Assembly: GCA_017402445.1 (NCBI GenBank)
Contig: JAFPME010000007.1
Span: 39,529-103,528, forward strand
DNA length: 64,000 bases
Direction of reading: 5' to 3'
Source: Prevotella sp.
GTDB taxonomy: Bacteria > Bacteroidota > Bacteroidia > Bacteroidales > Bacteroidaceae
Shown here one piece after another: positions 1-64,000 of this stretch. The notes under the pieces were generated by a model, which was not told the origin of the DNA, did not search any database, and saw only the letters and a program-made list of their open reading frames with translations. The position numbers were made by a program, and so were the translations under genes. Position 1 is the stretch's first letter; every line of letters starts with the position of its first letter.

Positions 1-2
1 TG

Positions 3-554
3 GCCGTCGTTGCCATGGCTTACACAATCGGTGGCATCTCCGGTTGTCACATTAATCCTGCCATTACGCTGGGCTGTTTCCTCACCGGCCGCATGAATTC
101 GAAAGATTGTGGCATGTACATGCTCTTCCAGGTCATTGGTGCCATCATCGGTTCTGCCATTCTCTTCGCGCTGACAGCTTCCAGCGGACTTGTCGGAACG
201 GGTGCAAACGACTTGCAGGCAAACGGTGTTGATACCATCCCCGCCATCGGTGGACTGCTTGCTGAAATCGTGTTCACTTGCGTCTTCGTGCTTGTCGTGC
301 TCGGTGCAACTTCAAAAACCAACGGAGCCACTAACAATTTCGCTGGTCTGGCCATCGGTCTGAGCCTTGTTCTCGTGCACCTCTGCTGCATTCGTTACAC
401 TGGCACCTCTGTGAATCCGGCACGTTCTATTGGTCCGGCTCTCTTCCAGGGTGGTTCCGCACTGGCAAACCTGTGGATTTTCATCGTTGGCCCGTTTGTC
501 GGCGCTGCACTCGCAGCTGGTATTTGGAAGGCTATTGAGCCCGAGAAAGATTAA
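3..554 (+). CDS. aqpZ: Aquaporin (MIP family), 5' end outside window
   Basis: Membrane channel for water, possibly small solutes. The visible 183 residues contain both signature loops: HINPAIT near the start of the fragment and SVNPARS about 120 residues later, separated by hydrophobic helices. The reading frame is open to the left edge (codons AVVA precede the first internal Met at 15), so the true start lies outside; a full AqpZ is about 230 residues, so roughly 45-50 are missing. The second loop TSVNPARSIGPAL resembles AqpZ more than GlpF, whose second loop has NPARD; that assignment is family-based inference. A strong terminator follows directly, so this is the last gene of its transcript. 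Confidence 0.9.
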   Translation, partial: AVVAMAYTIGGISGCHINPAITLGCFLTGRMNSKDCGMYMLFQVIGAIIGSAILFALTASSGLVGTGANDLQANGVDTIPAIGGLLAEIVFTCVFVLVVLGATSKTNGATNNFAGLAIGLSLVLVHLCCIRYTGTSVNPARSIGPALFQGGSALANLWIFIVGPFVGAALAAGIWKAIEPEKD

Positions 555-584
555 GTAGAATTCTTGTTTTAGTATACTGTATGG

Positions 585-621
585 CGTTCTCTTTTCAATG
601 GTGGAAAGAGAACGTTTTTTT
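585..621 (+). terminator. Rho-independent terminator after aquaporin gene
   Basis: A perfect 10-bp stem (585-594 with 605-614), 10-nt loop, then a run of seven T. It lies 31 bp past the aquaporin stop. Confidence 0.9.
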
Positions 622-781
622 GTTGGTTGCTGTTGCAAGGCAGCGGCAGGCCAACGGAAGTGCAGGATGGACTTGGACAAGAAACGTAAACTCTGTCTTT
701 TCTTGCGTCATCACCTCTTCCGATTGCAGGGGACGGACCATGAATAGACGATGTGAAGAAGATTCTCAGTCTTCTGAAAAC
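622..781. other. Convergent intergenic spacer, nothing recognised
   Basis: Spacer between the terminators of the aquaporin gene and the aldolase gene. I see no gene, repeat or promoter element in it. Confidence 0.5.
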
Positions 782-815
782 AAAAAGACGGAAAGCCAGA
801 AAGCTTCCCGTCTTG
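782..815 (-). terminator. Terminator after aldolase gene
   Basis: On the minus strand a 12-bp stem (one G-U pair) with a 6-nt loop is followed by five T. It begins 21 bp past the aldolase stop. A T-run also follows on the plus strand, so it may act in both directions. Confidence 0.85.
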
Positions 816-836
816 TTTTTACACTTTTGTTGATGA

Positions 837-1847
837 TTAGTCGAGCTGAGCCAGTTTGTTGTCTGAGCCCAGAACGTCGATGATCTTGTGCTTGTACATC
901 TTCTCCATCTCGTCGCGAGCGGGGCCACAGTACTTACGCGGGTCAAATTCTCCGGGTTTGTCGTGCAGCACACGGCGCACGGCAGCGGTGAAGGCCAGAC
1001 GTGAGTCAGAGTCAATGTTGATTTTGCAGACAGCACTCTTGGCTGCTTTACGAAGCTGCTCCTCTGGAATACCGATGGCATCGGGCAACTTTCCGCCGAG
1101 TGAATTGATTTCGTCGACATACTCCTGAGGAACGCTTGAAGAACCGTGGAGCACAATGGGGAATCCGGGCAGCTTCTCCATGACGGCATCGAGGACGTCG
1201 AAGGCCAGTGGCGGGGGTACGAGCTTGCCGGTCTTCGGGTCGCGTGTGCACTGCTCGGGAGTGAACTTGTAGGCACCGTGGCTGGTTCCGATAGAGATAG
1301 CCAGTGAGTCGCAGCCTGAACGCTGTGAGAATTCAATTACTTCCTCGGGCTTTGTGTAGTGGCTTACGGCGCTCGAAACCTCGTCTTCAACACCTGCCAG
1401 CACGCCAAGCTCAGCCTCGACAGTTACGTCGAACTGATGAGCATAGTCCACAACCTTCTTGGTCAGTGCAATGTTCTCCTCGAAGGGGAGTGAAGAAGCA
1501 TCAATCATCACGCTGGAGAAACCGTAGTCGATACAGCTCTTGCAGGTCTCAAAGCTGTCGCCGTGGTCCAGATGGAGCACAATCTCGGGGTGCTTGCAGC
1601 CCAGTTCCTTGGCATATTCCACGGCACCCTGTGCCATGTAGCGCAGCAGCGTAGCGTTAGCATAGTTGCGTGCACCCTTCGACACCTGCAGGATGACGGG
1701 GCTCTTCAGGTCGCTCGATGCCTTGATGATAGCCTGGAGCTGCTCCATGTTGTTGAAGTTGAATGCGGGGATGGCATATCCACCGTTGATGGCACGTGCG
1801 AACATTTCCTTGGTGTTCACGAGGCCGAGTGATTTGTAATCTACCAT
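837..1847 (-). CDS. fba: Class II fructose-bisphosphate aldolase
   Basis: Zinc-dependent aldolase that cleaves fructose-1,6-bisphosphate to dihydroxyacetone phosphate and glyceraldehyde-3-phosphate in glycolysis, and runs in reverse in gluconeogenesis; cytoplasmic. The 336-residue length fits the class II family. HLDHGD at about residues 92-97 carries the catalytic Asp and a zinc-ligand His. SIGTSHGAYK near residue 205 carries another zinc His. The C-terminal stretch ICKINIDSDSRLAFT (by translation VCKINIDSDSR) is the phosphate-binding segment. It is a single-gene unit with its own -7 element about 40 bp upstream and a terminator just downstream. Start chosen at the ATG giving MVDYKSLGLVN. 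Confidence 0.96.
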   Translation of the reverse strand: MVDYKSLGLVNTKEMFARAINGGYAIPAFNFNNMEQLQAIIKASSDLKSPVILQVSKGARNYANATLLRYMAQGAVEYAKELGCKHPEIVLHLDHGDSFETCKSCIDYGFSSVMIDASSLPFEENIALTKKVVDYAHQFDVTVEAELGVLAGVEDEVSSAVSHYTKPEEVIEFSQRSGCDSLAISIGTSHGAYKFTPEQCTRDPKTGKLVPPPLAFDVLDAVMEKLPGFPIVLHGSSSVPQEYVDEINSLGGKLPDAIGIPEEQLRKAAKSAVCKINIDSDSRLAFTAAVRRVLHDKPGEFDPRKYCGPARDEMEKMYKHKIIDVLGSDNKLAQLD

Positions 1848-1889
1848 AATTCTTTTTATTGTTTAGTTGATAACATTTATGATTTGTTG

Positions 1890-1897
1890 CAAAGGTA
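1890..1897 (-). promoter_or_regulatory. fba promoter, -7 element
   Basis: TACCTTTG on the minus strand, followed by GCA, about 43 nt upstream of the start codon. It matches the Bacteroidetes consensus TAnnTTTG; no clear -33 TTTG is seen. Confidence 0.75.
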
Positions 1898-2087
1898 CGA
1901 AATAATTCATAATTCAGCGTTCTTTCTCGGAAATTATTTCCGAATGTGAAGGCCGTTTTTTTCATTGATTAACAGTTTGGGCACGAGCACACGTGAGAAA
2001 TGCTAAATGTGGGTTGCAAAGAAAAGTGGAAAAGGAATCGGAAACAGCGGTAAAGTACCACGGAGTGCGTCTGGTATGCGTCTGTGT

Positions 2088-3761
2088 TCAGAACAGACTT
2101 TCTATTTGTTTGACGCTCTCTTCGAAATGCTCGCGGTCCGCAATGGCTCCGTTCTTGATGCGTGCGCGGTAGTTGTAGATGGTGTTGACGCTGTAGTGGA
2201 GGAACTCCGCAATCTTTGAGCTGTCCTCAATGCCGAGCCGAATGAGGGCAAAGATGCGCAGACTGGTGTTCATTCGCTCTCCTTTCAGCAGGACGATGCG
2301 TTCTTCGGGCACGAGCAGAGCGTTGAACTGCTCAACGAAGTCGGGGAAAAGGTGTAGGAAGGCCTCGTCGAAGCTGTCGTATAGCTCTTCCAGTTCCTTG
2401 TCTTTGAACTCCTGCGAGCGTGTCATGTTGTACACTTCCTGATATTCCCGATTCTTGACCAGCTTGTTCACGCGCTTGCGGAACTGGTCCATCTTGTCGA
2501 TGTAGAGCGAGCACAGTCGCATGAAGCGTCCGACGTATTCTTCCTTGACGCGTCCGGCCTCGGCAATGCGCTGGTTTAGTTGTGACAGTTCTGCGTTCTT
2601 GGCCGTTAGCTGTGTGTTCAGCTTGGACAGTTGGCCGTTGGTTTCCGAGAGTTGACCGTTCTTCAGGTGCAGCTCGTCGTGCGCGGAAGCAAGTCGTTTG
2701 CGCTGCCGGTTAACGTATGAGAGGGTGGCTACGAGACTGAGTGCGAGCACGCTGATTCCGACAAGGAGCAGTCGGAGCTGCTGTTTGGTGCGTTCGTTCT
2801 CGTCGCGGTAGGCTCTGTCGATGGAGAGCAGCAGTGGTTGTATCTGCCAGTTGCGCACGCGTGACCCGAATCGTCCGGCGCAGTCGCTGGCGAAGCTGAT
2901 GTAGCGTGATGCACGGTCGATGTCGCCCTGCATCATCAGTTGGTTGCAGATTTCCCACATGGAGCCCTGGTTCATGACGGCATGCCGCACATCGGCCAAT
3001 GCAGACTCCAGCACCCATTGCATCATCTGTGTGCTGTCGTTGATGGCTTTGAACTCCAGATAGCGGTAGAGGGCGGTCAGTGCGTAGGGATGCGATCCTT
3101 TCTCCACGATGCTCAGCCAGCGGTCGTTGATGGCCATGGACTCTTTCAGGCGGCCTTCGTTCTGTGCGTCCTGCTCCTGCAGGCAGAGCACGGCGTTGTC
3201 GTCGGGTGGCAGTGTAGCGTACATCAGCTGCTTGTAGTGCTCAGCCTTTTCCGTATAGAGCTCGCGCTGGCCCGGCAGTCGGCTGTAATAGGCCAGTTCG
3301 CCGAATACATGGCGACATGCTTCGTAGTAACGGCCCAGCGCGAGCGTGTCGATATGAGCAGAGTCAACCTCCTGCAGGATAGCCTGTGCTTCGTCGAACA
3401 TGCCAGTGTTGCTGCACTGCAGCGCCAGGAGCGACCGGCATTCGGCTGCTCTTGACTGTTCGCCCATCTGCTCGCAGAGCCTGATGCATGTCTGAAGATA
3501 GACGATGGCAGAGTCGTTGATGAACGGCATGTACTCCTGATAGAGGCTGTTTGCCAGCTGGAAGCGTTGTCGGTCGTTTCTTGCCTGCACCAATTGGTGC
3601 CTGAGCGCCTCAATCCGGCTTTCTTTCTCCTCGATGTAACGCGGAGTTTGGGCGATGGCTTGGTCAAGACATCGGAAAAGCGAGTCGATGTTGGCTGCTT
3701 GTAGTGTGTTTGCAGCCAGTCCGAACAGCAGCGACAGAAGCAGTTTACGCATGGTTTTCAT
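2088..3761 (-). CDS. DUF6377 membrane-anchored TPR/HTH regulator
   Basis: Probable transcriptional regulator of the Bacteroidetes DUF6377 type. From the N-terminus: signal peptide or anchor (MKTMRKLLLSLLFGLAA), TPR-like helical repeats to about residue 330, one transmembrane helix (LLLVGISVLALSLVATLSYV), a coiled coil rich in the pattern LSxLNxQL, and a C-terminal LuxR-like HTH (SSKIAEFLHYSVNTIYNYRAR). Both 3761 (MKTMRK) and 3752 (MRK) are usable starts; an upstream extension to 3878 lacks signal-peptide character and overlaps the previous gene. The layout suggests that a periplasmic sensor domain is linked to cytoplasmic DNA binding through the coiled coil. Its ligand and target genes are unknown. 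It is the last gene of a minus-strand run with the antiporter, pepT and GH9 genes. Confidence 0.82.
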   Translation of the reverse strand: MKTMRKLLLSLLFGLAANTLQAANIDSLFRCLDQAIAQTPRYIEEKESRIEALRHQLVQARNDRQRFQLANSLYQEYMPFINDSAIVYLQTCIRLCEQMGEQSRAAECRSLLALQCSNTGMFDEAQAILQEVDSAHIDTLALGRYYEACRHVFGELAYYSRLPGQRELYTEKAEHYKQLMYATLPPDDNAVLCLQEQDAQNEGRLKESMAINDRWLSIVEKGSHPYALTALYRYLEFKAINDSTQMMQWVLESALADVRHAVMNQGSMWEICNQLMMQGDIDRASRYISFASDCAGRFGSRVRNWQIQPLLLSIDRAYRDENERTKQQLRLLLVGISVLALSLVATLSYVNRQRKRLASAHDELHLKNGQLSETNGQLSKLNTQLTAKNAELSQLNQRIAEAGRVKEEYVGRFMRLCSLYIDKMDQFRKRVNKLVKNREYQEVYNMTRSQEFKDKELEELYDSFDEAFLHLFPDFVEQFNALLVPEERIVLLKGERMNTSLRIFALIRLGIEDSSKIAEFLHYSVNTIYNYRARIKNGAIADREHFEESVKQIESLF

Positions 3762-3864
3762 AATGGTCTTCTTTGCTTCGTAAGGTTCTTTAGGGGCGTA
3801 CTGTTGTACGTCGGGACTTTGTTGCCCAGAAGCCACGGTTTGGTGTTCCGGGCAAAAGCCCTCT

Positions 3865-6135
3865 TCAGTCTGCAACAAGATGGTGAAGAAGCTTGGAGAG
3901 CGACTCTTCTTCTCCTACAACCCAGATGATGTCACCCTTTTGGAAGCGGTAGGTGGGCTTCACTTGCGACAGATTCTCCTCTCCTTCTTCCAGTCCGACG
4001 ACCATGCAGTCGTATTCGTCGCGGATACGGCTTTCCTGCAATGTCTTTCCCACGAAGGGACTGTTTTCAGCAATGGAAATAGAGCGAAGTCGCATCTCGC
4101 GTTTTTCCAGTTCGTAGTCCTCTTCAAACGTTTCTTCATCCAGGGCATGACGGAAGGCAGAGAGCTGTTCGTCGCTGCCGATAACCTGCAGGCGGTCGCC
4201 TGGATACACCATGTCCTGTCCGTCAGGAATGTTCAGACGCCGGTTGCCGCGCAAGATGCTGCTGATGTGCACGCCGAATTTGTGACCGAGGTTCAGGTCT
4301 TTCAGCGACTTTCCCATCCAAGTGGAGTTGGCGGGCACGTTGAAATCTGCAATGTGAATGTCTCGGTCAAGAAGCTTTCCCTCATAGAGAGGCCGTTTAT
4401 GTCCATGAACTTGTGCCTCGATGTCGCGCGAACGTAGATTCTGTATGAACAGCCGTTCCATGTGAATGCTCTGGTTCTTGATCCAGCGTGAGAGGATAAT
4501 CAGCAAAATAGCAATCACGCCGATGGTGATCATCAGTGCGTTCGAGAAGCGTGTGAGGTGGTGGCAGATATAGAATATGAATGCAACGGCGATGATGATG
4601 CGTACGAGAACGGTGAAAAGCAGCGGAACACGGTTTACATTGCTCTCGTCCCACAGTGCGCGAAACTCCTGGCTGTGATTCTTTTTCATTACCATGGCGC
4701 GCAGGAAGGGTGAGATGACGACGACTGTCACCAGTCCTGTGACAGCATTTCCGTACCAGTAATTCCTCCAACCGGGTATCAGCCGATGCATGAACGGTTC
4801 TACAAAGGTGAACATCACTGCGATGGTGGCAGCTGAAAGGATGGTATAGACAACCGTATTGATGCCCATAGGGATGAGTAGCCGGTGCCATTTGCTCTTT
4901 CCCGAAGTGCTCTGCGAGCTCATGGCCAAATGATTCAGCGAACGGACCCATTTGTTGGGCAGCCGTTTCTCAAGGCTGTTGTAGGCAGGTGTGGCGAGTC
5001 TGATCATGTAAGGAGTGAGGAATGTCGTGATAACCGACACTGCGACGACCACAGGATAGAGAAAATCGCTGATAACTCCTAATGACAAGCCAAGGGAAGC
5101 GATGATAAAAGAGAACTCACCAATCTGTGCCATGGAGAATCCGCATTTCATTGCTGATTTCAGACTCTCGCCTCCCAGCATGAAAGCGAACGAACCAAAC
5201 ACAGCCTGTCCCACAAGGATGGTCAGAACCAATGCAAAGATGGGAAGGGCATAGTTGAACAGAATATCCAAATCGACCAGCATGCCGACCGAAACGAAGA
5301 AGATGGCTCCGAAAAGATTCTTCACAGGCTCGACGAGCTTGATGATCTTCTCGGCCTCTATGGTTTCAGCAAGGATGCTTCCCATGACAAAAGCACCGAA
5401 AGCGGAAGAGAATCCCACTTCCGAACTCAGCACAGCCATGGCGCAGCAGAGGCCGAGAGAGACGATGAGCAGTACCTCGTTGTTCATCAGTTTACGCATG
5501 CGGCGTAGGAACAGAGGAATGGCAAAGATGCCGACAACGAACCACAGCACCAGGAAAAAGGCTATCTTGATGATCGACGATAGCATCTGCCCGCCGTTCG
5601 CGCCGCTGCCGCTGGCGATGGCGGACAGCATCACCATCATGACGATGGCCAGGATGTCCTCGAGTATGAGCACGCTCATCACCAAACCCGCGAACTGCTG
5701 TTGCTGAAGTCCGAGGTCGTCGAAGGCTTTATAGATGATTGTCGTTGAGCTCATGGCCAGCATACCTCCGAGGAAGATGCAGTCCATGTTACTCCATCCG
5801 AACAGGTGGCCGACACTGATGCCCAACATCATCATGCAGAAGATGATGGTGACGGTCGAAATGATAGGCGAAGCGCCCATCTTCAGTATTTTCTTGAACG
5901 AAAAATCGAGTCCGAGCGAGAACAACAAGAACATGACGCCGATGTCGGCCCACGTCTTGATGTCCTGAGTATCGACGACCGAGGCCAGATAAGGCATGTG
6001 TGGACTGACCATGAAGCCAGCCACTACGTAGCCAAGCACCAGCGGTTGTTTCAGTTTCTTGAAGATGAGCGTCACGATTCCGGCCACTGTCAGAATCAGC
6101 GCCAAGTCTTGAATGAGTGAAGGTAGTTCTCCCAT
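3865..6135 (-). CDS. CPA2 cation:proton antiporter with two TrkA-C domains
   Basis: Inner-membrane monovalent cation/proton antiporter of the CPA2 (KefB/Na+-H+ exchanger) type. The first 400 or so residues form about 12 hydrophobic helices, including MFLLFSLGLDFSFKKI and a GFSSAFGAFVMGS segment typical of the exchanger core. A second group of about four helices follows (near residues 440-560). The soluble C-terminus has two RCK_C/TrkA_C modules (about 605-685 and 690-756), each ending in the YPGDRLQVIG or QKGDIIWVVGEEE type strand. There is no Rossmann-type TrkA_N domain, so gating by a ligand of RCK_C, such as a nucleotide, is only an inference. Start set at the ATG giving MGELPSLIQD; the 31 residues upstream are polar and not homologous-looking. 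Gaps to both neighbours are about 105 bp. Confidence 0.88.
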   Translation of the reverse strand: MGELPSLIQDLALILTVAGIVTLIFKKLKQPLVLGYVVAGFMVSPHMPYLASVVDTQDIKTWADIGVMFLLFSLGLDFSFKKILKMGASPIISTVTIIFCMMMLGISVGHLFGWSNMDCIFLGGMLAMSSTTIIYKAFDDLGLQQQQFAGLVMSVLILEDILAIVMMVMLSAIASGSGANGGQMLSSIIKIAFFLVLWFVVGIFAIPLFLRRMRKLMNNEVLLIVSLGLCCAMAVLSSEVGFSSAFGAFVMGSILAETIEAEKIIKLVEPVKNLFGAIFFVSVGMLVDLDILFNYALPIFALVLTILVGQAVFGSFAFMLGGESLKSAMKCGFSMAQIGEFSFIIASLGLSLGVISDFLYPVVVAVSVITTFLTPYMIRLATPAYNSLEKRLPNKWVRSLNHLAMSSQSTSGKSKWHRLLIPMGINTVVYTILSAATIAVMFTFVEPFMHRLIPGWRNYWYGNAVTGLVTVVVISPFLRAMVMKKNHSQEFRALWDESNVNRVPLLFTVLVRIIIAVAFIFYICHHLTRFSNALMITIGVIAILLIILSRWIKNQSIHMERLFIQNLRSRDIEAQVHGHKRPLYEGKLLDRDIHIADFNVPANSTWMGKSLKDLNLGHKFGVHISSILRGNRRLNIPDGQDMVYPGDRLQVIGSDEQLSAFRHALDEETFEEDYELEKREMRLRSISIAENSPFVGKTLQESRIRDEYDCMVVGLEEGEENLSQVKPTYRFQKGDIIWVVGEEESLSKLLHHLVAD

Positions 6136-6242
6136 GTTTTTCTCATATAATTCTGTTTCTATTCCAATGGCATGTTTCCCTCTGCCATTTCCGAAAATGT
6201 CAGGCCGGCAATCGGCCGACCTGAACACTGTCTTCTTCGTCT

Positions 6243-7466
6243 TCAGTCGTTGTAACCGGCTGTCAGTTCGCAGATCTTAACGATGGTCTGCATGGCTTTC
6301 TCCATCACCTGAATGCTGACGAACTCGTAAGGTCCATGGAAATTGACGCCACCTGCGAAGATGTTAGGGCAGGGGAGACCCTTGAACGACAGTTGGGCAC
6401 CGTCCGTACCGCCGCGTATCGGTTTCACCCGAGGGGGCACGCCGCATGCCTGCATGGCCTTCAGTACGATGTCGATGACGTGCATCTGCGGGTCTATCTT
6501 CTCCTTCATGTTGTAGTACTGGTCATTGATGTCGGCCCGTACCGTCCCTTCGCCGTATTTCTCGTTCAGCTGTTCCACGCATTTCTGCACGAAACGCTTG
6601 CGGTCCTCGAACTTGTCGCGGTCGTGGTCACGGATGATGTAGCTCAGCTTGGCGCTCTCCGTGCAGGTCTCCATGCCTGTCAGATGGTAGAAACCTTCGT
6701 AGCCTTCGGTTTCCTCGGGTGTCTCGTTGCCGGGCAACATGGCCACGAACTCAGCGGCCAGACGGCTGGCGTTGACCATTTTTCCTTTGGCATAGCCTGG
6801 ATGAACGCTCACTCCTTTTATATATATCTTCGCACCGGCAGCGTTGAAGTTCTCGAACTCAAGCTCACCCAGGTCGCCGCCGTCGATGGTGTAGCCCCAC
6901 TGGCACCCGAATTTCTCCACGTCGAAGTGGTGAGCACCCATGCCTATCTCTTCGTCGGGGTTGAATCCCATGCGGATGTCGCCGTGCGGTATCTCCTTGT
7001 GGTCGCGCAGGTAGCACATGGCCTGCACGATTTCGGCAATGCCTGCCTTGTCGTCGGCACCGAGCAGCGTTGTTCCGTCGGTCACAATCAGGTCTTCTCC
7101 CTTGTGCTGCAGCAGTTCCGGGAACTTGGCCGGACTGCTGACGATGCCTTCCGACAGCTCAATGTCGCCTCCGTCGTAGTCTCTCACGATTCTGGGTTTG
7201 ACGTCTTTGCCCGAGCAGTCGGGGCTGGTATCGTAGTGGGAAATGAATCCGATGGTGGGAACCGGCTTGGAAAGGTTCGACTTCAGCGTGGCATAGATGT
7301 ACCCTTTGTCGTCCATCTCCACGTTGTCGAAGCCCTCGTGCACCAGTTCTTCTTTCAGGAACTGGGCAAAAAGGAGCTGTTTCGGTGTACTCGGTACGCT
7401 CTGCGAATCCTCGCTCGACTGCGTATCAAACTTCACATAGTTCAAAAATCTTTCAGTGATGTCCAT
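6243..7466 (-). CDS. pepT: Peptidase T (tripeptide aminopeptidase)
   Basis: M20-family dizinc aminopeptidase that removes the N-terminal residue from tripeptides in the cytoplasm. All key elements are present in the 407-residue protein: SHYDTSPD with H77 and D79 (catalytic pair), LLGADDKAG with D138 bridging the zincs, FNPDEEIG with E172 (general base) and E173, and the C-terminal [11 protein letters not shown] with the last zinc His. The start is the ATG of [17 protein letters not shown], which aligns with known PepT N-termini; the in-frame TTG 12 nt upstream is less likely. It lies 52 bp after the GH9 gene and 107 bp before the antiporter gene. No promoter element is visible in the gap, so co-transcription is plausible. 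Confidence 0.96.
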
Positions 7467-7518
7467 GGTTGATTGCAATATGAATCGTTTTTTTTGATGT
7501 TATGGTTGCTTGTCTGTT

Positions 7519-9258
7519 CTATCGGCTCACGGCGTCGAGCCATCCGGTCAGTGCGACGAGCGACGCATTCCAGTTGATGGCAATCTCGTTCGATGCGTAG
7601 CTGCCCTCGTGATCAAGGTACGACTCGTCCGGTTGGTTCGATTTGTAGGTCAGGTTCGAGCCTTTGTCCTGCTGTCCGGGGTTCGGTCCGCCCACCAGCA
7701 GTCCCGGTATGGGAGCCTCGATGCCGTCGGCCGCCGAGAGTCGATGGTGCGGATGCATGGGCGATTTCTGACCGAAGCCGGTCACATAGCAGTATCCCGT
7801 GGCGTTGCGTCCGAACAGATAGTCAGCGTTCTGCTGTGCGGCCGTGAGATATTTCGCGTCGCCCGTCAGCTGGTAAGCATAGAGTAGGGTGATGCCACTC
7901 GTGCAGAATGCTTCGGCCAGACAGCCCCATCCGAAATCTTTAGGCGCATTGCCCGATGGTGTCTGGAAGCACGAGCGCGCCACCGTGGCCACGATGCTGT
8001 CGCAGTAGGCCACAATCTGCTTTCGCGCGGCCTGTCCCTGTTCCGACTGCGGACGGTGTGCAGCCAGTTCGTAGGTGCCGAGCGAGGCGATGCCGCCCCA
8101 TGTGGGCAGTGCGAAGCGTGCCGGTGCGTTGCAGCTTGCGTCTTGTTTGAACGTGTCGTCGCCCGTCAGCAGGTACAGTTCGGTGGCGGCCCAGAAGCGT
8201 TCGTCGCCGGCGAAGCCGTCACCATAGGTTCCGGTGCTTACCTCTGGCTTGTATTTCTTGTTCATGGCGTCCTGGAAATAGAGCGCTTCGGGGTGCTCCT
8301 CGGCCCAGTGGTAGGCAGCCATGGCAGCGCGGGCTGCCTGCTCGGCAAATCCGGGATAGTCCTTGTTGCCCTTGAAGATGCGAGCGGCCTGCGCCATGGT
8401 GGCGGCGAAGTCGTAGCTGGCGGTGACGCTCTTCTGCACCACGTAGCGCTGCTGGTGGCAGTCTTTCGGCATGACGAAGCCCTCGAAGTTGGGCGTTGTC
8501 AGCTTGTGGTAGACGCCACCGTCCCACGGATCCTGCATTGTCAGCATCCACTTCAGGTTGAACATGATTTCGTCCAGCAGGTCTGCCGTCTGGTTCCCGC
8601 TCTCTGGGATGTTCACATTGAGCGCGTCGAAGTATGCTTTGTTCTGTTCGTAGCTGCAGAGCATGATGCCGATGGAGTAGGCCGAGTTCACGATGTATTT
8701 GTTATAGTCGCCGGCATCATACCAACCCAGCGGTGACGAGATGAGACTGCCAGCTGGGCGGCCAGGCGAAACCGCCGACGGATGGATGCTCACAGCGTCG
8801 TCCATGTGTCCGGCAGGCCGGTTCCACACGCCGGCATAGCGCTGTTCGATGGGCATGCCTGTGCGTTGGTAGTAGAAGGCTTTCACGGCACCCTTCGTCA
8901 CCTCGTTCAGCGCATGCGGCTTCACGGTCAGTTTCATGGCGCCAGCATCCTTGGCCGACGATGCGCACTGCACGTCGTACTCGCCTTCACCCAGTCCTTG
9001 AATGGAAATCACCGTGCGTTGGCGGCCCGACCACGGCGATTTCACCGTGCGCAGCACGCGCACCTTTCCCGCACGCTTTCCCGTCTGGGCGTCACGCACC
9101 GTAATCTTACCATTCTTGGCTGCGCCGTCCACCACCACTACTTTCTCCTGTCCGGGGTAGACACCCACTTGATTCAGACGGACTGTTCCCTGTGCAGTTG
9201 CGCCGGTCTGGCAGCAGGCGCAGCAGACCATCATCCATAAAGCTCTTTGTAGTTTCAT
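7519..9258 (-). CDS. Glycoside hydrolase family 9 with N-terminal Ig-like domain
   Basis: Secreted inverting endo- or exo-acting beta-glucanase of family GH9. A signal peptide (MKLQRALWMMVCCACCQTGATA) is followed by the CelD_N-type Ig domain beginning GTVRLNQVGVYPGQEKVVVV. The (alpha/alpha)6 barrel runs from about residue 150 to the end. It has GWYDAGDYNKY, with the catalytic base Asp, the HHR motif in HPHHRLSAADG, and the C-terminal NEIAINWNASL with the catalytic acid Glu. The substrate could be cellulose, mixed-linkage glucan, xyloglucan or an oligosaccharide; family alone does not decide. The gene has its own -7 element and heads a minus-strand run. It is about 30 kb from the beta-glucan locus at 39.9-51 kb. 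Start chosen at the signal-peptide ATG. Confidence 0.93.
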   Translation of the reverse strand: MKLQRALWMMVCCACCQTGATAQGTVRLNQVGVYPGQEKVVVVDGAAKNGKITVRDAQTGKRAGKVRVLRTVKSPWSGRQRTVISIQGLGEGEYDVQCASSAKDAGAMKLTVKPHALNEVTKGAVKAFYYQRTGMPIEQRYAGVWNRPAGHMDDAVSIHPSAVSPGRPAGSLISSPLGWYDAGDYNKYIVNSAYSIGIMLCSYEQNKAYFDALNVNIPESGNQTADLLDEIMFNLKWMLTMQDPWDGGVYHKLTTPNFEGFVMPKDCHQQRYVVQKSVTASYDFAATMAQAARIFKGNKDYPGFAEQAARAAMAAYHWAEEHPEALYFQDAMNKKYKPEVSTGTYGDGFAGDERFWAATELYLLTGDDTFKQDASCNAPARFALPTWGGIASLGTYELAAHRPQSEQGQAARKQIVAYCDSIVATVARSCFQTPSGNAPKDFGWGCLAEAFCTSGITLLYAYQLTGDAKYLTAAQQNADYLFGRNATGYCYVTGFGQKSPMHPHHRLSAADGIEAPIPGLLVGGPNPGQQDKGSNLTYKSNQPDESYLDHEGSYASNEIAINWNASLVALTGWLDAVSR

Positions 9259-9296
9259 GATTTGCGTGTTTTTATAGGTTCTTTTGCTTTCTGCGA

Positions 9297-9304
9297 CAAA
9301 TTTA
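9297..9304 (-). promoter_or_regulatory. GH9 gene promoter, -7 element
   Basis: TAAATTTG on the minus strand about 38 nt upstream of the GH9 start. Confidence 0.7.
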
Positions 9305-9505
9305 CATAAAAAATACGAGTTACAAGTCAGTCTCACGAAGAATTTAATCTTTCTTTAGAGGAAAGTGGAAAAAAACGAGCAATAGAGAGAACGTCGGGTT
9401 CCTCGGCTTCCTTTGAGGCCCTCGTTCCGATTACCTTTCTGACTGTATCCATGAAAAAAACTTGTCTTTTTTTGAAGAAAGAAGGAGATTCTCGGGAATA
9501 ATTGC

Positions 9506-9513
9506 TAACTTTG
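9506..9513 (+). promoter_or_regulatory. divIC promoter, -7 element
   Basis: TAACTTTG followed by CC, 22 nt upstream of the start codon, implying a short leader. Confidence 0.75.
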
Positions 9514-9535
9514 CCAGCAAATATAAAATTCATTC

Positions 9536-9874
9536 ATGAGCAAGAAGAATCCGTTATACAGTTTCCTGAGCCACAACAAGTACTGGATTGTGCTCATTGT
9601 GGGCGTACTCATTGTGGGCTTCCTCGACGAGAACAGCTTCGTGCAGCGGCTCAAATACGACATGCAGATCAGCGAACTGAAAGAGCAGATTGAGAAATAC
9701 AACGCACAGTATGAGCGCGACGAGACGCAGCTCAAGGAGTTGCGCCGTAACCCGAAGGCCATCACGAAGATAGCCCGCGAGCGCTACTTCATGAAAGCAG
9801 ACGATGAAGACATCTTCGTGCTGAGCGATGACCTGGAACCCGTAAAGAAAATGGCACATGAAACAGCTGAGTAA
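9536..9874 (+). CDS. Septum formation initiator family protein (DivIC/FtsB-like)
   Basis: Small bitopic cell-division protein. Residues 1-15 are cytoplasmic, about 16-32 form one transmembrane helix (YWIVLIVGVLIVGFL), then a coiled coil (QRLKYDMQISELKEQIEKYN) leads to the conserved block NPKAITKIARERYFMKADDE characteristic of DivIC/FtsB. In the known family it bridges FtsL and FtsQ/DivIB in the divisome. Length 112 is normal. The next gene overlaps its end by 17 bp, which indicates translational coupling. FtsB and DivIC cannot be told apart from sequence alone. Confidence 0.92.
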   Translation: MSKKNPLYSFLSHNKYWIVLIVGVLIVGFLDENSFVQRLKYDMQISELKEQIEKYNAQYERDETQLKELRRNPKAITKIARERYFMKADDEDIFVLSDDLEPVKKMAHETAE

Positions 9875-10286
9875 ATTTCAGAGCTCCTTGTTCCTTCTCG
9901 GAGGAATACTCATGGTCGTGGGCGCAGCCATGTACGTCTTCGCCATTCGGCAAGCCGCTTCCTGGATCTTTCTCGTGGGAGCCTTGCTCTTTGCCGCCAT
10001 GCAAATCTGCCAGAGTTACGAAGGCGACGATTTCGTCATACGCCGCTTGCGCCGCGTCACCATCATGGCCGACGTGCTCTTTGTGCTCGCCGGTTTGCTC
10101 ATGGTGGAGTGTGCCTACGGCTTTGTCCGCCCCTGGTTCCACGCCCATGTGCATAACGGCAGCATGGCTTACATTACTTATATATATAACAAATGGGTCG
10201 TTTTGCTCCTCATAGCCGCTGTTTTGGAAGTCTATACGACTTACAGAATATCGCACGAACTTGACAAAGAGGCAAAAAAACGCTAA
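9858..10286 (+). CDS. Conserved hypothetical four-helix membrane protein
   Basis: No function recognised. The 142 residues contain four hydrophobic helices (around 8-30, 35-50, 67-87 and 117-133) and a basic C-terminus (DKEAKKR), a small integral membrane protein. A short soluble stretch QSYEGDDFVIRRLRRVT lies between helices 2 and 3. It overlaps the divIC-like gene by 17 bp in another frame, so it is likely translated with it and may act at the cell envelope; that is inference from position only. Confidence 0.75.
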   Translation: MKQLSKFQSSLFLLGGILMVVGAAMYVFAIRQAASWIFLVGALLFAAMQICQSYEGDDFVIRRLRRVTIMADVLFVLAGLLMVECAYGFVRPWFHAHVHNGSMAYITYIYNKWVVLLLIAAVLEVYTTYRISHELDKEAKKR

Positions 10287-10345
10287 AAGTAAGCACTTTT
10301 GTTTTAAATAGAATAAAATATTTTTCGTACTTCAATAATACATTG

Positions 10346-10353
10346 TACATTTG
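10346..10353 (+). promoter_or_regulatory. DUF4369 lipoprotein gene promoter, -7 element
   Basis: TACATTTG followed by CA, 43 nt upstream of the chosen start. Confidence 0.65.
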
Positions 10354-10396
10354 CACATGCTTGATGTGCCGCAAAAACGGCATGTTATTTACACTT

Positions 10397-11206
10397 ATGA
10401 ATAGAATTATCTACGCTTTGCTGACTTTGGCTGCTCTCACTTCGTGTGCGAACAGTTACAATATTCAAGGCTCTTCCAACGTGCAGATGCTCGATGGGCA
10501 CATGCTCTATCTGAAGGTTTACAACAACAACAGCCTGAAAGACGTAGACTCGTGCGACGTCGTTCACGGACAATTCCACTTCACTGGCACGGTGGACAGC
10601 ACACGGATGGCTACGCTCTGCATCGACAATGAAGGCATCATGCCCATCGTCATAGAGAGTGGAGACATCAACGTGCGCATTGACAACATGCAGCAGCGCG
10701 TGAGCGGAACGCCACTCAACGACAAGCTGTCCGACTTCATGGAGAAATATGGCAAGCTGCAGGACCAGATTGCCGACCTGCCCCACAAGGAAAGCCAGGC
10801 CATCATGGACGGAGAGGACGAGACAGTGACGCGTCAGCGACTCAATCAAGAGTATGCTGAAATCGTGAGCAACACCGATCAGCTGGTCACAAGCTTCATC
10901 GAGGAGAACTTCGACAACGCGCTCGGACCCGGTGTCTTCTTCATGATGACCGCCGGATTCCCTCATCCCGTTCTGCAACCATGGATCGAAGCGCTCATGA
11001 CGAAGGCTTCCGACAACTTCAAGAACGATGCCTACGTGCGCGACTACTACTCGAAAGCCAAAGAAAACGAGGCCATCGCCAACGGAACGGCCGACCAGAA
11101 CATGATGTTGCCCGCCGAACCGGCCAAGGCTGCGCTGCCTCAGGCTCCCACACCGGCTGAGCTGGCGGCTCCCCAAAGCACGGACAGCCTGAGCAGTGTG
11201 GAATGA
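10397..11206 (+). CDS. DUF4369 lipoprotein
   Basis: Envelope lipoprotein of unknown function. The start gives MNRIIYALLTLAALTSC, a signal peptide ending in lipobox LTSC. Residues about 20-130 resemble DUF4369, a beta-rich domain often found fused N-terminally to TlpA-like thioredoxins in Bacteroidetes (GQFHFTGTVDSTRMATLCID). No thioredoxin domain follows here. The C-terminal half is helical and ends in a Pro/Ala-rich tail (PAKAALPQAPTPAELAAPQ). It opens a run with pyrC (16-bp gap), the MetH activation protein and a phosphoesterase. An earlier in-frame ATG (10382) would only extend the signal peptide. Confidence 0.78.
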   Translation: MNRIIYALLTLAALTSCANSYNIQGSSNVQMLDGHMLYLKVYNNNSLKDVDSCDVVHGQFHFTGTVDSTRMATLCIDNEGIMPIVIESGDINVRIDNMQQRVSGTPLNDKLSDFMEKYGKLQDQIADLPHKESQAIMDGEDETVTRQRLNQEYAEIVSNTDQLVTSFIEENFDNALGPGVFFMMTAGFPHPVLQPWIEALMTKASDNFKNDAYVRDYYSKAKENEAIANGTADQNMMLPAEPAKAALPQAPTPAELAAPQSTDSLSSVE

Positions 11207-11222
11207 AACCTTTACGACTTGA

Positions 11223-12545
11223 ATGAAAACACTCATCGAAAATGCGACCCTTGTCAGTGACGGACGCGCCTTTCGCGGCGACGTTATCATAGAAGACGAC
11301 CGCATCGCAGACATTACAGAGAACCATACAACAGCCCCGAGGCATGCCGACCGCACGGTCGATGCCTCGGGTTGTTTTGTTTTGCCCGGCATCATCGACG
11401 ACCATGTACACTTCCGCGAGCCAGGACTGACCCGCAAAGCCGACATCGAGAGCGAGAGCAGGGCGGCTGCGTGGGGCGGCGTCACGTCGTTCTTCGACAT
11501 GCCCAATACCGTTCCGCAAACCACGACGCCCGAAGCGCTTGAGGAGAAATTCGTACTGGCCCGCGAAAAGAGCCACGTCAACTACAGTTTCTTCTTCGGC
11601 GCAACCAACGACAACGCAGCTCTCTTCGGACAGCTCGACCCGCACCGCATCCCGGGCATTAAGCTCTTCATGGGCAGCAGCACGGGAAACATGCTGGTGG
11701 ACCGTGCCGATTCGCTGCGCACCATCTTCAGTTCAGCACCACTGCCGCTCATGGCCCACTGCGAAGACACGCTTCTCATCAACGAGAACATGCAAAAGGC
11801 AAAAGCCGAACACGGCGACGACCCTGACGTCAGCCTGCACCCGCTCATCAGAAGCGAAGAGGCTTGCTACCGTTCCACGGCTCTTGCCGTGCAGATGGCC
11901 AGAACCTACGGTGCACGACTGCACGTGGCGCATGTCAGTACCGCCCGCGAGCTGGAGCTCTTCGGACACGACGAACGCATCACTGCTGAGGCTGTCGTCG
12001 CCCATCTCTTTTTTACCGACAGCGACTACGACCGTCTCGGCACACGCATCAAGTGCAATCCCAGCATCAAGACGCGTGCCGACCGCGACGCCCTGCGCAA
12101 AGCGCTCACCGATGGCAGGATAACAACCGTCGGAACCGACCATGCTCCACATCTGCTGGAAGAGAAGCAGGGAGGAGCCGCCCGCGCCGTTTCGGGCATG
12201 CCCATGCTTCAGTTCTCGCTGCCCACGATGCTTGAAATGGTCGACGAGGGTGTGCTCACGCTCGAACGCTTGGTCGAACTGATGTGTCACAATCCGGCAA
12301 GACTTTTCTCCGTGCGCGAACGAGGCTTCATCAGGCGCGGCTACAAGGCCGACCTCGTCGTCGTCAGGCCGCATTCGCCGTGGACCGTCACCCCGGACAT
12401 CATACAGAGCAAATGCCGATGGAGCCCCATGGAAGGGCACGAATACCAATGGCGCGTGGAGAGGACATTCTGCAACGGCCGCCAAATCTACCATAACGGC
12501 ATTTTCGACGGCGACAGCCGCGGTGAGGAACTGAGCTTCAGATGA
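11223..12545 (+). CDS. pyrC: Dihydroorotase
   Basis: Zinc amidohydrolase that closes carbamoyl-aspartate to dihydroorotate in pyrimidine synthesis; cytoplasmic. Of 440 residues, DDHVHFREPG (H61, H63, R65) is the metal- and substrate-binding motif near the N-terminus. MAHCEDT and LHVAHVST give further metal His, and GTDHAPHLLEEK carries the catalytic Asp. The length and HVHFREPG form match the type I (allantoinase-like) dihydroorotases found alone in Bacteroidetes. The stop overlaps the next start by 4 bp (ATGA), so the MetH activation protein is translationally coupled. Confidence 0.95.
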   Translation: MKTLIENATLVSDGRAFRGDVIIEDDRIADITENHTTAPRHADRTVDASGCFVLPGIIDDHVHFREPGLTRKADIESESRAAAWGGVTSFFDMPNTVPQTTTPEALEEKFVLAREKSHVNYSFFFGATNDNAALFGQLDPHRIPGIKLFMGSSTGNMLVDRADSLRTIFSSAPLPLMAHCEDTLLINENMQKAKAEHGDDPDVSLHPLIRSEEACYRSTALAVQMARTYGARLHVAHVSTARELELFGHDERITAEAVVAHLFFTDSDYDRLGTRIKCNPSIKTRADRDALRKALTDGRITTVGTDHAPHLLEEKQGGAARAVSGMPMLQFSLPTMLEMVDEGVLTLERLVELMCHNPARLFSVRERGFIRRGYKADLVVVRPHSPWTVTPDIIQSKCRWSPMEGHEYQWRVERTFCNGRQIYHNGIFDGDSRGEELSFR

Positions 12546-13390
12546 TACGGAAACTGACGTTTGCCATCAGCGAGGTGGCCCCTTACATCAACTGGCCATA
12601 CTTCGACTACGCGTGGGGAGTGGGCAGCAAGGGGCACGAAGAGCGCGAACAGCTGCACCGCGACGCTGCACTCAGAATGCAGAAACTGGAAGGCCGCTAC
12701 GCGACGACTGCTCTCTTCGGCCTGTTCAGGGCCAACAGCGATGGCGACGACCTGTTGCTCTGGCCCGACGATGCTGCTCAGGAGGCATCTCCGGTGCGCC
12801 TGCCCATGCTCCGACAGCAACGCGCCAGCCATCCGGGAGCACCCAACCTCTGTCTGACAGACTTCGTCCGACCCTTCCACTTGGGCGTCAGCGACACCGT
12901 GGGCGTGTTTGCCACCACCGTGGACCACGCCATCGAGACCGACACGACGGACGATCCCTACGGCAAAATGATGGCACAGACACTGGCCGACCGCCTGGCT
13001 GAGGCCACGGCAGAGCTCATGCACCTGCAGGTGCGCCGCCGATACTGGGGCTATGCGCCCGACGAGCAGCTGTCAGTCAACCAACTGCACATCGAAGCCT
13101 ACCAAGGCATACGCCCCGCCGTGGGCTATCCGTCGCTGCCCGACGCCAGCCTGAACTTCATCCTGTCCGACCTCATCGGCATGAAGGACATCGGCATCCG
13201 CCTGACCGCGAGCGGGATGATGGTTCCGCACGCTTCCGTGAGCGGACTCATGCTCTCGCATCCAAAGGCACGCTACTTCGACATCGGGAAAATAGGCGAG
13301 GACCAGTTGCGCGACTATGCCCGACGACGCGCCGTACCCGTGGAGATGGCCCGTCGCTTTCTGGCCTCTTCGCTGCTGAAAAAGGGCTGA
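12542..13390 (+). CDS. Stand-alone B12-dependent methionine synthase activation domain
   Basis: Homolog of the C-terminal AdoMet-binding activation domain of MetH, here a separate 282-residue protein. In E. coli this domain supplies AdoMet for reductive remethylation of inactive cob(II)alamin. Recognition rests on the strongly conserved block RRRYWGYAPDE (about 165-175) and YQGIRPAVGYPSLPD, in which R191 and the GY pair at 195-196 match the AdoMet-contacting RPAPGY of E. coli. ASVSGLMLSHPKARYF follows. The N-terminal 100 residues are less typical. No catalytic MetH modules lie in the window, so the partner must be elsewhere; that they form a split enzyme is inference. It overlaps pyrC by 4 bp. 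Confidence 0.88.
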   Translation: MIRKLTFAISEVAPYINWPYFDYAWGVGSKGHEEREQLHRDAALRMQKLEGRYATTALFGLFRANSDGDDLLLWPDDAAQEASPVRLPMLRQQRASHPGAPNLCLTDFVRPFHLGVSDTVGVFATTVDHAIETDTTDDPYGKMMAQTLADRLAEATAELMHLQVRRRYWGYAPDEQLSVNQLHIEAYQGIRPAVGYPSLPDASLNFILSDLIGMKDIGIRLTASGMMVPHASVSGLMLSHPKARYFDIGKIGEDQLRDYARRRAVPVEMARRFLASSLLKKG

Positions 13391-13501
13391 GCACCGGCCA
13401 GACGCGCGTCCACGCCGGAACCGTCACCGTCACGCCTATCGCCGCGAGACGTTCGCGCTCTTCCCGAAAAACATTCATCAACCTTCAAAAAAGAAACGAT
13501 C

Positions 13502-14680
13502 GTGATTGCACATATCATTGTTCTCATACTGTTGGTCATAGCTGTTCCTGACTACTATCTGCACAGGCACTACCTGCGCCGCCGCAGAGGGTATACCCTG
13601 AAGTGGCGCTTCCTGTGGTGGCTGCCGGCAGTCGCCTTGGCGGTCTATGCGCTCGCGCTCTCCGCTGTCAGCGACTTCGCACCCACCGAGATAAACTATC
13701 TCTACCTCTTCCTGCTCCTGCTCGGGCTCTTGGTCGTGCCGAAAGTCATCTTCGCACTGTGCAGTTCGATAGGTCTCATCGTCTGTCGTCTTTCACACAC
13801 GCGCCAAAACTGGGGCAACGCCGTGGGACTTGTGCTGGCACTGCTGGCCGTCGGAGCCACCATCTACGGCTCCACGTTGGGCATCACGCGACTGAAAGTG
13901 CGCCACGAAGTGTTCTCGTCGAAAGAGCTGCCGCCTGCCTTCGACGGCTATCGCATCGTTCACTTCAGCGACGCGCACGTGGGTGCCTGCACCGGCTACC
14001 GTGCCGTCATCCTGGAACGACTCGTCGACAGCATCAACGCACAGAAAGCCGACTTGGTGGTCTTCACGGGTGACCTGCAGAACAAGCTGCCCGCCGAGCT
14101 CGATCCCGTGCAGCCCCTTCTCTCACGCATCCATGCCCGCGACGGTATCTATGCTGTCATGGGCAATCATGACTATGCCAAGTACATCAGTGCCGACCCT
14201 CTGGAATGCAACATGAACGAGGCTCTGACCGAGAACAAGATGCGCAGCCTGGGATGGACGCTGCTCATCAACGAGAACAGCGTCGTGCGACGCGGCACCG
14301 ACAGCATCTTCGTGGCTGGAACCGGCGACGACTGCGACTCGCGCTACCAGCCCGAACGCTCCAAGCGCAGCGATTTCCGCAAGGCCATGGCCGGTATTCC
14401 CGACAAGGCTTTCACGCTCATGCTCCATCATGCGCCGCAACTCTGGCCCGACTCCATCCTGCAGCACACCTCGGCGCAGCTCACCTTGAGCGGACACACG
14501 CACGGCGGACAGGTGAAGCTCTTCGGTTTCGCGCCCATCAGCCTGCGCGAACGCTACTGGGGCGGCATGTACCACGAAGGCCACAGGGCCATGAATGTCA
14601 GTACAGGCGTGAGCGGTCTCATCCCGTTCCGCATCGGCATGTTGCCTGAAATCGTCGTCGTGACCCTGAAGCGCGAATGA
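13502..14680 (+). CDS. Membrane-anchored metallophosphoesterase
   Basis: Calcineurin-like phosphoesterase with an N-terminal membrane domain. Four hydrophobic helices lie in residues 1-125 (the first starts IAHIIVLILLVIAV). The catalytic domain then shows every metal motif in order: HFSDAHVG, FTGDLQN, MGNHDYA, MLHHAPQ and LSGHTHGGQ. Family members include YkuE-like enzymes that act on lipid head groups such as UDP-diacylglucosamine, but the substrate here is unknown. The start is a GTG; no ATG lies upstream in frame. It is separated from the preceding gene by 111 bp without a visible promoter, so it may be the last gene of the run from 10397. Confidence 0.88.
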   Translation: MIAHIIVLILLVIAVPDYYLHRHYLRRRRGYTLKWRFLWWLPAVALAVYALALSAVSDFAPTEINYLYLFLLLLGLLVVPKVIFALCSSIGLIVCRLSHTRQNWGNAVGLVLALLAVGATIYGSTLGITRLKVRHEVFSSKELPPAFDGYRIVHFSDAHVGACTGYRAVILERLVDSINAQKADLVVFTGDLQNKLPAELDPVQPLLSRIHARDGIYAVMGNHDYAKYISADPLECNMNEALTENKMRSLGWTLLINENSVVRRGTDSIFVAGTGDDCDSRYQPERSKRSDFRKAMAGIPDKAFTLMLHHAPQLWPDSILQHTSAQLTLSGHTHGGQVKLFGFAPISLRERYWGGMYHEGHRAMNVSTGVSGLIPFRIGMLPEIVVVTLKRE

Positions 14681-14741
14681 ACGGCTGCGCCCACACTTCC
14701 TCATCTCCGCAAGAATCGCACATCGAACAACTTTTCTCCGG

Positions 14742-14784
14742 CGTCCGGCAGCGCACCATCCAATCCTTCCTGCGCTGCCGGACG
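14742..14784 (+). terminator. Strong hairpin, possible terminator without U-tract
   Basis: A perfect 13-bp GC-rich stem (14742-14754 with 14772-14784) and a 17-nt loop, 61 bp after the phosphoesterase stop. No T-run follows on either strand, so intrinsic termination is doubtful; it may be a 3'-end stabiliser. Confidence 0.5.
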
Positions 14785-14848
14785 TACCATTCCCGCCTGT
14801 CCGTGGAGCCATGCAGGGTTGCCATTTGTCTTTTTCTTCGATGCCATT

Positions 14849-14936
14849 TCACTGATTTTGCACGGCAATTTCAGTGAGATTGCCGCGCAATGTCAGTGAA
14901 ACTGCTGAGCAATATCAGTGATTTTGCAACGCAACG
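14849..14936. repeat. 22-bp tandem array, family 1 (copy 1)
   Basis: Four units of exactly 22 bp starting at 14849, 14871, 14893 and 14915. Units begin TCAGTGA (the first has TCACTGA, its reverse complement) and contain TTGC-n4-GCAA-like half palindromes. It lies between two converging 3' ends. The same family recurs at 39515 and 51222. Noncoding. Confidence 0.85.
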
Positions 14937-14970
14937 ACGCTGCAGTGGCAGGCCAGAAACAGCCTTCGGG

Positions 14971-15016
14971 CAAAAGAAAAGCTCGCGCCTTCCATGCTGA
15001 GACGGAAGGCGCGAGC
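14971..15016 (-). terminator. Terminator of the lipoprotein gene
   Basis: A perfect 13-bp stem (14981-14993 with 15004-15016), then TTTTCTTTTG on the minus strand. It lies 24 bp past the lipoprotein stop. Confidence 0.88.
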
Positions 15017-15040
15017 CTGTATGTATGGGGAGACTGAGTG

Positions 15041-15580
15041 TCAGTTCTTGCCGATGCTGTCGGTAGCCACGTCGTCGTCTTCGTCGGCCCAGACGTAACC
15101 TTTCTTCACGTAGTAGTTGTAACGATAGTCCCAACCATCGTAGTCGCGTACCAGGTCGAACGATGCCAGCCAGCGGCCGTTGCGCGCATCGTGGAAGTCG
15201 CCGCGGAATTCGTCGCCGAAGAGACGGTAGTTGCTGATGCGAACCTCGGTGCCGTCTTCGTAGAAGAGGTAGATGATGCCGCCACGCACTTCGTAGTCGA
15301 AGTAGACAACCTCGCTGTAGCCGTAGCCGTAGTAGTCGACTTCACGGCCCGTGCCGCGTGCGTAGTCGTAGCGGTCGTGCCAGAATTCGAACATCACGTC
15401 GGTGTAGTCAACGTTGCTTCCATAGCGGTAGGTGAAATATTCGCTGGCCACTTGCCCGTACCAGACGCCGTCCATGGTGAAAGCGATGTCGTCGTCGTCC
15501 TGCTCGCAGGAAGTGAAAACCATCGGGAGTGCTGCAAGGAGCACCATGGTGAGTATTGCAGTAAACTTTTTCATGTTCAT
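15041..15580 (-). CDS. Hypothetical Asp/Tyr-rich lipoprotein
   Basis: Function not recognised. The signal peptide MNMKKFTAILTMVLLAALPMVFTSC ends in lipobox FTSC and is followed by an acidic stretch EQDDDD, an arrangement that in Bacteroidetes often sends lipoproteins to the cell surface (inference). The rest is beta-prone and unusually rich in Tyr and Asp (YYGYGYSEVVYFDYEVRGG), with a predicted small barrel or lipocalin-like shape only as a guess. Start 15580 or 15574 (MKKF) are equally good. Monocistronic, with its own -7 element and terminator. Confidence 0.72.
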   Translation of the reverse strand: MNMKKFTAILTMVLLAALPMVFTSCEQDDDDIAFTMDGVWYGQVASEYFTYRYGSNVDYTDVMFEFWHDRYDYARGTGREVDYYGYGYSEVVYFDYEVRGGIIYLFYEDGTEVRISNYRLFGDEFRGDFHDARNGRWLASFDLVRDYDGWDYRYNYYVKKGYVWADEDDDVATDSIGKN

Positions 15581-15613
15581 TCAGGTTTATAGGTTAATGA
15601 ATCTTTCTTGCTG

Positions 15614-15621
15614 CAAAGGTA
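15614..15621 (-). promoter_or_regulatory. Lipoprotein gene promoter, -7 element
   Basis: TACCTTTG followed by GCA on the minus strand, about 33 nt upstream of the start. Confidence 0.75.
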
Positions 15622-15808
15622 ATGTTTTTCCAGCTTTCCTGCAAATATGAAATCCATAATCTTGCATAGGGATTTCCCTAAATGCATCAGGTTTTCCCCC
15701 CAGTCAGGCGTCTGTGCTTCGGAACGGCCATCTTGCAAAAGTAGAATAATAATTGTTAGTTTTTGAAATATTTTTGCTGAAATAAAAGTGTATTCGGAAA
15801 AATAATGC

Positions 15809-15816
15809 TATATTTG
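15809..15816 (+). promoter_or_regulatory. Glutathione peroxidase/trxB promoter, -7 element
   Basis: TATATTTG followed by CA, 35 nt upstream of the peroxidase start, in an AT-rich region. Confidence 0.75.
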
Positions 15817-15851
15817 CACTGACGAATAGTTTTTACCATACGAAATAAGAA

Positions 15852-16406
15852 ATGAGAACAATTTACGAATTCGCCGTCAAAGACCGCAAAGGCAAGGACG
15901 TGTCGCTGAAAGAGTATGCCAACGAGGTCATCCTCATTGTCAACACCGCAACAAAGTGTGGTTTCACACCTCAGTATGAAGAACTGGAAAAGCTCTATGA
16001 GCAGTATCATAGCCAGGGCTTCACCATCCTCGACTTCCCCTGTAACCAGTTCGGACAGCAGGCTCCCGGCACCGACGAGAGCATCCACGAGTTCTGCAAG
16101 CTGAACTATGGCACAGAGTTCCCGCGCTTCAAGAAGATCAAGGTGAACGGCGATGATGCCGATCCGCTCTACAAGTTCCTCACCGAACAGAAGGGCTTCG
16201 CCGGCTGGGACATGGAGCATCCCATTGCGCCCATTCTCGACGACATGCTCTCGAAGGCCGATCCTGACTACAAGCAGAAGCCCGACATCAAGTGGAACTT
16301 CACGAAGTTCCTCATCAACAAGAAGGGACAGGTGGTCGCTCGCTTCGAACCGACAGAGAAGATTGAGAACATCGCCAAGAAGATAGAAGAATTGCTGGCC
16401 AACTGA
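15852..16406 (+). CDS. Glutathione peroxidase-family thiol peroxidase
   Basis: Reduces hydrogen peroxide and organic hydroperoxides. NTATKCGFTPQ holds the peroxidatic Cys (C36), FPCNQFGQQAPG the Gln (Q66) and KWNFTKFL the Trp-Asn pair (W148, N149) of the catalytic tetrad. A second Cys, C64 in FPCNQFG, and C82 are possible resolving residues. Bacterial enzymes of this family generally use thioredoxin rather than glutathione, and here thioredoxin reductase follows after 25 bp, which supports that. Length 184 is normal; cytoplasmic, no signal peptide. Confidence 0.94.
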   Translation: MRTIYEFAVKDRKGKDVSLKEYANEVILIVNTATKCGFTPQYEELEKLYEQYHSQGFTILDFPCNQFGQQAPGTDESIHEFCKLNYGTEFPRFKKIKVNGDDADPLYKFLTEQKGFAGWDMEHPIAPILDDMLSKADPDYKQKPDIKWNFTKFLINKKGQVVARFEPTEKIENIAKKIEELLAN

Positions 16407-16431
16407 TAGCTGTTTATTTCCGACAAGACAC

Positions 16432-17364
16432 ATGGAACATGTTAAAGTATTGATTATAGGTAGCGGGCCTGCCGGGTACACGGCTGCCATCTATACGTCG
16501 CGCGCCAACCTGAAGCCTGTGCTCTACTGCGGTCTGCAAACGGGCGGTCAGCTGACTCAGACCACTGAGGTGGAGAACTTCCCCGGCTATCCGCAGGGCG
16601 TGGACGGGAACCAGATGATGATGGACTTGCGCGAGCAGGCCGAGCGATTCGGCGCTGACGTACGCGACGGCATCGTCACGAAGGCCGACTTCTCGAAAGC
16701 TCCTTATGTGCTGACGCTCGAGGACGGCACGCAGATAGAGTCCGACACGGTCATCATCGCCACGGGGGCTTCGGCCAAATACCTGGGTCTCGATGACGAA
16801 GAGAAGTATCGCGGACAGGGTGTTTCGGCCTGTGCTACGTGCGACGGATTCTTCTATCGCAAACGGACGGTAGCCGTTGTGGGCGGTGGCGACACGGCCT
16901 GCGAGGACGCGCTCTACCTGTCGAGTCTGGCCAAGAAGGTCTATCTCGTCGTACGCAAGCCGTTCCTGCGCGCCTCGCAGGTGATGCAGGACCGCGTCCG
17001 TGCTGCTGAAAACATTGAAATCCTCTTCGAGCACAATGCCACAGGACTCTACGGCGAGAACGGAGTGGAAGGCATGCACGTGGTGAAGCGCAAGGGTGAG
17101 GCTGACGAGAGCCATTACGATGTAGCTATCGACGGCTTCTTCCTCGCCATCGGGCACAAGCCCAACAGTGATGTGTTCCGCGAGTGGGTCGACACGGACG
17201 AGATTGGCTACATTCGCACTGTCGGCAACACGCAGCAGACGCGTGTACCCGGCGTATTTGCCGCTGGCGACGTCTGCGACCCCGTCTATCGGCAGGCCAT
17301 CGTCGCCGCCGGCAGCGGCTGCAAGGCTGCTCTTGAAGCCGAGCGCTACCTGCAGACGCTGTGA
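16432..17364 (+). CDS. trxB: Thioredoxin-disulfide reductase
   Basis: Flavoprotein that transfers electrons from NADPH to thioredoxin. GSGPAGYTAAIY (10-21) binds FAD, CATC at 134-137 is the redox disulfide, VVGGGDTACEDALYL binds NADPH, and the C-terminal GVFAAGDVCDP is the second FAD motif. Length 310 is typical. It lies 25 bp after the peroxidase gene and is followed by a strong terminator, so the two form an oxidative-stress operon driven from 15809. Confidence 0.97.
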   Translation: MEHVKVLIIGSGPAGYTAAIYTSRANLKPVLYCGLQTGGQLTQTTEVENFPGYPQGVDGNQMMMDLREQAERFGADVRDGIVTKADFSKAPYVLTLEDGTQIESDTVIIATGASAKYLGLDDEEKYRGQGVSACATCDGFFYRKRTVAVVGGGDTACEDALYLSSLAKKVYLVVRKPFLRASQVMQDRVRAAENIEILFEHNATGLYGENGVEGMHVVKRKGEADESHYDVAIDGFFLAIGHKPNSDVFREWVDTDEIGYIRTVGNTQQTRVPGVFAAGDVCDPVYRQAIVAAGSGCKAALEAERYLQTL

Positions 17365-17418
17365 TGACGAAGCGCGGCCAAGGCTCTTCGAGCTCTTCGG
17401 CCACTCTATACAAGAAAC

Positions 17419-17467
17419 AACGAGGGGCAACCTTTCCCAATCGGGAGGTTGCCCCTCGTTGTCTTCT
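17419..17467 (+). terminator. Terminator after trxB
   Basis: A perfect 15-bp stem (17419-17433 with 17446-17460) and 12-nt loop, followed by a pyrimidine-rich tail. Confidence 0.85.
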
Positions 17468-17558
17468 TCTGTCTGTCGGATGTGACAGGCTAAGAGTTAC
17501 TGGTTTTCTCGTGTGCGCAGGTTCACGGATTCTGTTCCGGCGCGGCCGCCCTTGATTC

Positions 17559-19016
17559 TTACCGGCGTTCGCTTTGCCCCGTAACGTCGTTCGACGACAA
17601 GGCGAAGAGCCCTGCAAAGGTCAGCGCGCCGTTGAGCATCAGCAACTCGTAACCGAACTGATAGCCGGTGGCGGAAGCGACGGTGATGTTGAGCAGATAG
17701 CAAACTACGGGCGAGGCCACGGCGATGACGGGGACAAGACGGTCGCGACGGATGGTGCAACGGGTCAGCAGACTGAAGGCGAAGAGTCCGAGCAGCGGTC
17801 CGTAGGTGTAGGAACAGAGAATGTAGATGGTGTCGATGACGCTAGTGGAGTTGAGGGCGTTGACCATCAGAATGAGCGTCATGAAGACCAGTGCCATGCC
17901 GATGTGCACACGCTTGCGCAGCCGTTCGTCGCCGGGCCGCTCCCTGATGTCGACACAGAAGCTTGTGGTCATGGCCGTCAGCGCCGAGTCGGCCGAGGAA
18001 AAGGATGCCGCCACGATGCCGATGGTGAAGAACACGACGACCGTCTGGCCCAGTCGTCCCGTGGCAGCGAACATCGGGAGCAGTTCGTCGCTCTTTTCTG
18101 GCAGTGCCATGCCCTGCTGAGCGGCCAGAAGAACGAGCAGCACACCCAGCGACATGAACAGCAGATTGGCCGGCACGAAGGCCACACCGTAGGAGCACAT
18201 GTCCTTCTGTGCCTCGCGGAGCGACTTGCACGTGAGGTTCTTCTGCATCATGTCCTGGTCGAGACCTGTCATGACGATGACGATGAAGATGCCGCTGAGA
18301 AACTGTTTCCAGAAGTTCTGCTTCGACACCCAGTCGTCGAAGACGAACATGCGGGCGTGCTCGTTGCTGCTGATGGCCTCCACGGCCTCGGCAAGCGAAA
18401 GGTCGAGTTCGCCCATTACCTTATATATAATAAGAAGAAGGGCCGTGAACATGCACGCGGTTTGGAACGTGTCGGTCCAGACAAGCGTCTTGATGCCGCC
18501 ACGACGGGTGTAGAGCCAGATGAGCATCGTCATTCCCACCACCGTGAAGGGGAAGACAAGTTCGGCGGGACAGGGCACAATGGGCGTGAGCACCTGCGCG
18601 ACGATGAGGCAGACCACGTAGAACCGGATGGCGGCTCCCGTCATCTTCGACAGCAGAAAGAACGAAGCCCCCGTCTTGTAGGCCCGTTGTCCGAGCCGTC
18701 GCTGCAAAAAAGAGTAGATGGTCGTGAGGTTCCACTTGTAATAGACGGGCAACAGGAGGAAAGCTACGGCCACATAGCCGAGAATGAAGCCCAGGCAGGT
18801 CTGCATGTAGGTCATGTCGGTGTGCAGAACCATGCCGGGGACGCTGACAAACGTGACGCCGGAGATGCTGGCACCTACCATTCCGAAGGCCACCATGTAC
18901 CACGGACTGCGGCGGTTTGCCCGGTAGAAGGTTTCGTTGCTGGCCCGTTTTGCCGTGAATCTGCTGAACATCATCAGCACGCAAAAGTAGGCAAGAATCG
19001 TCAGAATAATCATCAT
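17559..19016 (-). CDS. Sodium:solute symporter (SSS family)
   Basis: Inner-membrane secondary transporter coupling sodium to solute uptake. The 485 residues form about 13 hydrophobic helices. GMVGASISGVTFVSVPGM near residue 50 and SFSSADSALTAMTTSFCVDI near residue 320 are typical SSS segments; the latter includes the Ser/Asp-rich sodium-site helix. Family members carry sugars, amino acids, sialic acid or osmolytes; the substrate cannot be read here. It is a single-gene unit. The -7 element ends only 8 nt before the start codon, so the mRNA would be almost leaderless. M1 and M2 are both possible starts. Confidence 0.92.
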   Translation of the reverse strand: MMIILTILAYFCVLMMFSRFTAKRASNETFYRANRRSPWYMVAFGMVGASISGVTFVSVPGMVLHTDMTYMQTCLGFILGYVAVAFLLLPVYYKWNLTTIYSFLQRRLGQRAYKTGASFFLLSKMTGAAIRFYVVCLIVAQVLTPIVPCPAELVFPFTVVGMTMLIWLYTRRGGIKTLVWTDTFQTACMFTALLLIIYKVMGELDLSLAEAVEAISSNEHARMFVFDDWVSKQNFWKQFLSGIFIVIVMTGLDQDMMQKNLTCKSLREAQKDMCSYGVAFVPANLLFMSLGVLLVLLAAQQGMALPEKSDELLPMFAATGRLGQTVVVFFTIGIVAASFSSADSALTAMTTSFCVDIRERPGDERLRKRVHIGMALVFMTLILMVNALNSTSVIDTIYILCSYTYGPLLGLFAFSLLTRCTIRRDRLVPVIAVASPVVCYLLNITVASATGYQFGYELLMLNGALTFAGLFALSSNDVTGQSERR

Positions 19017-19024
19017 AATGGCTG

Positions 19025-19032
19025 CAAAATTA
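19025..19032 (-). promoter_or_regulatory. Symporter promoter, -7 element abutting the gene
   Basis: TAATTTTG followed by CAGCC on the minus strand; only 8 nt separate it from the ATG at 19016. Confidence 0.7.
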
Positions 19033-19129
19033 CGCTTTCTCTGCGAGAAAAAGCCTTTTCATGAGGCTTTTGTTGTGTTAACAAGTCGTAATTCTTCTGC
19101 TTCGGTGCTCCTCGGTCTGATATTTATTG

Positions 19130-19137
19130 TAATTTTG
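19130..19137 (+). promoter_or_regulatory. mgtC-like gene promoter, -7 element
   Basis: TAATTTTG followed by CAGG, 32 nt upstream of the start. Confidence 0.75.
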
Positions 19138-19169
19138 CAGGCAGTACGAACATTTTCAAAGACACAATC

Positions 19170-19625
19170 ATGACGCTGAACTTCATCCTACGCATTTTTG
19201 TCGCTGCCATCTTGGGAGGCTTTATTGGTCTGGAACGCGAATACCGTGAGAAGGCTGCTGGTTTCCGCACGCATTTTCTCGTGGCTTTAGGCTCTGCCTT
19301 GTTCATGATTGTGTCGGCCTACGGCTTCGAAGGGGCTCTGGTTACGCCGGAACATCGCCTCGACGTGTCGCGCATTGCTGCCCAGGTGGTGTCGGGCATT
19401 GGTTTTATTGGTGCAGGAACCATCATTTTCCAGAAGAATGCCGTGCGCGGCCTTACCACGGCGGCAGGCGTTTGGGTGACGGCAGCCATCGGTCTGGCTT
19501 GCGGTGCAGGCATGTATGAGCTGGCCACGGCGGCCACGGTCTTGGTGCTTTTCGGCCTGGAGGCCTTCAACTTCGTGCTTCACAAGTTCGACAAGCACCG
19601 CCAGTCGTCGAGCGAACGGGAGTGA
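19170..19625 (+). CDS. MgtC/SapB family membrane protein
   Basis: Small inner-membrane protein of the MgtC/SapB family, linked in other bacteria to survival at low magnesium and to ATP synthase control. The signature core is clear: AAILGGFIGLEREYREKAAGFRTH near the N-terminus, then GIGFIGAGTIIFQKNAVRGLTTAAGVWVTAAIG. Four or five helices fill residues 1-135. Only the membrane part (151 residues) is present, without the C-terminal ACT-like domain of Salmonella MgtC, so it is closer to SapB/YhiD. Monocistronic with its own promoter. Confidence 0.92.
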   Translation: MTLNFILRIFVAAILGGFIGLEREYREKAAGFRTHFLVALGSALFMIVSAYGFEGALVTPEHRLDVSRIAAQVVSGIGFIGAGTIIFQKNAVRGLTTAAGVWVTAAIGLACGAGMYELATAATVLVLFGLEAFNFVLHKFDKHRQSSSERE

Positions 19626-19690
19626 GTGCGGCGCCGGGCAGACGGATCGTGGGCTTCCTGTTGAAGCTTTCGCTGGCCGTCGGTAGTCCT

Positions 19691-20353
19691 TCACCTGACG
19701 ATTTTCAGTATTTCTTTCTCCGTGGCGTGCGGTAACAGCGAAGAGAGCCAATCGACAATGCGGCGGAACGACGCCTCGGGTGTCCTTTCGCAGAGGCATG
19801 CTTCGCGGCCGATGAGCTGTTCGGGCGTAGTCAGCAGCGACCATCCCCAACCGTATTCGCGCCCGTGTTTGTCGCAAGGATAGACAAAGTCTTCGGTGAC
19901 AATGTAGCATCCCATCTGCAGCCGCGTGATGTAGGCGTCGAAACGGCTGCGCATCTTCGGGCCGGTGAAGCCGCAGGCTGCTCGCAGGTCGCGCGTGATG
20001 AGGCTGCCTTGTTCGCGCAAAGTCATCAGAATGGCTTCTTCTATGCTCCCTGCTTCGGGTGCAGGATGCTGGCTCCGGCGGTAGTTATAGAGGTCGGGCC
20101 ACCAGTCGCGGCTGACGAATCCCGCTTTCTTGTCGAAGAACTTCCCGTAGACACAGTTGCCTTCTGTCACCACAGTGCCCTTCCATTTCCACAGGGGCCA
20201 GTCCCATCCGCCGTCGGGCAGCACAACGTATCGGCAGTCGTCGTCGACCACATCCTCTGCCGAAAAACCTCGGATTCCACTGCTCAGCAACGGCAGGAAG
20301 CCCACTTGCTGAACGTATTCCATGAGTTGAGAATCGCTGTCTATCTTCGTCAT
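19691..20353 (-). CDS. AlkZ-related winged-helix protein
   Basis: Cytoplasmic protein of about 220 residues resembling the proteins annotated AlkZ-related, relatives of the YcaQ/AlkZ DNA glycosylases that unhook interstrand crosslinks. Indicators are WPLWKWKGTVVTEGNCVYGKFF followed by GFVSRDWWPDLYNYRR, then a winged-helix-like region AILMTLREQGSLITRDLRAACG. The QxQ active-site motif of true AlkZ is not seen, so glycosylase activity is doubtful. Start taken at ATG 20353 (MTKIDSDSQLMEY); the upstream extension crosses the promoter. Family assignment is from memory of the conserved W-rich block. Confidence 0.6.
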   Translation of the reverse strand: MTKIDSDSQLMEYVQQVGFLPLLSSGIRGFSAEDVVDDDCRYVVLPDGGWDWPLWKWKGTVVTEGNCVYGKFFDKKAGFVSRDWWPDLYNYRRSQHPAPEAGSIEEAILMTLREQGSLITRDLRAACGFTGPKMRSRFDAYITRLQMGCYIVTEDFVYPCDKHGREYGWGWSLLTTPEQLIGREACLCERTPEASFRRIVDWLSSLLPHATEKEILKIVR

Positions 20354-20370
20354 ATCGTCTTTTTTTCTTT

Positions 20371-20378
20371 CAAAAGTA
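20371..20378 (-). promoter_or_regulatory. AlkZ-related gene promoter, -7 element
   Basis: TACTTTTG on the minus strand, 17 nt upstream of the chosen start; this supports starting at 20353. Confidence 0.65.
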
Positions 20379-20519
20379 CGAAGAAAGAACCATACGGGCA
20401 AACGATTAGCGAAGATTAACACGGTTCATCTTTGCGGATCGCTGCCGTCAGAATACCTGTTTCGCTCTAAGAGTATGGATTATTCAGCTCCAAAGCATTG
20501 CCATTTCGGCTTTATTTCG

Positions 20520-20527
20520 TAAATTTG
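20520..20527 (+). promoter_or_regulatory. Arabinofuranosidase gene promoter, -7 element
   Basis: TAAATTTG followed by CAGC, 32 nt upstream of the start. Confidence 0.75.
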
Positions 20528-20559
20528 CAGCATCAATCAACGAACAGAAAGGAAACAAC

Positions 20560-22872
20560 ATGAAAAGACTTCTTGCGACCATTGCCGTCGCTTCGGCAAT
20601 GATGACAGCTTCGGCTCAGCTCAAGACGCAGGTGGAGGCTTTCCCCATCAACGACGTCAGGCTGACTGAAAGCCAGTTCCTGCGAAACCAGCAGGCGGAC
20701 ATTCACTACCTGATGGGGCTCGATGCCGACCGTTTGCTGGCTCCCTACCTGAAAGGAGCAGGGCTGACGCCCAAGGCCGAGAACTATTCCAACTGGGAGA
20801 ACACCGGTCTTGACGGTCACATCGGCGGACATTATCTCTCGGCCCTTTCCTACATGTTTGCCGCTACGGGCAACCGAGAGGTGGAACAGCGCATGGACTA
20901 CTTCCTGAAAGAGCTGAAACGCTGTCAGGATGCCGCAGGAAACGGCTATCTTGGTGGCGTGCCCGACCCGAAGAAAATATGGGGCGAGATAGCCGACGGC
21001 AATATCCGTGCTGCATCGTTCGGACTGAACGACAGGTGGGTTCCGCTCTACAATATTCACAAAATCTACGCAGGACTGCGCGACGCATGGCTGATGGCTG
21101 GTCGCGAAGATGCCAAACAGATGCTTATCCGGCTTTCTGACTGGATGATTGGCGAGGTGAGTCGGCTGAGCGACGAGCAGATTCAGCAGATGCTTCGCAG
21201 TGAGCATGGCGGACTGAACGAGACCTTTGCCGATGTGTACGCTATAACCGGCGACAAGAAGTACCTGCGGCTGGCCCACCAGTTCAGCGACCAACAGATG
21301 TTGCAACCGCTGTTACGCGGTGAGGATAACCTCACGGGCAAGCACGCCAACACGCAGATTCCGAAGGTCATCGGCTATAAGCGAATTGCCGATCTGGAGG
21401 GATTGCCCGACTGGGACCGCGCGGCAAAGTTCTTCTGGGATGTCGTCATCGGACAACGCAGTGTCTCCATCGGCGGAAACTCCATGCGCGAGCACTTCAA
21501 TCCAACCGATGATTTCAGCCAGTTGCTCGACAGTGAGCAGGGACCAGAGAGCTGCAACACGTACAACATGCTGCGGTTGACGAAGATGCTCTACCAGACA
21601 TCGGCACAGAAAGACTATATCGACTACTACGAGCGTGCGCTCTACAACCATATCCTCTCCATACTGAACCCCGTTCAGGGAGGATTCGTCTACTTCACGC
21701 CCATGCGCTCGGGGCACTACCGCGTCTATTCCCAGCCGCAGACTTCCATGTGGTGCTGTGTAGGAACAGGTTTGGAGAATCCTGCACGCTACGGAGAGAT
21801 GATATATGCGCACGAAGGGCAGGACCTGATTGTGAATCTGTTCATCCCGTCGACGCTCACTTGGGGCGACATGACGGTCAGACAGTCAAACCGATTCCCG
21901 CAGGAACCGTCAACCGACGTCACGCTGACGATGAAGAAAGCGAAGCGCATGGCCATCAAGGTGCGCAAACCGTGGTGGACTGATGGCATGACGGTCACCG
22001 TGAACGGCCAACCTGTGCAGGCAACGGAGCAGAACGGTTACATTGTTGTGAGCAGACTGTGGAATAACGGCGACCGCCTGCATGCCGATATGCCCATGCA
22101 TCTGACGGCGATGACCACGCCCGACGGCAAGGCACAGTTCTCTTTCCTCTACGGCCCCATCGTTCTCGCGGCCAAAACAGGCACCGACCGGCAGGATGGC
22201 ATGTATGCTGACGACAGTCGAGGCGGCCATATCGCAGCAGGTCCGCAGATTCCGCAGTACCAGATGCCTGCCATCATCGGCGAACGGCAGTCGGTGCTCA
22301 GTCACTTAAAGCCTGTTGACGGGAAACCCATGACGTTTGAACTGCGCGGACTGACGCTACCGCAATTTGAAGGCATGCAGCTTGTGCCGTTCTACCAGCT
22401 ATATGAATGCCGGTATCAGATTTACTTCCCCCTCTATACGGCCGGTGAATGGGCCAACCGCAAAGCACAGATAGAGGCAGAAGAGCAGGCACGCATGGCT
22501 CTGGAGGCTCAGACCGTGGACAAGGTGTTCTGCGGTGAGCAGCAATCGGAGAGCGATCACTTCTTTGCTTCGAAGAATAGCTGGAACGGAGCGGACGAAG
22601 GCGTTCACTGGCGACGTGCGAACGGCTTCTTCAGTTACCAAATGAAGGGCGACAATGCGCGTACCCTGCGGCTGAAAGGCTTCGGCGGAGACCGTCAACG
22701 GCTGACGGTCAGCATCGACGATGTGCAACTGGGCTCCTTCAACCTTGACAATCAGGGCGCACTTGTCGTCAACTTGCCCGCTACGGCTGCCAAACCGACG
22801 TTGACCTTGAAAATCTCGGGTGAACAGAACGGGCAGACACCGCGCGTCAGTGAAATCAGGCTCTGCAAATAA
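20560..22872 (+). CDS. DUF1680 beta-L-arabinofuranosidase (GH146/GH127)
   Basis: Secreted glycosidase (signal peptide MKRLLATIAVASAMMTASA) of the DUF1680 clan, which removes beta-L-arabinofuranose from plant arabinans or glycoproteins. The zinc-site residues known from this clan are visible: PESCNTYNML with E330 and C332, and MWCCVGTGLEN with C399 and C400. The form ESCNTYNML plus MWCCVG fits GH146 (BT0349-like) better than GH127 HypBA1. After the (alpha/alpha)6 barrel come beta domains and a C-terminal region (from about 640) resembling DUF4986 and DUF6805. It stands alone, with its own promoter and terminator and no SusC/SusD nearby. Substrate specificity is inferred. Confidence 0.88.
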   Translation: MKRLLATIAVASAMMTASAQLKTQVEAFPINDVRLTESQFLRNQQADIHYLMGLDADRLLAPYLKGAGLTPKAENYSNWENTGLDGHIGGHYLSALSYMFAATGNREVEQRMDYFLKELKRCQDAAGNGYLGGVPDPKKIWGEIADGNIRAASFGLNDRWVPLYNIHKIYAGLRDAWLMAGREDAKQMLIRLSDWMIGEVSRLSDEQIQQMLRSEHGGLNETFADVYAITGDKKYLRLAHQFSDQQMLQPLLRGEDNLTGKHANTQIPKVIGYKRIADLEGLPDWDRAAKFFWDVVIGQRSVSIGGNSMREHFNPTDDFSQLLDSEQGPESCNTYNMLRLTKMLYQTSAQKDYIDYYERALYNHILSILNPVQGGFVYFTPMRSGHYRVYSQPQTSMWCCVGTGLENPARYGEMIYAHEGQDLIVNLFIPSTLTWGDMTVRQSNRFPQEPSTDVTLTMKKAKRMAIKVRKPWWTDGMTVTVNGQPVQATEQNGYIVVSRLWNNGDRLHADMPMHLTAMTTPDGKAQFSFLYGPIVLAAKTGTDRQDGMYADDSRGGHIAAGPQIPQYQMPAIIGERQSVLSHLKPVDGKPMTFELRGLTLPQFEGMQLVPFYQLYECRYQIYFPLYTAGEWANRKAQIEAEEQARMALEAQTVDKVFCGEQQSESDHFFASKNSWNGADEGVHWRRANGFFSYQMKGDNARTLRLKGFGGDRQRLTVSIDDVQLGSFNLDNQGALVVNLPATAAKPTLTLKISGEQNGQTPRVSEIRLCK

Positions 22873-22943
22873 AGCTCTGCCGACAGATTGCAATCGTTCT
22901 TCACTGATACAAGTCGAAAGACGTAACGACAGCTGAGCTGACT

Positions 22944-22996
22944 CCGAAAAACGGACAGGAATGGCTCGTAACCATCGGTTTTGTCCATTTTTTCGG
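22944..22996 (+). terminator. Terminator after arabinofuranosidase gene
   Basis: Outer stem CCGAAAAA with TTTTTCGG, continued by GGAC/GTCC and an inner ATGG/CCAT pair. The outer A/T part supplies the U-tract. Confidence 0.75.
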
Positions 22997-23059
22997 TTTC
23001 TGTCTTGTCTGTTTTACAAAAAAAGGAACGTGGCTGTTGTTGGATTCTGAAAATAGTTC

Positions 23060-23067
23060 TACCTTTG
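23060..23067 (+). promoter_or_regulatory. DUF4468 gene promoter
   Basis: TACCTTTG followed by CAG, with TTG at 23037-23039 about 20 bp upstream as a possible -33 element. The leader would be about 95 nt. Confidence 0.75.
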
Positions 23068-23166
23068 CAGTATAGGAAAACATATAGAATAACAACAGAA
23101 TGAATGGCAAGAAGGACGCAAGTTGTCCTGCGCCATCAATTCTAAAACAAAGGAAGGAAGAACATC

Positions 23167-23964
23167 ATGGAGAAAAAAACAAGAAAAACAGGAACGAAGA
23201 TTGTCAGCCTCTGTTGCAATACGAGCAACACGTGGAGAAAAACTTTGATGGCGGTGGTCATCATGTTGATGTCGGCTATGAGCATTCAAGCGCAAGTCAT
23301 GAAAGTCGCCGACCTCGAAAAGTATGCCAAACAACGCTATGGTGAGAAGTGGCTCGACGCAGCGATGAACCTTTCCTCAGGCCTTAAACTCGACAAAAAC
23401 GAGAGTCTGACCTACCAACAGGTGATAGAAACTCCCGGTAAGAGCAAGCAACAGCTCTACGTCATGCTGAACTACTGGGTAACAGCGACCTTCAAGGACA
23501 AGCAGGCCATCACGCTGAACGACAAGGATGCGGGTTGCATCATCGTCTCATCGACCATTTCCAACATTGCCGAACACATGGGAACGCTGTACAAGTACTC
23601 TGTCAGCATCACTCCCGTCATACGTCTTGACATCAAAGAAGGCCGTGTCCGCGTCACTTACACCGTGCAGACCTATGACATTCTTGCTGACATCAGCGGC
23701 GGATGGCTGTCTTTGCCCGCTAATGAAAACGATATGCGGACTTACGGAGACTCGAAGCGCAAGAAAGACGACAAGACCAACGCCAACCTCTACGATGAAC
23801 AGTGGGAAATCGCACACCATTACCCCTTCATCGAGAAGGATGTCAAGAAGAGAACCTGTGCCAAGGCTCTTGTCATGACGCATGCTTATTCCAATGCCAT
23901 CATGGATAAGGTGGAAGAAGCCTTGAAGAATGGCATCGTAGGCAACGAAGATGAAGATTGGTAA
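23167..23964 (+). CDS. DUF4468-like secreted protein
   Basis: Exported protein of unknown function. A basic N-terminus (MEKKTRKTGTK) precedes a hydrophobic segment (TLMAVVIMLMSAMSIQA) with an AQ cleavage site near residue 43; the n-region is unusually long, so a later start is possible but no better ATG exists before the hydrophobic core. The mature part contains the DUF4468 pattern: GKSKQQLYVMLNYWVTATF, then INDKDAGxI-like LNDKDAGCIIVSS, then a beta segment EGRVRVTYTVQTYDI. DUF4468 has a TBP-like fold with no assigned role. Monocistronic between a promoter and a large terminator. Confidence 0.72.
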   Translation: MEKKTRKTGTKIVSLCCNTSNTWRKTLMAVVIMLMSAMSIQAQVMKVADLEKYAKQRYGEKWLDAAMNLSSGLKLDKNESLTYQQVIETPGKSKQQLYVMLNYWVTATFKDKQAITLNDKDAGCIIVSSTISNIAEHMGTLYKYSVSITPVIRLDIKEGRVRVTYTVQTYDILADISGGWLSLPANENDMRTYGDSKRKKDDKTNANLYDEQWEIAHHYPFIEKDVKKRTCAKALVMTHAYSNAIMDKVEEALKNGIVGNEDEDW

Positions 23965-23972
23965 ACGTACAT

Positions 23973-24076
23973 TCCTGCAGGCACCGCAGCCCTGAAGACG
24001 GGCAAAAGGGAAGAGATTGTCTTCCCCAACGAGCCTCTCTTCCCTGAAAAGACGGCGGTACCTGCAGGATTTTTTT
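23973..24076 (+). terminator. Large branched terminator hairpin
   Basis: Outer arms TCCTGCAGG (23973-23981) and CCTGCAGGA (24061-24069), extended by ACCGC/GCGGT, enclose a second perfect 10-bp stem (AGGGAAGAGA with TCTCTTCCCT). Seven T follow. It sits between the DUF4468 gene and the alcohol dehydrogenase gene. Confidence 0.75.
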
Positions 24077-24130
24077 GTCTCAATGAGACACAAGGAAATC
24101 CTGCTAACCTCAAAAAACAACCATAATAAT

Positions 24131-25309
24131 ATGATTAACGACTTTATTTACGACATTCCCGTTCGCGTATATTTCGGACGTGACCAGCTGAAGAACTTAG
24201 GAACCGAGCTCAAGAAGTACGGCACACGCGTGCTGATGACATACGGCGGCGGCTCCATCAAGCGCATGGGGCTCTACGATCGCGTGGTGAAGGAAATCGA
24301 AAAGGCCGGACTGGAGCTGTTTGAACTATCGGGCATTGAGCCAAATCCGCGCATCGACTCCGTAAGAAAGGGCGCTCAGATGTGCAAAGAGCATCACATC
24401 GATGTGCTGCTGGCTGTCGGAGGCGGGTCTACCATCGACGCAACGAAGTTCATGGCAGCCGGTGCCTGTGTGGATTTCGACCCGTGGAACTTCCTCGATC
24501 TGTCGAAGAACGCTCCCGTGGAGCAGGCACTTCCCATCGTGAGCATCCTGACTCTCGCTGCAACGGGCTCGGAAATGGACATGGGCGGCGTGATCAGCAA
24601 CCCTGAGACAAAGGACAAAATAGGCCGACTGGCTCCCCAACTGCTGCCCAAGGCCTCGTTCCTTGACCCTACGAACACGTTCACCGTGTCTCCTTACCAG
24701 ACAGCCTGCGGTGCTGCTGACATGATGTCGCACATCATTGAGGTGTACTTCAACATGAACCAGGACCTCTACATGCTCGACTGCTTCATGGAAGGGATGA
24801 TGAAGACCATCATCCGCTATGCACCCGTCGCCATGGAAGAACCTGACAACTACGAAGCACGCGCCAACCTGATGTGGACATCGAGCTGGGCCATCAACGG
24901 GTTCGTGAACGCCGGCAAGCAGCAAGCATGGAGCTGTCATCCCATGGAGCACGAACTGTCGGCCATCTACGACATCACCCACGGTCTCGGACTGGCCATA
25001 CTCACGCCCCGTTGGATGGAATACTGCCTCGACGAGACCACCGTGTCGAAGTACGTACAGTTCGGAGTGAACGTGTTCGGAATCAATCCTGACCAGCAAC
25101 CGATGGACATCGCCCGTCAGGCCATAGAAGAACTGAGCCAGTTCCTCTACGATACGCTCCAGCTGAAGCGGTCCTTCCCTGAAGTCGGTATCGACGAGCA
25201 GCACTTTGAAGTGATGGCTCGTAAGGCGGTCGGCGGCGGAACGCTTCCTGGTTTCAAGCCTTTGCAGCAGAAGGACGTTGAGGAAATCTTCAGAATGTGC
25301 ATGGAATAA
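24131..25309 (+). CDS. Iron-containing alcohol dehydrogenase (butanol dehydrogenase type)
   Basis: NAD(P)H-dependent, metal-dependent alcohol dehydrogenase of the YqhD/BDH group, reducing aldehydes to alcohols; cytoplasmic. GGGSTIDATKFMAAGA (about 97-112) is the nucleotide-binding signature. Metal ligands lie in the stretch with SHIIEVYF and in SCHPMEHELSAIYDITHGLGLAI, which is the iron-ADH signature 2. Length 392 is normal. ATG 24131 (MINDFIYDIPVRVYFG) matches family N-termini; the longer frame to 24017 runs through the terminator hairpin. No clear TAnnTTTG is seen ahead, so expression could depend on read-through from 23060. Confidence 0.94.
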   Translation: MINDFIYDIPVRVYFGRDQLKNLGTELKKYGTRVLMTYGGGSIKRMGLYDRVVKEIEKAGLELFELSGIEPNPRIDSVRKGAQMCKEHHIDVLLAVGGGSTIDATKFMAAGACVDFDPWNFLDLSKNAPVEQALPIVSILTLAATGSEMDMGGVISNPETKDKIGRLAPQLLPKASFLDPTNTFTVSPYQTACGAADMMSHIIEVYFNMNQDLYMLDCFMEGMMKTIIRYAPVAMEEPDNYEARANLMWTSSWAINGFVNAGKQQAWSCHPMEHELSAIYDITHGLGLAILTPRWMEYCLDETTVSKYVQFGVNVFGINPDQQPMDIARQAIEELSQFLYDTLQLKRSFPEVGIDEQHFEVMARKAVGGGTLPGFKPLQQKDVEEIFRMCME

Positions 25310-25335
25310 AGTCAGTCCGCACAATCATTAAGGGC

Positions 25336-25373
25336 GGGCGGAAGTGCTGATTGTCAGCATTTCCGCCCGTTTT
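25336..25373 (+). terminator. Terminator after alcohol dehydrogenase gene
   Basis: GGGCGGAA-g-TGCTGA pairs with TCAGCA-t-TTCCGCCC around a 3-nt loop, followed by GTTTT. Confidence 0.85.
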
Positions 25374-25485
25374 CCGTTGGTGCATGTTTGTTTCGTCACG
25401 GTGTTCGCTGCGCTTCCTGTCTCCTCGTGCAGAAGAAAATCATCATTTTCATGGCCCGACAGGCCGTCGATTCAGTTTTTTTATG

Positions 25486-25493
25486 TACATTTG
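25486..25493 (+). promoter_or_regulatory. dnaX promoter, -7 element
   Basis: TACATTTG followed by CAC, 23 nt upstream of the start. Confidence 0.75.
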
Positions 25494-25516
25494 CACAAAA
25501 CTTTTGAAAAACATCT

Positions 25517-27316
25517 ATGAAGGAATACATTGTTTCAGCACGCAAGTATCGTCCCATGACATTCGATTCCGTCGTGGGGCAGGCCGCTCTCACGACCACG
25601 CTGAAGAATGCTGTCAACAGCGGAAAGCTGGCTCATGCCTATCTCTTCTGCGGACCGAGAGGAGTCGGGAAGACAACGTGCGCCCGAATCTTTGCCAAAG
25701 CCATCAACTGCGAGTCGCCTACCGAGGACGGCGAAGCCTGCAACCACTGCGAAAGCTGCCAGGCCTTCAACGAACAGCGCTCGTATAACATTTTCGAACT
25801 GGACGCAGCGTCGAACAATTCTGTTGAGAACATCAAGAGTCTCATGGAACAGACGCGCATTCCGCCGCAGGTCGGCAAGTATAAAGTGTTCATCATCGAC
25901 GAGGTGCACATGCTCTCGACGGCAGCCTTCAACGCATTCCTGAAAACACTTGAAGAGCCGCCGGCACACGTCATCTTCATTCTTGCAACCACTGAGAAAC
26001 ATAAAATCCTGCCAACCATCATCAGCCGCTGTCAGATATACGACTTCGAGCGCATGACCGTGCCCAACATCGTGAACCATCTGAAGATGGTGGCCGACAA
26101 GGAGGGCATCGCCTACGAGGAAGAAGCACTGGCCGTCATTGCAGAAAAAGCCGACGGTGGCATGCGCGACGCCCTGAGCATTTTCGATCAGACTGCTTCT
26201 TTCTGTCAGGGCAACATCACTTACCAGAAAGTGATAGAGGACCTGAACGTGCTCGACTCCGAAAACTACTTCAACATCGTAGAACTGTCGCTCCAGAACA
26301 AGGTGCCCGAGGTGATGGTGCTGCTGAACAACATCATCTCGAAAGGCTTCGACGGGGGACTTCTCGTCGGAGGACTTGCGAAGCACATCCGCAATGTGCT
26401 CATGGCGCGCGACGAACAAACCCTGCCGCTGCTGGAAGTGAGCCAAAGACAACAAGAACGCTATCGCGAGCAGGCGCAGAAATGCCCGACGAACTTCCTC
26501 TATCAGGCGCTGAAACTGTGCAACCAATGCGACATCAACTATCGGCAAAGCTCGAACAAACGCCTGCTGGTGGAGCTGACTCTCATACAGATAGGCCAGC
26601 TGACGCAAGAAGACGACACGCCCGCTGCGGGGCGTAGCCCTAAAAGATTGAAATCCCTGTTTCGGAAACTTATATCGAACGTTCAGACAAAGGCGGCTTC
26701 TCAGGGTGCCGCCGGACGTTCTGTGCGTGCCGGACGCGACGTGGCAACGACTCCGGCACCGCTATCGGCCGGAGCGGCAACCGACACGACGGCCGAAAAG
26801 ACACCCGACGTAGCGTCGCCACACGCTGCACCGGTCAGAAAACCGGCTCTCAAACTCGCCAATATCGGTCTGACTTTTGCGAGAATGAGGCAGAATGCGG
26901 AAGAAACACCCGAGCAGAAAGAAGAGCCCGAGGTGAAAGACATTGCCAAGAAAAAGGACTTTGACGAAGAACAGCTACGCACACAGTGGCTGGCCATGTG
27001 CAACCGGATGCCGCAAGCGATGGTAGGCTTGGCGGCACGAATGAAGAACATGGTCCCAACCATCACCGACTATCCGGCCGTCGAGGTCGTCGTTGAAAAC
27101 AAGATCCTGCTGGAACAGATGGTGGGCATCAAGAACAAGATACGCAATACGTTGATACGCGACCTTCAGAATGCTGACATTCAGCTGACGCTCCGGCTGG
27201 CAGAAACCTCTGAACTCACCAAAGTGCTGAACAACCGCGAGATGTTTGAAGAAATGAGCCGCAAGAATCCTGCCTTACAAACACTGACAAACTCGCTCGA
27301 CCTGGTGCTCGCTTAG
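25517..27316 (+). CDS. dnaX: DNA polymerase III subunit gamma/tau
   Basis: AAA+ clamp-loader subunit of the replicative polymerase. KYRPMTFDSVVGQ is the conserved N-terminus, GPRGVGKTT the Walker A loop, the four Cys of INCESPTED-GEACNHCESC the zinc finger, and FIIDEVHMLSTAAFNAFLKTLEEPP the Walker B/sensor region. Domain III ends near residue 360. A Pro/Ala-rich linker (about 370-455) follows, then a C-terminal domain (FDEEQLRTQWLAMCNRMP) of tau type. One product of 599 residues is expected; a typical A-AAA-AAG frameshift site is not present in frame. Monocistronic. Confidence 0.96.
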   Translation: MKEYIVSARKYRPMTFDSVVGQAALTTTLKNAVNSGKLAHAYLFCGPRGVGKTTCARIFAKAINCESPTEDGEACNHCESCQAFNEQRSYNIFELDAASNNSVENIKSLMEQTRIPPQVGKYKVFIIDEVHMLSTAAFNAFLKTLEEPPAHVIFILATTEKHKILPTIISRCQIYDFERMTVPNIVNHLKMVADKEGIAYEEEALAVIAEKADGGMRDALSIFDQTASFCQGNITYQKVIEDLNVLDSENYFNIVELSLQNKVPEVMVLLNNIISKGFDGGLLVGGLAKHIRNVLMARDEQTLPLLEVSQRQQERYREQAQKCPTNFLYQALKLCNQCDINYRQSSNKRLLVELTLIQIGQLTQEDDTPAAGRSPKRLKSLFRKLISNVQTKAASQGAAGRSVRAGRDVATTPAPLSAGAATDTTAEKTPDVASPHAAPVRKPALKLANIGLTFARMRQNAEETPEQKEEPEVKDIAKKKDFDEEQLRTQWLAMCNRMPQAMVGLAARMKNMVPTITDYPAVEVVVENKILLEQMVGIKNKIRNTLIRDLQNADIQLTLRLAETSELTKVLNNREMFEEMSRKNPALQTLTNSLDLVLA

Positions 27317-27354
27317 CCTACTTTCAGCTTCTGCACAACTGAACGTAAAAACAT

Positions 27355-27414
27355 AATTGTTCCCGTTGCCATGGTTGCTTCGTCATGAAGACAACCAAGA
27401 CAACGGGAACAATT
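27355..27414. terminator. Bidirectional terminator between dnaX and asnA
   Basis: Perfect outer stem AATTGTTCCCGTTG with CAACGGGAACAATT plus inner GGTTG/CAACC. On the minus strand it is followed by TGTTTTTACG. It serves both converging genes. Confidence 0.85.
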
Positions 27415-27429
27415 CGTTTCGAAGCACCG

Positions 27430-28467
27430 TCAAATCAGCGGCATGCCCAGCTCGGCGCATTCCTTTCGCATCTCGCAAGGCCAGATGCTCGACTGGATTT
27501 CACCCAGATGACCCTTGTGAAGCAGCACCATGCAGAGACGGCTCTGCCCAATTCCGCCGCCGACGCTGAGCGGCAGCTCGCCCTCCAGCAGCTTCTTGTG
27601 GAAGTAGAGCTCCTTGCGCTCTTCCTTTCCGGTGAGCTTCAGCTGGCGCAACAGGCTTTCCTCGTCCACGCGGATGCCCATCGACGAGAGCTCAACGGAG
27701 CGGTTCAGCACCGGATACCATATCAAGATGTCACCGTTGAGGCCCTGAAGACCGTCTTCGCCGACCGTCGTCCAGTCGTCATAGTCGGGGGCACGGCCGT
27801 CGTGAGGCTCTCCGTTCGACAGCTTTCCGCCGATTCCGATGATGAAAACCGCACCATACTTCTCGGCTATCAGGTCTTCGCGCTCCTTTACCGTCTTGTC
27901 AGGATACATCTGCAGCAGTTCTTCGCTGTGAATGAAATGGATGGTCGGCGGAAGGAAAGGCTTCAGCTCGGGATAACGCTCGCAGACAAGGAACTCAGTG
28001 CGAAGGATGGCAGCATAGATGCGGCGGACAATGTCCTTCAGGAAACCCACCGTGCGCTGTTCGCGCGTGATGACTGCCTCCCAGTCCCACTGGTCCACAT
28101 AGAGCGAATGAAGGTTGTCGAGCTCCTCGTCGGCGCGGATGGCGTTCATGTCCGTATAGACACCATATCCAGGCTCCACCTCGTATTCGGCCAGAGTCAG
28201 TCTTTTCCATTTCGCCAGCGAGTGCACAACCTCGGCCTGAGCCTCTCCCAGGTCCTTGATGGGGAACGTGACAGGACGCTCCACGCCGTTCAGGTCGTCG
28301 TTGATGCCAAGGCCTTTCAGTACGAACAGCGGTGCCGTGACGCGGCGCAACCGCAATTCCGTGCTCAGGTTTTGCTGGAAAAACTCCTTGATCAGCTTGA
28401 TTCCCTGCTCCGTCTGTCTCATGTCGAGCACAGCCCGGTAGTTTGTCGGTTTCATAATCTTACTCAT
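27430..28467 (-). CDS. asnA: Aspartate--ammonia ligase
   Basis: Makes asparagine from aspartate, ammonia and ATP. It belongs to the class II aminoacyl-tRNA-synthetase-like fold. The 345 residues carry the AsnA pattern: ERPVTFPIKDLGEAQAEVVHSLAKWKRLTL, DMNAIRADEELDNLHSLYVDQWDWE, DIVRRIYAAI, and the C-terminal LSVGGGIGQSRLCMVLLHKGHLGEIQSSIWP, with the motif-3 Arg. Length fits (E. coli 330). M1 and M5 are both possible starts. Own promoter; convergent with dnaX. Confidence 0.96.
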   Translation of the reverse strand: MSKIMKPTNYRAVLDMRQTEQGIKLIKEFFQQNLSTELRLRRVTAPLFVLKGLGINDDLNGVERPVTFPIKDLGEAQAEVVHSLAKWKRLTLAEYEVEPGYGVYTDMNAIRADEELDNLHSLYVDQWDWEAVITREQRTVGFLKDIVRRIYAAILRTEFLVCERYPELKPFLPPTIHFIHSEELLQMYPDKTVKEREDLIAEKYGAVFIIGIGGKLSNGEPHDGRAPDYDDWTTVGEDGLQGLNGDILIWYPVLNRSVELSSMGIRVDEESLLRQLKLTGKEERKELYFHKKLLEGELPLSVGGGIGQSRLCMVLLHKGHLGEIQSSIWPCEMRKECAELGMPLI

Positions 28468-28510
28468 ACCTGCTTTCCTCGTTTTCTTTTTACCTTTACA
28501 AAACTGGCTG

Positions 28511-28518
28511 CAAAGGTA
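28511..28518 (-). promoter_or_regulatory. asnA promoter, -7 element
   Basis: TACCTTTG followed by CAG on the minus strand, 43 nt upstream of the start. Confidence 0.75.
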
Positions 28519-28744
28519 CGTATAAAATATTAAAATGCAATGAGTTTTTCGGATTATTATTGCATTGTGATAGAAAAATAGCCAAATTGTTGTTCAAAAA
28601 GACAGGAAACGAGGCCGTTTTGTGTTCAGAAATGACTTCCTGTACTACTGCCAGCAGCTTCTTCAGCCAACCGCAGACACCTCTTTGACCGCCAAACAGC
28701 AGAACGACATCCTCTCCGTCGGCATCCATTTTTTGTCATTTCTC

Positions 28745-28775
28745 TTGCACATTTCACAAAAAAAACGTAACTTTG
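28745..28775 (+). promoter_or_regulatory. tRNA-Arg promoter
   Basis: -33 TTG at 28745-28747 and -7 TAACTTTG at 28768-28775 with a 20-bp gap; 20 bp before the tRNA. Confidence 0.8.
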
Positions 28776-28795
28776 CAGCCGCAATAACAGCTTTT

Positions 28796-28869
28796 GGTCC
28801 CGTAGCTTAGCTGAATAGAGCGTCAGATTCCGGTTCTGAAGGTCTTGGGTTTGAATCCCAACGGGATCA
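28796..28869 (+). tRNA. tRNA-Arg (anticodon CCG)
   Basis: Full cloverleaf of 74 nt. Acceptor GGTCCCG pairs with CGGGATC (one G-U), discriminator A, anticodon stem TCAGA/TCTGA with loop TTCCGGT giving anticodon CCG for CGG codons, and T-arm TTGGG-TTTGAAT-CCCAA. CCA is not encoded. It has its own promoter and terminator. Confidence 0.95.
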
Positions 28870-28882
28870 CGAAAGGAAAGGG

Positions 28883-28935
28883 AAGTTGAATGATTGGAAG
28901 CGGTCTTCCGGTTATTCAACTTTCTTTTTTTTGTT
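28883..28935 (+). terminator. tRNA-Arg terminator
   Basis: AAGTTGAAT pairs with ATTCAACTT, inner GGAAG/CTTCC, then a long T-rich tail. Confidence 0.88.
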
Positions 28936-29100
28936 TTTTTTCTTGGATGTTGGCCGGTCGCGAGGCTTGTCTTTCCTGCCGTCAACCGAACGTCGGCTGT
29001 CATGGCACTGCGAGTCGGTGTGGCTTTGAAGCCGGAACTGCTGTGAAAGCGTGGTTGAAGTGATGCACGGAATCTGCGGGCGGAACTTGTGAAAAATGCG

Positions 29101-29465
29101 GACAAAAATCGCATTTTGGGCCTTCAGGAAGGCCAACATTCTGAAATAAAAATCTGGTGGACGCGTACGCGCGAATTATGAGAGTGTTTTAAAACGCTGA
29201 AAACAAACGACTTGTGTTTTCTTTACATTTTCTGAGCTTTCAAAATGACTCATTTTGCACTTCAAAACGAGCCGTTTTGTCGGACAGAATGAGTCATTTT
29301 GGCGAGCAGAATGGGCCTTTTTGAAGAGTAAAACGGCTCATTCTGAAAAACAACGAGATTTTTCTTTGCTTTTTGTATGATCTTTTTACCGCTTCAAGTA
29401 CAATCTGCTCTCTAAAATGAAAAAAAATCTATACTGTTTTTTTTGGTACTTTTTGTTGACAAAAC
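29101..29465. repeat. 365-bp intergenic element, copy A (contains family 2 array)
   Basis: Noncoding segment aligning over its whole length with 61391-61752. Shared landmarks in order: GGGCCT...GGCC, CTGAAAT, GGACGCGTACGCGCGAA (core CGCGTACGCG is a perfect palindrome), CTTGTnTTTTCTTTAC, a five-unit array of 22-bp palindromic units, GATTTTTCTT, TTTTGTATGAT, TTTTACC, AATGAAAAAAAATCT and TTTTTTGGTA. It lies between the tRNA terminator and the exchanger promoter. Confidence 0.8.
29241..29350. repeat. 22-bp palindromic array, family 2 (copy A)
   Basis: Five 22-bp units at 29241, 29263, 29285, 29307 and 29329. Each is a near-palindrome of 16-17 bp of the form cAAAAyGnnCnTTTTg plus a 5-6 bp linker, for example CAAAATGACTCATTTTG and CAAAACGAGCCGTTTTG. 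Confidence 0.85.
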
Positions 29466-29532
29466 CAGCCGCACATGAAGCGCCGGGAAACTGTGTTTGT
29501 GCCTGAAGACGAAAAGAAAATGTGCTTTTCGT

Positions 29533-29563
29533 TTTGCCGTTTGCACACTTATGCGTAACTTTG
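29533..29563 (+). promoter_or_regulatory. CaCA exchanger promoter
   Basis: -33 TTTG (29533-29536) and -7 TAACTTTG (29556-29563), 19-bp gap. The ATG begins 9 nt after the box ends. The surrounding 60 bp closely match the promoter at 60317-60347. Confidence 0.82.
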
Positions 29564-29571
29564 CACGCAGT

Positions 29572-30504
29572 ATGAGCGTACTTTTCATTTTGATAGGAGC
29601 CGTGTTGGTGCTGTGGGGCGCCGACCGACTGACCGACGGAGCGACGGCACTGGCGCAGCGACTGGGCGTTCCGCAGATTGTGATTGGCCTGACCGTCGTG
29701 GCCATGGGCACGTCGATGCCCGAGTTTTTCGTCTCGCTGATGTCGGCCATCAAGGGAACGAGCGACATTGCCGTGGGTAATGTGCTGGGCTCGAACACCT
29801 TTAACACGCTGGCCATCGTGGGCATCACGGCCATGGTGGCGCCGATGACCATCAGCAAGAACACCGTCCGCAAGGACATGCCGTTCTCGGTTGTTGCCTC
29901 GCTGGCACTGTTGCTGATGTGTATCGACGGCGAAGTGTCGCGCTGGGACGCTGCCATTCTGTTTGTCGGCTTCATGGTTTTCCTCGGCTACACGCTCTAT
30001 CTGGCCCGCAAAGGCGTGGCACAGAACGTGGAAGTGGTGAAGCTGGAGAACATGAGCTACTGGAAAGCCTGCGGGCTCATGCTGCTCGGACTGGCTTGTC
30101 TGGTGCTGGGCAGCCACTTGTTCGTCGATGGTGCCACGGAAGTGGCCCGTTCGTTGGGCATTCCCGACGCGGTCATCGGTCTGACCATCGTGGCGCTGGG
30201 CACGTCACTGCCCGAACTGGCCACGAGTGTGGTGGCAGCGCGCAAAGGACAGTCGGCCATTGCGATCGGAAACGTCATTGGATCGAACGTATTCAACATC
30301 CTGATGATTCTGGGCATCACCGGACTGGTGCTGCCGATGGACATCCACAGCATTACGAGCGTCGACTTTGCCGTGCTGCTGGGCAGCATCACGCTCCTGT
30401 GGCTGTTCTGCTACACGAAGTACACGGTGGAAAAGTGGGAAGGCGGCGTGCTTACGCTGGCCTACGTCGTGTATGTGGGCTGGCTGGTTTACAGGGTCCT
30501 GTAG
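29572..30504 (+). CDS. Calcium/sodium antiporter (CaCA, YrbG-like)
   Basis: Inner-membrane cation/calcium exchanger. Two homologous halves each carry an alpha-repeat: VVAMGTSMPEFFVSLMSAIKG with GNVLGSNTFNTL in the first, and IVALGTSLPELATSVVAARKG with GNVIGSNVFNIL in the second. The GTS-x-PE Glu residues bind the ion. Ten helices are expected in 310 residues. Start ATG 29572 (MSVLFILIGAVLVLWG) fits the family; the in-frame upstream codons lie within the promoter. The transcript would have almost no leader. Monocistronic, with a bidirectional terminator downstream. Confidence 0.94.
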   Translation: MSVLFILIGAVLVLWGADRLTDGATALAQRLGVPQIVIGLTVVAMGTSMPEFFVSLMSAIKGTSDIAVGNVLGSNTFNTLAIVGITAMVAPMTISKNTVRKDMPFSVVASLALLLMCIDGEVSRWDAAILFVGFMVFLGYTLYLARKGVAQNVEVVKLENMSYWKACGLMLLGLACLVLGSHLFVDGATEVARSLGIPDAVIGLTIVALGTSLPELATSVVAARKGQSAIAIGNVIGSNVFNILMILGITGLVLPMDIHSITSVDFAVLLGSITLLWLFCYTKYTVEKWEGGVLTLAYVVYVGWLVYRVL

Positions 30505-30563
30505 AAGCCTTCGTGACGTTTTGCGAGCCGTTGACCGTTTCGCGGCTCGCGCAGAGACATAAA

Positions 30564-30617
30564 AAAAACAGTTCATGGCTGTCGGTGAGCGTCACCGTTC
30601 AGCCATGAACTGTTTTT
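30564..30617. terminator. Bidirectional terminator between exchanger and TlpA-like genes
   Basis: A 17-18 bp perfect stem (AAAACAGTTCATGGCTG with its complement) and inner GGTGA/TCACC. T-runs on both strands. Confidence 0.9.
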
Positions 30618-30655
30618 GTCGAGGCCCCTCGCGTGTACCTGTCAGCGTGCCGGAA

Positions 30656-31636
30656 TCACTCGCCATAGATTTCCCTGAGCTTGTTGCTCAGCGCGGTGCC
30701 GCGCAGGTCGACGGCGACAATCTTGCCTTCAGGGTCAACGAGAATGCTGGCGGGGATGCTGTTGATGCCGTAAGTCTCAGCGGCAACGGTCTTCCAGCCC
30801 TTCAGGTCAGAGAGATGCACCCACGGCATCTTCAGGTCGATGATGGCTTTCTTCCAGGCTTCGGCCTTTTGGTCGAAGGAAAGGCCCACGATGTTGAAGC
30901 CTTTCGCGTGGTACTTCTCGTATGCGGCTACCACGTTGGGCATCTCCTGTCGGCACGGTCCGCACCAAGAAGCCCAGAAGTCCACCAGCACATAGTTGCC
31001 GCGACCGACGTATTCGCTCAGCTTGTGCGGCTTTCCGGTGGGATCGTTTGCTTCCAAGTCCTTGAACATGGTGCCGGGAATGCGCAGTTCCTTGCTCTTC
31101 AGGACCATTGTGGCCTGTGCCGAGAGCGGATGGGTGCGCAGATAGTCGCTGCTGTCGAGGATGGTTTTCAGTTGTTCGTAGTCCATTTCGTAGCACGACT
31201 CTCCGAGGAGGAACGCTCCGATGACGTTGTCCTTGTTCTCGTTGATGGCTTTCAGGGTGAAGTCGTTGAAGGCTTCGGGTGTTTCAATGGTGCCCATCTG
31301 CTTGACGACGGCGCTCAGCCGTTCGTTCATGGGCGATCCGGTCGCCACGTCGGTGTTCATGTCGATGGTGATTTCGGGTGCGTCGGCGATGAAATAGCCC
31401 ATCATTCGGTTCGGTTCATCGAGCAGTATCACCATGGAACCTTCGGCGGCTTCTCCTTTTGCGGTGAATTTGCCGCCGACAGCCTTGTAAGTCTTCTCGC
31501 TTGCATTTGCTCCGGTGATGAGCATTTTCACGTCCTTTGCATCGGGGTGTGTGGTCACCTTGACGGTGAACTTCATCTGTGCCGTTGCTGTCATCGCGAA
31601 GAGCAGCGCAAGGGTGAATAGGATTGATTTTTTCAT
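30656..31636 (-). CDS. TlpA-like thiol-disulfide oxidoreductase with DUF4369
   Basis: Exported thioredoxin-like protein. A signal peptide (MKKSILFTLALLFAMTATAQ) is followed by an N-terminal DUF4369 domain (about 22-110), a helical linker, and an AhpC/TSA-TlpA thioredoxin domain from about 187. WASWCGPCRQEMP holds the redox pair C225/C228, and SIPASILVDPEGKIV has the cis-Pro. In Bacteroidetes such proteins are periplasmic reductases or oxidases of disulfides; the client is unknown. Start ATG 31636 follows the promoter at 31664; the longer frame upstream is not a signal peptide. Monocistronic. Confidence 0.92.
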   Translation of the reverse strand: MKKSILFTLALLFAMTATAQMKFTVKVTTHPDAKDVKMLITGANASEKTYKAVGGKFTAKGEAAEGSMVILLDEPNRMMGYFIADAPEITIDMNTDVATGSPMNERLSAVVKQMGTIETPEAFNDFTLKAINENKDNVIGAFLLGESCYEMDYEQLKTILDSSDYLRTHPLSAQATMVLKSKELRIPGTMFKDLEANDPTGKPHKLSEYVGRGNYVLVDFWASWCGPCRQEMPNVVAAYEKYHAKGFNIVGLSFDQKAEAWKKAIIDLKMPWVHLSDLKGWKTVAAETYGINSIPASILVDPEGKIVAVDLRGTALSNKLREIYGE

Positions 31637-31663
31637 GATTACTTTTTCTTGGTTTACGATGTG

Positions 31664-31671
31664 CAAATATA
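31664..31671 (-). promoter_or_regulatory. TlpA-like gene promoter, -7 element
   Basis: TATATTTG followed by CAC on the minus strand, 27 nt upstream of the start. Confidence 0.72.
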
Positions 31672-31975
31672 GTCTTTTATTCTGAGAAACTGTGTGCTTC
31701 CTTTGAAAAAACGTTTGTCGGCATTCTTTTTTTCGACGAGAAAAGATACTCAAGGTGTAAAAAGCAGGAGGCACTGCGTGCTTCGTCCTTCTTATACATT
31801 ATAATATATAGGGCGTAGAAGGCAGGCGGCAACTGCCTTTCACGTCTTGGAGACGGGCTGGAGGGAACGGACCTCGTAGATTTTTACCCCCTTCGCGATG
31901 CGTCCGTCGAGGTTCGGAAACGATTTGAAAGACAACTTTCCTACTTCTGTCTGACGTTTTCTGCCATTTATTTCG

Positions 31976-31983
31976 TAATTTTG
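31976..31983 (+). promoter_or_regulatory. queF promoter, -7 element
   Basis: TAATTTTG followed by CAGG. Transcription would start a few nt before the riboswitch aptamer. Confidence 0.78.
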
Positions 31984-31997
31984 CAGGCGAAAACAGA

Positions 31998-32034
31998 CAG
32001 GGGTACTTGAGCACCCCCTTTAACAAAACAAGGA
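31998..32034 (+). ncRNA. preQ1-I riboswitch upstream of queF
   Basis: Stem P1 is AGGGG (31999-32003) with CCCCT (32015-32019) and an 11-nt loop. The A-rich 3' tail TTTAACAAAACAAGGA is nearly identical to the tail of the characterised Thermoanaerobacter tengcongensis preQ1-I aptamer (GTTAACAAAACAAGGGA). The AAGGA in the tail lies just ahead of the queF ATG, so ligand binding would hide the ribosome site: translational repression by preQ1. The gene downstream makes preQ1, which fits feedback control. Confidence 0.9.
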
Positions 32035-32037
32035 AAA

Positions 32038-32505
32038 ATGAGCATAGAACGAAAAAAAGAGGGCCTGAAAGCCCTCGGAGGCGAGTCTGCCATCATTGAC
32101 AAATACACGCCCGATGTACTGGAAACATTCCAAAACATGCACCCCGATAACGACTATTGGGTGCAGTTCAACTGTCCGGAGTTCACGACGTTGTGCCCGA
32201 TTACCGGTCAGCCTGACTTTGCCGAAATCAAGATTCTTTATGTTCCGTCCGAACGAATGGTGGAGAGCAAGAGCCTGAAGCTCTATCTCTTCTCGTTCCG
32301 CAACAACGGCGATTTCCACGAAGACTGCGTGAACACGATTATGAAGGACCTGATCCGCGTCATGGATCCGAAGTACATCGAAGTGAAAGGGCTGTTCGTT
32401 CCGCGTGGTGGCATCAGTATTCATCCCTACGCCAACTATGGTAAGCCCGGAACGAAATACGAACAGATGGCCGAACAGCGTTTTGCTGCCTATGCCGGCA
32501 CGTGA
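32038..32505 (+). CDS. queF: NADPH-dependent 7-cyano-7-deazaguanine reductase
   Basis: Reduces the nitrile preQ0 to the amine preQ1 in queuosine synthesis; cytoplasmic tunnel-fold enzyme. The 155-residue single-domain form is the YkvM type. [12 protein letters not shown] carries C53, which forms the thioimide, and D60, the general acid (compare C55 and D62 in B. subtilis). [22 protein letters not shown] is the substrate/NADPH signature. Translation is probably controlled by the preQ1-I riboswitch directly upstream. No other que gene is in the window. Confidence 0.96.
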
Positions 32506-32623
32506 ACGGTTGCAGTGAAAGCGTTGCGTGAGAGGGTAGGGGGGCTGGTTCAATGCCCTCGAATATCCCTCGTGGGCAACTTTTTCCTGACTGACGTGTG
32601 CCTCAGGCCATCTGCATGGATTA

Positions 32624-33400
32624 CTAATTTCTGTTTGATGTGTCGGCCGAAGCCTGTTCGTTGCGCCGGTAGTAGTGCCTCACTTCGTCGCCAAACTTCA
32701 GCACAAGCGAGTCTTTCAGCATCATCACAAACGAAGCTGTGTCGTTTTCGGCCTTAGGAACGGCCGTCGAGTCGGCCAGTTGCTCTTCAACGGTCAGCAC
32801 AAGCTGTCCGTTGATGACGTGCCATTTTGTGTAGTTGCGCGGTACAGGGTAGATGACGGGGCTGTTTTCGGTGCTTGACAACCCGTATCGACGGCCGATG
32901 GCCTGTGCCGAATAGTGGCGTTTCAGCGAGAAACCTATTTCCACGGGGCGCATGAGCTTCTGAATGAGAGTGGAATCGTTAGGCTCATACGGTACGTTCT
33001 CGCCCTCCTGAACCAGTCGTTCGCGCAGTGTGGGCCTGACCAGCTGCACCCAAGAGCCTTTCAGTTGGTCCAAGTCGATCACCATGTCGGCTTTCAGCGT
33101 GTCCTCACCATTCACGATTACGGCCACCCAGTCGCCCACCTGTGGCCGTCCGATGACGCGTCCTTGGGTGTTTGCCTGCAGGATGTCGTAGGTAACGGGG
33201 TCGCCTCCCTTGCCCGGTAGGAATACCAGCACCGAGTCGGTGCAGCCGTGGCAGGCCAGACCGTAGAGCGTGCTGTCGCCCTCGATGGACGTGCTGGTAC
33301 CCACAGTCTGTCGCTGTTCGTCCGTCGGTTGGCTGTTATTGTTGCACGATGTGCAAAGAATGGTAGCTATAAATAATATGAATAAGGTGCATTTCTTCAT
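32624..33400 (-). CDS. Hypothetical lipoprotein
   Basis: Function not recognised. The signal peptide MKKCTLFILFIATILCTSC ends in lipobox CTSC. Residues about 45-100 look like a small beta domain (YGLACHGCTDSVLVFLPG, with a CxxC pair). The second half (LKGSWVQLVRP; YTKWHVINGQLVLTVEEQL; SFVMMLKDSLVLKFG) has the alternating pattern and WHVxxGxL element of lipocalin-like domains in Bacteroidetes, a weak resemblance. Start at 33400 rather than the upstream Met, because the signal peptide begins there. Its promoter is divergent from the carboxyltransferase gene. Confidence 0.68.
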   Translation of the reverse strand: MKKCTLFILFIATILCTSCNNNSQPTDEQRQTVGTSTSIEGDSTLYGLACHGCTDSVLVFLPGKGGDPVTYDILQANTQGRVIGRPQVGDWVAVIVNGEDTLKADMVIDLDQLKGSWVQLVRPTLRERLVQEGENVPYEPNDSTLIQKLMRPVEIGFSLKRHYSAQAIGRRYGLSSTENSPVIYPVPRNYTKWHVINGQLVLTVEEQLADSTAVPKAENDTASFVMMLKDSLVLKFGDEVRHYYRRNEQASADTSNRN

Positions 33401-33418
33401 GTTTCTTTTTTTTTTCGG

Positions 33419-33426
33419 CAAAGATA
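33419..33426 (-). promoter_or_regulatory. Lipoprotein gene promoter, -7 element
   Basis: TATCTTTG followed by CCG on the minus strand, 18 nt upstream of the start. Confidence 0.7.
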
Positions 33427-33470
33427 ATTATTTTTTCTGTTTATTTTCTTCGTGATTGGGAAAATTTATC

Positions 33471-33478
33471 TATATTTG
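33471..33478 (+). promoter_or_regulatory. Carboxyltransferase gene promoter, -7 element
   Basis: TATATTTG followed by CAAG. The leader would be about 55 nt and AT-rich. It is 45 bp from the divergent lipoprotein promoter. Confidence 0.75.
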
Positions 33479-33537
33479 CAAGATAAAAAGAATAAAAGCT
33501 GAAAATACACGTATCAACTATTTAACTATTAATCGTT

Positions 33538-35316
33538 ATGAAGAAAAAAATCCAGTTCAGTCTCGTCTACAGAGACATGTGGCAGAGTTCAGGCAAGTTC
33601 CAACCCCGCAAGGACCAGTTGGAACGAATCGCACCCGTCATCATCGAAATGGGCGTCTTCGACCGAGTGGAGACCAATGGCGGTGCCTTCGAGCAGGTGA
33701 ATCTGCTGGCAGGTGAGAACCCGAACGCTGCCGTGCGTGCATTCTGCAAGCCTTTCAACGAGGTCGGCATCAAGACTCACATGCTTGACCGCGGCCTGAA
33801 TGCGTTGCGCATGTATCCGGTGCCCGACGACGTTCGCGAGCTTCAGTACAAGGTGAAGCATGCACAGGGCGTGGACATCCCGCGTATTTTCTGCGGACTG
33901 AACGATGTTCGAAACATCATACCTTCCGTGAAATGGGCTAAGGCCGCCGGTATGACCCCGCAGGCCACACTTTGCATCACCACATCTCCCGTGCATACCG
34001 TGGACTATTATACAGAAATTGCCGACCAGGTGATTGCTGCCGGAGCTGAGGAAATCTGTCTGAAGGACATGGCCGGCATCGGTCAGCCCGCGCTCTTGGG
34101 CGCTCTGACGAAGGCCATCAAGACAAAACACCCGGACATCATCATCCAGTACCACGGCCATTCAGGCCCCGGACTGTCCATGGCCAGCATTCTTGAGGTA
34201 TGTAACAACGGTGCCGACGTCATCGATACTGCCATTGAACCCCTCTCTTGGGGTAAAGTTCACCCGGACATCATCAGCGTTCAGTCGATGTTGAAGCACG
34301 AAGGCTTCGAGGTGAAGGAGATAAACATGAACGCATACATGAAGGCTCGCGCTCTGACACAGGAGTTTATCGACGACTGGCTGGGCTATTTCATCAACCC
34401 CGGCAACAAGCTGATGAGCTCGCTGCTGCTCGGTTGCGGACTGCCCGGAGGCATGATGGGCTCGATGATGGCCGACTTGGCTGGTATACACAGCATCATC
34501 AACAAGACGCTGGCAGCCAAAGGTGAGCCCGAACTCAGCACCGATGACATGCTCGTGAAGCTGTTCGACGAGGTGGCTTACGTATGGCCGCGCGTCGGTT
34601 ATCCTCCATTGGTGACTCCGTTCTCGCAGTATGTGAAGAACATTTCGCTGATGAACCTCCTCACCATGGCTCAGGGAAAGGGTCGTTTCGTGATGATGGA
34701 CGACGCCATGTGGGGCATGATTCTCGGCAAGAGCGGAAAGATTCCTGGAACGATCGATCCCGAACTGGTGGAACTGGCAAAGAAACAGGGCCGCGAATTC
34801 ACCGATGCAGACCCGCACACGCTGTTGCCGAACGCGCTCGACGGCTTCCGCAAGGAGATGGACGAGAACGGATGGGACTACGGACAGGACGACGAAGAGC
34901 TCTACGAGCTGGCTATGCACCCCGAACAGTACCGCAACTACAAGAGCGGACAGGCGAAGAAGAACTTCCTGGCCGACTTGCAGAAGATGAAAGACCAGAA
35001 GCTCGGCGCCAGTCTTTCACCCGAAAAGATTGCCGAATTCAAGCATGCCAAGGCCGATGCGCTTGTGGCTCCTGTCAAGGGACAGGTTTATTACGAGTTC
35101 AACGGCGACGGCGAATGCGCTCCCTGCGTGGAACCGTTCATCGGCCAGACCTATAAGGAAGGCCAGACCTTCTGCTACATCCAGACACCGTGGGGCGAAA
35201 TCCAGCCCATTCCGGCTGCCATGGGCGGCAAGCTGGTTGAGATTGCAGCCAAGCAAGGTGCCAAGGTGATGAAAGGACAGACGCTCGCTTGGATTGAGCG
35301 TGACCATGCAGAGTAG
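33538..35316 (+). CDS. OadA-like carboxyltransferase (pyruvate carboxylase B/oxaloacetate decarboxylase alpha type)
   Basis: Carboxyltransferase that moves CO2 between pyruvate/oxaloacetate and carboxybiotin. The TIM barrel is clear: YRDMWQSSG near the N-terminus, ICLKDMAGIGQP (about 180), YHGHSGPGLSMA with the metal His pair, and GCGLPGGMMGSMMADL. The conserved carboxylase domain follows to about 500. The C-terminal 80 residues look like a biotinyl/lipoyl barrel (ALVAPVKGQVYYEF ... GQTLAWIERD), but the position of the biotin Lys motif AMKM is occupied by QTPWGEIQP. No biotinylatable Lys is seen, so a separate biotin carrier would be needed. Single gene with its own promoter and terminator; no sodium-pump subunits nearby. 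Confidence 0.88.
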   Translation: MKKKIQFSLVYRDMWQSSGKFQPRKDQLERIAPVIIEMGVFDRVETNGGAFEQVNLLAGENPNAAVRAFCKPFNEVGIKTHMLDRGLNALRMYPVPDDVRELQYKVKHAQGVDIPRIFCGLNDVRNIIPSVKWAKAAGMTPQATLCITTSPVHTVDYYTEIADQVIAAGAEEICLKDMAGIGQPALLGALTKAIKTKHPDIIIQYHGHSGPGLSMASILEVCNNGADVIDTAIEPLSWGKVHPDIISVQSMLKHEGFEVKEINMNAYMKARALTQEFIDDWLGYFINPGNKLMSSLLLGCGLPGGMMGSMMADLAGIHSIINKTLAAKGEPELSTDDMLVKLFDEVAYVWPRVGYPPLVTPFSQYVKNISLMNLLTMAQGKGRFVMMDDAMWGMILGKSGKIPGTIDPELVELAKKQGREFTDADPHTLLPNALDGFRKEMDENGWDYGQDDEELYELAMHPEQYRNYKSGQAKKNFLADLQKMKDQKLGASLSPEKIAEFKHAKADALVAPVKGQVYYEFNGDGECAPCVEPFIGQTYKEGQTFCYIQTPWGEIQPIPAAMGGKLVEIAAKQGAKVMKGQTLAWIERDHAE

Positions 35317-35375
35317 TCGATTCGTGCGAAGGCGCAGGCAACAGTGCGCTTTCGGCCGACCGATTCAATGATGAC

Positions 35376-35420
35376 GGAAAAGGGGCGCTGCGAACCTGAC
35401 GGTTCGGGAGCCCCTTTTCC
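35376..35420 (+). terminator. Terminator after carboxyltransferase gene
   Basis: GGAAAAGGGGC pairs with GCCCCTTTTCC, with inner CGAACC/GGTTCG. The A/T part of the stem provides the U-tract. Confidence 0.85.
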
Positions 35421-35442
35421 TATAACAGGCAGGACAGAGTTC

Positions 35443-35618
35443 GCATCAGGCATCAGCATCTTCCGCGACAGTCTGCATCGCCACTCGCATCAGGCAGCGG
35501 CATCATCCGCGACAGTCTGCATCGCCACTCGCATCAGGCATCAGCATCTTCCGCGACAGTCAGCATCGCCACTCGCATCAGGCAGCGGCATCATCCGCGA
35601 CAGACAGTGCAGAGCCAG
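35443..35618. repeat. 44-bp tandem repeat (2 x 22 bp), family 5
   Basis: Four copies starting at 35443, 35487, 35531 and 35575 (the last diverges at its end). Each 44-mer splits into two 22-mers, one beginning GCATCAGGCA and one GCGACAGTC, which agree at about half their positions. Copies 1/3 and 2/4 are most alike (CATCAGCATCTT versus CAGCGGCATCAT), a higher-order 88-bp alternation. It lies between the terminator at 35376 and the HD gene. Confidence 0.88.
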
Positions 35619-35660
35619 CCGCGCCGGACATCGTTCTGCAATCATGATAACGTACAGAAA

Positions 35661-36242
35661 ATGAAGAAAATGGACTATCAACACATTATCGACAAATATT
35701 ATCCCGAGGAAAACGAACTGCGACGCATCCTCATGGTGCACAGCCGGGGAGTGGCCGACAAGGCTCTGCGCATCGTTGACGCCCATCCCGAACTGTCACT
35801 CGACCGCTCCTTCGTCGAAGAAGCAGCCATGCTCCACGACATCGGCATCTTCAGGTGCAACGCGCCAGGCATACAGTGCTTCGGCGAAGCACCTTACATC
35901 TGTCACGGACACGAAGGAGCAGAGCTGCTCCGGCGCGAAGGCTATCCACGGCATGCGCGCGTCTGCGAGCGCCATACGGGAGCCGGACTGACCGTAGCCG
36001 AAATCCGTCAGCAGGCACTTCCGCTCGAAATACCCCCCTGTCCGGCAGGTGTTTCCCCGCAGGCATGGGAACCCTTCCTCCCTGAAACGCTCGAAGAACA
36101 ACTCATCTGCTACGCCGACAAGTTTTTTTCAAAGACCCGACCCGAGCAAGAAAAGACATTCGCTCAGGCCGAACGCAGCCTGATGAAGTTCGGAGAGGAA
36201 GGAGTCAGACGCTTTCTGAGCTGGAAAGAGATGTTCGAATGA
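35661..36242 (+). CDS. HD domain-containing protein
   Basis: Small cytoplasmic metal-dependent phosphohydrolase of the HD superfamily; 193 residues. Metal ligands are visible as MVHSRGVA (H27), MLHDIG (H59, D60), ICHGHEGAELL (H82/H84) and a later Asp in LICYADKFFSK. The substrate is not known; relatives hydrolyse nucleotides or cyclic nucleotides. ATG 35661 (MKKMDYQHIIDKYYP) is preferred over an extension that would run into the 44-bp repeats. No TAnnTTTG is visible ahead, and the repeat array occupies the usual promoter position. Confidence 0.85.
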   Translation: MKKMDYQHIIDKYYPEENELRRILMVHSRGVADKALRIVDAHPELSLDRSFVEEAAMLHDIGIFRCNAPGIQCFGEAPYICHGHEGAELLRREGYPRHARVCERHTGAGLTVAEIRQQALPLEIPPCPAGVSPQAWEPFLPETLEEQLICYADKFFSKTRPEQEKTFAQAERSLMKFGEEGVRRFLSWKEMFE

Positions 36243-36317
36243 TTTGTTTTTATTGATAATTATCAATTAAATAAGTTAATTATTTACGCTTCATTCTTCA
36301 TTCTGAATATAAATAAG

Positions 36318-36325
36318 TACCTTTG
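36318..36325 (+). promoter_or_regulatory. lptD promoter, -7 element
   Basis: TACCTTTG followed by CAT, 19 nt upstream of the start. The AT-rich region before it contains the palindrome TTGATAATTATCAA (36253-36266). Confidence 0.78.
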
Positions 36326-36344
36326 CATCTTGTAAAAGAGCGCA

Positions 36345-39287
36345 ATGAGAAAGAAAACGGTCATATTCATGCTGTCGTTTGTCTTCGTCTTTATGATGGC
36401 AGACACGAGGCTACCGTTTATGAATGCTGTCTTGGGAGAGCTTGATGCGGCCGATGAGCCCGATACTACGCTGTCAACCAAGGCTGAAAAGACTGTTGCC
36501 GACTCCTTACAGCGATGGATTGCCGACTCAACGCAAAGCCAAGACGTTGACACCACCTTCGCACTTCACCCCGATTCCGATTTCCTTTCACCTTCAAGGA
36601 CGACAGCCACCGGCGAAGACGATGGCCTGGACTCGCTCGGCCTGGACTCGCTGCAGCTTGCCGTCTACAAGCACAACAAGGCCATCGACGACTCCATACG
36701 ACTTGACAGTCTGAACAAAAAGAAGAAAACCGGCATCGATGCTCCCGTCACTTACTCGGCAAACGACTCGCTCGTCTACAAAGCCAACACCAAGACTGCC
36801 TACCTCTACGGCGATTCGAAGGTGGACTACATGTCGATGAACCTGACCAGCGACCGCATCTACATGAGCCTGGACAGCAACCTGGTGCATGCCACAGGGT
36901 CATACGCCGACACGACCATGACCGAAATCAAGGGCAAACCCGTCTTCAAAATGGGCAACGACACCTACGAGAACGACACCATGGCCTTCAACTTCAAGAC
37001 CAAGAAGGGACTTATCAGCAACGCATACACCCAACAAGAGGACGGATTCCTATGGAGCAAGCGCTCGAAGCGCGACAGCAGCGGCGTGATGTACCTGCAA
37101 CACGGAAAGTACACCACGTGCGATGCCGAGCATCCCGACTTCTACATTTCGCTCTCGCGCGCCAAAGTGCGTCCGGGAAAGGACGTTATCTTCGGTCCTG
37201 CCTACCTTGTCGTATGCGATGTGCCCTTGCCCTTGGCCATTCCTTATGGCTTCTTCCCCTTCACAAAGAGCTATAGCAGCGGATTCATCATGCCTACGTA
37301 CGGCGATGAGTCCATACGAGGCTTCTACTTGCGCGATGGCGGCTACTACTTTGCCATCAACGACAAGTGGGATCTGAAGCTATTGGGCGAAATCTACACC
37401 AAAGGGTCGTGGGGCATCAGTGCCGCTTCCAACTACACCAAGCGCTATCGCTATTCGGGTTCGTTCTACATGAACTATCAGAAAACGAAACATGGTGACA
37501 AGGGAATGCCTGACTACGGCGAAGACACATCCTTCAAGCTGCAGTGGTCACACAATCAGGACGCGAAGGCCAACCCGTTCAGTTCGCTCACGGCAAGTGT
37601 GAACTTCACCACTTCAAACTTCGAGACCAACAACCTCACGTCGCTCTACAACCCGCAGGCGCGCTCGCAGAGCCAAAGAAACTCGTCGGTAAATTGGAAA
37701 ACGTCGTTCAGCAGTATAGGACTTTCCCTCAGCGTCAATTCCAACCTGAACCAGAACATGAGGGACACCTCCATCAACCTGTCGCTGCCCGACCTCAACG
37801 TAATGGTCACTCGCTTCTATCCCTTTAAGCGGAAAAACGCCGCCGGAGAGCAGAAATGGTACGAAAAGATTTCATTCAGCTATACCGGTCGACTGCAAAA
37901 CTCCATTGAAACGAAGGAAAGTAAGTTCCTGAAGTCAAACCTCATCAAGGACTGGCGAAACGGTATGCACCACAGCGTGCCCGTGGAAGCGAACTTCATG
38001 GTGATGAAATACATCAACGTGTCACCAAGACTGCAGCTCACTGACCGCATGTACACCAACAAGGTCATCAAATCGTGGGATGTCCAGAAACAACGAGAGC
38101 TCAACGACACGGTCTACGGCTTCTACAACATCTTCGACTGGAACCTCGGACTCTCCGCGAACACCACTGTCTACGGCATGTGGACACCCTCAAGGAAACT
38201 CTTCGGCGACAAGATTCAGGCCATCCGACACGTCATGAAACCTACAATCTCATTCTCATTCGCACCTGACTTCAGCACTGCCCGCTACGGTTACTATGAC
38301 ACTTACCAGAAGACAGATGCGGACGGAAACGTAACGCTGGAGAAATACTACCTCTACTCGAACGGTATCTACGACCAACCCAGAAATGCGAGGACGGGAA
38401 GCATTGGACTCACGCTGAGCAACAACATTGAAATGAAGGTGAAGTCGGACGACGACTCTACCGGATACAAGAAAATAAGCATCATCGATGAGCTCGGATT
38501 GTCCATGTCGTACAATATGGCGGCCAAGGAAAAACCATGGAGCGACCTGCAGACGAACATCCGACTGAAGTGGTGGAAGAACTATACGTTCAACATGAAC
38601 GCCACCTTCGCCACATACGCATACGAGCTCGACGAAAACGGAAGACCCTACATCGGCAACCGGACGGAGTACAGCTACGGCCGATTCGGCCGCTTCACCG
38701 GCACGTCGCAGAACATTTCAATCAACCTGGACCCTGAGAAGCTGAAGAAACTGTTCGGGAAAAAGAGCGACGAAGAAGAAAAGAGCAGCGAAAAAAACGA
38801 CGATTACGACACCGGACTGGAGACGAACATCGACGACGACATGGAAAAAGCCAAGCGGGGAGCACGTAAGGAGAGTGCAGGAAAGGCCGAAACGGATGCT
38901 GACGGCTACCTGAAATTCTCCATGCCGTGGAGCCTCAGCATCGGATACACCATCTCTATGCGTGAGAACACGTCGGGTAAGTTCAACACCAAGCGCATGC
39001 GCTACCCCTACTCCTTCTCGCAGACGCTCAACGTGAGCGGTAACGTTCGCTTGAGCGACGGATGGAACATCAATTTCTCAAGCGGCTATGACTTCGATAC
39101 GAAGAAAATCAGCATGACCCGAGCCTCACTCCAGCGCGACCTACACTGTTTCAGCATGTCGTGCGACGTGGTCATCGCTCCCTACACGTCGTACAACTTC
39201 TCTTTCCGATGCAATGCCTCTACGCTGACGGACGCACTGAAGTACGACAAACGTTCCGGCTACGGAAATGCCGTGCAGTGGTATTGA
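36345..39287 (+). CDS. lptD: LPS assembly protein LptD, Bacteroidetes type
   Basis: Outer-membrane protein that inserts lipopolysaccharide or lipooligosaccharide into the outer leaflet. The 980-residue protein begins with a membrane-targeting segment (KKTVIFMLSFVFVFMM). An OstA/LptA-like beta-jellyroll (about 130-260) follows: YSANDSLVYKANTKTAYLYGDSKVDYMSMNL. A long beta-barrel domain rich in alternating aromatic strands then extends to the C-terminus (ending YGNAVQWY, terminal aromatic). A low-complexity charged insert (KKSDEEEKSSEKNDDYD, near 810) is probably a surface loop. Function is by homology with LptD; monocistronic here. Confidence 0.88.
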   Translation: MRKKTVIFMLSFVFVFMMADTRLPFMNAVLGELDAADEPDTTLSTKAEKTVADSLQRWIADSTQSQDVDTTFALHPDSDFLSPSRTTATGEDDGLDSLGLDSLQLAVYKHNKAIDDSIRLDSLNKKKKTGIDAPVTYSANDSLVYKANTKTAYLYGDSKVDYMSMNLTSDRIYMSLDSNLVHATGSYADTTMTEIKGKPVFKMGNDTYENDTMAFNFKTKKGLISNAYTQQEDGFLWSKRSKRDSSGVMYLQHGKYTTCDAEHPDFYISLSRAKVRPGKDVIFGPAYLVVCDVPLPLAIPYGFFPFTKSYSSGFIMPTYGDESIRGFYLRDGGYYFAINDKWDLKLLGEIYTKGSWGISAASNYTKRYRYSGSFYMNYQKTKHGDKGMPDYGEDTSFKLQWSHNQDAKANPFSSLTASVNFTTSNFETNNLTSLYNPQARSQSQRNSSVNWKTSFSSIGLSLSVNSNLNQNMRDTSINLSLPDLNVMVTRFYPFKRKNAAGEQKWYEKISFSYTGRLQNSIETKESKFLKSNLIKDWRNGMHHSVPVEANFMVMKYINVSPRLQLTDRMYTNKVIKSWDVQKQRELNDTVYGFYNIFDWNLGLSANTTVYGMWTPSRKLFGDKIQAIRHVMKPTISFSFAPDFSTARYGYYDTYQKTDADGNVTLEKYYLYSNGIYDQPRNARTGSIGLTLSNNIEMKVKSDDDSTGYKKISIIDELGLSMSYNMAAKEKPWSDLQTNIRLKWWKNYTFNMNATFATYAYELDENGRPYIGNRTEYSYGRFGRFTGTSQNISINLDPEKLKKLFGKKSDEEEKSSEKNDDYDTGLETNIDDDMEKAKRGARKESAGKAETDADGYLKFSMPWSLSIGYTISMRENTSGKFNTKRMRYPYSFSQTLNVSGNVRLSDGWNINFSSGYDFDTKKISMTRASLQRDLHCFSMSCDVVIAPYTSYNFSFRCNASTLTDALKYDKRSGYGNAVQWY

Positions 39288-39345
39288 TGGCATTCGGTTG
39301 AATGCGTCCCCGGCTTCCGACGCCTTTCACTTGTCAACGACTTTT

Positions 39346-39455
39346 TTCACTCTTCTCAGTCGCATGCCTCACTCTTCTTAGTGTCATGCTTCACGCTGCT
39401 TAGTTTCATGTCTCATTCTTATCTGTCGCATGCTTCACGCTTGTCTGAAGCCTGC
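39346..39455. repeat. 22-bp tandem array, family 4
   Basis: Five 22-bp units at 39346, 39368, 39390, 39412 and 39434. The pattern is [TC]TCA[CT]nCTnnTnnGTnnCATG[CT]. It begins 58 bp after lptD. Confidence 0.85.
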
Positions 39456-39514
39456 TTTTCTGTTGGTATACGATTCTTTTTGGCATGTCCGTGCGCTGCT
39501 TTCTCTTTGCCATA

Positions 39515-39602
39515 TCAGTGATTTTGGTCAGCAATTTCAGTGATATTGGTGTGCAATTTCAGTGATTTTGCTCACCAATATCACTGATTTTCCAATTCTG
39601 AA
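39515..39602. repeat. 22-bp tandem array, family 1 (copy 2)
   Basis: Units at 39515, 39537, 39559 and 39581. The first three begin TCAGTGAT, the last TCACTGAT. Inner half palindromes such as TTGG-n4-GCAA. Confidence 0.85.
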
Positions 39603-39658
39603 CCGTCCATCTGTCCATTCGGAGTGCGCGCTTTGGCAGTTCAAAATGCCTCTCCCGA

Positions 39659-39684
39659 CCCCTCAAAAGGCGCCTTTTGGGGGG
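39659..39684. repeat. 26-bp self-complementary sequence
   Basis: A 13-bp inverted repeat with no spacer, centred on CAAAAGGCGCCTTTTG (one T-G pair near the ends). The core resembles a single family 2 unit. Possible terminator or protein site. Confidence 0.7.
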
Positions 39685-39721
39685 CTAAAAAGCATTAAAT
39701 GTCCATTTTACACCTCTATAT

Positions 39722-39813
39722 TTTATCCACTCTTTTTGTGTTACTCAATTCTTTTAAAACGTTGATTTTTAGTAATTTACATAACAGATACCTTCGGCTT
39801 TATCCACTTTTTG
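39722..39813 (+). promoter_or_regulatory. Direct repeat upstream of susC promoter
   Basis: TTTATCCACT followed by a T-rich stretch occurs at 39722 and 39799, 77 bp apart. The second copy ends 35 bp before the -7 box, the position expected for an activator. No regulator gene adjoins. Confidence 0.45.
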
Positions 39814-39847
39814 ACCTTATATCGGCTCGCTGAGTTCTTTTTCTTCC

Positions 39848-39855
39848 TATCTTTG
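39848..39855 (+). promoter_or_regulatory. Glucan locus promoter, -7 element
   Basis: TATCTTTG followed by CAATC, with a leader of about 75 nt that contains a small hairpin TTTACG/CGTAAA (39876-39893). Confidence 0.72.
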
Positions 39856-39932
39856 CAATCGAAATCGTGAAAACGTTTACGTAGAATCGTAAAGAACAAC
39901 GTACATTACTAATAACCCAAAAAATACAACTA

Positions 39933-42900
39933 ATGAAAAAAGAAAGGTTTCTATCTGTGTTGTTGGCACTGTTGGTGTCGATAACAGTCGCTGCCCAGTC
40001 GTCAGGACTGAAAGGAACAGTGACAGATGAGAGCGGGGAGCCCGTCATCGGTGCTTCCGTCATCGTGAAGGGGCAACCTCAAACCGGCACGATCACGAAC
40101 TTCGACGGTGAGTTCGTGGTGAATGTCGCAGAGGGAACGACCCTTGTTGTTTCGTATGTAGGCTACAGTTCGCAAGAGGTTCGTGCGCGCAACGGCATGA
40201 ATGTGGTCTTGAAAGAAGACGCGAGCGTGCTGAACGACGTGGTAGTCATCGGTTACGGCGTGCAGAAGAAGAGCGTCGTGACGGCCTCGATTGCTAAGGT
40301 GAGTGCCGACGACCTCGACGGCAAGACGCGTCTGCGCGCTGAGGATGCCCTGAAAGGTATGGCAGCCGGTGTGAACGTTACCTCGTCGTCGGGACAGCCC
40401 GGCGCGAAGTCGATGATCCGCATTCGCGGTATCGGTACCATCAACGACTCCAACCCCCTGTATATTATCGACGGCATGCCCACCGACCAGGACGGTATGG
40501 AGAGTGTGAACCCCGGCGACATAGAGTCGATAGAGGTGCTCAAGGACGCTGCCTCGGGCGCCATCTACGGAGCTCGTGCCGCCAACGGTGTCATTCTGGT
40601 GACAACGAAGAAGGGTAAGCTGGGCCAAGCGTCGATAAACTACAACTTCTCCTACGGCTGGCAGTCGGCATGGAAGAAGCGCGACGTGACCGGAGCCACT
40701 GACTATGCCATCCTGCAGAACGAACGCCGTGTGCAGAACGGCATGGTGCCCCTCTACAACGACCCCTACAATCTGGTGGATGCCAACGGCGACAAGATCA
40801 CCGGCTTCGGCACCAACTGGCAGGACCTGCTCTTCAACGACAACGCGCCCATTGTGCAGCACGACGTGAGCGTGAGCGGTGCCTCGGAGAAGGTGAACTA
40901 CTACCTCTCGTTGGGTTACTTCACGCAGGACGGTATCGTGGGCGGTAACTACGGCCAGTCGAACTACGACCGTCTGACCATCCGCTCGAACAACCAGTTC
41001 AACCTCTTCGACGCTTCGAAGGATCGCAATTTCCTGAACAAGCTCGACCTCGGTGCCAACCTCTCTTACATGCGTGTGCACAGCACCGGCATCGATGCCA
41101 ACTCAACATGGGGCTCGCCCCTGGGCTCGGCCCTCTACCTGGCTCCCACATTGCCCGTTACGCTGAACGCCGGCTACGACAGAGACGGCAAACCGCTCAT
41201 CGGCCAGCGCATGATCGACCAGTATTCGCAGTACGACCTCTTCACCGACGGGAACGGCAACCCCTATACCATTCCCAACTACATCGGATCGTATCAGGAG
41301 CAGAACAACCCCATCGCCATGATGATGCTCAACCCCACGAAGGGATGGAGCCATAAGTTCATGCCGAAGTTCTCGCTCGACCTGCAACTCTTCGACGAGC
41401 TGCGCTACCACTTCACCTACAGTGCCGAGCTCTCCTTCTGGGGCAACGAAGGCGCCACGCTGCAGAAATACTACCTCTCGGGCAACAACAACGCCGACCA
41501 CACGCAGGCTTCGGCCTACAAGGGTCAGAACACCACGTGGCAGATAGAGAACACGCTGACCTACGACAAGACGTTCGGCAAGCACACAGTCGGCGTGGTG
41601 CTCGGTCAGTCGGCCCTGAAGTTCAAGGGCGACGAGCTGGGCGGCTCGCACTGGTACCTGGTGAACACCGACAAACCGTCGATCAACTACACCACGGGCG
41701 GCGACATCGAGTTCTCCTACGATGCCGACGGCAAGATAACGGGTGCGAAGAGCCTCGTGGGCGTCTATGGCGGACCCTACGTGGAGCACCGTCTGTCGTC
41801 GCTCTTCGCCCGTCTGTCGTACAACTACGACGAGCGCTACATGCTGCAGGCCACCATCCGCCGCGACGGTTCGAGCCGCTTCGGTTCCAATAACAAGTAT
41901 GGTACATTCCCCTCGGCTTCCATCGGATGGAACATCATGAACGAGGATTTCATGAAGTCCACCCACGACTGGCTCTCCAATCTGAAGTTCCGTGCCAGCT
42001 GGGGTAAGAACGGTAACGACAACATCGGCGACTTTGCCTACACCACGCTGACCGCTCTGGGCAACACCAGCAACTATTACTTCGGACAATCGGCAGCCAT
42101 GGTCTACGGCTCGAAGGCGAACCGTCTGGCCAACGAGGACCTGAAGTGGGAGGAGAGCGAGCAGACAGACCTCGGTCTGGACTTCGGCTTCTTCAACAAC
42201 GCGCTGACCTTCTCGGTGGACTACTACATCAAGAAGACCAACGGCATGATTATCGAGATGCCCATCCCGTCGTATGTCGGTGAGGCACGTCCGTTGGCCA
42301 ACGTCGGCGACATGGAGAACAGCGGTTGGGAGTTCGAGCTGGGTTACAAATGGAACATCGCTGACGCTCGTTTCGCCGTCAGGGGCAATGCTTCCTACCT
42401 GAAGAACAAGCTGAAGAACCTCGGTAACGACACCGGTTTCCTGAATTACGGCATCTCGCAGTTCTCCGACGGCGGCACACGCGCCGAGAACGGCCAGCCT
42501 TTCCCCTTCTTCTATGGCTACAAGACCGACGGCATCCTGCAAAATCAGGCAGAGGCCGACGCCTACAACAGCAAGTACGGCACCTCGTCGAAGCCCGGCG
42601 ACTTCCGCTTCGTTGACATGAACGGCGACAATACGATTAATTCTGACGACCGTACGAACATCGGTAACGGCGTGCCCGACTGGACCTTCGGCCTGAACTT
42701 CGACGCCGAGTGGAATGGTTTCGACTTCAGTGTCTTCTTCCAGGGAGTGAGCGGAGCCGACGTCTTCGACGCTACTTACCGTCAGGACGTTGCTTCGGGT
42801 AACTATCCCACATGGGTGCTCGACCGCTGGACGGGCGAGGGCACCTCGAACACCGTGCCCACGCTGGGCGACTCGAAGAACTGGGTGGTGAGCGATATGT

Positions 42901-43148
42901 ACGTGCGCGACGGCAGCTACCTGCGCCTGAAGAACATCACGCTGGGCTACACACTGCCCCGCACGCTGACAAACAAGATCGGCATCAGCCGCCTGCGCTT
43001 CTTCGGACGTGCTGAGAACCTCTTCACATGGGCCAAATACTGGGGCTTCGACCCTGAAATCGGTTCCGGCTCGACCAGCCTCGGCGTCGACTACGGCGTC
43101 TATCCGCAGGCTCGTACCTACACCATCGGATTCAACATCTCTTTATAA
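39933..43148 (+). CDS. susC: SusC-like TonB-dependent transporter
   Basis: Outer-membrane TonB-dependent importer of oligosaccharides, partner of the SusD protein next to it. Signal peptide (MKKERFLSVLLALLVSITVAAQ), a carboxypeptidase-regulatory-like domain (about 24-100: LKGTVTDESGEPVIGASVIV), then the SusC motif DVVVIGYGVQKKSVVTASI, plug domain (RIRGIGTINDSNPLYIIDGMP; AASGAIYGARAANGVILVTTKKG) and a 22-strand barrel ending TYTIGFNISL with a terminal hydrophobic residue. Length 1071 is usual. First gene of a five-gene locus that fits beta-glucan use. Confidence 0.95.
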   Translation: MKKERFLSVLLALLVSITVAAQSSGLKGTVTDESGEPVIGASVIVKGQPQTGTITNFDGEFVVNVAEGTTLVVSYVGYSSQEVRARNGMNVVLKEDASVLNDVVVIGYGVQKKSVVTASIAKVSADDLDGKTRLRAEDALKGMAAGVNVTSSSGQPGAKSMIRIRGIGTINDSNPLYIIDGMPTDQDGMESVNPGDIESIEVLKDAASGAIYGARAANGVILVTTKKGKLGQASINYNFSYGWQSAWKKRDVTGATDYAILQNERRVQNGMVPLYNDPYNLVDANGDKITGFGTNWQDLLFNDNAPIVQHDVSVSGASEKVNYYLSLGYFTQDGIVGGNYGQSNYDRLTIRSNNQFNLFDASKDRNFLNKLDLGANLSYMRVHSTGIDANSTWGSPLGSALYLAPTLPVTLNAGYDRDGKPLIGQRMIDQYSQYDLFTDGNGNPYTIPNYIGSYQEQNNPIAMMMLNPTKGWSHKFMPKFSLDLQLFDELRYHFTYSAELSFWGNEGATLQKYYLSGNNNADHTQASAYKGQNTTWQIENTLTYDKTFGKHTVGVVLGQSALKFKGDELGGSHWYLVNTDKPSINYTTGGDIEFSYDADGKITGAKSLVGVYGGPYVEHRLSSLFARLSYNYDERYMLQATIRRDGSSRFGSNNKYGTFPSASIGWNIMNEDFMKSTHDWLSNLKFRASWGKNGNDNIGDFAYTTLTALGNTSNYYFGQSAAMVYGSKANRLANEDLKWEESEQTDLGLDFGFFNNALTFSVDYYIKKTNGMIIEMPIPSYVGEARPLANVGDMENSGWEFELGYKWNIADARFAVRGNASYLKNKLKNLGNDTGFLNYGISQFSDGGTRAENGQPFPFFYGYKTDGILQNQAEADAYNSKYGTSSKPGDFRFVDMNGDNTINSDDRTNIGNGVPDWTFGLNFDAEWNGFDFSVFFQGVSGADVFDATYRQDVASGNYPTWVLDRWTGEGTSNTVPTLGDSKNWVVSDMYVRDGSYLRLKNITLGYTLPRTLTNKIGISRLRFFGRAENLFTWAKYWGFDPEIGSGSTSLGVDYGVYPQARTYTIGFNISL

Positions 43149-43202
43149 TCGGACATTGAGAGTATACAATCGACATTGATATTAATCGAAAACCAGATCA
43201 TT

Positions 43203-44750
43203 ATGATTACCAAAATATTTAAATACTTCTGCACCGGTTTAGCAAGTTGTGGTATTGCCGCAACCCTCACAGCGTGCAGTGACGACTTTCTGGAGGTGAC
43301 CAACCCGACGGGTGAGCCTCTCGAGGAATACTATACTACCGAGGAGACACTCAACGAAGCACTGACTTCGGCATACGCTCCGCTGCATTGGCCTGACTGG
43401 GACGGCACAGCCTACAACGACTTGACCGTAGATGGCGAGATCATGGGCGACGACTTCTGGGTAGGTGGCTCTGACAACACGGACAACCAGCACTGGCACC
43501 GTCTGTTCAACTTCGCAGGCGACGGCAACAACACGCTTTCAACGCTCTGGGGCGACTTCTACAGCGGCATCAAGCGTTGTAACGACGCCATCAAGTACGC
43601 CTCGTGGGAAGGCAAGGCCAGCCAGAAATTCCGCCGTTCGATGGAAATGCAGGCCCGTTTGCTTCGCGTGTACTATTATAATATATTGTGGCACTACTAC
43701 GGAAACGTGCCTTTCTACCTGGAGAACCTCTCGTTGCCTTACACGGCTCCGCAGCTTTCGGCCGACGAAATCTATAATAAGCTGCTGCCGGAACTGGAGG
43801 AAATCATCGCGTCCAACGTGCTGCCCATGCGCTGGTCGACTGCCGAGAGCGGTCGTGTGAGCCAGGCTTTTGCCTATATGCTCTATGCTGAGATGGTCAT
43901 GTACCAGAATGACTCGGCTCGTTATCCGCAGGCACTGGCTTATATGAAGGAAATCATCGGCGACTCTGAATATTCGCTTAACCCGAGCTTCAAGGATCTG
44001 TGGCAGGAAAGTGGTGAATGGTGCGCCGAAAGCATCTTCGAAATCAACTACAACGACGATCAGGCCCAGCGCGACTGGGGCACTTCCATGGCTGCCGGCG
44101 GCACTGTGTTCCCCACACTCTGCTCTCCTAACGGCTGGGGAGGCGGTGAAGGCTGGGACGGCGGCAACGATGGTTGGGGCTTCCTGCCCATGCGTGTCGA
44201 GACCTACAATATGTATGCAGAGAACGACCTGCGTCGTGACGTTACCTGTTGGGACGTTCGGGGCTACGACTACACCCTGCGTTATCAGGACACACACATC
44301 TGGCACGGCAAATATCGTCCACAGTCGGAGAACAACAAGGACTGCCCGACCTCTAAGAACCTGAACTATAACAACAACAAACGCATCTACCGCTACGCCG
44401 AAACGTTGCTCAACGCTGCCGAGCTGTTGCTGCAGACGGGTGGAAGTGTAGCCGAAGCTACTGGTTATGTGAATGAAGTGCGCACGCGTGCCGGACTGGA
44501 GAAACTCGCTTCCGTGACCATCGACGACATCTTTACGGAGCGTCACCTGGAGTTCTGCGGCGAAGGAAAACGCTATTTCGACCTCGTCCGCGCCGAAGGA
44601 ATATCCGGAGCCACGCAGAAAGCAACCACCGTGCTCGTGCCTGACACATACGGTTACCGCACCAACTCGTGGACTCCCAGCAAGAAACACATCCCGTTGG
44701 CCCAGTCGGAACTCGATGCTGACCCGACTCTCAAGCAGAACAACTATTAA
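43203..44750 (+). CDS. susD: SusD/RagB-like surface glycan-binding lipoprotein
   Basis: Surface lipoprotein that caps the SusC channel and binds the glycan. The start gives MITKIFKYFCTGLASCGIAATLTAC with lipobox LTAC. SusD hallmarks: DDFLEVTNPTG at the mature N-terminus, TPR-type helices (RRSMEMQARLLRVYYYNILWHYYGNVPF), and the C-terminal YRYAETLLNAAELLLQTGG with FTERHLEFCGEGKRYFDLVR. Trp-rich loops (NGWGGGEGWDGGNDGWGF, about 310-327) are unusual and could be part of the glycan site. 515 residues. It follows susC by 54 bp. Confidence 0.95.
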   Translation: MITKIFKYFCTGLASCGIAATLTACSDDFLEVTNPTGEPLEEYYTTEETLNEALTSAYAPLHWPDWDGTAYNDLTVDGEIMGDDFWVGGSDNTDNQHWHRLFNFAGDGNNTLSTLWGDFYSGIKRCNDAIKYASWEGKASQKFRRSMEMQARLLRVYYYNILWHYYGNVPFYLENLSLPYTAPQLSADEIYNKLLPELEEIIASNVLPMRWSTAESGRVSQAFAYMLYAEMVMYQNDSARYPQALAYMKEIIGDSEYSLNPSFKDLWQESGEWCAESIFEINYNDDQAQRDWGTSMAAGGTVFPTLCSPNGWGGGEGWDGGNDGWGFLPMRVETYNMYAENDLRRDVTCWDVRGYDYTLRYQDTHIWHGKYRPQSENNKDCPTSKNLNYNNNKRIYRYAETLLNAAELLLQTGGSVAEATGYVNEVRTRAGLEKLASVTIDDIFTERHLEFCGEGKRYFDLVRAEGISGATQKATTVLVPDTYGYRTNSWTPSKKHIPLAQSELDADPTLKQNNY

Positions 44751-44843
44751 GAGACGGTGTCACTGTCAGGCAAAACAACTGTTCATACGACACGTATCCA
44801 ACGGATGAAATAAAAGAAAACGATTATTTTCGAATTAAACGAA

Positions 44844-47270
44844 ATGAAGAATATGAATAAAATATATAGTTTATTCTGCGCAGGTTTGGTAAGCTGTGGT
44901 ATTGCTGCAGCCTTCTCTTCCTGCAGCCCCGACGAGTTTGAGGGAGCCAAAGAGTCTGGCATCCCCACAGTCAGCGGCAAGGACTTCCAGATTGCCGTCG
45001 ATCAGGAGACCAACCAGATGGTGGCTTCCTTCGCCGCACCCGCAGGCACCTACCCTGTATGGATCATTGATGGTACCAGTTACTCCACTCTCAGCGAGGT
45101 CGGCTACAAGAATACCGAGGCCGGCACGCATACTGTAGGCCTGAAGCTTGGCAACCGGAACGGATTCAGCCAGGGAACCATCACGAAAGAATTCACTTTC
45201 AACGAGACAAAGATTGACTATTCGTCCGACTTCCGCAAGATTACGGGCAAAGAATGGCGCTTCGCCAACAAGGAAGTGGCCCATCTGGCTTGCGGACCAG
45301 CAGGAACGGCCGGAACGGAGTGGTGGTCTGCCAGTGCTGATGAGAAGAAAGACTTCGGTATGTACGACGATCGCATCTCCTTCACCGCCGAAACTCGCAA
45401 GGGAGGAACGTTTACTTACAATGCCGGTGAAGACGGACTGACCTACGTGAACAAAGGAACCACCAAGTGGGGAAGCCAGGATCCCGACTGGGATGCAACC
45501 ATTGGCAACCAGACTTCTACTTGGAGCTTCGAGGTATACGAATGGACAGACGCCGAAGGCAACGTTGTTCCGCAGACTTACATACAGTTGGCACCGAACA
45601 CAGCTTTCCCGTATATCAGCAGCGATGCGCAATACGAGAACCCACGTTTCCGCATCGAGACGCTGACAGCGAAGAAGCTCGTGCTCATCTACGAGGCTCC
45701 CGACCGCTCGATAGCATGGCGATTCATCTTCACAAGCGAGGAAGCCGAGAAGGAATGGGCTGGATTCGACCCGAACAGCGACTTTAATCTCTGGAAGAAT
45801 GTGGATTATACGATGTTCTTCTACTATGCACCGGGCTGGGCACAGATTGCAGATCCTGGCTTCGAAGTTGGCGACAATGACTATACCATTACGCTTCCCC
45901 AGGGAACAACCGACCAATGGCAGGCACAGGTTGCCTTCAAGACGACGAACATCTCTACTTCTGCGTCAAAGAACTACGACTTCTCGTGCATCATCAACAG
46001 TGACAAGGACCTCAACGGCGCCACGGTGAAGCTTGTCATGGACGGCGACGACAACACCTTCTACTTTGCTGACCGCATCGATCTGAAGGCTGGTGAGGAT
46101 TATATCTTCTGGAAGAGCGACATGCCCGGCATTGATATGGAGCGCGTCAACCTCTTCTTCGACTTCGGTGGCTGTCAGCCTGACACGCACATCAACATCT
46201 CCGGCATCGTGCTGAAAGACCATGCCAACAACGACGGTACTGTGCCTCCCGGCGGCGACCAGCCTGGCGGCGACACTCCCGGCGGCACAATGGACTGGGA
46301 CTACAACTCGGCCAGCAATCTGTGGAAGGCTGTCGACGACGGCACGCTGTTCAATGCTTTCGGCTATTACTTTGCCGATAACGGATGGGGGCCCATCGCC
46401 TACAACGAGGCAACACACAACGGCGACACTTATGAGCTGACACTTCCCGAGGGACTCGGCGGAAGCCAGTGGCAGGGACAATTCCACATCGACACGAAGC
46501 TGACCGCCTCGGCTGCGAAGACCTATAACTTCTACCTCGTGATGGAGACCGACCAGGATTGTCCGCAGGTGACCTTCAAGCTCACCGATGCCGGTGACAC
46601 CAACTTCTTCTTAGAGGAACGCAACGACGTGAAGGCCGACGAGCCGTTCATTCTTAAGCGTACAGGTCTCACCCTGAAGGAGGGCAAGGACGCTGAGGCC
46701 ATCCGTCTGTTCTTCGACTTCGGTGGCTCACCCGCCGGAACGCATGTCAAGATCAGCAAGATCTACTTCGAGGAAGTGGTCTCGATGAACTACGACGATG
46801 CCGACAACCTGTGGAAAGCTGTCGACGACGGATCGCTGTTTGACGCCTTCGGCTACTACTTCGCCGACAACGGATGGGGTTCCATCGCCTACAACGAGGC
46901 AACACACAGCGGCGACACCTACGAACTGACACTCCCCGAGGGACTCGGCGGAAGCCAGTGGCAGGGACAGTTCCACATCGACACGAAGCTGACCGCCTCG
47001 GCTGCAAAGAGCTATAACTTCCAGCTGGTGCTCGAGGCCGACAACGACTGCCCTGGCGTGACCATCAAGCTGACCGACTCGGGCGATACGAACTTCTTAT
47101 GTGAAGGTCGCCACGACATCACAGCTGACGAGCCTTACGTCTATACGCTGAAGGGTGCCACACTGAAGGAAGGCAAGGACGCTACGGCCATCCGCCTGTT
47201 CTTCGACTTCGGCGGCTCACCAGTGGGAACGAAGGTGAAGATCAGTAAGATCGTGTTCAAGGAGAACTGA
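44844..47270 (+). CDS. Surface glycan-binding protein with three repeated modules
   Basis: Probable SGBP-B of the locus. Lipoprotein signal MKNMNKIYSLFCAGLVSCGIAAAFSSC with lipobox FSSC. Residues about 40-110 look like an Ig/PKD-type domain and 110-300 like a further beta domain. From about 312 to the end, three modules of 150-160 residues each start with NLWK (near 312, 489 and 652), contain a GxxYxxTLPxG-type strand, and end in LFFDFGG then a KISxI strand. They resemble CBM4/9/22-type beta-sandwiches. A Gly/Pro linker (PPGGDQPGGDTPGG) separates module 1 from 2 and 3; modules 2 and 3 are nearly identical even in DNA. No catalytic motif; binding is inferred from position between susD and GH16. 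Confidence 0.8.
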   Translation: MKNMNKIYSLFCAGLVSCGIAAAFSSCSPDEFEGAKESGIPTVSGKDFQIAVDQETNQMVASFAAPAGTYPVWIIDGTSYSTLSEVGYKNTEAGTHTVGLKLGNRNGFSQGTITKEFTFNETKIDYSSDFRKITGKEWRFANKEVAHLACGPAGTAGTEWWSASADEKKDFGMYDDRISFTAETRKGGTFTYNAGEDGLTYVNKGTTKWGSQDPDWDATIGNQTSTWSFEVYEWTDAEGNVVPQTYIQLAPNTAFPYISSDAQYENPRFRIETLTAKKLVLIYEAPDRSIAWRFIFTSEEAEKEWAGFDPNSDFNLWKNVDYTMFFYYAPGWAQIADPGFEVGDNDYTITLPQGTTDQWQAQVAFKTTNISTSASKNYDFSCIINSDKDLNGATVKLVMDGDDNTFYFADRIDLKAGEDYIFWKSDMPGIDMERVNLFFDFGGCQPDTHINISGIVLKDHANNDGTVPPGGDQPGGDTPGGTMDWDYNSASNLWKAVDDGTLFNAFGYYFADNGWGPIAYNEATHNGDTYELTLPEGLGGSQWQGQFHIDTKLTASAAKTYNFYLVMETDQDCPQVTFKLTDAGDTNFFLEERNDVKADEPFILKRTGLTLKEGKDAEAIRLFFDFGGSPAGTHVKISKIYFEEVVSMNYDDADNLWKAVDDGSLFDAFGYYFADNGWGSIAYNEATHSGDTYELTLPEGLGGSQWQGQFHIDTKLTASAAKSYNFQLVLEADNDCPGVTIKLTDSGDTNFLCEGRHDITADEPYVYTLKGATLKEGKDATAIRLFFDFGGSPVGTKVKISKIVFKEN

Positions 47271-47281
47271 TGTCAGAAAGA

Positions 47282-47319
47282 CAGCGAGCACCTTCAAGCC
47301 TGCTTGTCAGTGCTCGCTG
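47282..47319 (+). other. Hairpin between SGBP and GH16 genes
   Basis: CAGCGAGCAC pairs perfectly with GTGCTCGCTG around an 18-nt loop, 11 bp after the SGBP stop. No T-run follows, so it may be an RNA-processing or stability element inside the operon. Confidence 0.6.
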
Positions 47320-47360
47320 AAACAAAAGTCAACGAAGTTAAAACTGTAAAATAGAATAAA

Positions 47361-48470
47361 ATGAAAAAATATATGATTCATTCCATGCTGATCTCCCTCG
47401 CCGTAGCCCTCACCGGCTGCGAGGGTGACAAGTACACCATGTATGGGCCGGAAGCGCCCAATGCCAGCATCACCGTCTCGCAGGAAGCCATCAGTGCTCC
47501 TGCCGACGGAGGCCGTTATGTCGTCGATGTCAGCACCTCTGCAGTGGAGTGGGGTGCGTACGCCGATGCCGACTACATCGCCGTCAGTGCACAAAACTCC
47601 AATACTCAGAAAGGAACGCTGAGTATCAGCCTGCCCGCCAACCCCGATACGCTGGCTCGTAAGGCTTCTGTTATCGTCATGTCTGGCTCGGCCCGAAAGA
47701 CAATTGCCGTCACACAGGAGGCCGCAGCCAAGTCGGCCTACACTGCGCCCGAGGGCTATAACCTCGTATGGCAGGACGATTTCGACAGCGGATCGGAGCT
47801 GAATGCCGACAACTGGACCCACGAAGTGCAGAACGCCGGCTGGGTGAACAACGAGTTGCAGAACTATGTGAACCACAAGACCCCCGAGGGCAACCTCGTC
47901 ACAGAAGTGAAGGACGGCCATCTGAAGATTCATTGCCTGAAGGAAAACGGCAAAATCTACTCCGGACGCGTCTATGCCAAGGTGAAGGAAGGCTGGACCT
48001 ACGGCTACATCGAGGCATCCATCAAGTTGCCGAAGGGCAAAGGCACGTGGCCCGCATTCTGGATGATGCCCGTGAACTTCAAATCGTGGCCTGCCGACGG
48101 TGAGATTGACATCATGGAAGAAGTGGGCGGACATCCCAACTACGTCTCCAGCAGCCTGCATGCCAATGCGCATGTGCACTCCAACGGCACGCAAGTGACG
48201 CACGAAATGCTCTGTGAAGGTGCCGAGGACGACTTCCATACCTACGCCATCGAGTGGACCGCGAAGAACATCACGACCTACGTAGACGGCAAGGTGCAGC
48301 TCTCTTACGACAACCGTGGCCTCGGTCGTGACGACTGGCCCTACGACGACCCGTTCTACATCATCTTCAACCTGGCGTGGGGCGGCTCATGGGGCGGCAC
48401 ATACGGCATTGACGAGTCGGCTTTGCCCTGCACGATGGAAGTGGACTACGTCCGTGTTTTCCAGAAGTAA
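47361..48470 (+). CDS. GH16 endo-beta-glucanase lipoprotein with BACON domain
   Basis: Surface endo-acting glucanase. Lipoprotein signal MKKYMIHSMLISLAVALTGC with lipobox LTGC; a BACON-like domain (about 35-125: ITVSQEAISAPADGGRYVVDV); then a GH16 jellyroll from about 132 (YNLVWQDDFDSGSELNADNW). The active site GEIDIMEEVG has nucleophile E248, D250 and acid/base E253. The E-I-D-I-M-E form with the extra Met is typical of laminarinases and licheninases. The product is expected to be imported by SusCD and finished by the GH3. Beta-1,3 versus mixed-linkage preference cannot be decided from sequence. Confidence 0.94.
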   Translation: MKKYMIHSMLISLAVALTGCEGDKYTMYGPEAPNASITVSQEAISAPADGGRYVVDVSTSAVEWGAYADADYIAVSAQNSNTQKGTLSISLPANPDTLARKASVIVMSGSARKTIAVTQEAAAKSAYTAPEGYNLVWQDDFDSGSELNADNWTHEVQNAGWVNNELQNYVNHKTPEGNLVTEVKDGHLKIHCLKENGKIYSGRVYAKVKEGWTYGYIEASIKLPKGKGTWPAFWMMPVNFKSWPADGEIDIMEEVGGHPNYVSSSLHANAHVHSNGTQVTHEMLCEGAEDDFHTYAIEWTAKNITTYVDGKVQLSYDNRGLGRDDWPYDDPFYIIFNLAWGGSWGGTYGIDESALPCTMEVDYVRVFQK

Positions 48471-48501
48471 CAGCGGCGACAAACCGACGAACCAAGATTC
48501 C

Positions 48502-48631
48502 GAGTTTAGGATTAAGAAGTATTCTCGCTTCGCTGCGAGCACGATGCAAGCGTGAAGAACGGTGATGTGCATCAGCCCACCTTCAACTTCTGTTCATACC
48601 CGCACAGGCGGTGCTTCTTAATACTAAACTC
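48502..48631. repeat. Inverted-repeat (MITE-like) segment upstream of GH3 gene
   Basis: GAGTTTAGGATTAAGAAG (48502-48519) is matched by its reverse complement at 48614-48631 with one mismatch. The 94 bp between include CTCGC/GCGAG. No transposase. A small nonautonomous element or long hairpin are both possible. Confidence 0.55.
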
Positions 48632-48748
48632 TCGATTCCAGGACACTACTATTGGCAGTTAGTTATATTTTTTTCTAAGGTTAGTTCAAGCGAAAGATTG
48701 GGTCAGGATAACACCTTTTTTTCGACAGAACATAAAAGGCATCACATT

Positions 48749-51052
48749 ATGAAAAAATACATCTATACCATGGCCATGATATTCATGGCCGGCAACATCA
48801 GTGCGCAGCAGCCGCTTTATCTCGACGACAGCAAACCCGTCGAGCAGCGCGTGGAGGACGCATTGGGCCGGATGACGCTCGACGAGAAAATAGCTGTCAT
48901 CCACGCGCAGTCGAAATTCTCCAGTCCGGGCGTGCGTAGGCTGGGCTTTCCTGACTTCTGGACCGACGACGGGCCCCACGGTGTGCGTCCCGACGTGCTT
49001 TGGGACGAGTGGGAACAGGCCGGACAGACCAACGACTCCTGCGTGGCTTTCCCCGCGCTGACATGTCTTGCCGCCTCGTGGAACCCGCAGATGGCACGCC
49101 TCTACGGCGAGAGTCTGGGCGAGGAAGCGCTCTATCGCGGCAAGTCGATGATCCTCGGACCGGGCGTCAACATCTACCGTACGCCGCTCAACGGCCGCAA
49201 CTTTGAATACATGGGCGAAGATCCGTGGCTCGCCTCGCGCATGGTGGTACCCTACATTCAGGGCTTGCAGTCGAAAGGCGTGGCCGCCTGCGTGAAGCAC
49301 TACGCGCTGAACAACGACGAGAACAACCGCCATCAGGTGAATGTCATCATTGACGACCGCACGCTTCACGAGATTTATCTCCCGGCTTTCCGCGCTGCTG
49401 TCATCGAAGGCGGTGCGTGGGGCATCATGGGAGCCTATAATCTCTACCGCAATCAGCACAATTGCCACAACGAGGTTCTGTTGAACAAAATCCTGAAGGG
49501 CGACTGGCGCTACGACGGCGTCGTCGTCTCCGACTGGGGCGGCTGCCACGACACCGACCAAGCCGTGCGCTACGGCCTCGACATGGAGTTCGGTACGTGG
49601 ACCGACGGCCTCACCATGGGCAAGACCAATGCCTACGACCTCTATTATCTGGCCGATGCCTACAAGCAGGCCATACGTCAAGGACGCTACACCGAGTCCG
49701 AACTGAACGACAAGGTGCGCCGCGTGCTGCGCCTTTTCTTCCGTACGACGATGAACAAGCACAAGGGTTACGGCTTCCTGTGCTCCGAGAGCCACTACGA
49801 TGCAGCCCGTCAGATAGCCGAGGAGGGCATCGTGCTGCTGAAGAATGCCCCCGTCGGGGGAAAGAAAGGCCGTGCACTGCTACCGTTAGACGTGCAGCAC
49901 ATGATGCGCATACTCGTCGTGGGCGAGAATGCCGTCAAGATGATGACCGTAGGCGGTGGCAGCTCGTCGCTGAAAGTGCAGCGTGAGGTGCTCCCTCTCG
50001 ACGGCCTGAAGGAGAAGCTGTCGCTGCTCAGTCCTCAACTGACGGTCGACTACGCCCGCGGATACGTCGGCGACACCGTGCAGAGCTACAACGGCGTCAC
50101 CGTGGGACGCAGCCTTTACGAGACGCGTACGGCCGAAGAGCTGCGCGCCGAGGCTGTGGCGAAGGCCCGCGAGGCCGACTGTGTCGTCGTCTTCGGCGGT
50201 CTGAACAAGAGCAACTATCAGGACTGCGAAGGATTCGACCGCAAGGACTACGCACTGCCCTACGGACAGGACGAGCTGGTGAACGCGTTGCTCGCCGTCA
50301 ACCGACATCTGGTCTTCGTGAACATTTCGGGCAACGCTGTGGCCATGCCCTGGTCCGACCGTGTGCCGGCCATCGTTCAGGGTTGGTTCATCGGTTCCGA
50401 AGCCGGAGAAGCGCTGGCCAGCGTGCTGGTAGGCGAGGCCAATCCTTCGGGAAAGCTGCCCTTCACCTGGCCCGTGGCGCTCCAAGACGCACCTGCCCAT
50501 CGCCTCGGTGCCTATCCGGGAACGTGGCGACCGCAGCACGACATCATCGACGAGGACTACAAGGAGGGACTCTTCGTGGGCTATCGGGGCGTGGACCGCT
50601 TCAAGACGAAGCCTCTCTTCGCCTTCGGCCACGGTCTGAGCTACACCTCCTTCCGCATCGGAAAGCCCACGCTCTCGGCCGACCGACTCTCGCTGCAAGC
50701 CTCGCAGCTGACCTATCGCGACGGCGACAAGGCACCCGAAGGTTCGCTGACGGTCACCGTCCCTGTCACCAACACGGGCAGCCGTGCCGGAGCCGAGGTG
50801 GTGCAGCTCTACGTGGGCGACCTGAAGTCGTCGCTCCAGCGACCTGCCAAGGAGCTGAAGGCTTTCCGGAAGGTGTTCCTTCAGCCGGGCGAGACGCAGG
50901 ACGTCACGCTCACCATCGGCACCGATGCCCTGAGCTACTACGACGACGCGAAGCAGGTGTGGGCCATCGAACCTGGCGACTTCGCCGTTTTCGTAGGCAA
51001 TGCGTCCGACAACCTGCCGCAAAAAGCCCGCTTCAGCCTGAGCGTCCGCTGA
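48749..51052 (+). CDS. GH3 beta-glucosidase
   Basis: Periplasmic retaining glycosidase that releases glucose from beta-gluco-oligosaccharides. Signal peptide MKKYIYTMAMIFMAGNISAQ; GH3 N-domain with RLGFPDFWTDDGPHGVR, VKHYALNNDENNRH (catalytic-domain His-Lys) and VVVSDWGGCHD, where D262 is the nucleophile. The C-domain starts near 375 (AEEGIVLLKNA), and a C-terminal fibronectin-III-like domain (TVPVTNTGSRAGAEVVQLYV) closes the protein. 767 residues. The start is the signal-peptide ATG; the frame open to 48611 overlaps the inverted-repeat segment. It is 278 bp after GH16 and may have separate control, although no clear TAnnTTTG is seen. Confidence 0.94.
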   Translation: MKKYIYTMAMIFMAGNISAQQPLYLDDSKPVEQRVEDALGRMTLDEKIAVIHAQSKFSSPGVRRLGFPDFWTDDGPHGVRPDVLWDEWEQAGQTNDSCVAFPALTCLAASWNPQMARLYGESLGEEALYRGKSMILGPGVNIYRTPLNGRNFEYMGEDPWLASRMVVPYIQGLQSKGVAACVKHYALNNDENNRHQVNVIIDDRTLHEIYLPAFRAAVIEGGAWGIMGAYNLYRNQHNCHNEVLLNKILKGDWRYDGVVVSDWGGCHDTDQAVRYGLDMEFGTWTDGLTMGKTNAYDLYYLADAYKQAIRQGRYTESELNDKVRRVLRLFFRTTMNKHKGYGFLCSESHYDAARQIAEEGIVLLKNAPVGGKKGRALLPLDVQHMMRILVVGENAVKMMTVGGGSSSLKVQREVLPLDGLKEKLSLLSPQLTVDYARGYVGDTVQSYNGVTVGRSLYETRTAEELRAEAVAKAREADCVVVFGGLNKSNYQDCEGFDRKDYALPYGQDELVNALLAVNRHLVFVNISGNAVAMPWSDRVPAIVQGWFIGSEAGEALASVLVGEANPSGKLPFTWPVALQDAPAHRLGAYPGTWRPQHDIIDEDYKEGLFVGYRGVDRFKTKPLFAFGHGLSYTSFRIGKPTLSADRLSLQASQLTYRDGDKAPEGSLTVTVPVTNTGSRAGAEVVQLYVGDLKSSLQRPAKELKAFRKVFLQPGETQDVTLTIGTDALSYYDDAKQVWAIEPGDFAVFVGNASDNLPQKARFSLSVR

Positions 51053-51067
51053 TTTCTTTAACCATAC

Positions 51068-51107
51068 ACGGCTGCTTCCAATCGCGGGAGCAGCCGTTTT
51101 TCTTTTT
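51068..51107 (+). terminator. Terminator at the end of the glucan locus
   Basis: ACGGCTGCT pairs with AGCAGCCGT around a 12-nt loop, followed by TTTTCTTTTTT. 15 bp after the GH3 stop. Confidence 0.9.
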
Positions 51108-51221
51108 TCCCCATGTTCCTTTTTCGTCGCGATGGGCAGTCTTCTTGCTGCCCGAACGGTCGTCCTCGCTTGCCGTCCGGCCGTACTTTGTTTGTCGTGA
51201 AGTTGCTATTGAGTTGTAAAA

Positions 51222-51309
51222 TCAGTGAGATTGCCGGGCAATTTCAGTGAAATTGGTGAGCAAAATCAGTGAAATTGGTGAGCAATTTCACTGAAATGAC
51301 AGTCTTTGC
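51222..51309. repeat. 22-bp tandem array, family 1 (copy 3)
   Basis: Units at 51222, 51244, 51266 and 51288; three begin TCAGTGA, the last TCACTGA. Inner pattern ATTG-n5-CAAT. It runs into the family 3 array. Confidence 0.85.
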
Positions 51310-51426
51310 AAGTGCATCTGACAAAGAAGAACAGATCTTCTGACAAGAGAGAGCTACTTTTCTGACAAGTGAGAACGACTGATCTGAAAAAGAAGAACAG
51401 CTGATCTGAAAAAGGAGAGCGGCCGA
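51295..51426. repeat. 22-bp tandem array, family 3
   Basis: Six 22-bp units, registers 51295, 51317, 51339, 51361, 51383 and 51405. Units start TCTGACAA or TCTGAAAA followed by AGA-rich sequence. The first is more diverged and overlaps the last family 1 unit. Confidence 0.83.
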
Positions 51427-51502
51427 CGAGGTAAGTCAGAACGGGGGCCTTCCTGATTTCCTCGTAGCCGTCCGCCAGTAGCATCCGCACCTTACGAGCA
51501 AG

Positions 51503-51543
51503 AAAAATGCTCCGCCGACAAGGTTATGTCGCGGAGCATTTTT
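51503..51543 (-). terminator. Terminator after lpxA (both strands)
   Basis: AAAAATGCTCCGC pairs with GCGGAGCATTTTT around a 15-nt loop. The symmetric A/T ends let it work in both directions. Confidence 0.88.
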
Positions 51544-51608
51544 TCAAACGGGAACTGCTGAATCCCACGGAAGCAGAATCCGTTCAAGGCATTCTCTTCG
51601 TGCGAGAA

Positions 51609-52391
51609 CTACAGTTTTGCGATGATGCCCTTCTTGGTGGACTCGATGAACGAGACGATGGTCTGTATCTCGACACTGTCGGGCACCTGGTCCTTGATCT
51701 GGTTCACGGCATCGAACACGCTGGTCTGACCGTGGAACACCAACCGATAGGCGTTGGCGATGTGTTTGAGCACCTTCTCCGAGATGCCGTACGAACGGCA
51801 CATAGTGGTGTTCACGCCACCGTAAGCCACAGGAGTGCCCCCTGCGATGATGTAAGGCGGCACGTCCTTCGAGAACGTTGTGCCAGCCTGGACCATGGAA
51901 CCTTCTCCTACGCGTGTGCCGGCATTCTCAATGACGCTGCTGGAGAAGATAACGCCATTGCCGATTTCGCAGTCGCCTGCGATTTTCGTACCATATCCGA
52001 AGACACACTGGTTGCCGATTACGGTGTCGTGCGAGATGTGAGTTCCTTCCATCAGGAAGTTGTCGTTCCCGATGACAGTTTTTCCGCTTGTATGCGTGGC
52101 GCGGTTGATGACCACATTCTCGCGGATGATGTTGTTATCGCCGATGATGCACTCCGTCTTCTCGCCCCGGAACTCGAAGTCCTGCGGCAGCGCTGCGATG
52201 ACAGAACCCTGATGAATCTTGTTGTGTCCGCCCATTCGCGTCCCGTTCAGGATGCTGACGAAGGGGAAGATGATGCAGTTGTCACCGATGACCACGTCGT
52301 CTTCGATGTAGACAAAGGGGAATATCTTGCAGTTGTCGCCGATTTTGGCCTTCGGGCTGATTTCGGCTTTTGGACTAATATCACTTGCCAT
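51609..52391 (-). CDS. lpxA: Acyl-ACP--UDP-N-acetylglucosamine O-acyltransferase
   Basis: First enzyme of lipid A synthesis, adding a 3-hydroxyacyl chain to UDP-GlcNAc; cytoplasmic trimer. The N-terminal two thirds is a left-handed beta-helix of hexapeptide repeats (ISPKAKIGDNCKI). GTHISHDTVIG contains H118 and H121-D122, matching the catalytic H125 region of E. coli LpxA. The helical C-terminus follows (SYGISEKVLKHIANAYRLVF). 260 residues, normal. It lies 108 bp after the efflux outer-membrane gene on the same strand with no visible promoter element between, so it may be co-transcribed. lpxC/fabZ and lpxD are not adjacent. Confidence 0.9.
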   Translation of the reverse strand: MASDISPKAEISPKAKIGDNCKIFPFVYIEDDVVIGDNCIIFPFVSILNGTRMGGHNKIHQGSVIAALPQDFEFRGEKTECIIGDNNIIRENVVINRATHTSGKTVIGNDNFLMEGTHISHDTVIGNQCVFGYGTKIAGDCEIGNGVIFSSSVIENAGTRVGEGSMVQAGTTFSKDVPPYIIAGGTPVAYGGVNTTMCRSYGISEKVLKHIANAYRLVFHGQTSVFDAVNQIKDQVPDSVEIQTIVSFIESTKKGIIAKL

Positions 52392-52499
52392 AGTAAAGCC
52401 CCCCTCTTTTCTCCCCGCAAGGGAAGAGGCCGCAACAGGGGCATGGGCCTGCGTTATGATTTAGAAAGCTGCTCTGGCAGGGACCGGCGTGAGCGTTTT

Positions 52500-53882
52500 T
52501 CACTCTGCTCCGCCGCCCAATGCCTGGTAAAGATTCACCACAGCCTGCATCTTATAGAAGTCGTCGGTCACCTTTGAGAGCTGCGTACTGAGCAGACTGC
52601 TCTGCGCCTGAATGACTTCCAGATAGGTGGTGTTGCCCGAACTGGTCATGAGGGTCTTCGTGTCTTCCACGTTCTTCTGCAACACCTCAATCTGCTTGGC
52701 TTCTATTGCGCTCTTTTCGGCCGACGAGTTGTAGAGCACAAGCGCGTTGCTGACCTCGCTGCCGGCAGAGAGCACGCTCTGCTGCCAAGTGTTGTAGGCC
52801 TGCTCGTACTTGATCTTGGCCACCTTCAGGCCGGCAATGATCTGACCGTGCTGGAAAATGGGCTGAACCAGACTTCCCACCGCGCTCCAGAGCATCTTTC
52901 CCGGATTGACGAGACCGTTCTGATTGTTGAACGAACCCGTTCCGGTGATGGTGATGTTCGGATAGAAGCGGCTGCGGGCCGTGTTGATGTCGTAGAAGCA
53001 CTGCGCGAGCTGCATCTCGGCAGCGTGCACGTCGGCACGGTTCTTCAGCATGTCGATGCCCACTCCCGTTGCCAGATTGGCAGGCAGGCTCTGGTTTTCG
53101 AGCTTACCGCGACTGATGGTCTGCGCAGGCTGTCCGATGAGGAGGCTGAGCGAGTTCTCCATTTCGCGTATCTGCCGCTTCAGGTCTGCTTTCTGCGCCT
53201 CGACAGAATAGTAGTTGGCTTCGGCGCTCTGCACGGCCGTCGAACGGTAACCGATGCGTGTCTCCTTCATGACCTTCATCTTGTCCCACGTCTCTTTGAC
53301 CAGTCCCTGCATGTCGTTGACGATTTCGAGCTGGCGGTCGAGCATGAGCAGCGTGTAGTAGAGGTTAGCAATGCCGCAGACAATGTTTGTCTTGACCACC
53401 ACCTGATAGTCCTTCGTGGCCAGCAGGGCCATCTGCGCGCTGCGCTTCTGGTTGAGCAGGTTGCCGAAGAGGTCCACGCTCCACGATGCACTGACAGGAA
53501 TGCTGTAGGCCTTCGTCGTGCTTCCGTTCCACGACGAGATGGTTCCCTGAGGCGTGAACGTGAAACCGGGGATGAATGCGAGCTTTGCCACCTTGAGCTG
53601 CTCCTCAACCATTTTCACGTTGAGGGCAGCGTTGAGGAGGTCTGCGTTCTTTTCAAGTCCCTGTTCGATGAGGTTCTGCAGCTGAGGATCGGTGAACACG
53701 CTGCGCCAAGGCATGTTGCCGAAGTTTTCGTCGCTGTTCACACGGAGCGTGTCTGTGAGGCTCACCGGGTCGCGCACGAGTCCTTTCGTGTCGACGTCGG
53801 GGCGTTCGTATTTGCTGTAGAGAGTCTTGCAACTACTCAACGTGAGCAGGGCAAGAACGGCTACAATGATATTCTTTTTCAT
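52500..53882 (-). CDS. Outer-membrane efflux lipoprotein (OprM/NodT type)
   Basis: TolC-like channel of a tripartite efflux pump. Signal peptide MKKNIIVAVLALLTLSSC with lipobox LSSC. Two OEP domains: the first with WSVDLFGNLLNQKRSAQMALLATK, the second with RADVHAAEMQLAQCFYDINTARSRFYPNITIT and QPIFQHGQIIAGLKVAKIKYEQA, typical of the NodT/OprM family. 460 residues. It follows the RND pump gene by 23 bp and is the last pump gene of the operon. Confidence 0.94.
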   Translation of the reverse strand: MKKNIIVAVLALLTLSSCKTLYSKYERPDVDTKGLVRDPVSLTDTLRVNSDENFGNMPWRSVFTDPQLQNLIEQGLEKNADLLNAALNVKMVEEQLKVAKLAFIPGFTFTPQGTISSWNGSTTKAYSIPVSASWSVDLFGNLLNQKRSAQMALLATKDYQVVVKTNIVCGIANLYYTLLMLDRQLEIVNDMQGLVKETWDKMKVMKETRIGYRSTAVQSAEANYYSVEAQKADLKRQIREMENSLSLLIGQPAQTISRGKLENQSLPANLATGVGIDMLKNRADVHAAEMQLAQCFYDINTARSRFYPNITITGTGSFNNQNGLVNPGKMLWSAVGSLVQPIFQHGQIIAGLKVAKIKYEQAYNTWQQSVLSAGSEVSNALVLYNSSAEKSAIEAKQIEVLQKNVEDTKTLMTSSGNTTYLEVIQAQSSLLSTQLSKVTDDFYKMQAVVNLYQALGGGAE

Positions 53883-53905
53883 GTTTCTTTGTTTTGGACG
53901 ATGAA

Positions 53906-56900
53906 CTATTCTTCCACTTTATATTCCACAGGGCGGTGTGCGTACTGAGCCAGCTCGGCTGCCACGTCCTGATTGTCTTCGTCTTCGAACTTCATCGGAC
54001 TGATCTTCTCCTGAAGCGACTGGAAGATGACAAACAGTGTGGGCACGACAAACACCTGAAGCAGCGTACCGATGAGCATGCCGCCTACGGCTGCTGCACC
54101 CAGCGTCTGGTTTCCGTTCTTACCCACGCCCGAAGCGAACATCATCGGGAGCAGACCAATGATCATGGCCAGCGACGTCATGAGGATAGGACGCAGACGG
54201 GCAGCGGCTCCAAGGACTGCCGACCACGAGATGGCCATACCGGTTTCGCGGCGTTCCAGGGCGAACTGCACGATCAAGATGGCGTTCTTGGCCAACAGAC
54301 CGATAAGCATGATGAGCGAGATCTGCATGTAGATGTCGTTCGAATGGCCGAAGAGCTGCGTAAAGAGGAATGCACCAGCCAGACCGAAAGGCACGGAGAG
54401 CACCACGGCCAGCGGCAGAATGTAGCTTTCGTACTGCGCACTCAGGATGAGATAGATGAAGATGAAGCAGAGTACGAAGATCAGAGCGGTAGAGTTGCTG
54501 GACGCTGCTTCCGAGCGGGTCAGGCCGGAATAGTCGTAAGTGTAGCCGGCAGGCAGCACGTCGGCAGCCACTTCCTGCACAGCCTTGATGGCTTCACCCG
54601 ACGAATAGCCGTCGGCCACGGTGGCCGTCACGTTGATCGAGGTGAAAAGATTGAAGCGGTTGATGTTCGACGGACCGTAGACACGCTCCAGATTACAGTA
54701 TTCCTGGATGGGAGCCATGCCGTGAGGCGTGCGCACATAGACGCTGCTGAGGCTCTCTGGCGTCATGCGTGTCTCGGGAGAACCCTGCACCATGACACGA
54801 TAGAGCTTACCGTAAGCGTTGAAGTTGGAAGCATACAGACCGCCATAGTAGCCCTGCAGCGTGGTCAGGATCGTCTGCGGAGAGATGCCGGACTGCTTAC
54901 ACTTGGCCACATCGACGTGAATCATGTACTGCGGATAGTTCGGGTTGTAAGAAGTCTGGGCTGCCTGGATCTCAGGACGCTTGTTCAGCTCGGCCAGATA
55001 CTCCTTGGTGACTTCGAAGAATCGGTTCAGACTACCACCCGTACGGTCCTGCATGACGAGCGACACACCGCTGTTGGCCGAGAAGCCGGGAATCATCGGC
55101 GGTGCGAAGGCCAGCACCTGAGCGTCCTTGATGGCTGCCGTCTGCTTGTAGATGAGTCCGAGCACAGAGTTAGCATCGTAAGGATTGATGAGGAAACGAT
55201 AGAAACCGTCGCCCTGCCAGAGTCCGGAGAGTTTCCACCAGAATCCCTTTTGGCGCTCGGAGAAAGGCTTCAGCTTGATGATGAAGGTAGCTTGGTCTGA
55301 ACCGGCACCTGCAATGAAGTTGTAACCCTGAATCTGCTCACGGCTCAGGATGGCAGGATTGGATGCCAGGATGGAGTCCACCTGATTGATGACCTGCGTG
55401 GTTCGTGCCACTGAAGTAGCTGGCGGCATGGACACGGTACAGAAAAGCGTACCGGTGTCTTCGCTCGGAACGAGTCCCGTCTTGGTTGTCATCATCGTCG
55501 TGGCGAGCACGGCTATACCGATAACGACAGTAATAATGATGGCAACAGGCTTGCGAACGAGCTTCTCCACACCTTTTTTATATTTGCCAAGAATCTTGTC
55601 GTACGACGTATTGAAGGCCAAGTGGAAGCGGTCAATGCGCGACATCTTCACTTCTTTGCCCTCTTTGTCGTGCGGTTTCAGGAAAATGGCACACAATGCC
55701 GGTGACAACGTCAGGGCGTTCAGAGCCGAAATGAAGATGGAAACAGCCATGGTCACACCGAACTCACGATAGAACGTACCACTGGTTCCGCCGATAAACG
55801 ACACAGGAATGAACACCGATGCCATCACAAGCGTGATGGAGATGATGGCGCCAGAGATTTCGTTCATGGCGTCGATGGAAGCCGTCAGCGAGCTCTTGTA
55901 GCCCTGGTCGAGCTTAGCATGGACTGCCTCGACGACCACAATGGCGTCGTCGACCACAATGGCGATAGCCAAAAGCAAGGCCGAAAGCGTCAGCAGGTTG
56001 ATGGAGAAGCCGAACACCTTCAGGAAGAAGAAGGTACCGATGAGCGAAACGGGGACGGCAATCAGCGGGATGAGCGTTGACCGGAAGTCCTGCAGGAAGA
56101 TGTACACCACGAGGAACACCAGGATGAGCGTCATGACGAGCGTGAACACCACCTCTTCGATTGAAGCATAGAGGAACTCCGTGACATCGTAGTTGATTTT
56201 ATAGAACATTCCCGGGGGGAAGAGCTTTGCTTGTTCTTCCAGTTCCTTCTTCACGTTCACGGCAATTTCGTTGGCATTCGAACCAGCAATCTGCTGAACC
56301 ATACCCATCACCGACGGAATGTTGTTGTTCTTCATCGACACACTGTACTGCAGTCCGCCCAGTTCTATCTTGGCGACATCCTTCAGTTTCAGCGTGTTTC
56401 CGTTGGCATCGCTCGAAATGACGATGTTTCCGAACTCTTCTTCGCTCTTCAGTCGTCCCGTATAGCGCATGGCATACTCGTAGGCCACGTTCGAACGTTC
56501 ACCGAATGTACCCGGAGCTGCTTCAATATTCTGCTCGGCCAGCACGCCACTGATGTCCGAAGGCATGAGGTTGTACTGCTTCATCACCTCAGGTTTCAGC
56601 CATATTCGCATGGAGTATGTCTTCACACCTGGGCTTTGTACGTCGCCGACGCCCTGAATACGCTTAATAGCGGGGATGATGTTGATGTTTGAATAGTTGG
56701 TCAGGAACTCGTCGTCGTAGCGGCCATCGGACGTCAGCGTGAACATCATCACCTGTGATGTCTGACGTTTCATGACGGTTACACCGATGCGCGTCACCTC
56801 GGCCGGCAACAAAGCCTGCGCCTGTTGCACACGGTTCTGCACGTTCACGGCGCACATATCAGCGTTCATGCCCTGACGGAACAGCACCGAGATGCTGGCA

Positions 56901-57160
56901 GAGCCCGACGATGCCGACGAAGAAAGATAGTCCATGCCTTCCACACCGTTGATGCTCTCTTCCAATGGTGCGAGCACTGAGTTCTTCACCGTTTCAGCAT
57001 CGGCACCAGGATAGCTGGTGAAGACCACGACTGTAGGCGGAGCAATATCGGGATACTGCTCAATAGGCAGCGTGGCCAGTCCGATGAATCCCAGCAACAC
57101 GATGACAATGGAAATCACCGTGGAGAGTACCGGGCGTTTTATGAATGTTGTAAAAGTCAT
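53906..57160 (-). CDS. RND efflux pump permease (HAE1, AcrB-like)
   Basis: Proton-driven inner-membrane trimer that expels hydrophobic compounds. MTFTTFIKRPVLSTVISIVIVLLG is the usual first helix; porter domains follow (LPIEQYPDIAPPTVVVFTSYPGADAETV). The proton-relay pair DD is in AIAIVVDDAIVVVEAVHAK on TM4, with a Lys expected later. The second half repeats the fold (SEAASSNSTALIFVLCFIFIYLILSAQYES). 1084 residues, normal. It lies 21 bp after the adaptor gene. Substrates are unknown; bile or antimicrobial efflux is plausible for a gut or oral Bacteroidales but not shown. Confidence 0.96.
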   Translation of the reverse strand: MTFTTFIKRPVLSTVISIVIVLLGFIGLATLPIEQYPDIAPPTVVVFTSYPGADAETVKNSVLAPLEESINGVEGMDYLSSSASSGSASISVLFRQGMNADMCAVNVQNRVQQAQALLPAEVTRIGVTVMKRQTSQVMMFTLTSDGRYDDEFLTNYSNINIIPAIKRIQGVGDVQSPGVKTYSMRIWLKPEVMKQYNLMPSDISGVLAEQNIEAAPGTFGERSNVAYEYAMRYTGRLKSEEEFGNIVISSDANGNTLKLKDVAKIELGGLQYSVSMKNNNIPSVMGMVQQIAGSNANEIAVNVKKELEEQAKLFPPGMFYKINYDVTEFLYASIEEVVFTLVMTLILVFLVVYIFLQDFRSTLIPLIAVPVSLIGTFFFLKVFGFSINLLTLSALLLAIAIVVDDAIVVVEAVHAKLDQGYKSSLTASIDAMNEISGAIISITLVMASVFIPVSFIGGTSGTFYREFGVTMAVSIFISALNALTLSPALCAIFLKPHDKEGKEVKMSRIDRFHLAFNTSYDKILGKYKKGVEKLVRKPVAIIITVVIGIAVLATTMMTTKTGLVPSEDTGTLFCTVSMPPATSVARTTQVINQVDSILASNPAILSREQIQGYNFIAGAGSDQATFIIKLKPFSERQKGFWWKLSGLWQGDGFYRFLINPYDANSVLGLIYKQTAAIKDAQVLAFAPPMIPGFSANSGVSLVMQDRTGGSLNRFFEVTKEYLAELNKRPEIQAAQTSYNPNYPQYMIHVDVAKCKQSGISPQTILTTLQGYYGGLYASNFNAYGKLYRVMVQGSPETRMTPESLSSVYVRTPHGMAPIQEYCNLERVYGPSNINRFNLFTSINVTATVADGYSSGEAIKAVQEVAADVLPAGYTYDYSGLTRSEAASSNSTALIFVLCFIFIYLILSAQYESYILPLAVVLSVPFGLAGAFLFTQLFGHSNDIYMQISLIMLIGLLAKNAILIVQFALERRETGMAISWSAVLGAAARLRPILMTSLAMIIGLLPMMFASGVGKNGNQTLGAAAVGGMLIGTLLQVFVVPTLFVIFQSLQEKISPMKFEDEDNQDVAAELAQYAHRPVEYKVEE

Positions 57161-57181
57161 ATTCTTGCTGTTTTATTACCT

Positions 57182-58384
57182 TTATTTCTTTCCTTGCATG
57201 GCATCTATGAAGCCTTTGGCGGTGCCTTCGGAGCCAAGCTTGGCTGCTTCGTCAATTTTCTTCTGATACTGTTCGGGCGTAATGGGAACGATTTCCATGT
57301 TGTCCGTCAGTTTAGTAATACCGTTGGTGACATATTTGTCGCCTACTTTCAGACCGCTGCGAACGACATAGTTGTTGCCGTCAGTCTGCGGGTCAACGGT
57401 GATTTCGGTGTATTTCACCTTGTTGTCCTTGCCCAGCACGTAGACAAACTTCTTGTTCTGAACCTCAGAGACACACGCCTGTGGGATGACGATGGTCGAA
57501 TTGTCGCTCCGGGGAACGATGACAGAACCAGAACCGCCGCTCTTCAGCAGGCGTTCGGGGTTCGGGAACTGGGCGATCAGCTGCACCGATCCGGTGGCAG
57601 CATCGATGACTCCGCTGGCTTTCATCACCTTTCCTTCGTGTCCATAGACGGTTCCGTCGGCCAGTTGCAGCTTCACGGGCGGGAAACTGTTGACAGCTGC
57701 GTGTGCACTGCCAGCCGTTTTGGTGAGTTCAAGCATGTCTTTCTCGGCCACACTGAAGTAGATTTCCATGGAACTGTTGTTAGAAACGGTCGTCAGAGCG
57801 GGTGTGCTCGAGGCGCTCACCATGGCACCGACCTTATAAGGCAGGCTGCCGATGACACCGCTCGAGGGGCTCTTCACGAAGCAGAAGCTCAGCGATTCCT
57901 TGGCAGAAGCAAGCGCAGCACGTGCCTGAGCCAGCTGGGCTTGCGCGCTGGCCAACGTATTCTTTGCCGATTCCAGCTCATACTGTCCGATAACGTTCTG
58001 CTCGAACAGCTTCTGGTTGTTCTCAAACGTCAGCTTGGCTGTGTTCATCTGAGCTGTTGCCGTGTTCACTGCAGCCTGAGCCTGACGCACCTGAGCCTGA
58101 TAAGTCTCGTTATCAATGACAAAGAGCAGCTGCCCTGCCCCGACAGCCTGGCCTTCCCTGACACAGACTTTCGTAATGAAGCCGGCTACTTTCGGGCGGA
58201 TTTCTACGTCCTGCACGCCCTTGATGGTGGCAGGATAGGTGGTCTGCATCGATGTGCTCTTGTTCTGTACCGTCACCACAGGGTACTCATTGTCACCGAA
58301 ATTCGGCATTCCACCGTTCTTTCCGCCGCATGATACAAGCAGGACAGACAGTGTTGCCATCAGAAAAACTTTGTAAATCTTCAT
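57182..58384 (-). CDS. RND efflux periplasmic adaptor lipoprotein (AcrA-like)
   Basis: Membrane-fusion protein linking the RND pump to the outer-membrane channel. Lipoprotein signal MKIYKVFLMATLSVLLVSC; split biotinyl-lipoyl domain (RPKVAGFITKVCVREGQAVGAGQLLFVID), alpha-hairpin (about 100-175, rich in QAQxxxA), beta-barrel (MEIYFSVAEKDMLELT) and membrane-proximal domain. 400 residues. First gene of the efflux operon; a -7 element and an inverted repeat lie in the leader upstream. Confidence 0.94.
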   Translation of the reverse strand: MKIYKVFLMATLSVLLVSCGGKNGGMPNFGDNEYPVVTVQNKSTSMQTTYPATIKGVQDVEIRPKVAGFITKVCVREGQAVGAGQLLFVIDNETYQAQVRQAQAAVNTATAQMNTAKLTFENNQKLFEQNVIGQYELESAKNTLASAQAQLAQARAALASAKESLSFCFVKSPSSGVIGSLPYKVGAMVSASSTPALTTVSNNSSMEIYFSVAEKDMLELTKTAGSAHAAVNSFPPVKLQLADGTVYGHEGKVMKASGVIDAATGSVQLIAQFPNPERLLKSGGSGSVIVPRSDNSTIVIPQACVSEVQNKKFVYVLGKDNKVKYTEITVDPQTDGNNYVVRSGLKVGDKYVTNGITKLTDNMEIVPITPEQYQKKIDEAAKLGSEGTAKGFIDAMQGKK

Positions 58385-58449
58385 ACTTTTATATGTTTAT
58401 ACTTTTTATATTATGATTCTCTAAGACATTCTTCGATGTGTAAAGAACG

Positions 58450-58475
58450 AAAACTAAACAGCTCTTGTTAGTTTT
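58450..58475. promoter_or_regulatory. Inverted repeat in the efflux operon leader
   Basis: AAAACTAA pairs with TTAGTTTT around a 10-nt spacer, just downstream of the -7 element. It is possibly a repressor operator or an RNA hairpin; no regulator gene is adjacent. Confidence 0.5.
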
Positions 58476-58483
58476 TCAAGCTG

Positions 58484-58491
58484 CAAAGATA
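58484..58491 (-). promoter_or_regulatory. Efflux operon promoter, -7 element
   Basis: TATCTTTG followed by CAGC on the minus strand; the leader would be about 95 nt. Confidence 0.75.
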
Positions 58492-58565
58492 AACAAATTT
58501 CTGTTGAATGTGAGCTTTCTCACTCCTTATTTAACAATAATTATGCGCGCGAAGGAAAAAAGGAG

Positions 58566-60128
58566 CTATTCGCAAGCTGAAACACTCAGGCCCATCGCCC
58601 GTGCTTGCTCCATCAGAAGCTCCATCAGCGGCTCGCGGGCGTTCTCCACTTTATTGTCGAGGACGGCATCTTTCAGTGCTTTCTTCAGCTCTCCCACTTC
58701 GCGCGACGGCTTCAGATGGAAGAGCTCCATGATTTCGTTTCCGTCGATGACAGGCTGCAGCAGACGCTTGTAGTCCTTCTCCTTCAGGTCGGTCAGTTTC
58801 TCACGCACCATTCGGAAGTTTTCCCGGAAGTGCTTTTTGCGGACCTCGTTCTTGCTTGTAATGTCGGCTTCGCAGAGCGTCATCAGGTCGTCGATGTCTT
58901 CGCCGACATCGTTTAACAACCGTCGGACGGCACTGTCCGTCACTTCCTCGTCGGCAATCACGATGGGACGCATGTGCAGATCGACCAGTTTCTGGACGTA
59001 TTTCATCTTCGCATCCAGTGGCAACTTGAGCCGACGGAAGATTACGGGCACCATCTTGGCCCCGATGTAGTTGTGGTTATGGAACGTCCACCCCACCAAA
59101 GGTTCCCACCGTTTGGTCTTCGTCTTCCCGATGTCATGCAGCAATGCCGCCCAGCGGAGCCAGAGATTCGGCTCTGCAGCAGTGTTCTTGCAGGAACAGC
59201 CTGTGCTTTCGGCGGCATCGTCGGCACGCTCCGTGTGGTCAGAATCATGATTGACTGCCGTCGTCCGATCCACCTTACAGACATTCTCGAGCACTTCGAG
59301 CGTATGGTAGAAGTTGTTCTTGTGACTGCGGCCGTTGCGCGTCTCCACGATGTCGAGCGCGGTCAGCTCCGGCAGAATCAGGTGCAGCAGTCCACTCTCG
59401 TGCAATTCAAGCAGTCCGATGCTTGGATGCTGCGCCAACATGATTTTATTCAACTCGTCGGCAATGCGCTCCCCGCTGATGATTTCCAGCCGGTGAGCAT
59501 TGCGTCGGAGCGCATCCTTCGTCTCCGGTTCTATGTCGAAGCGGAGCTGTGTGGCAAAACGCACGCAGCGCAACATGCGCAACGGGTCGTCGCTGAAAGT
59601 GATGTCGGGATCCAAAGGCGTGCGGATGATGCCGTCTTCCATGTCGTAGATGCCGTCGAAAGGGTCCACCAGTTCGCCGAAGCGCGCCGCATTCAGGCAG
59701 ATGGCGCAGGCATTGATGGTGAAGTCGCGTCGGTTCTGGTCGTCTTCCAGCGTTCCGTCCTCGACGATGGGCTTTCGCGAGTCGTGGCTGTAGCTTTCTT
59801 TGCGCGCGCCGACGAACTCAATCTCCAAAACGCCTGAGCCCGCAGCCGCCACCTCGCCTTTGATTTTCACCTGTGCAGTGCCGAAATTCTTGAACACACT
59901 CAGGTGAGCTCGCTTGCCAAGCCGCTTCTTGAGCTCCTCGGCAACGCGGATACCACTGCCCACGACGACGACGTCAATGTCGTTCGAAGGTCTCTCCAAA
60001 AAGATGTCGCGCACGAAACCGCCCACCACGTAGCACTCCACGCCCAACGTGTCGGCCACGTTGCCTATTTGGTGAAAGATGTCTTTGTCGAGAATCTGGG
60101 CCAGTTCGGCGTCTGAATAAAGCTTCAT
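58566..60128 (-). CDS. cca: CCA tRNA nucleotidyltransferase / HD protein
   Basis: Class II nucleotidyltransferase that adds or repairs the 3' CCA of tRNA (or adds poly(A)), with a C-terminal HD domain. YVVGGFVRDIFL (35-45) with G36-D41 and NDIDVVV (D50, D52) form the active site; NRRDFTINA and DPLRMLRCVRFA are the next motifs. The HD domain shows LLHDIGKTK. A roughly 30-residue polar insert (AVNHDSDHTERADDAAESTG, then CSCKNTAAE) lies between the core and the HD motif and looks unrelated to the family. 520 residues. CCA is not encoded in the tRNA of this window, consistent with a need for the enzyme. Confidence 0.93.
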   Translation of the reverse strand: MKLYSDAELAQILDKDIFHQIGNVADTLGVECYVVGGFVRDIFLERPSNDIDVVVVGSGIRVAEELKKRLGKRAHLSVFKNFGTAQVKIKGEVAAAGSGVLEIEFVGARKESYSHDSRKPIVEDGTLEDDQNRRDFTINACAICLNAARFGELVDPFDGIYDMEDGIIRTPLDPDITFSDDPLRMLRCVRFATQLRFDIEPETKDALRRNAHRLEIISGERIADELNKIMLAQHPSIGLLELHESGLLHLILPELTALDIVETRNGRSHKNNFYHTLEVLENVCKVDRTTAVNHDSDHTERADDAAESTGCSCKNTAAEPNLWLRWAALLHDIGKTKTKRWEPLVGWTFHNHNYIGAKMVPVIFRRLKLPLDAKMKYVQKLVDLHMRPIVIADEEVTDSAVRRLLNDVGEDIDDLMTLCEADITSKNEVRKKHFRENFRMVREKLTDLKEKDYKRLLQPVIDGNEIMELFHLKPSREVGELKKALKDAVLDNKVENAREPLMELLMEQARAMGLSVSACE

Positions 60129-60147
60129 TATATGTTATTTTTGGGTG

Positions 60148-60155
60148 CAAAATTA
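60148..60155 (-). promoter_or_regulatory. cca promoter, -7 element
   Basis: TAATTTTG followed by CACC on the minus strand, 19 nt upstream of the start. Confidence 0.75.
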
Positions 60156-60316
60156 CGAAAAAAAACTTGTTTTCAAGCAAAAACATGGCCAAAACTGCCC
60201 CTTGCGCCGGCCTTTCTGCCTTCGCGCCACGGCTCACCCCGAGACGACTGTCAGCGGGGAAGCCCGGCCTGCTCTGTTTTTACAGACGAGCTACCAAAAG
60301 AAAAACACGCTTTCGT

Positions 60317-60347
60317 TTTGCGTTTTGCACACTTATCCGTACCTTTG
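60317..60347 (+). promoter_or_regulatory. Promoter of small lipoprotein-tadA operon
   Basis: -33 TTTG (60317-60320) and -7 TACCTTTG (60340-60347) with a 19-bp gap. The sequence GCACACTTAT lies between, as in the exchanger promoter at 29533. Confidence 0.82.
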
Positions 60348-60370
60348 CAAGCAGAAAGGAACATGTCGAC

Positions 60371-60748
60371 ATGAAGAAAACAGCACTCATCATCTTGGCT
60401 GTGGTGCTCGTCACAGCCTGTCAAAACAAGCACCAGCAGCTGCAGAAAGAAATAGAGCTACGCAGGACGGCCCTGAAACACCATCAGGATTCGGCCCTGG
60501 CCGCCTCGCAGAAAGACGTGGAACGGCTCGACCGTGAGCTGCAGCAGGCCAGTGCCGAGTACCAACGGCTGAAGAAAGCGGCCGATGCAGCCCACGCAAA
60601 CGGCACAGGCACGGCGGAGCAGTTCAAGGAAGTGACGTTCATGCGGCTGAAACGCGACTCACTGCAAGCTCAGTTCGATGCCACCTGCTCGAAAATCAAG
60701 TACATCCGCAAGCGGATGGAGGAAGACAAAGAAGAGAAACAGCCATGA
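60371..60748 (+). CDS. Small coiled-coil lipoprotein
   Basis: Function not recognised. 125 residues: signal peptide MKKTALIILAVVLVTAC with lipobox VTAC, then an almost entirely helical, charged, Gln-rich sequence (QNKHQQLQKEIELRRTALKHHQ; VERLDRELQQASAEYQRLKK) predicted to form a coiled coil. The start lies 24 nt after the -7 box. Its stop overlaps the tadA start by 4 bp (ATGA), so the two are translationally coupled although a functional link is not obvious. Confidence 0.75.
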   Translation: MKKTALIILAVVLVTACQNKHQQLQKEIELRRTALKHHQDSALAASQKDVERLDRELQQASAEYQRLKKAADAAHANGTGTAEQFKEVTFMRLKRDSLQAQFDATCSKIKYIRKRMEEDKEEKQP

Positions 60749-61230
60749 CGAAACCTGAAGCAAACGGACAGAGGGCCGTCGTCTCGGAAGAACAGCAGAA
60801 GAAGGACGAGTTCTACATGCAGCGCGCACTCGACGAGGCGCGCATGGCACTGGCCGAAGGCGAAGTGCCCATCGGGGCCGTCGTGGTGTGCCGGAACCGG
60901 GTGATAGCCCGGACGCACAATCTCACAGAGACGCTCACCGACGTAACGGCGCACGCCGAGATGCAGGCCATCACCGCTGCAGCGGGTGCTTTGGGCGGCA
61001 AATACCTCACCGACTGCACGCTCTACGTCACCGTGGAGCCCTGCACGATGTGCGCCGGCGCCATCGGTTGGGCACAGATACGCCGCATCGTCTTCGGCTG
61101 CAGCGACGACAAGCGCGGCTACACGCGCGTTGCCCCGCACGCCATGCATCCGAAAGCCGTGGTCATCGGGGGCGTGCTCGAGGACGAATGCCGCAGTCTG
61201 ATGCAGGACTTCTTCCGTTCGCGCCGCTGA
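60745..61230 (+). CDS. tadA: tRNA-specific adenosine deaminase
   Basis: Zinc deaminase converting A34 to inosine in the tRNA-Arg(ACG) anticodon. The zinc-site residues are HAEMQAI (H70, catalytic E72) and PCTMCAGAI (C100, C103). NxxxxxxDVTAHAE spacing and the final FRSRR are typical. 161 residues. The first 20 residues (MTKPEANGQRAVVSEEQQKK) precede the usual family start; the 4-bp overlap with the lipoprotein gene supports this long start. A general nucleoside deaminase is the alternative. Confidence 0.9.
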   Translation: MTKPEANGQRAVVSEEQQKKDEFYMQRALDEARMALAEGEVPIGAVVVCRNRVIARTHNLTETLTDVTAHAEMQAITAAAGALGGKYLTDCTLYVTVEPCTMCAGAIGWAQIRRIVFGCSDDKRGYTRVAPHAMHPKAVVIGGVLEDECRSLMQDFFRSRR

Positions 61231-61390
61231 CCTGAACGAAGAACGGCCTCGGAGAGCGCCGCTTCCTATCGTCCACAGGGACACAACGCTTGCCACCGAG
61301 CGCTCTCCGTCTTCGCATTCCGATTCGCAAGCCACCAACGGTACGTCCGTTCCTACCCTATGTCCAACACAAGGAACATGCTGAATTATA

Positions 61391-61752
61391 TTGACAAAAA
61401 CTTCAATTTGGGCCTCTGTGAAGGCCATCGTTCTGAAATTAAAATCCGACGGACGCGTACGCGCGAAATTTGAGAGAGTTATAACCACCTGAAAAGAAAG
61501 CACTTGTATTTTCTTTACAAAAAACAAGCTCGCAAAATGGCCCGTTTTACTCTTCAAAAAGGCCCTTTTCGGCGCGCAGAATGACTCATTTTGACGAGCA
61601 GAATGAGCCGCTTTGCGATGCAAAATGGCCCATTTTGAAAACCGGGAAGATTTTTCTTCGCATTTTGTATGATTCTTTTACCAACACAACGGCTTTCGTC
61701 TTCGTAGAATGAAAAAAAATCTGTGCACGATTTTTTGGTATAAAATGTTTAC
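61391..61752. repeat. 365-bp intergenic element, copy B (contains family 2 array)
   Basis: Aligns with 29101-29465 end to end, at roughly three quarters identity by eye. The palindrome-containing GGACGCGTACGCGCGAA is identical in both copies, and the 5' part, array, and T-rich 3' part keep the same order and spacing. Confidence 0.8.
61533..61642. repeat. 22-bp palindromic array, family 2 (copy B)
   Basis: Five 22-bp units at 61533, 61555, 61577, 61599 and 61621, such as CAAAATGGCCCATTTTG and CAAAAAGGCCCTTTT. Unit order differs from copy A, but unit length and number are equal. Confidence 0.85.
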
Positions 61753-61877
61753 AACTTCGCTCCTTCCCCTCGTCGGGCGCACGCTCTACGGTTGAGCAAA
61801 GACAGTTTCGCGGGGAAGCAATCAGGTTCGTCTTTCATCAGGATTCGGACTCCGTCAAATCTCGTGGAGGAAAACAA

Positions 61878-61911
61878 AAATCCCCGAAACTCAGCCGAGT
61901 TTCAGGGATTT
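61878..61911 (-). terminator. Orphan hairpin with minus-strand T-run
   Basis: AAATCCC-c-GAAACTC pairs with GAGTTTC-a-GGGATTT around AGCC. On the minus strand TTTTTGTTTT follows. No minus-strand gene ends here, so its origin is unclear; it could mark the former end of a gene interrupted by integration. Confidence 0.6.
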
Positions 61912-62043
61912 CACGCGCATTTTGCTTTCTGAAAGTGATCCGTTTGGGATTCAAAAATTGAAATACCGTGAAATAATTTTGAGATAATTTGCTTTGTAAA
62001 TCAGGTGTTTACGAGGTTAAATATATTAAAGCGTTTCAAAAAT

Positions 62044-62093
62044 GTGGTGCAATAATTTGGTTCGGTGGTGCAAAAAGAGTACCTTTGCACCAC
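62044..62093. promoter_or_regulatory. Repeated GTGGTGCAA sites over the integrase promoter
   Basis: GTGGTGCAAA (62065-62074) and its exact reverse complement (62084-62093) form a 10-bp inverted repeat with a 9-nt spacer that contains part of the -7 box. A third GTGGTGCAA lies at 62044-62052, 21 bp upstream. Likely an operator for autoregulation, or recombinase arm sites. Confidence 0.65.
62056..62087 (+). promoter_or_regulatory. Integrase promoter
   Basis: -33 TTTG (62056-62059 region) and -7 TACCTTTG (62080-62087), 20-bp gap; it is overlapped by the inverted repeat. Confidence 0.75.
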
Positions 62094-62124
62094 GTTTTAA
62101 ACACGCTTTAATAATATAATAGGT

Positions 62125-63519
62125 ATGAAAGGACTTACAATAGTAAAGAGGTCAAGCAAGCAGGAAGGAACTATAAGGCTCCGTTTCCGTTTGCGCGATG
62201 GAAGAGGTGTTGACCTGTACCATAAGAGTGAAATTGACGCAGAACTAAAGGATCTGGATAAGTTTACCGATACTGGTGAGTTAAAACCCCGCGTAAGTGT
62301 ATATAACAAGCAACTGAAACTTGATATAGACACGGAAATAGACGCTATGGAAACAGCTTATCGGCAGTTATGCGAGGTTAAAGACAAAACTCGTATTACG
62401 GCTGAAGACTTTGAAAAGACTATTTCAGATGTTTTACATCCCCAGAAGAATGTGAAAGCTCTGACTGAGATGACGCTAGTTGATAGGTTTTCAAAATACA
62501 TCGATGATGGCTTGCGTGATGGTAATTTTGGCGAAGGCAGGCAGAGGCATTATAAGGTGTCATTAGGTGAACTCACCAGATTTCTTACTATCCAACATCG
62601 GCTGAAGGTCACTCCGTCAGAATTTGATGCGGATGACCTGATGGATTTTCGACAGTTCCTGTTTGATGAATACAAATACGTGGATAAACATAAGAGCCTG
62701 TATGATATGGTCAAGCCAAGGAATATACCTGCAGAACGCCGTGACCAGAATACCGTTGCAACAAAGATGAAAAAGATTCAGGCATTCTTCAATGAGTTGA
62801 TAGAGAAAGGCGAGTTGAGTGCTTCGCCATTCATCTATTTGGGAAAGAACAAGAAACGAACCATGATGCGCGAGTCTTATGATCCACCTATTTTCCTTTT
62901 GCAAGAAGAGTTCCTAAAAGTTAGGGATACTGAAGTGCCAGGGTCTCTACAGGAAACAAAAGATGCTTTTGTCCTGCAATGTGCCTTTGGATGCCGCATC
63001 AGCGAGTTCAAAAGATTGTCGATGGACAATATTGCAGTATCTGATGATGGTATCATGTATATTCATTATTTGCCAGAGAAAACACTCAGAGAAAATGTGA
63101 GCCGTAAAGAAATTGAGACTCCTGTGATGCGCTTTGCCTATGATATCATCATGAAGTATAAATTTAACTTCCATATCTTGAAATATGTCAGTGGCAAAAG
63201 TGGTTATAATGTAAAAATCAAAGAATTGATGAAATATTGTGGCATTGACCGTAAGTGTGCAGTCTTTGACGAGGAACTTGGTAATAATAAATATCAGCCC
63301 CTTTACGAGCTGGCCAGCAGCAAAACTTGTCGAAAGACGCATGTTGATATTCTGACTAAGGCCCAGATAAACATGTATGCAGCTGGATTGCATCATGAGG
63401 GTAGTGACGCGGTGAATCACTATACCCACATGGATATGAAAGACCGTTTTGTGTTGATGTGCTATGCGTATAAGCAGCCGTTATATTATGTAAACAAGGA
63501 TTTGAAGATTGTAGAGTAA
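62125..63519 (+). CDS. Tyrosine recombinase (site-specific integrase)
   Basis: Integrase of a mobile element. N-terminal arm-binding region (MKGLTIVKRSSKQEGTIRLRFRLRDGRG), a SAM-like core-binding domain (about 125-225: FGEGRQRHYKVSLGELTRFL) and a catalytic domain. Active-site residues: R291 in CAFGCRISEFKRL; K400-x-x-R403 in SSKTCRKTH, where the usual His is Lys; H424 in GLHHEGS; and nucleophile Y433 in NHYTHMD, nine residues after the His as in the family. 464 residues. AT-rich codons (AAA, TAT, GAT) contrast with the GC-rich neighbours, which suggests acquisition. A second gene starts 4 bp downstream. Confidence 0.9.
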   Translation: MKGLTIVKRSSKQEGTIRLRFRLRDGRGVDLYHKSEIDAELKDLDKFTDTGELKPRVSVYNKQLKLDIDTEIDAMETAYRQLCEVKDKTRITAEDFEKTISDVLHPQKNVKALTEMTLVDRFSKYIDDGLRDGNFGEGRQRHYKVSLGELTRFLTIQHRLKVTPSEFDADDLMDFRQFLFDEYKYVDKHKSLYDMVKPRNIPAERRDQNTVATKMKKIQAFFNELIEKGELSASPFIYLGKNKKRTMMRESYDPPIFLLQEEFLKVRDTEVPGSLQETKDAFVLQCAFGCRISEFKRLSMDNIAVSDDGIMYIHYLPEKTLRENVSRKEIETPVMRFAYDIIMKYKFNFHILKYVSGKSGYNVKIKELMKYCGIDRKCAVFDEELGNNKYQPLYELASSKTCRKTHVDILTKAQINMYAAGLHHEGSDAVNHYTHMDMKDRFVLMCYAYKQPLYYVNKDLKIVE

Positions 63520-63522
63520 GGT

Positions 63523-64000
63523 ATGGCAAACAATAAATTAGAAGAGTTTTGCAAGAGTATTGACAAAGAATACGGGAAGTCAAACACGGAAAAGAACATA
63601 GACTATATTATGTCATTGGTTAAGCAGCGTGAGCAGCCGGACAAATCAATTGATGATAACATTCCAGCCCCTTCGTTGCAGTCAACAGCTGAGGTCATAT
63701 ATATAGTGATGACAAGGGGTGATATCCCTTTTAAGAAGTTCTGTGAGAAAGACCGAGGTCACAAGCAAGTGATTGAGTATGTTTTCATTCGAGGTGTCAA
63801 ACATCGTGATGAGATAGTGAGTTTTCTCAAACAATTGCTGAGTAAGTCCATTCCCGGTCTTGGCCCGAAACTTGTTTTAGGCTTTATACGACTATTGGAT
63901 CAGTTTGTTCCAAAAGACAAACCCACATCGTTCCTGAACGTGATTCAGTTCCCAGAAAAAGCAAAGGAGATTATGGACACCCTTCATTTTATGACTAATG
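63523..64000 (+). CDS. Unknown protein downstream of integrase, 3' end outside window
   Basis: Function not recognised. The frame is open from ATG 63523, 4 bp after the integrase stop, to the right edge (159 codons visible). The translation starts MANNKLEEFCKSIDKEYGKS and is soluble, charged and helical, without a signal peptide or membrane segment. A segment GDIPFKKFCEKDRGHKQVIEYVF resembles no motif I know. Tight spacing suggests one operon with the integrase; it may be element-borne accessory or mobilisation-linked. Low GC like the integrase. Confidence 0.75.
   Translation, partial: MANNKLEEFCKSIDKEYGKSNTEKNIDYIMSLVKQREQPDKSIDDNIPAPSLQSTAEVIYIVMTRGDIPFKKFCEKDRGHKQVIEYVFIRGVKHRDEIVSFLKQLLSKSIPGLGPKLVLGFIRLLDQFVPKDKPTSFLNVIQFPEKAKEIMDTLHFMTN

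Follow-up and report, generated by a model that had tools for sequence, protein, structure and literature searches.

The window, a 64,000-nucleotide stretch of a Prevotella sp. genome, contains eight tandem arrays with a 22-bp step, none of which is assigned a strand. All eight arrays of the original prediction were recovered at their coordinates, with lag-22 identities of 0.52–0.73 that were matched in none of 300 dinucleotide shuffles of each array, even when each shuffle was allowed its best lag in the scanned range (8 to at most 59). TRF gave a period of 22 for seven of them and of 44/88 for the remaining one (35441–35603). The arrays belong to five families: A (14849, 39515 and 51222), B (29241 and 61533) and three private arrays (35443, 39346 and 51295). 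What had been missed is the palindromic nature of the units and the fact that five of the eight arrays represent just two families, both dispersed. The A array at 14849..14936 (period 22 in TRF; lag-22 identity 0.70, 0/300 shuffles) consists of four TCASTGA-type dyads at 22-bp steps, with three exact cores and the left end TGCCATTTCACTGA. The other two A arrays, at 39515..39602 and 51222..51309, were identified by TRF, shuffles and similarity to other A places; the former is located downstream of an LptD-like gene (36345–39287) and upstream of a TonB-dependent receptor gene (39933–43148). The five-unit array at 29241..29350, in which a 17-bp palindrome (CAAAATGRNYCATTTTG-like) alternates with a 5-bp spacer, lies within a family B dispersed element of approximately 370 bp with unique flanks (29082..29463), recognized by homology to other B copies. 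A second B element at 61373..61754, of which 61373–61740 matches 29082–29448, encloses the five-unit 22-bp array at 61533..61642, identified by shuffles and the B alignment. The claim that all arrays lie outside genes needs one qualification: 83% of the 61533 array falls inside an ORF according to a crude ORF caller, and this ORF is taken as spurious because the array and its flanks constitute a dispersed repeat.

The private array at 35441..35603 has 44-bp units (2 × 22; TRF 44 × 3.7 and 88 × 1.9 at 98%), with an identity of 0.85 at lag 44 and 0.52 at lag 22 and near-identical units at 88 bp; no second copy was detected in the sample of its own genome. The private 22-bp arrays at 39346..39455 and 51317..51425, both found by TRF, lie 53 bp from an A array and immediately adjoining one, respectively. 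Dyad symmetry is not significant in the first (equalled by 7 of 60 permutations) and not present in the second (15 of 60). The latter had been listed as 51295–51426 and as separate from 51222–51309, but these two intervals overlap by 15 bases. In contrast to the asserted lack of insertions, TRF allows 9% and 4% indels in two arrays, at 51316 and 61576. A CRISPR array was rejected, the units being contiguous and diverged as opposed to identical repeats with unique spacers. An Rfam search of the whole window at the gathering threshold returned one tRNA only and no match at the arrays.

The period is not confined to the window. A sample of the same genome (428,212 bases, 45,261 of these outside called ORFs) contains 26 intergenic segments at lag 22, 14 at lag 44 and 5 at lag 66. 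Other periods are not equally common, the non-multiples of 22 giving 0–4 segments (4 at lag 21, 3 each at lags 14 and 28, and 0–2 at the remaining lags of 8–69). Shuffling the intergenic blocks 20 times never produced a lag-22 segment, and chance or composition was rejected as the cause on the strength of these and the per-array shuffles. The autocorrelation peak expected by the original prediction was observed: lags 22, 44 and 66 are the top three among lags 14–139 in the own genome, and 22, 66 and 44 are the top lags in seven further genomes of the genus. Coding DNA displays no lag-22 excess by autocorrelation; protein coding, already considered unlikely, was thus rejected as the cause of the period. 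Lag 22 ranks first in pooled other Prevotella and fourth, after 21, 42 and 63, in pooled other genera. Of the 17 other genera that were sampled, five show lag 22, with units unrelated in sequence, and outside the bacterial family a single lag-22 segment was found across 263 kb. In the own genome and several relatives, the 22-base step is nearly constant though the repeat sequences differ. Because one period is common to unrelated families, genome-wide and again in related species, a shared cause is needed, as had been argued from the window.

Homology between copies of family A is confined to the array itself. When the 428-kb sample is divided into 300-base bins, 15 of these contain A-like places; four units are present in 11 of 12 A arrays (TCASTGA dyads), and adjacent-core distances of up to 70 bases are 22 in 26 cases, 44 in two and 65 in two. 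Family B occupies at least 40 places in its own genome, which is half-complete, and full-length B was not found in the other searched genomes of the genus; its adjacent-core distances, within the same limit, are 22 in 28 cases and 44 in six. In the 32 B copies from which a consensus was built, five units and a gapless alignment over 105 bases were observed without exception. The right flank is likewise indel-free, and the absence of indels is therefore no special trait of the array. The ends of B are defined but imperfect as inverted repeats, with no clear target duplication by eye, and no autonomous parent was found at contig ends beside B copies in three loci. The dispersed families are species-specific: G028 has its own at 40 or more places, with an adjacent-core distance of 22 in 29/29, G016 at 39 or more and G120 at 17. 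Arrays also occur in G065 and G157, and G005 has 27 matches to family A. The loci picked by the family-A pattern (54 stretches, including 10 Pseudomonas and 4 other non-Prevotella records, and with one match in Xylanibacter ruminicola) are biased by that choice, the A core occurring in 27/27 of their lag-22 arrays.

Dyad symmetry was assessed in arrays of at least 66 bases against a control that keeps the period and permutes columns. It was found in 34 of 45 arrays (20 of 27 in the own genome, these 20 being nearly all copies of A or B, and 14 of 18 in other genomes) and not in the other 11. Since one dyad per 22 bp is accompanied by a second half-way, symmetry centres recur every 11 bp. Substitution in B was 12.8% in cores, 28.9% in spacers, and 20.8 and 27.9% in the flanks, with transitions favoured in cores (2.3 vs 0.6–0.95); this conservation partly reflects ancestry, the copies of one family being related. 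At the centre of B unit 3 all four bases occur (A 11, C 9, T 8, G 4); a free central base of this kind resembles a dimer site.

Among 50 arrays with genes called on both sides, 14 lie between convergent, 23 between co-directional and 13 between divergent genes, these orientations accounting for 16, 54 and 31% of intergenic bases, respectively. The location described as mostly at 3' ends is thus not general, and a general terminator or promoter role was rejected because the arrays occur in all gene orientations. At orthologous loci of sister species, three shared arrays are of equal length in both species, and a seven-unit 22-bp array in one is absent from the other. Minisatellite or VNTR behaviour was rejected, given the constant unit number in A, in B and at the three sister-species loci, and most arrays are not minisatellites. 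Copies in G120 and G028 vary in unit number by eye.

The reading that we prefer, at a probability of roughly 45%, places these arrays among small palindromic elements of mobile-like character, intermediate between REP and MITE, whose lattice would be read as double-stranded DNA by a dimeric protein; this protein would set the spacing. Most arrays would be, or would sit within, such elements, which are short, dispersed between genes and of a mobile type (REP- or MITE-like) and differ by species. Each element may be regarded as a lattice of DNA palindromes whose symmetry centres, 11 bp or about one turn apart, would place a dimeric DNA-binding protein on successive dyads along one face of the duplex. 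Candidates for this protein would include a mobilising transposase or recombinase and a host or element DNA-binding protein. Its geometry would keep the step at 22 bp as the sequence that it recognizes drifts, which would produce unrelated families with one period. The copies would be spread between genes because they are tolerated there, not because each regulates its neighbour. A protein on one DNA face had been among the original suggestions and is the best fit to the 11-bp dyads and to the conservation of cores over spacers, but no binding protein for the arrays was found. Twenty-two base pairs amount to 2.1 turns of relaxed DNA, and a 21-bp step would be the closer match, except in underwound DNA.

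It is possible, though rather unlikely, that the arrays are instead REP/BIME sequences moved by a transposase that acts on single strands (TnpA-REP, Y1 family), the 22-nt unit being a single-stranded hairpin and the enzyme setting the spacing. As described in the accessible parts of the reports, REP/BIME sequences with TnpA-REP (RAYT) are likewise many short intergenic palindromes in species-specific families (PMC3733652, PMC6006769), and the arrays are similarly high-copy. TnpA-REP subclass 2.6, mostly from Bacteroidetes, is there described as flanked by atypical secondary structures, without GTAG, that have copies elsewhere in the genome (PMC6006769). In G016, each of the three Y1-transposase copies has arrays beside it, and two of them have arrays on either side, an observation that also speaks for the preferred reading. 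However, the G016 Y1 motif is subclass-1.2-like by eye and not 2.6, Y1_Tnp was detected in 6 of 14 genomes, and the array-bearing G005, G065 and G157 have no Y1 match. Unlike REP/RAYT as presented in those parts, A and B have a strict 22-bp lattice and a fixed unit number, no cognate Y1 gene was seen beside them, and by eye neither the A unit profile nor the B consensus has a GTAG/GTGG foot. No pairing covariation beyond column expectation was detected in B (0.790 observed, 0.802 expected). A RAYT gene as general partner was rejected: the Y1 genes of G028 and G120 have no arrays beside them, and none was seen beside that of the own genome, for which only about 270 bases of flank were covered on one side. 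The G028 Y1 gene is flanked by GTAG-type repeats, which are a separate system.

Sequence-blind copying or duplication in 22-bp steps, by slippage set by an enzyme footprint, would leave arrays without a reader and is improbable as the general cause. The private arrays argue for it: six of the seven in the own genome long enough for testing (at a loose cut) are not dyad-symmetric yet share the period, and eight of ten, distributed over five sites, have an A array no more than 155 bp away. The seven-unit array in only one sister species points the same way. The near-fixed unit numbers of A and B, the conserved B cores and the equal lengths of the three sister-species arrays argue against it, as does a common register of neighbouring private and A arrays that is clear at just one of seven junctions. 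The 22-nt copying enzyme of the original prediction thus fares poorly for the dispersed families and may still apply to the private arrays, most of which are non-symmetric and fall outside the dyad-lattice reading.

Transcription of the arrays into RNA that folds as hairpins in tandem, which would act as terminators or shield 3' ends, is a still more doubtful cause. The dyads, a modest convergent excess (14/50 arrays vs 16% of bases) and one G127 array between two terminator-like hairpins are consistent with such a role. However, pairing covariation was absent from B, which counts against an RNA hairpin, G-U is not favoured over A-C in B (G-T 122, A-C 105), and covariation is not clear in G120 either. 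In G120, one of four dyads tested does pair slightly above expectation (0.603 vs 0.537). Arrays between divergent genes (13/50) and the Rfam result also weigh against it, and the RNA scaffold that had been suggested is disfavoured. Folding of the whole B array as one long hairpin was rejected, midpoint pairing (0.669) being below expectation (0.689). Host-selected, non-mobile sites that seat a nucleoid protein would accommodate the core conservation, DNA-level dyads, 11-bp phase and identical positions in sister species, but are very unlikely given the turnover of families between species and a distribution so patchy that 80 kb of G063 contains no intergenic lag-22 segment.

No named repeat class was found to fit the arrays exactly in limited searches, in agreement with the original prediction, and nothing on a 22-bp rule was found in the open-licence PMC literature. 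Apart from REP/TnpA-REP, the nearest relative is BrickBuilt, a MITE of Porphyromonas gingivalis with 23-nt tandem units; 41-, 23- and 22-nt tandem repeats had been noted earlier in strain W83 (PMC4596501). According to the portions of that report available, BrickBuilt is likewise intergenic, dispersed, from the order Bacteroidales and composed of spacerless tandem units close in length to those here, and, as in B only, its array lies within a larger element with conserved flanks (leader and tail). However, its unit is 23 nt versus 22 in all dispersed families examined here, with 1 to 22.8 units per copy versus four (A, 11/12) or five (B). The same portions give indels of up to 6% in arrays, one sequence family and IS5-type terminal repeats; they describe no dyad lattice. 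The approximately 11-bp periodicity of bacterial genomes, of which 22 is twice the period, is commonly attributed to the helical pitch that DNA has under negative supercoiling (PMC4132750, PMC516772), a link that is disputed (PMC7537859). As characterized in the accessible text of these papers, it is a weak genome-wide dinucleotide bias, whereas the present arrays are discrete and of whole units.

A broader and tentative proposal, possible rather than probable, is that Prevotella and some other Bacteroidaceae have in common one undescribed DNA-binding or DNA-processing machine, whose step is fixed at 11/22 bp while its specificity changes fast and which builds, maintains or propagates unrelated intergenic dyad lattices. 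The private non-palindromic arrays next to A would be by-products, and its signature would be the period and not the sequence. If one machine does set the 22-bp step, these repeats would be recognizable by geometry rather than by sequence, which would account for homology searches missing most of the elements and would offer a route to the protein. They would also represent a natural DNA lattice with conserved spacing and freely changing sequence. Even if a transposase of known type is the cause, a large unannotated repeat class would be added to an abundant genus of the gut and rumen.

The genome that holds the window (1.87 Mb in 44 contigs, 51% complete) was sampled as the 64-kb window and 19 further stretches, 428,212 bases in total, and searched at every lag from 8 to 69 for ungapped self-matching segments; the window was also run through TRF and its arrays were inspected directly. 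Because gene calling simply took the longest ORF, "intergenic" is approximate. Intergenic segments numbered 26 at lag 22, 14 at lag 44 and 5 at lag 66, with 4 at lag 21, 3 each at lags 14 and 28, and 0–2 elsewhere; called ORFs contain three additional lag-22 segments. The original prediction, drawn from eight intergenic arrays of unrelated sequence, was a genome-wide 22-bp autocorrelation peak absent from shuffled controls, and both parts were borne out: lags 22, 44 and 66 led (excess 0.0375, 0.0306 and 0.0249), and 20 shuffles of the intergenic blocks yielded no segment at lag 22. Each of the eight window arrays also beat all of its 300 shuffles. The 22-bp rule is real, and a composition effect is excluded. 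With detected arrays masked, lag 22 (0.0093) came second to lag 21 (0.0154) in this genome and still first in other genomes of the genus (0.0136). The excess at lags 21, 42 and 63 is present in coding DNA too, and probably reflects uncalled coding sequence. Elsewhere in the window, a 489-bp tandem duplication (46316–47252; 82% matches, 1.9 copies) lies within an 808-aa ORF (44844–47270).

Across 619 kb from seven further genomes of the genus there were 14 intergenic lag-22 segments, spread over five of the seven (zero in 39 kb of G010 and 80 kb of G063), with 4, 3 and 2 segments at lags 21, 23 and 24. Seventeen further genera of the family, sampled over 713 kb, gave 7 segments at lag 22, in five genera, and 2 each at lags 21 and 23; lag 22 ranked fourth in their pooled autocorrelation. 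Eleven genomes of other families (263 kb) gave one segment at lag 22 and two at lag 23. The lptD locus provided a sample picked independently of the arrays (30 loci from 100 genomes with a match). A lag-22 array lies within 1.5 kb at five of the nine loci in the genus, the window's genome counted; the units are unrelated, one sister pair excepted, and 44 is the sole other intergenic lag present between 10 and 59. At the 21 loci from other genera, lags near 22 were represented once each at 22, 21 and 24, and an 18-bp or other period was found at two. In a different family of the same order, one 23-bp unit is arrayed twice (L256, 8231–8298 and 9647–9751), matching the period of BrickBuilt, a MITE of Porphyromonas gingivalis.

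Two dispersed families, A and B, make up most arrays of the window's genome. Family A has TCASTGA at 22-bp steps with TTGCnnnGCAA midway between; 11 of 12 arrays contain four cores and one contains three, and over 47 units T, C, A, T, G and A are conserved at 98% each around a central G or C. Its copies share little homology outside the array. Six of 60 genomes searched matched at all, G005 being rich (27 matches), and the A pattern was found in 40 stretches of Prevotella-type records, three genomes supplying 28. By eye, two species with diverged genes carry an A-type array upstream of the same gene. Ten Pseudomonas stretches (L274, L276, L292, L294, L295, L300–L302, L315 and L319) match the two-unit pattern, and in six of these both strands match at a single place.

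Family B comprises five repeats of a 17-bp palindrome plus a 5-bp spacer within a ~370-bp element in unique surroundings, at no fewer than 40 places. Among 150 genomes searched, with four candidates scored per genome, no genome of the genus but its own carries B at length: five matched, its own at full length and four at 41–63 bases. A B copy lies within ~430 bases of the start of several contigs (C17, C27, C29 and C33), so the assembly may be broken by these elements. The 464-aa protein encoded at 62125–63519, a short way right of the second B element in the window, has a phage-integrase SAM-like domain (PF13102). Other species have dispersed families of their own (at least 40 places in G028, at least 39 in G016 and 17 in G120); by eye, the G028 family and A have a common frame with the core swapped, and G120 elements bear extra units at 22-bp spacing, mirrored on both outer sides.

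Dyad symmetry was scored for the 45 of 52 arrays that were long enough, against 60 column permutations retaining the period, with at most 3 of 60 controls reaching the observed symmetry. Of the 34 that were dyad-symmetric, 20 belong to the window's genome, almost all of them to family A or B, and the other 14 come from the 18 arrays tested in other genomes. The 11 failing arrays include both G024 arrays and most private arrays of the window's genome, those at a single place in the sample. Substitution in B is 12.8% in cores, 28.9% in spacers, 20.8% in the left flank and 27.9% in the right, with a transition/transversion ratio of 2.34 in cores versus 0.63–0.95 elsewhere; across 32 copies, the 105-base array and the right flank are free of indels, and the left flank has nine indel events. 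Pairing within B units, across spacers and about the midpoint was never clearly above column expectation, and G-T and A-C mismatches are equally common (122 and 105); thus, there is no selection on either strand of B to form an RNA hairpin. In G120 (14 distinct copies; 77 G-T and 104 A-C mismatches), pairing was below expectation at three of four dyads and above at one. The dyads are thus conserved one column at a time, the pattern that a dimer site in DNA would give, though shared ancestry contributes.

In the sister species G101 and G127 (~95% identical across most of 100 kb), three common arrays are equal in length, and one seven-unit array is present in G127 and absent in G101. The region corresponding to a G101 array at 11544 is replaced in G127. 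Lag-22 arrays per stretch number 6 in G101 and 8 in G127, at a lower threshold than in the 428-kb scan. The seven-unit array of G127 (L248, 13689–13946) has a terminator-like hairpin on one side and an inverted near-copy of that hairpin on the other; the G101 counterpart is a single unrelated hairpin.

In a search for a partner of the arrays, the Y1-transposase domain (Y1_Tnp) was found in six of 14 genomes. In G016, arrays lie near all three Y1 copies, on both sides for two, within mosaic elements that hold other palindromes; as homologous copies, these contexts amount to about one event. The mosaics (L241, L242 and L235) combine several palindromes with a Y1 gene that resembles subclass 1.2, and their outer ends carry 22-bp arrays; gene-less versions, with copies ~740 bp apart, also occur. 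No arrays were found in the flanking sequence examined for Y1 genes of the array-bearing window genome, G028 and G120. GTAG-type palindromes (GTAGGGGCG...CGCCC) stand on both sides of the G028 gene (L237, 1100–1400 and 1880–2367); this looks like a canonical REP system, distinct from that genome's 22-bp arrays. One published account places TnpA-REP subclass 2.6 mostly in Bacteroidetes and describes the structures that flank it as atypical (PMC6006769).

The best reading of the dispersed arrays is as small palindromic elements of a mobile-like type, with a DNA lattice for a putative dimeric protein. Half the step, 11 bp, is near the pitch that is commonly attributed to supercoiled DNA in bacteria (PMC4132750), a tie disputed in another account (PMC7537859). 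About ten arrays are single-copy within the 428 kb, and eight of them, spread over five sites, have an A array no more than 155 bp away (raw count). Private non-palindromic arrays suit palindromic elements less well, and a process that copies in 22-bp steps therefore stays in play as an account of the arrays. For the dispersed arrays, the preferred reading is that a dimeric protein would read the dyad lattice in the DNA and that the palindromic elements would move between places.
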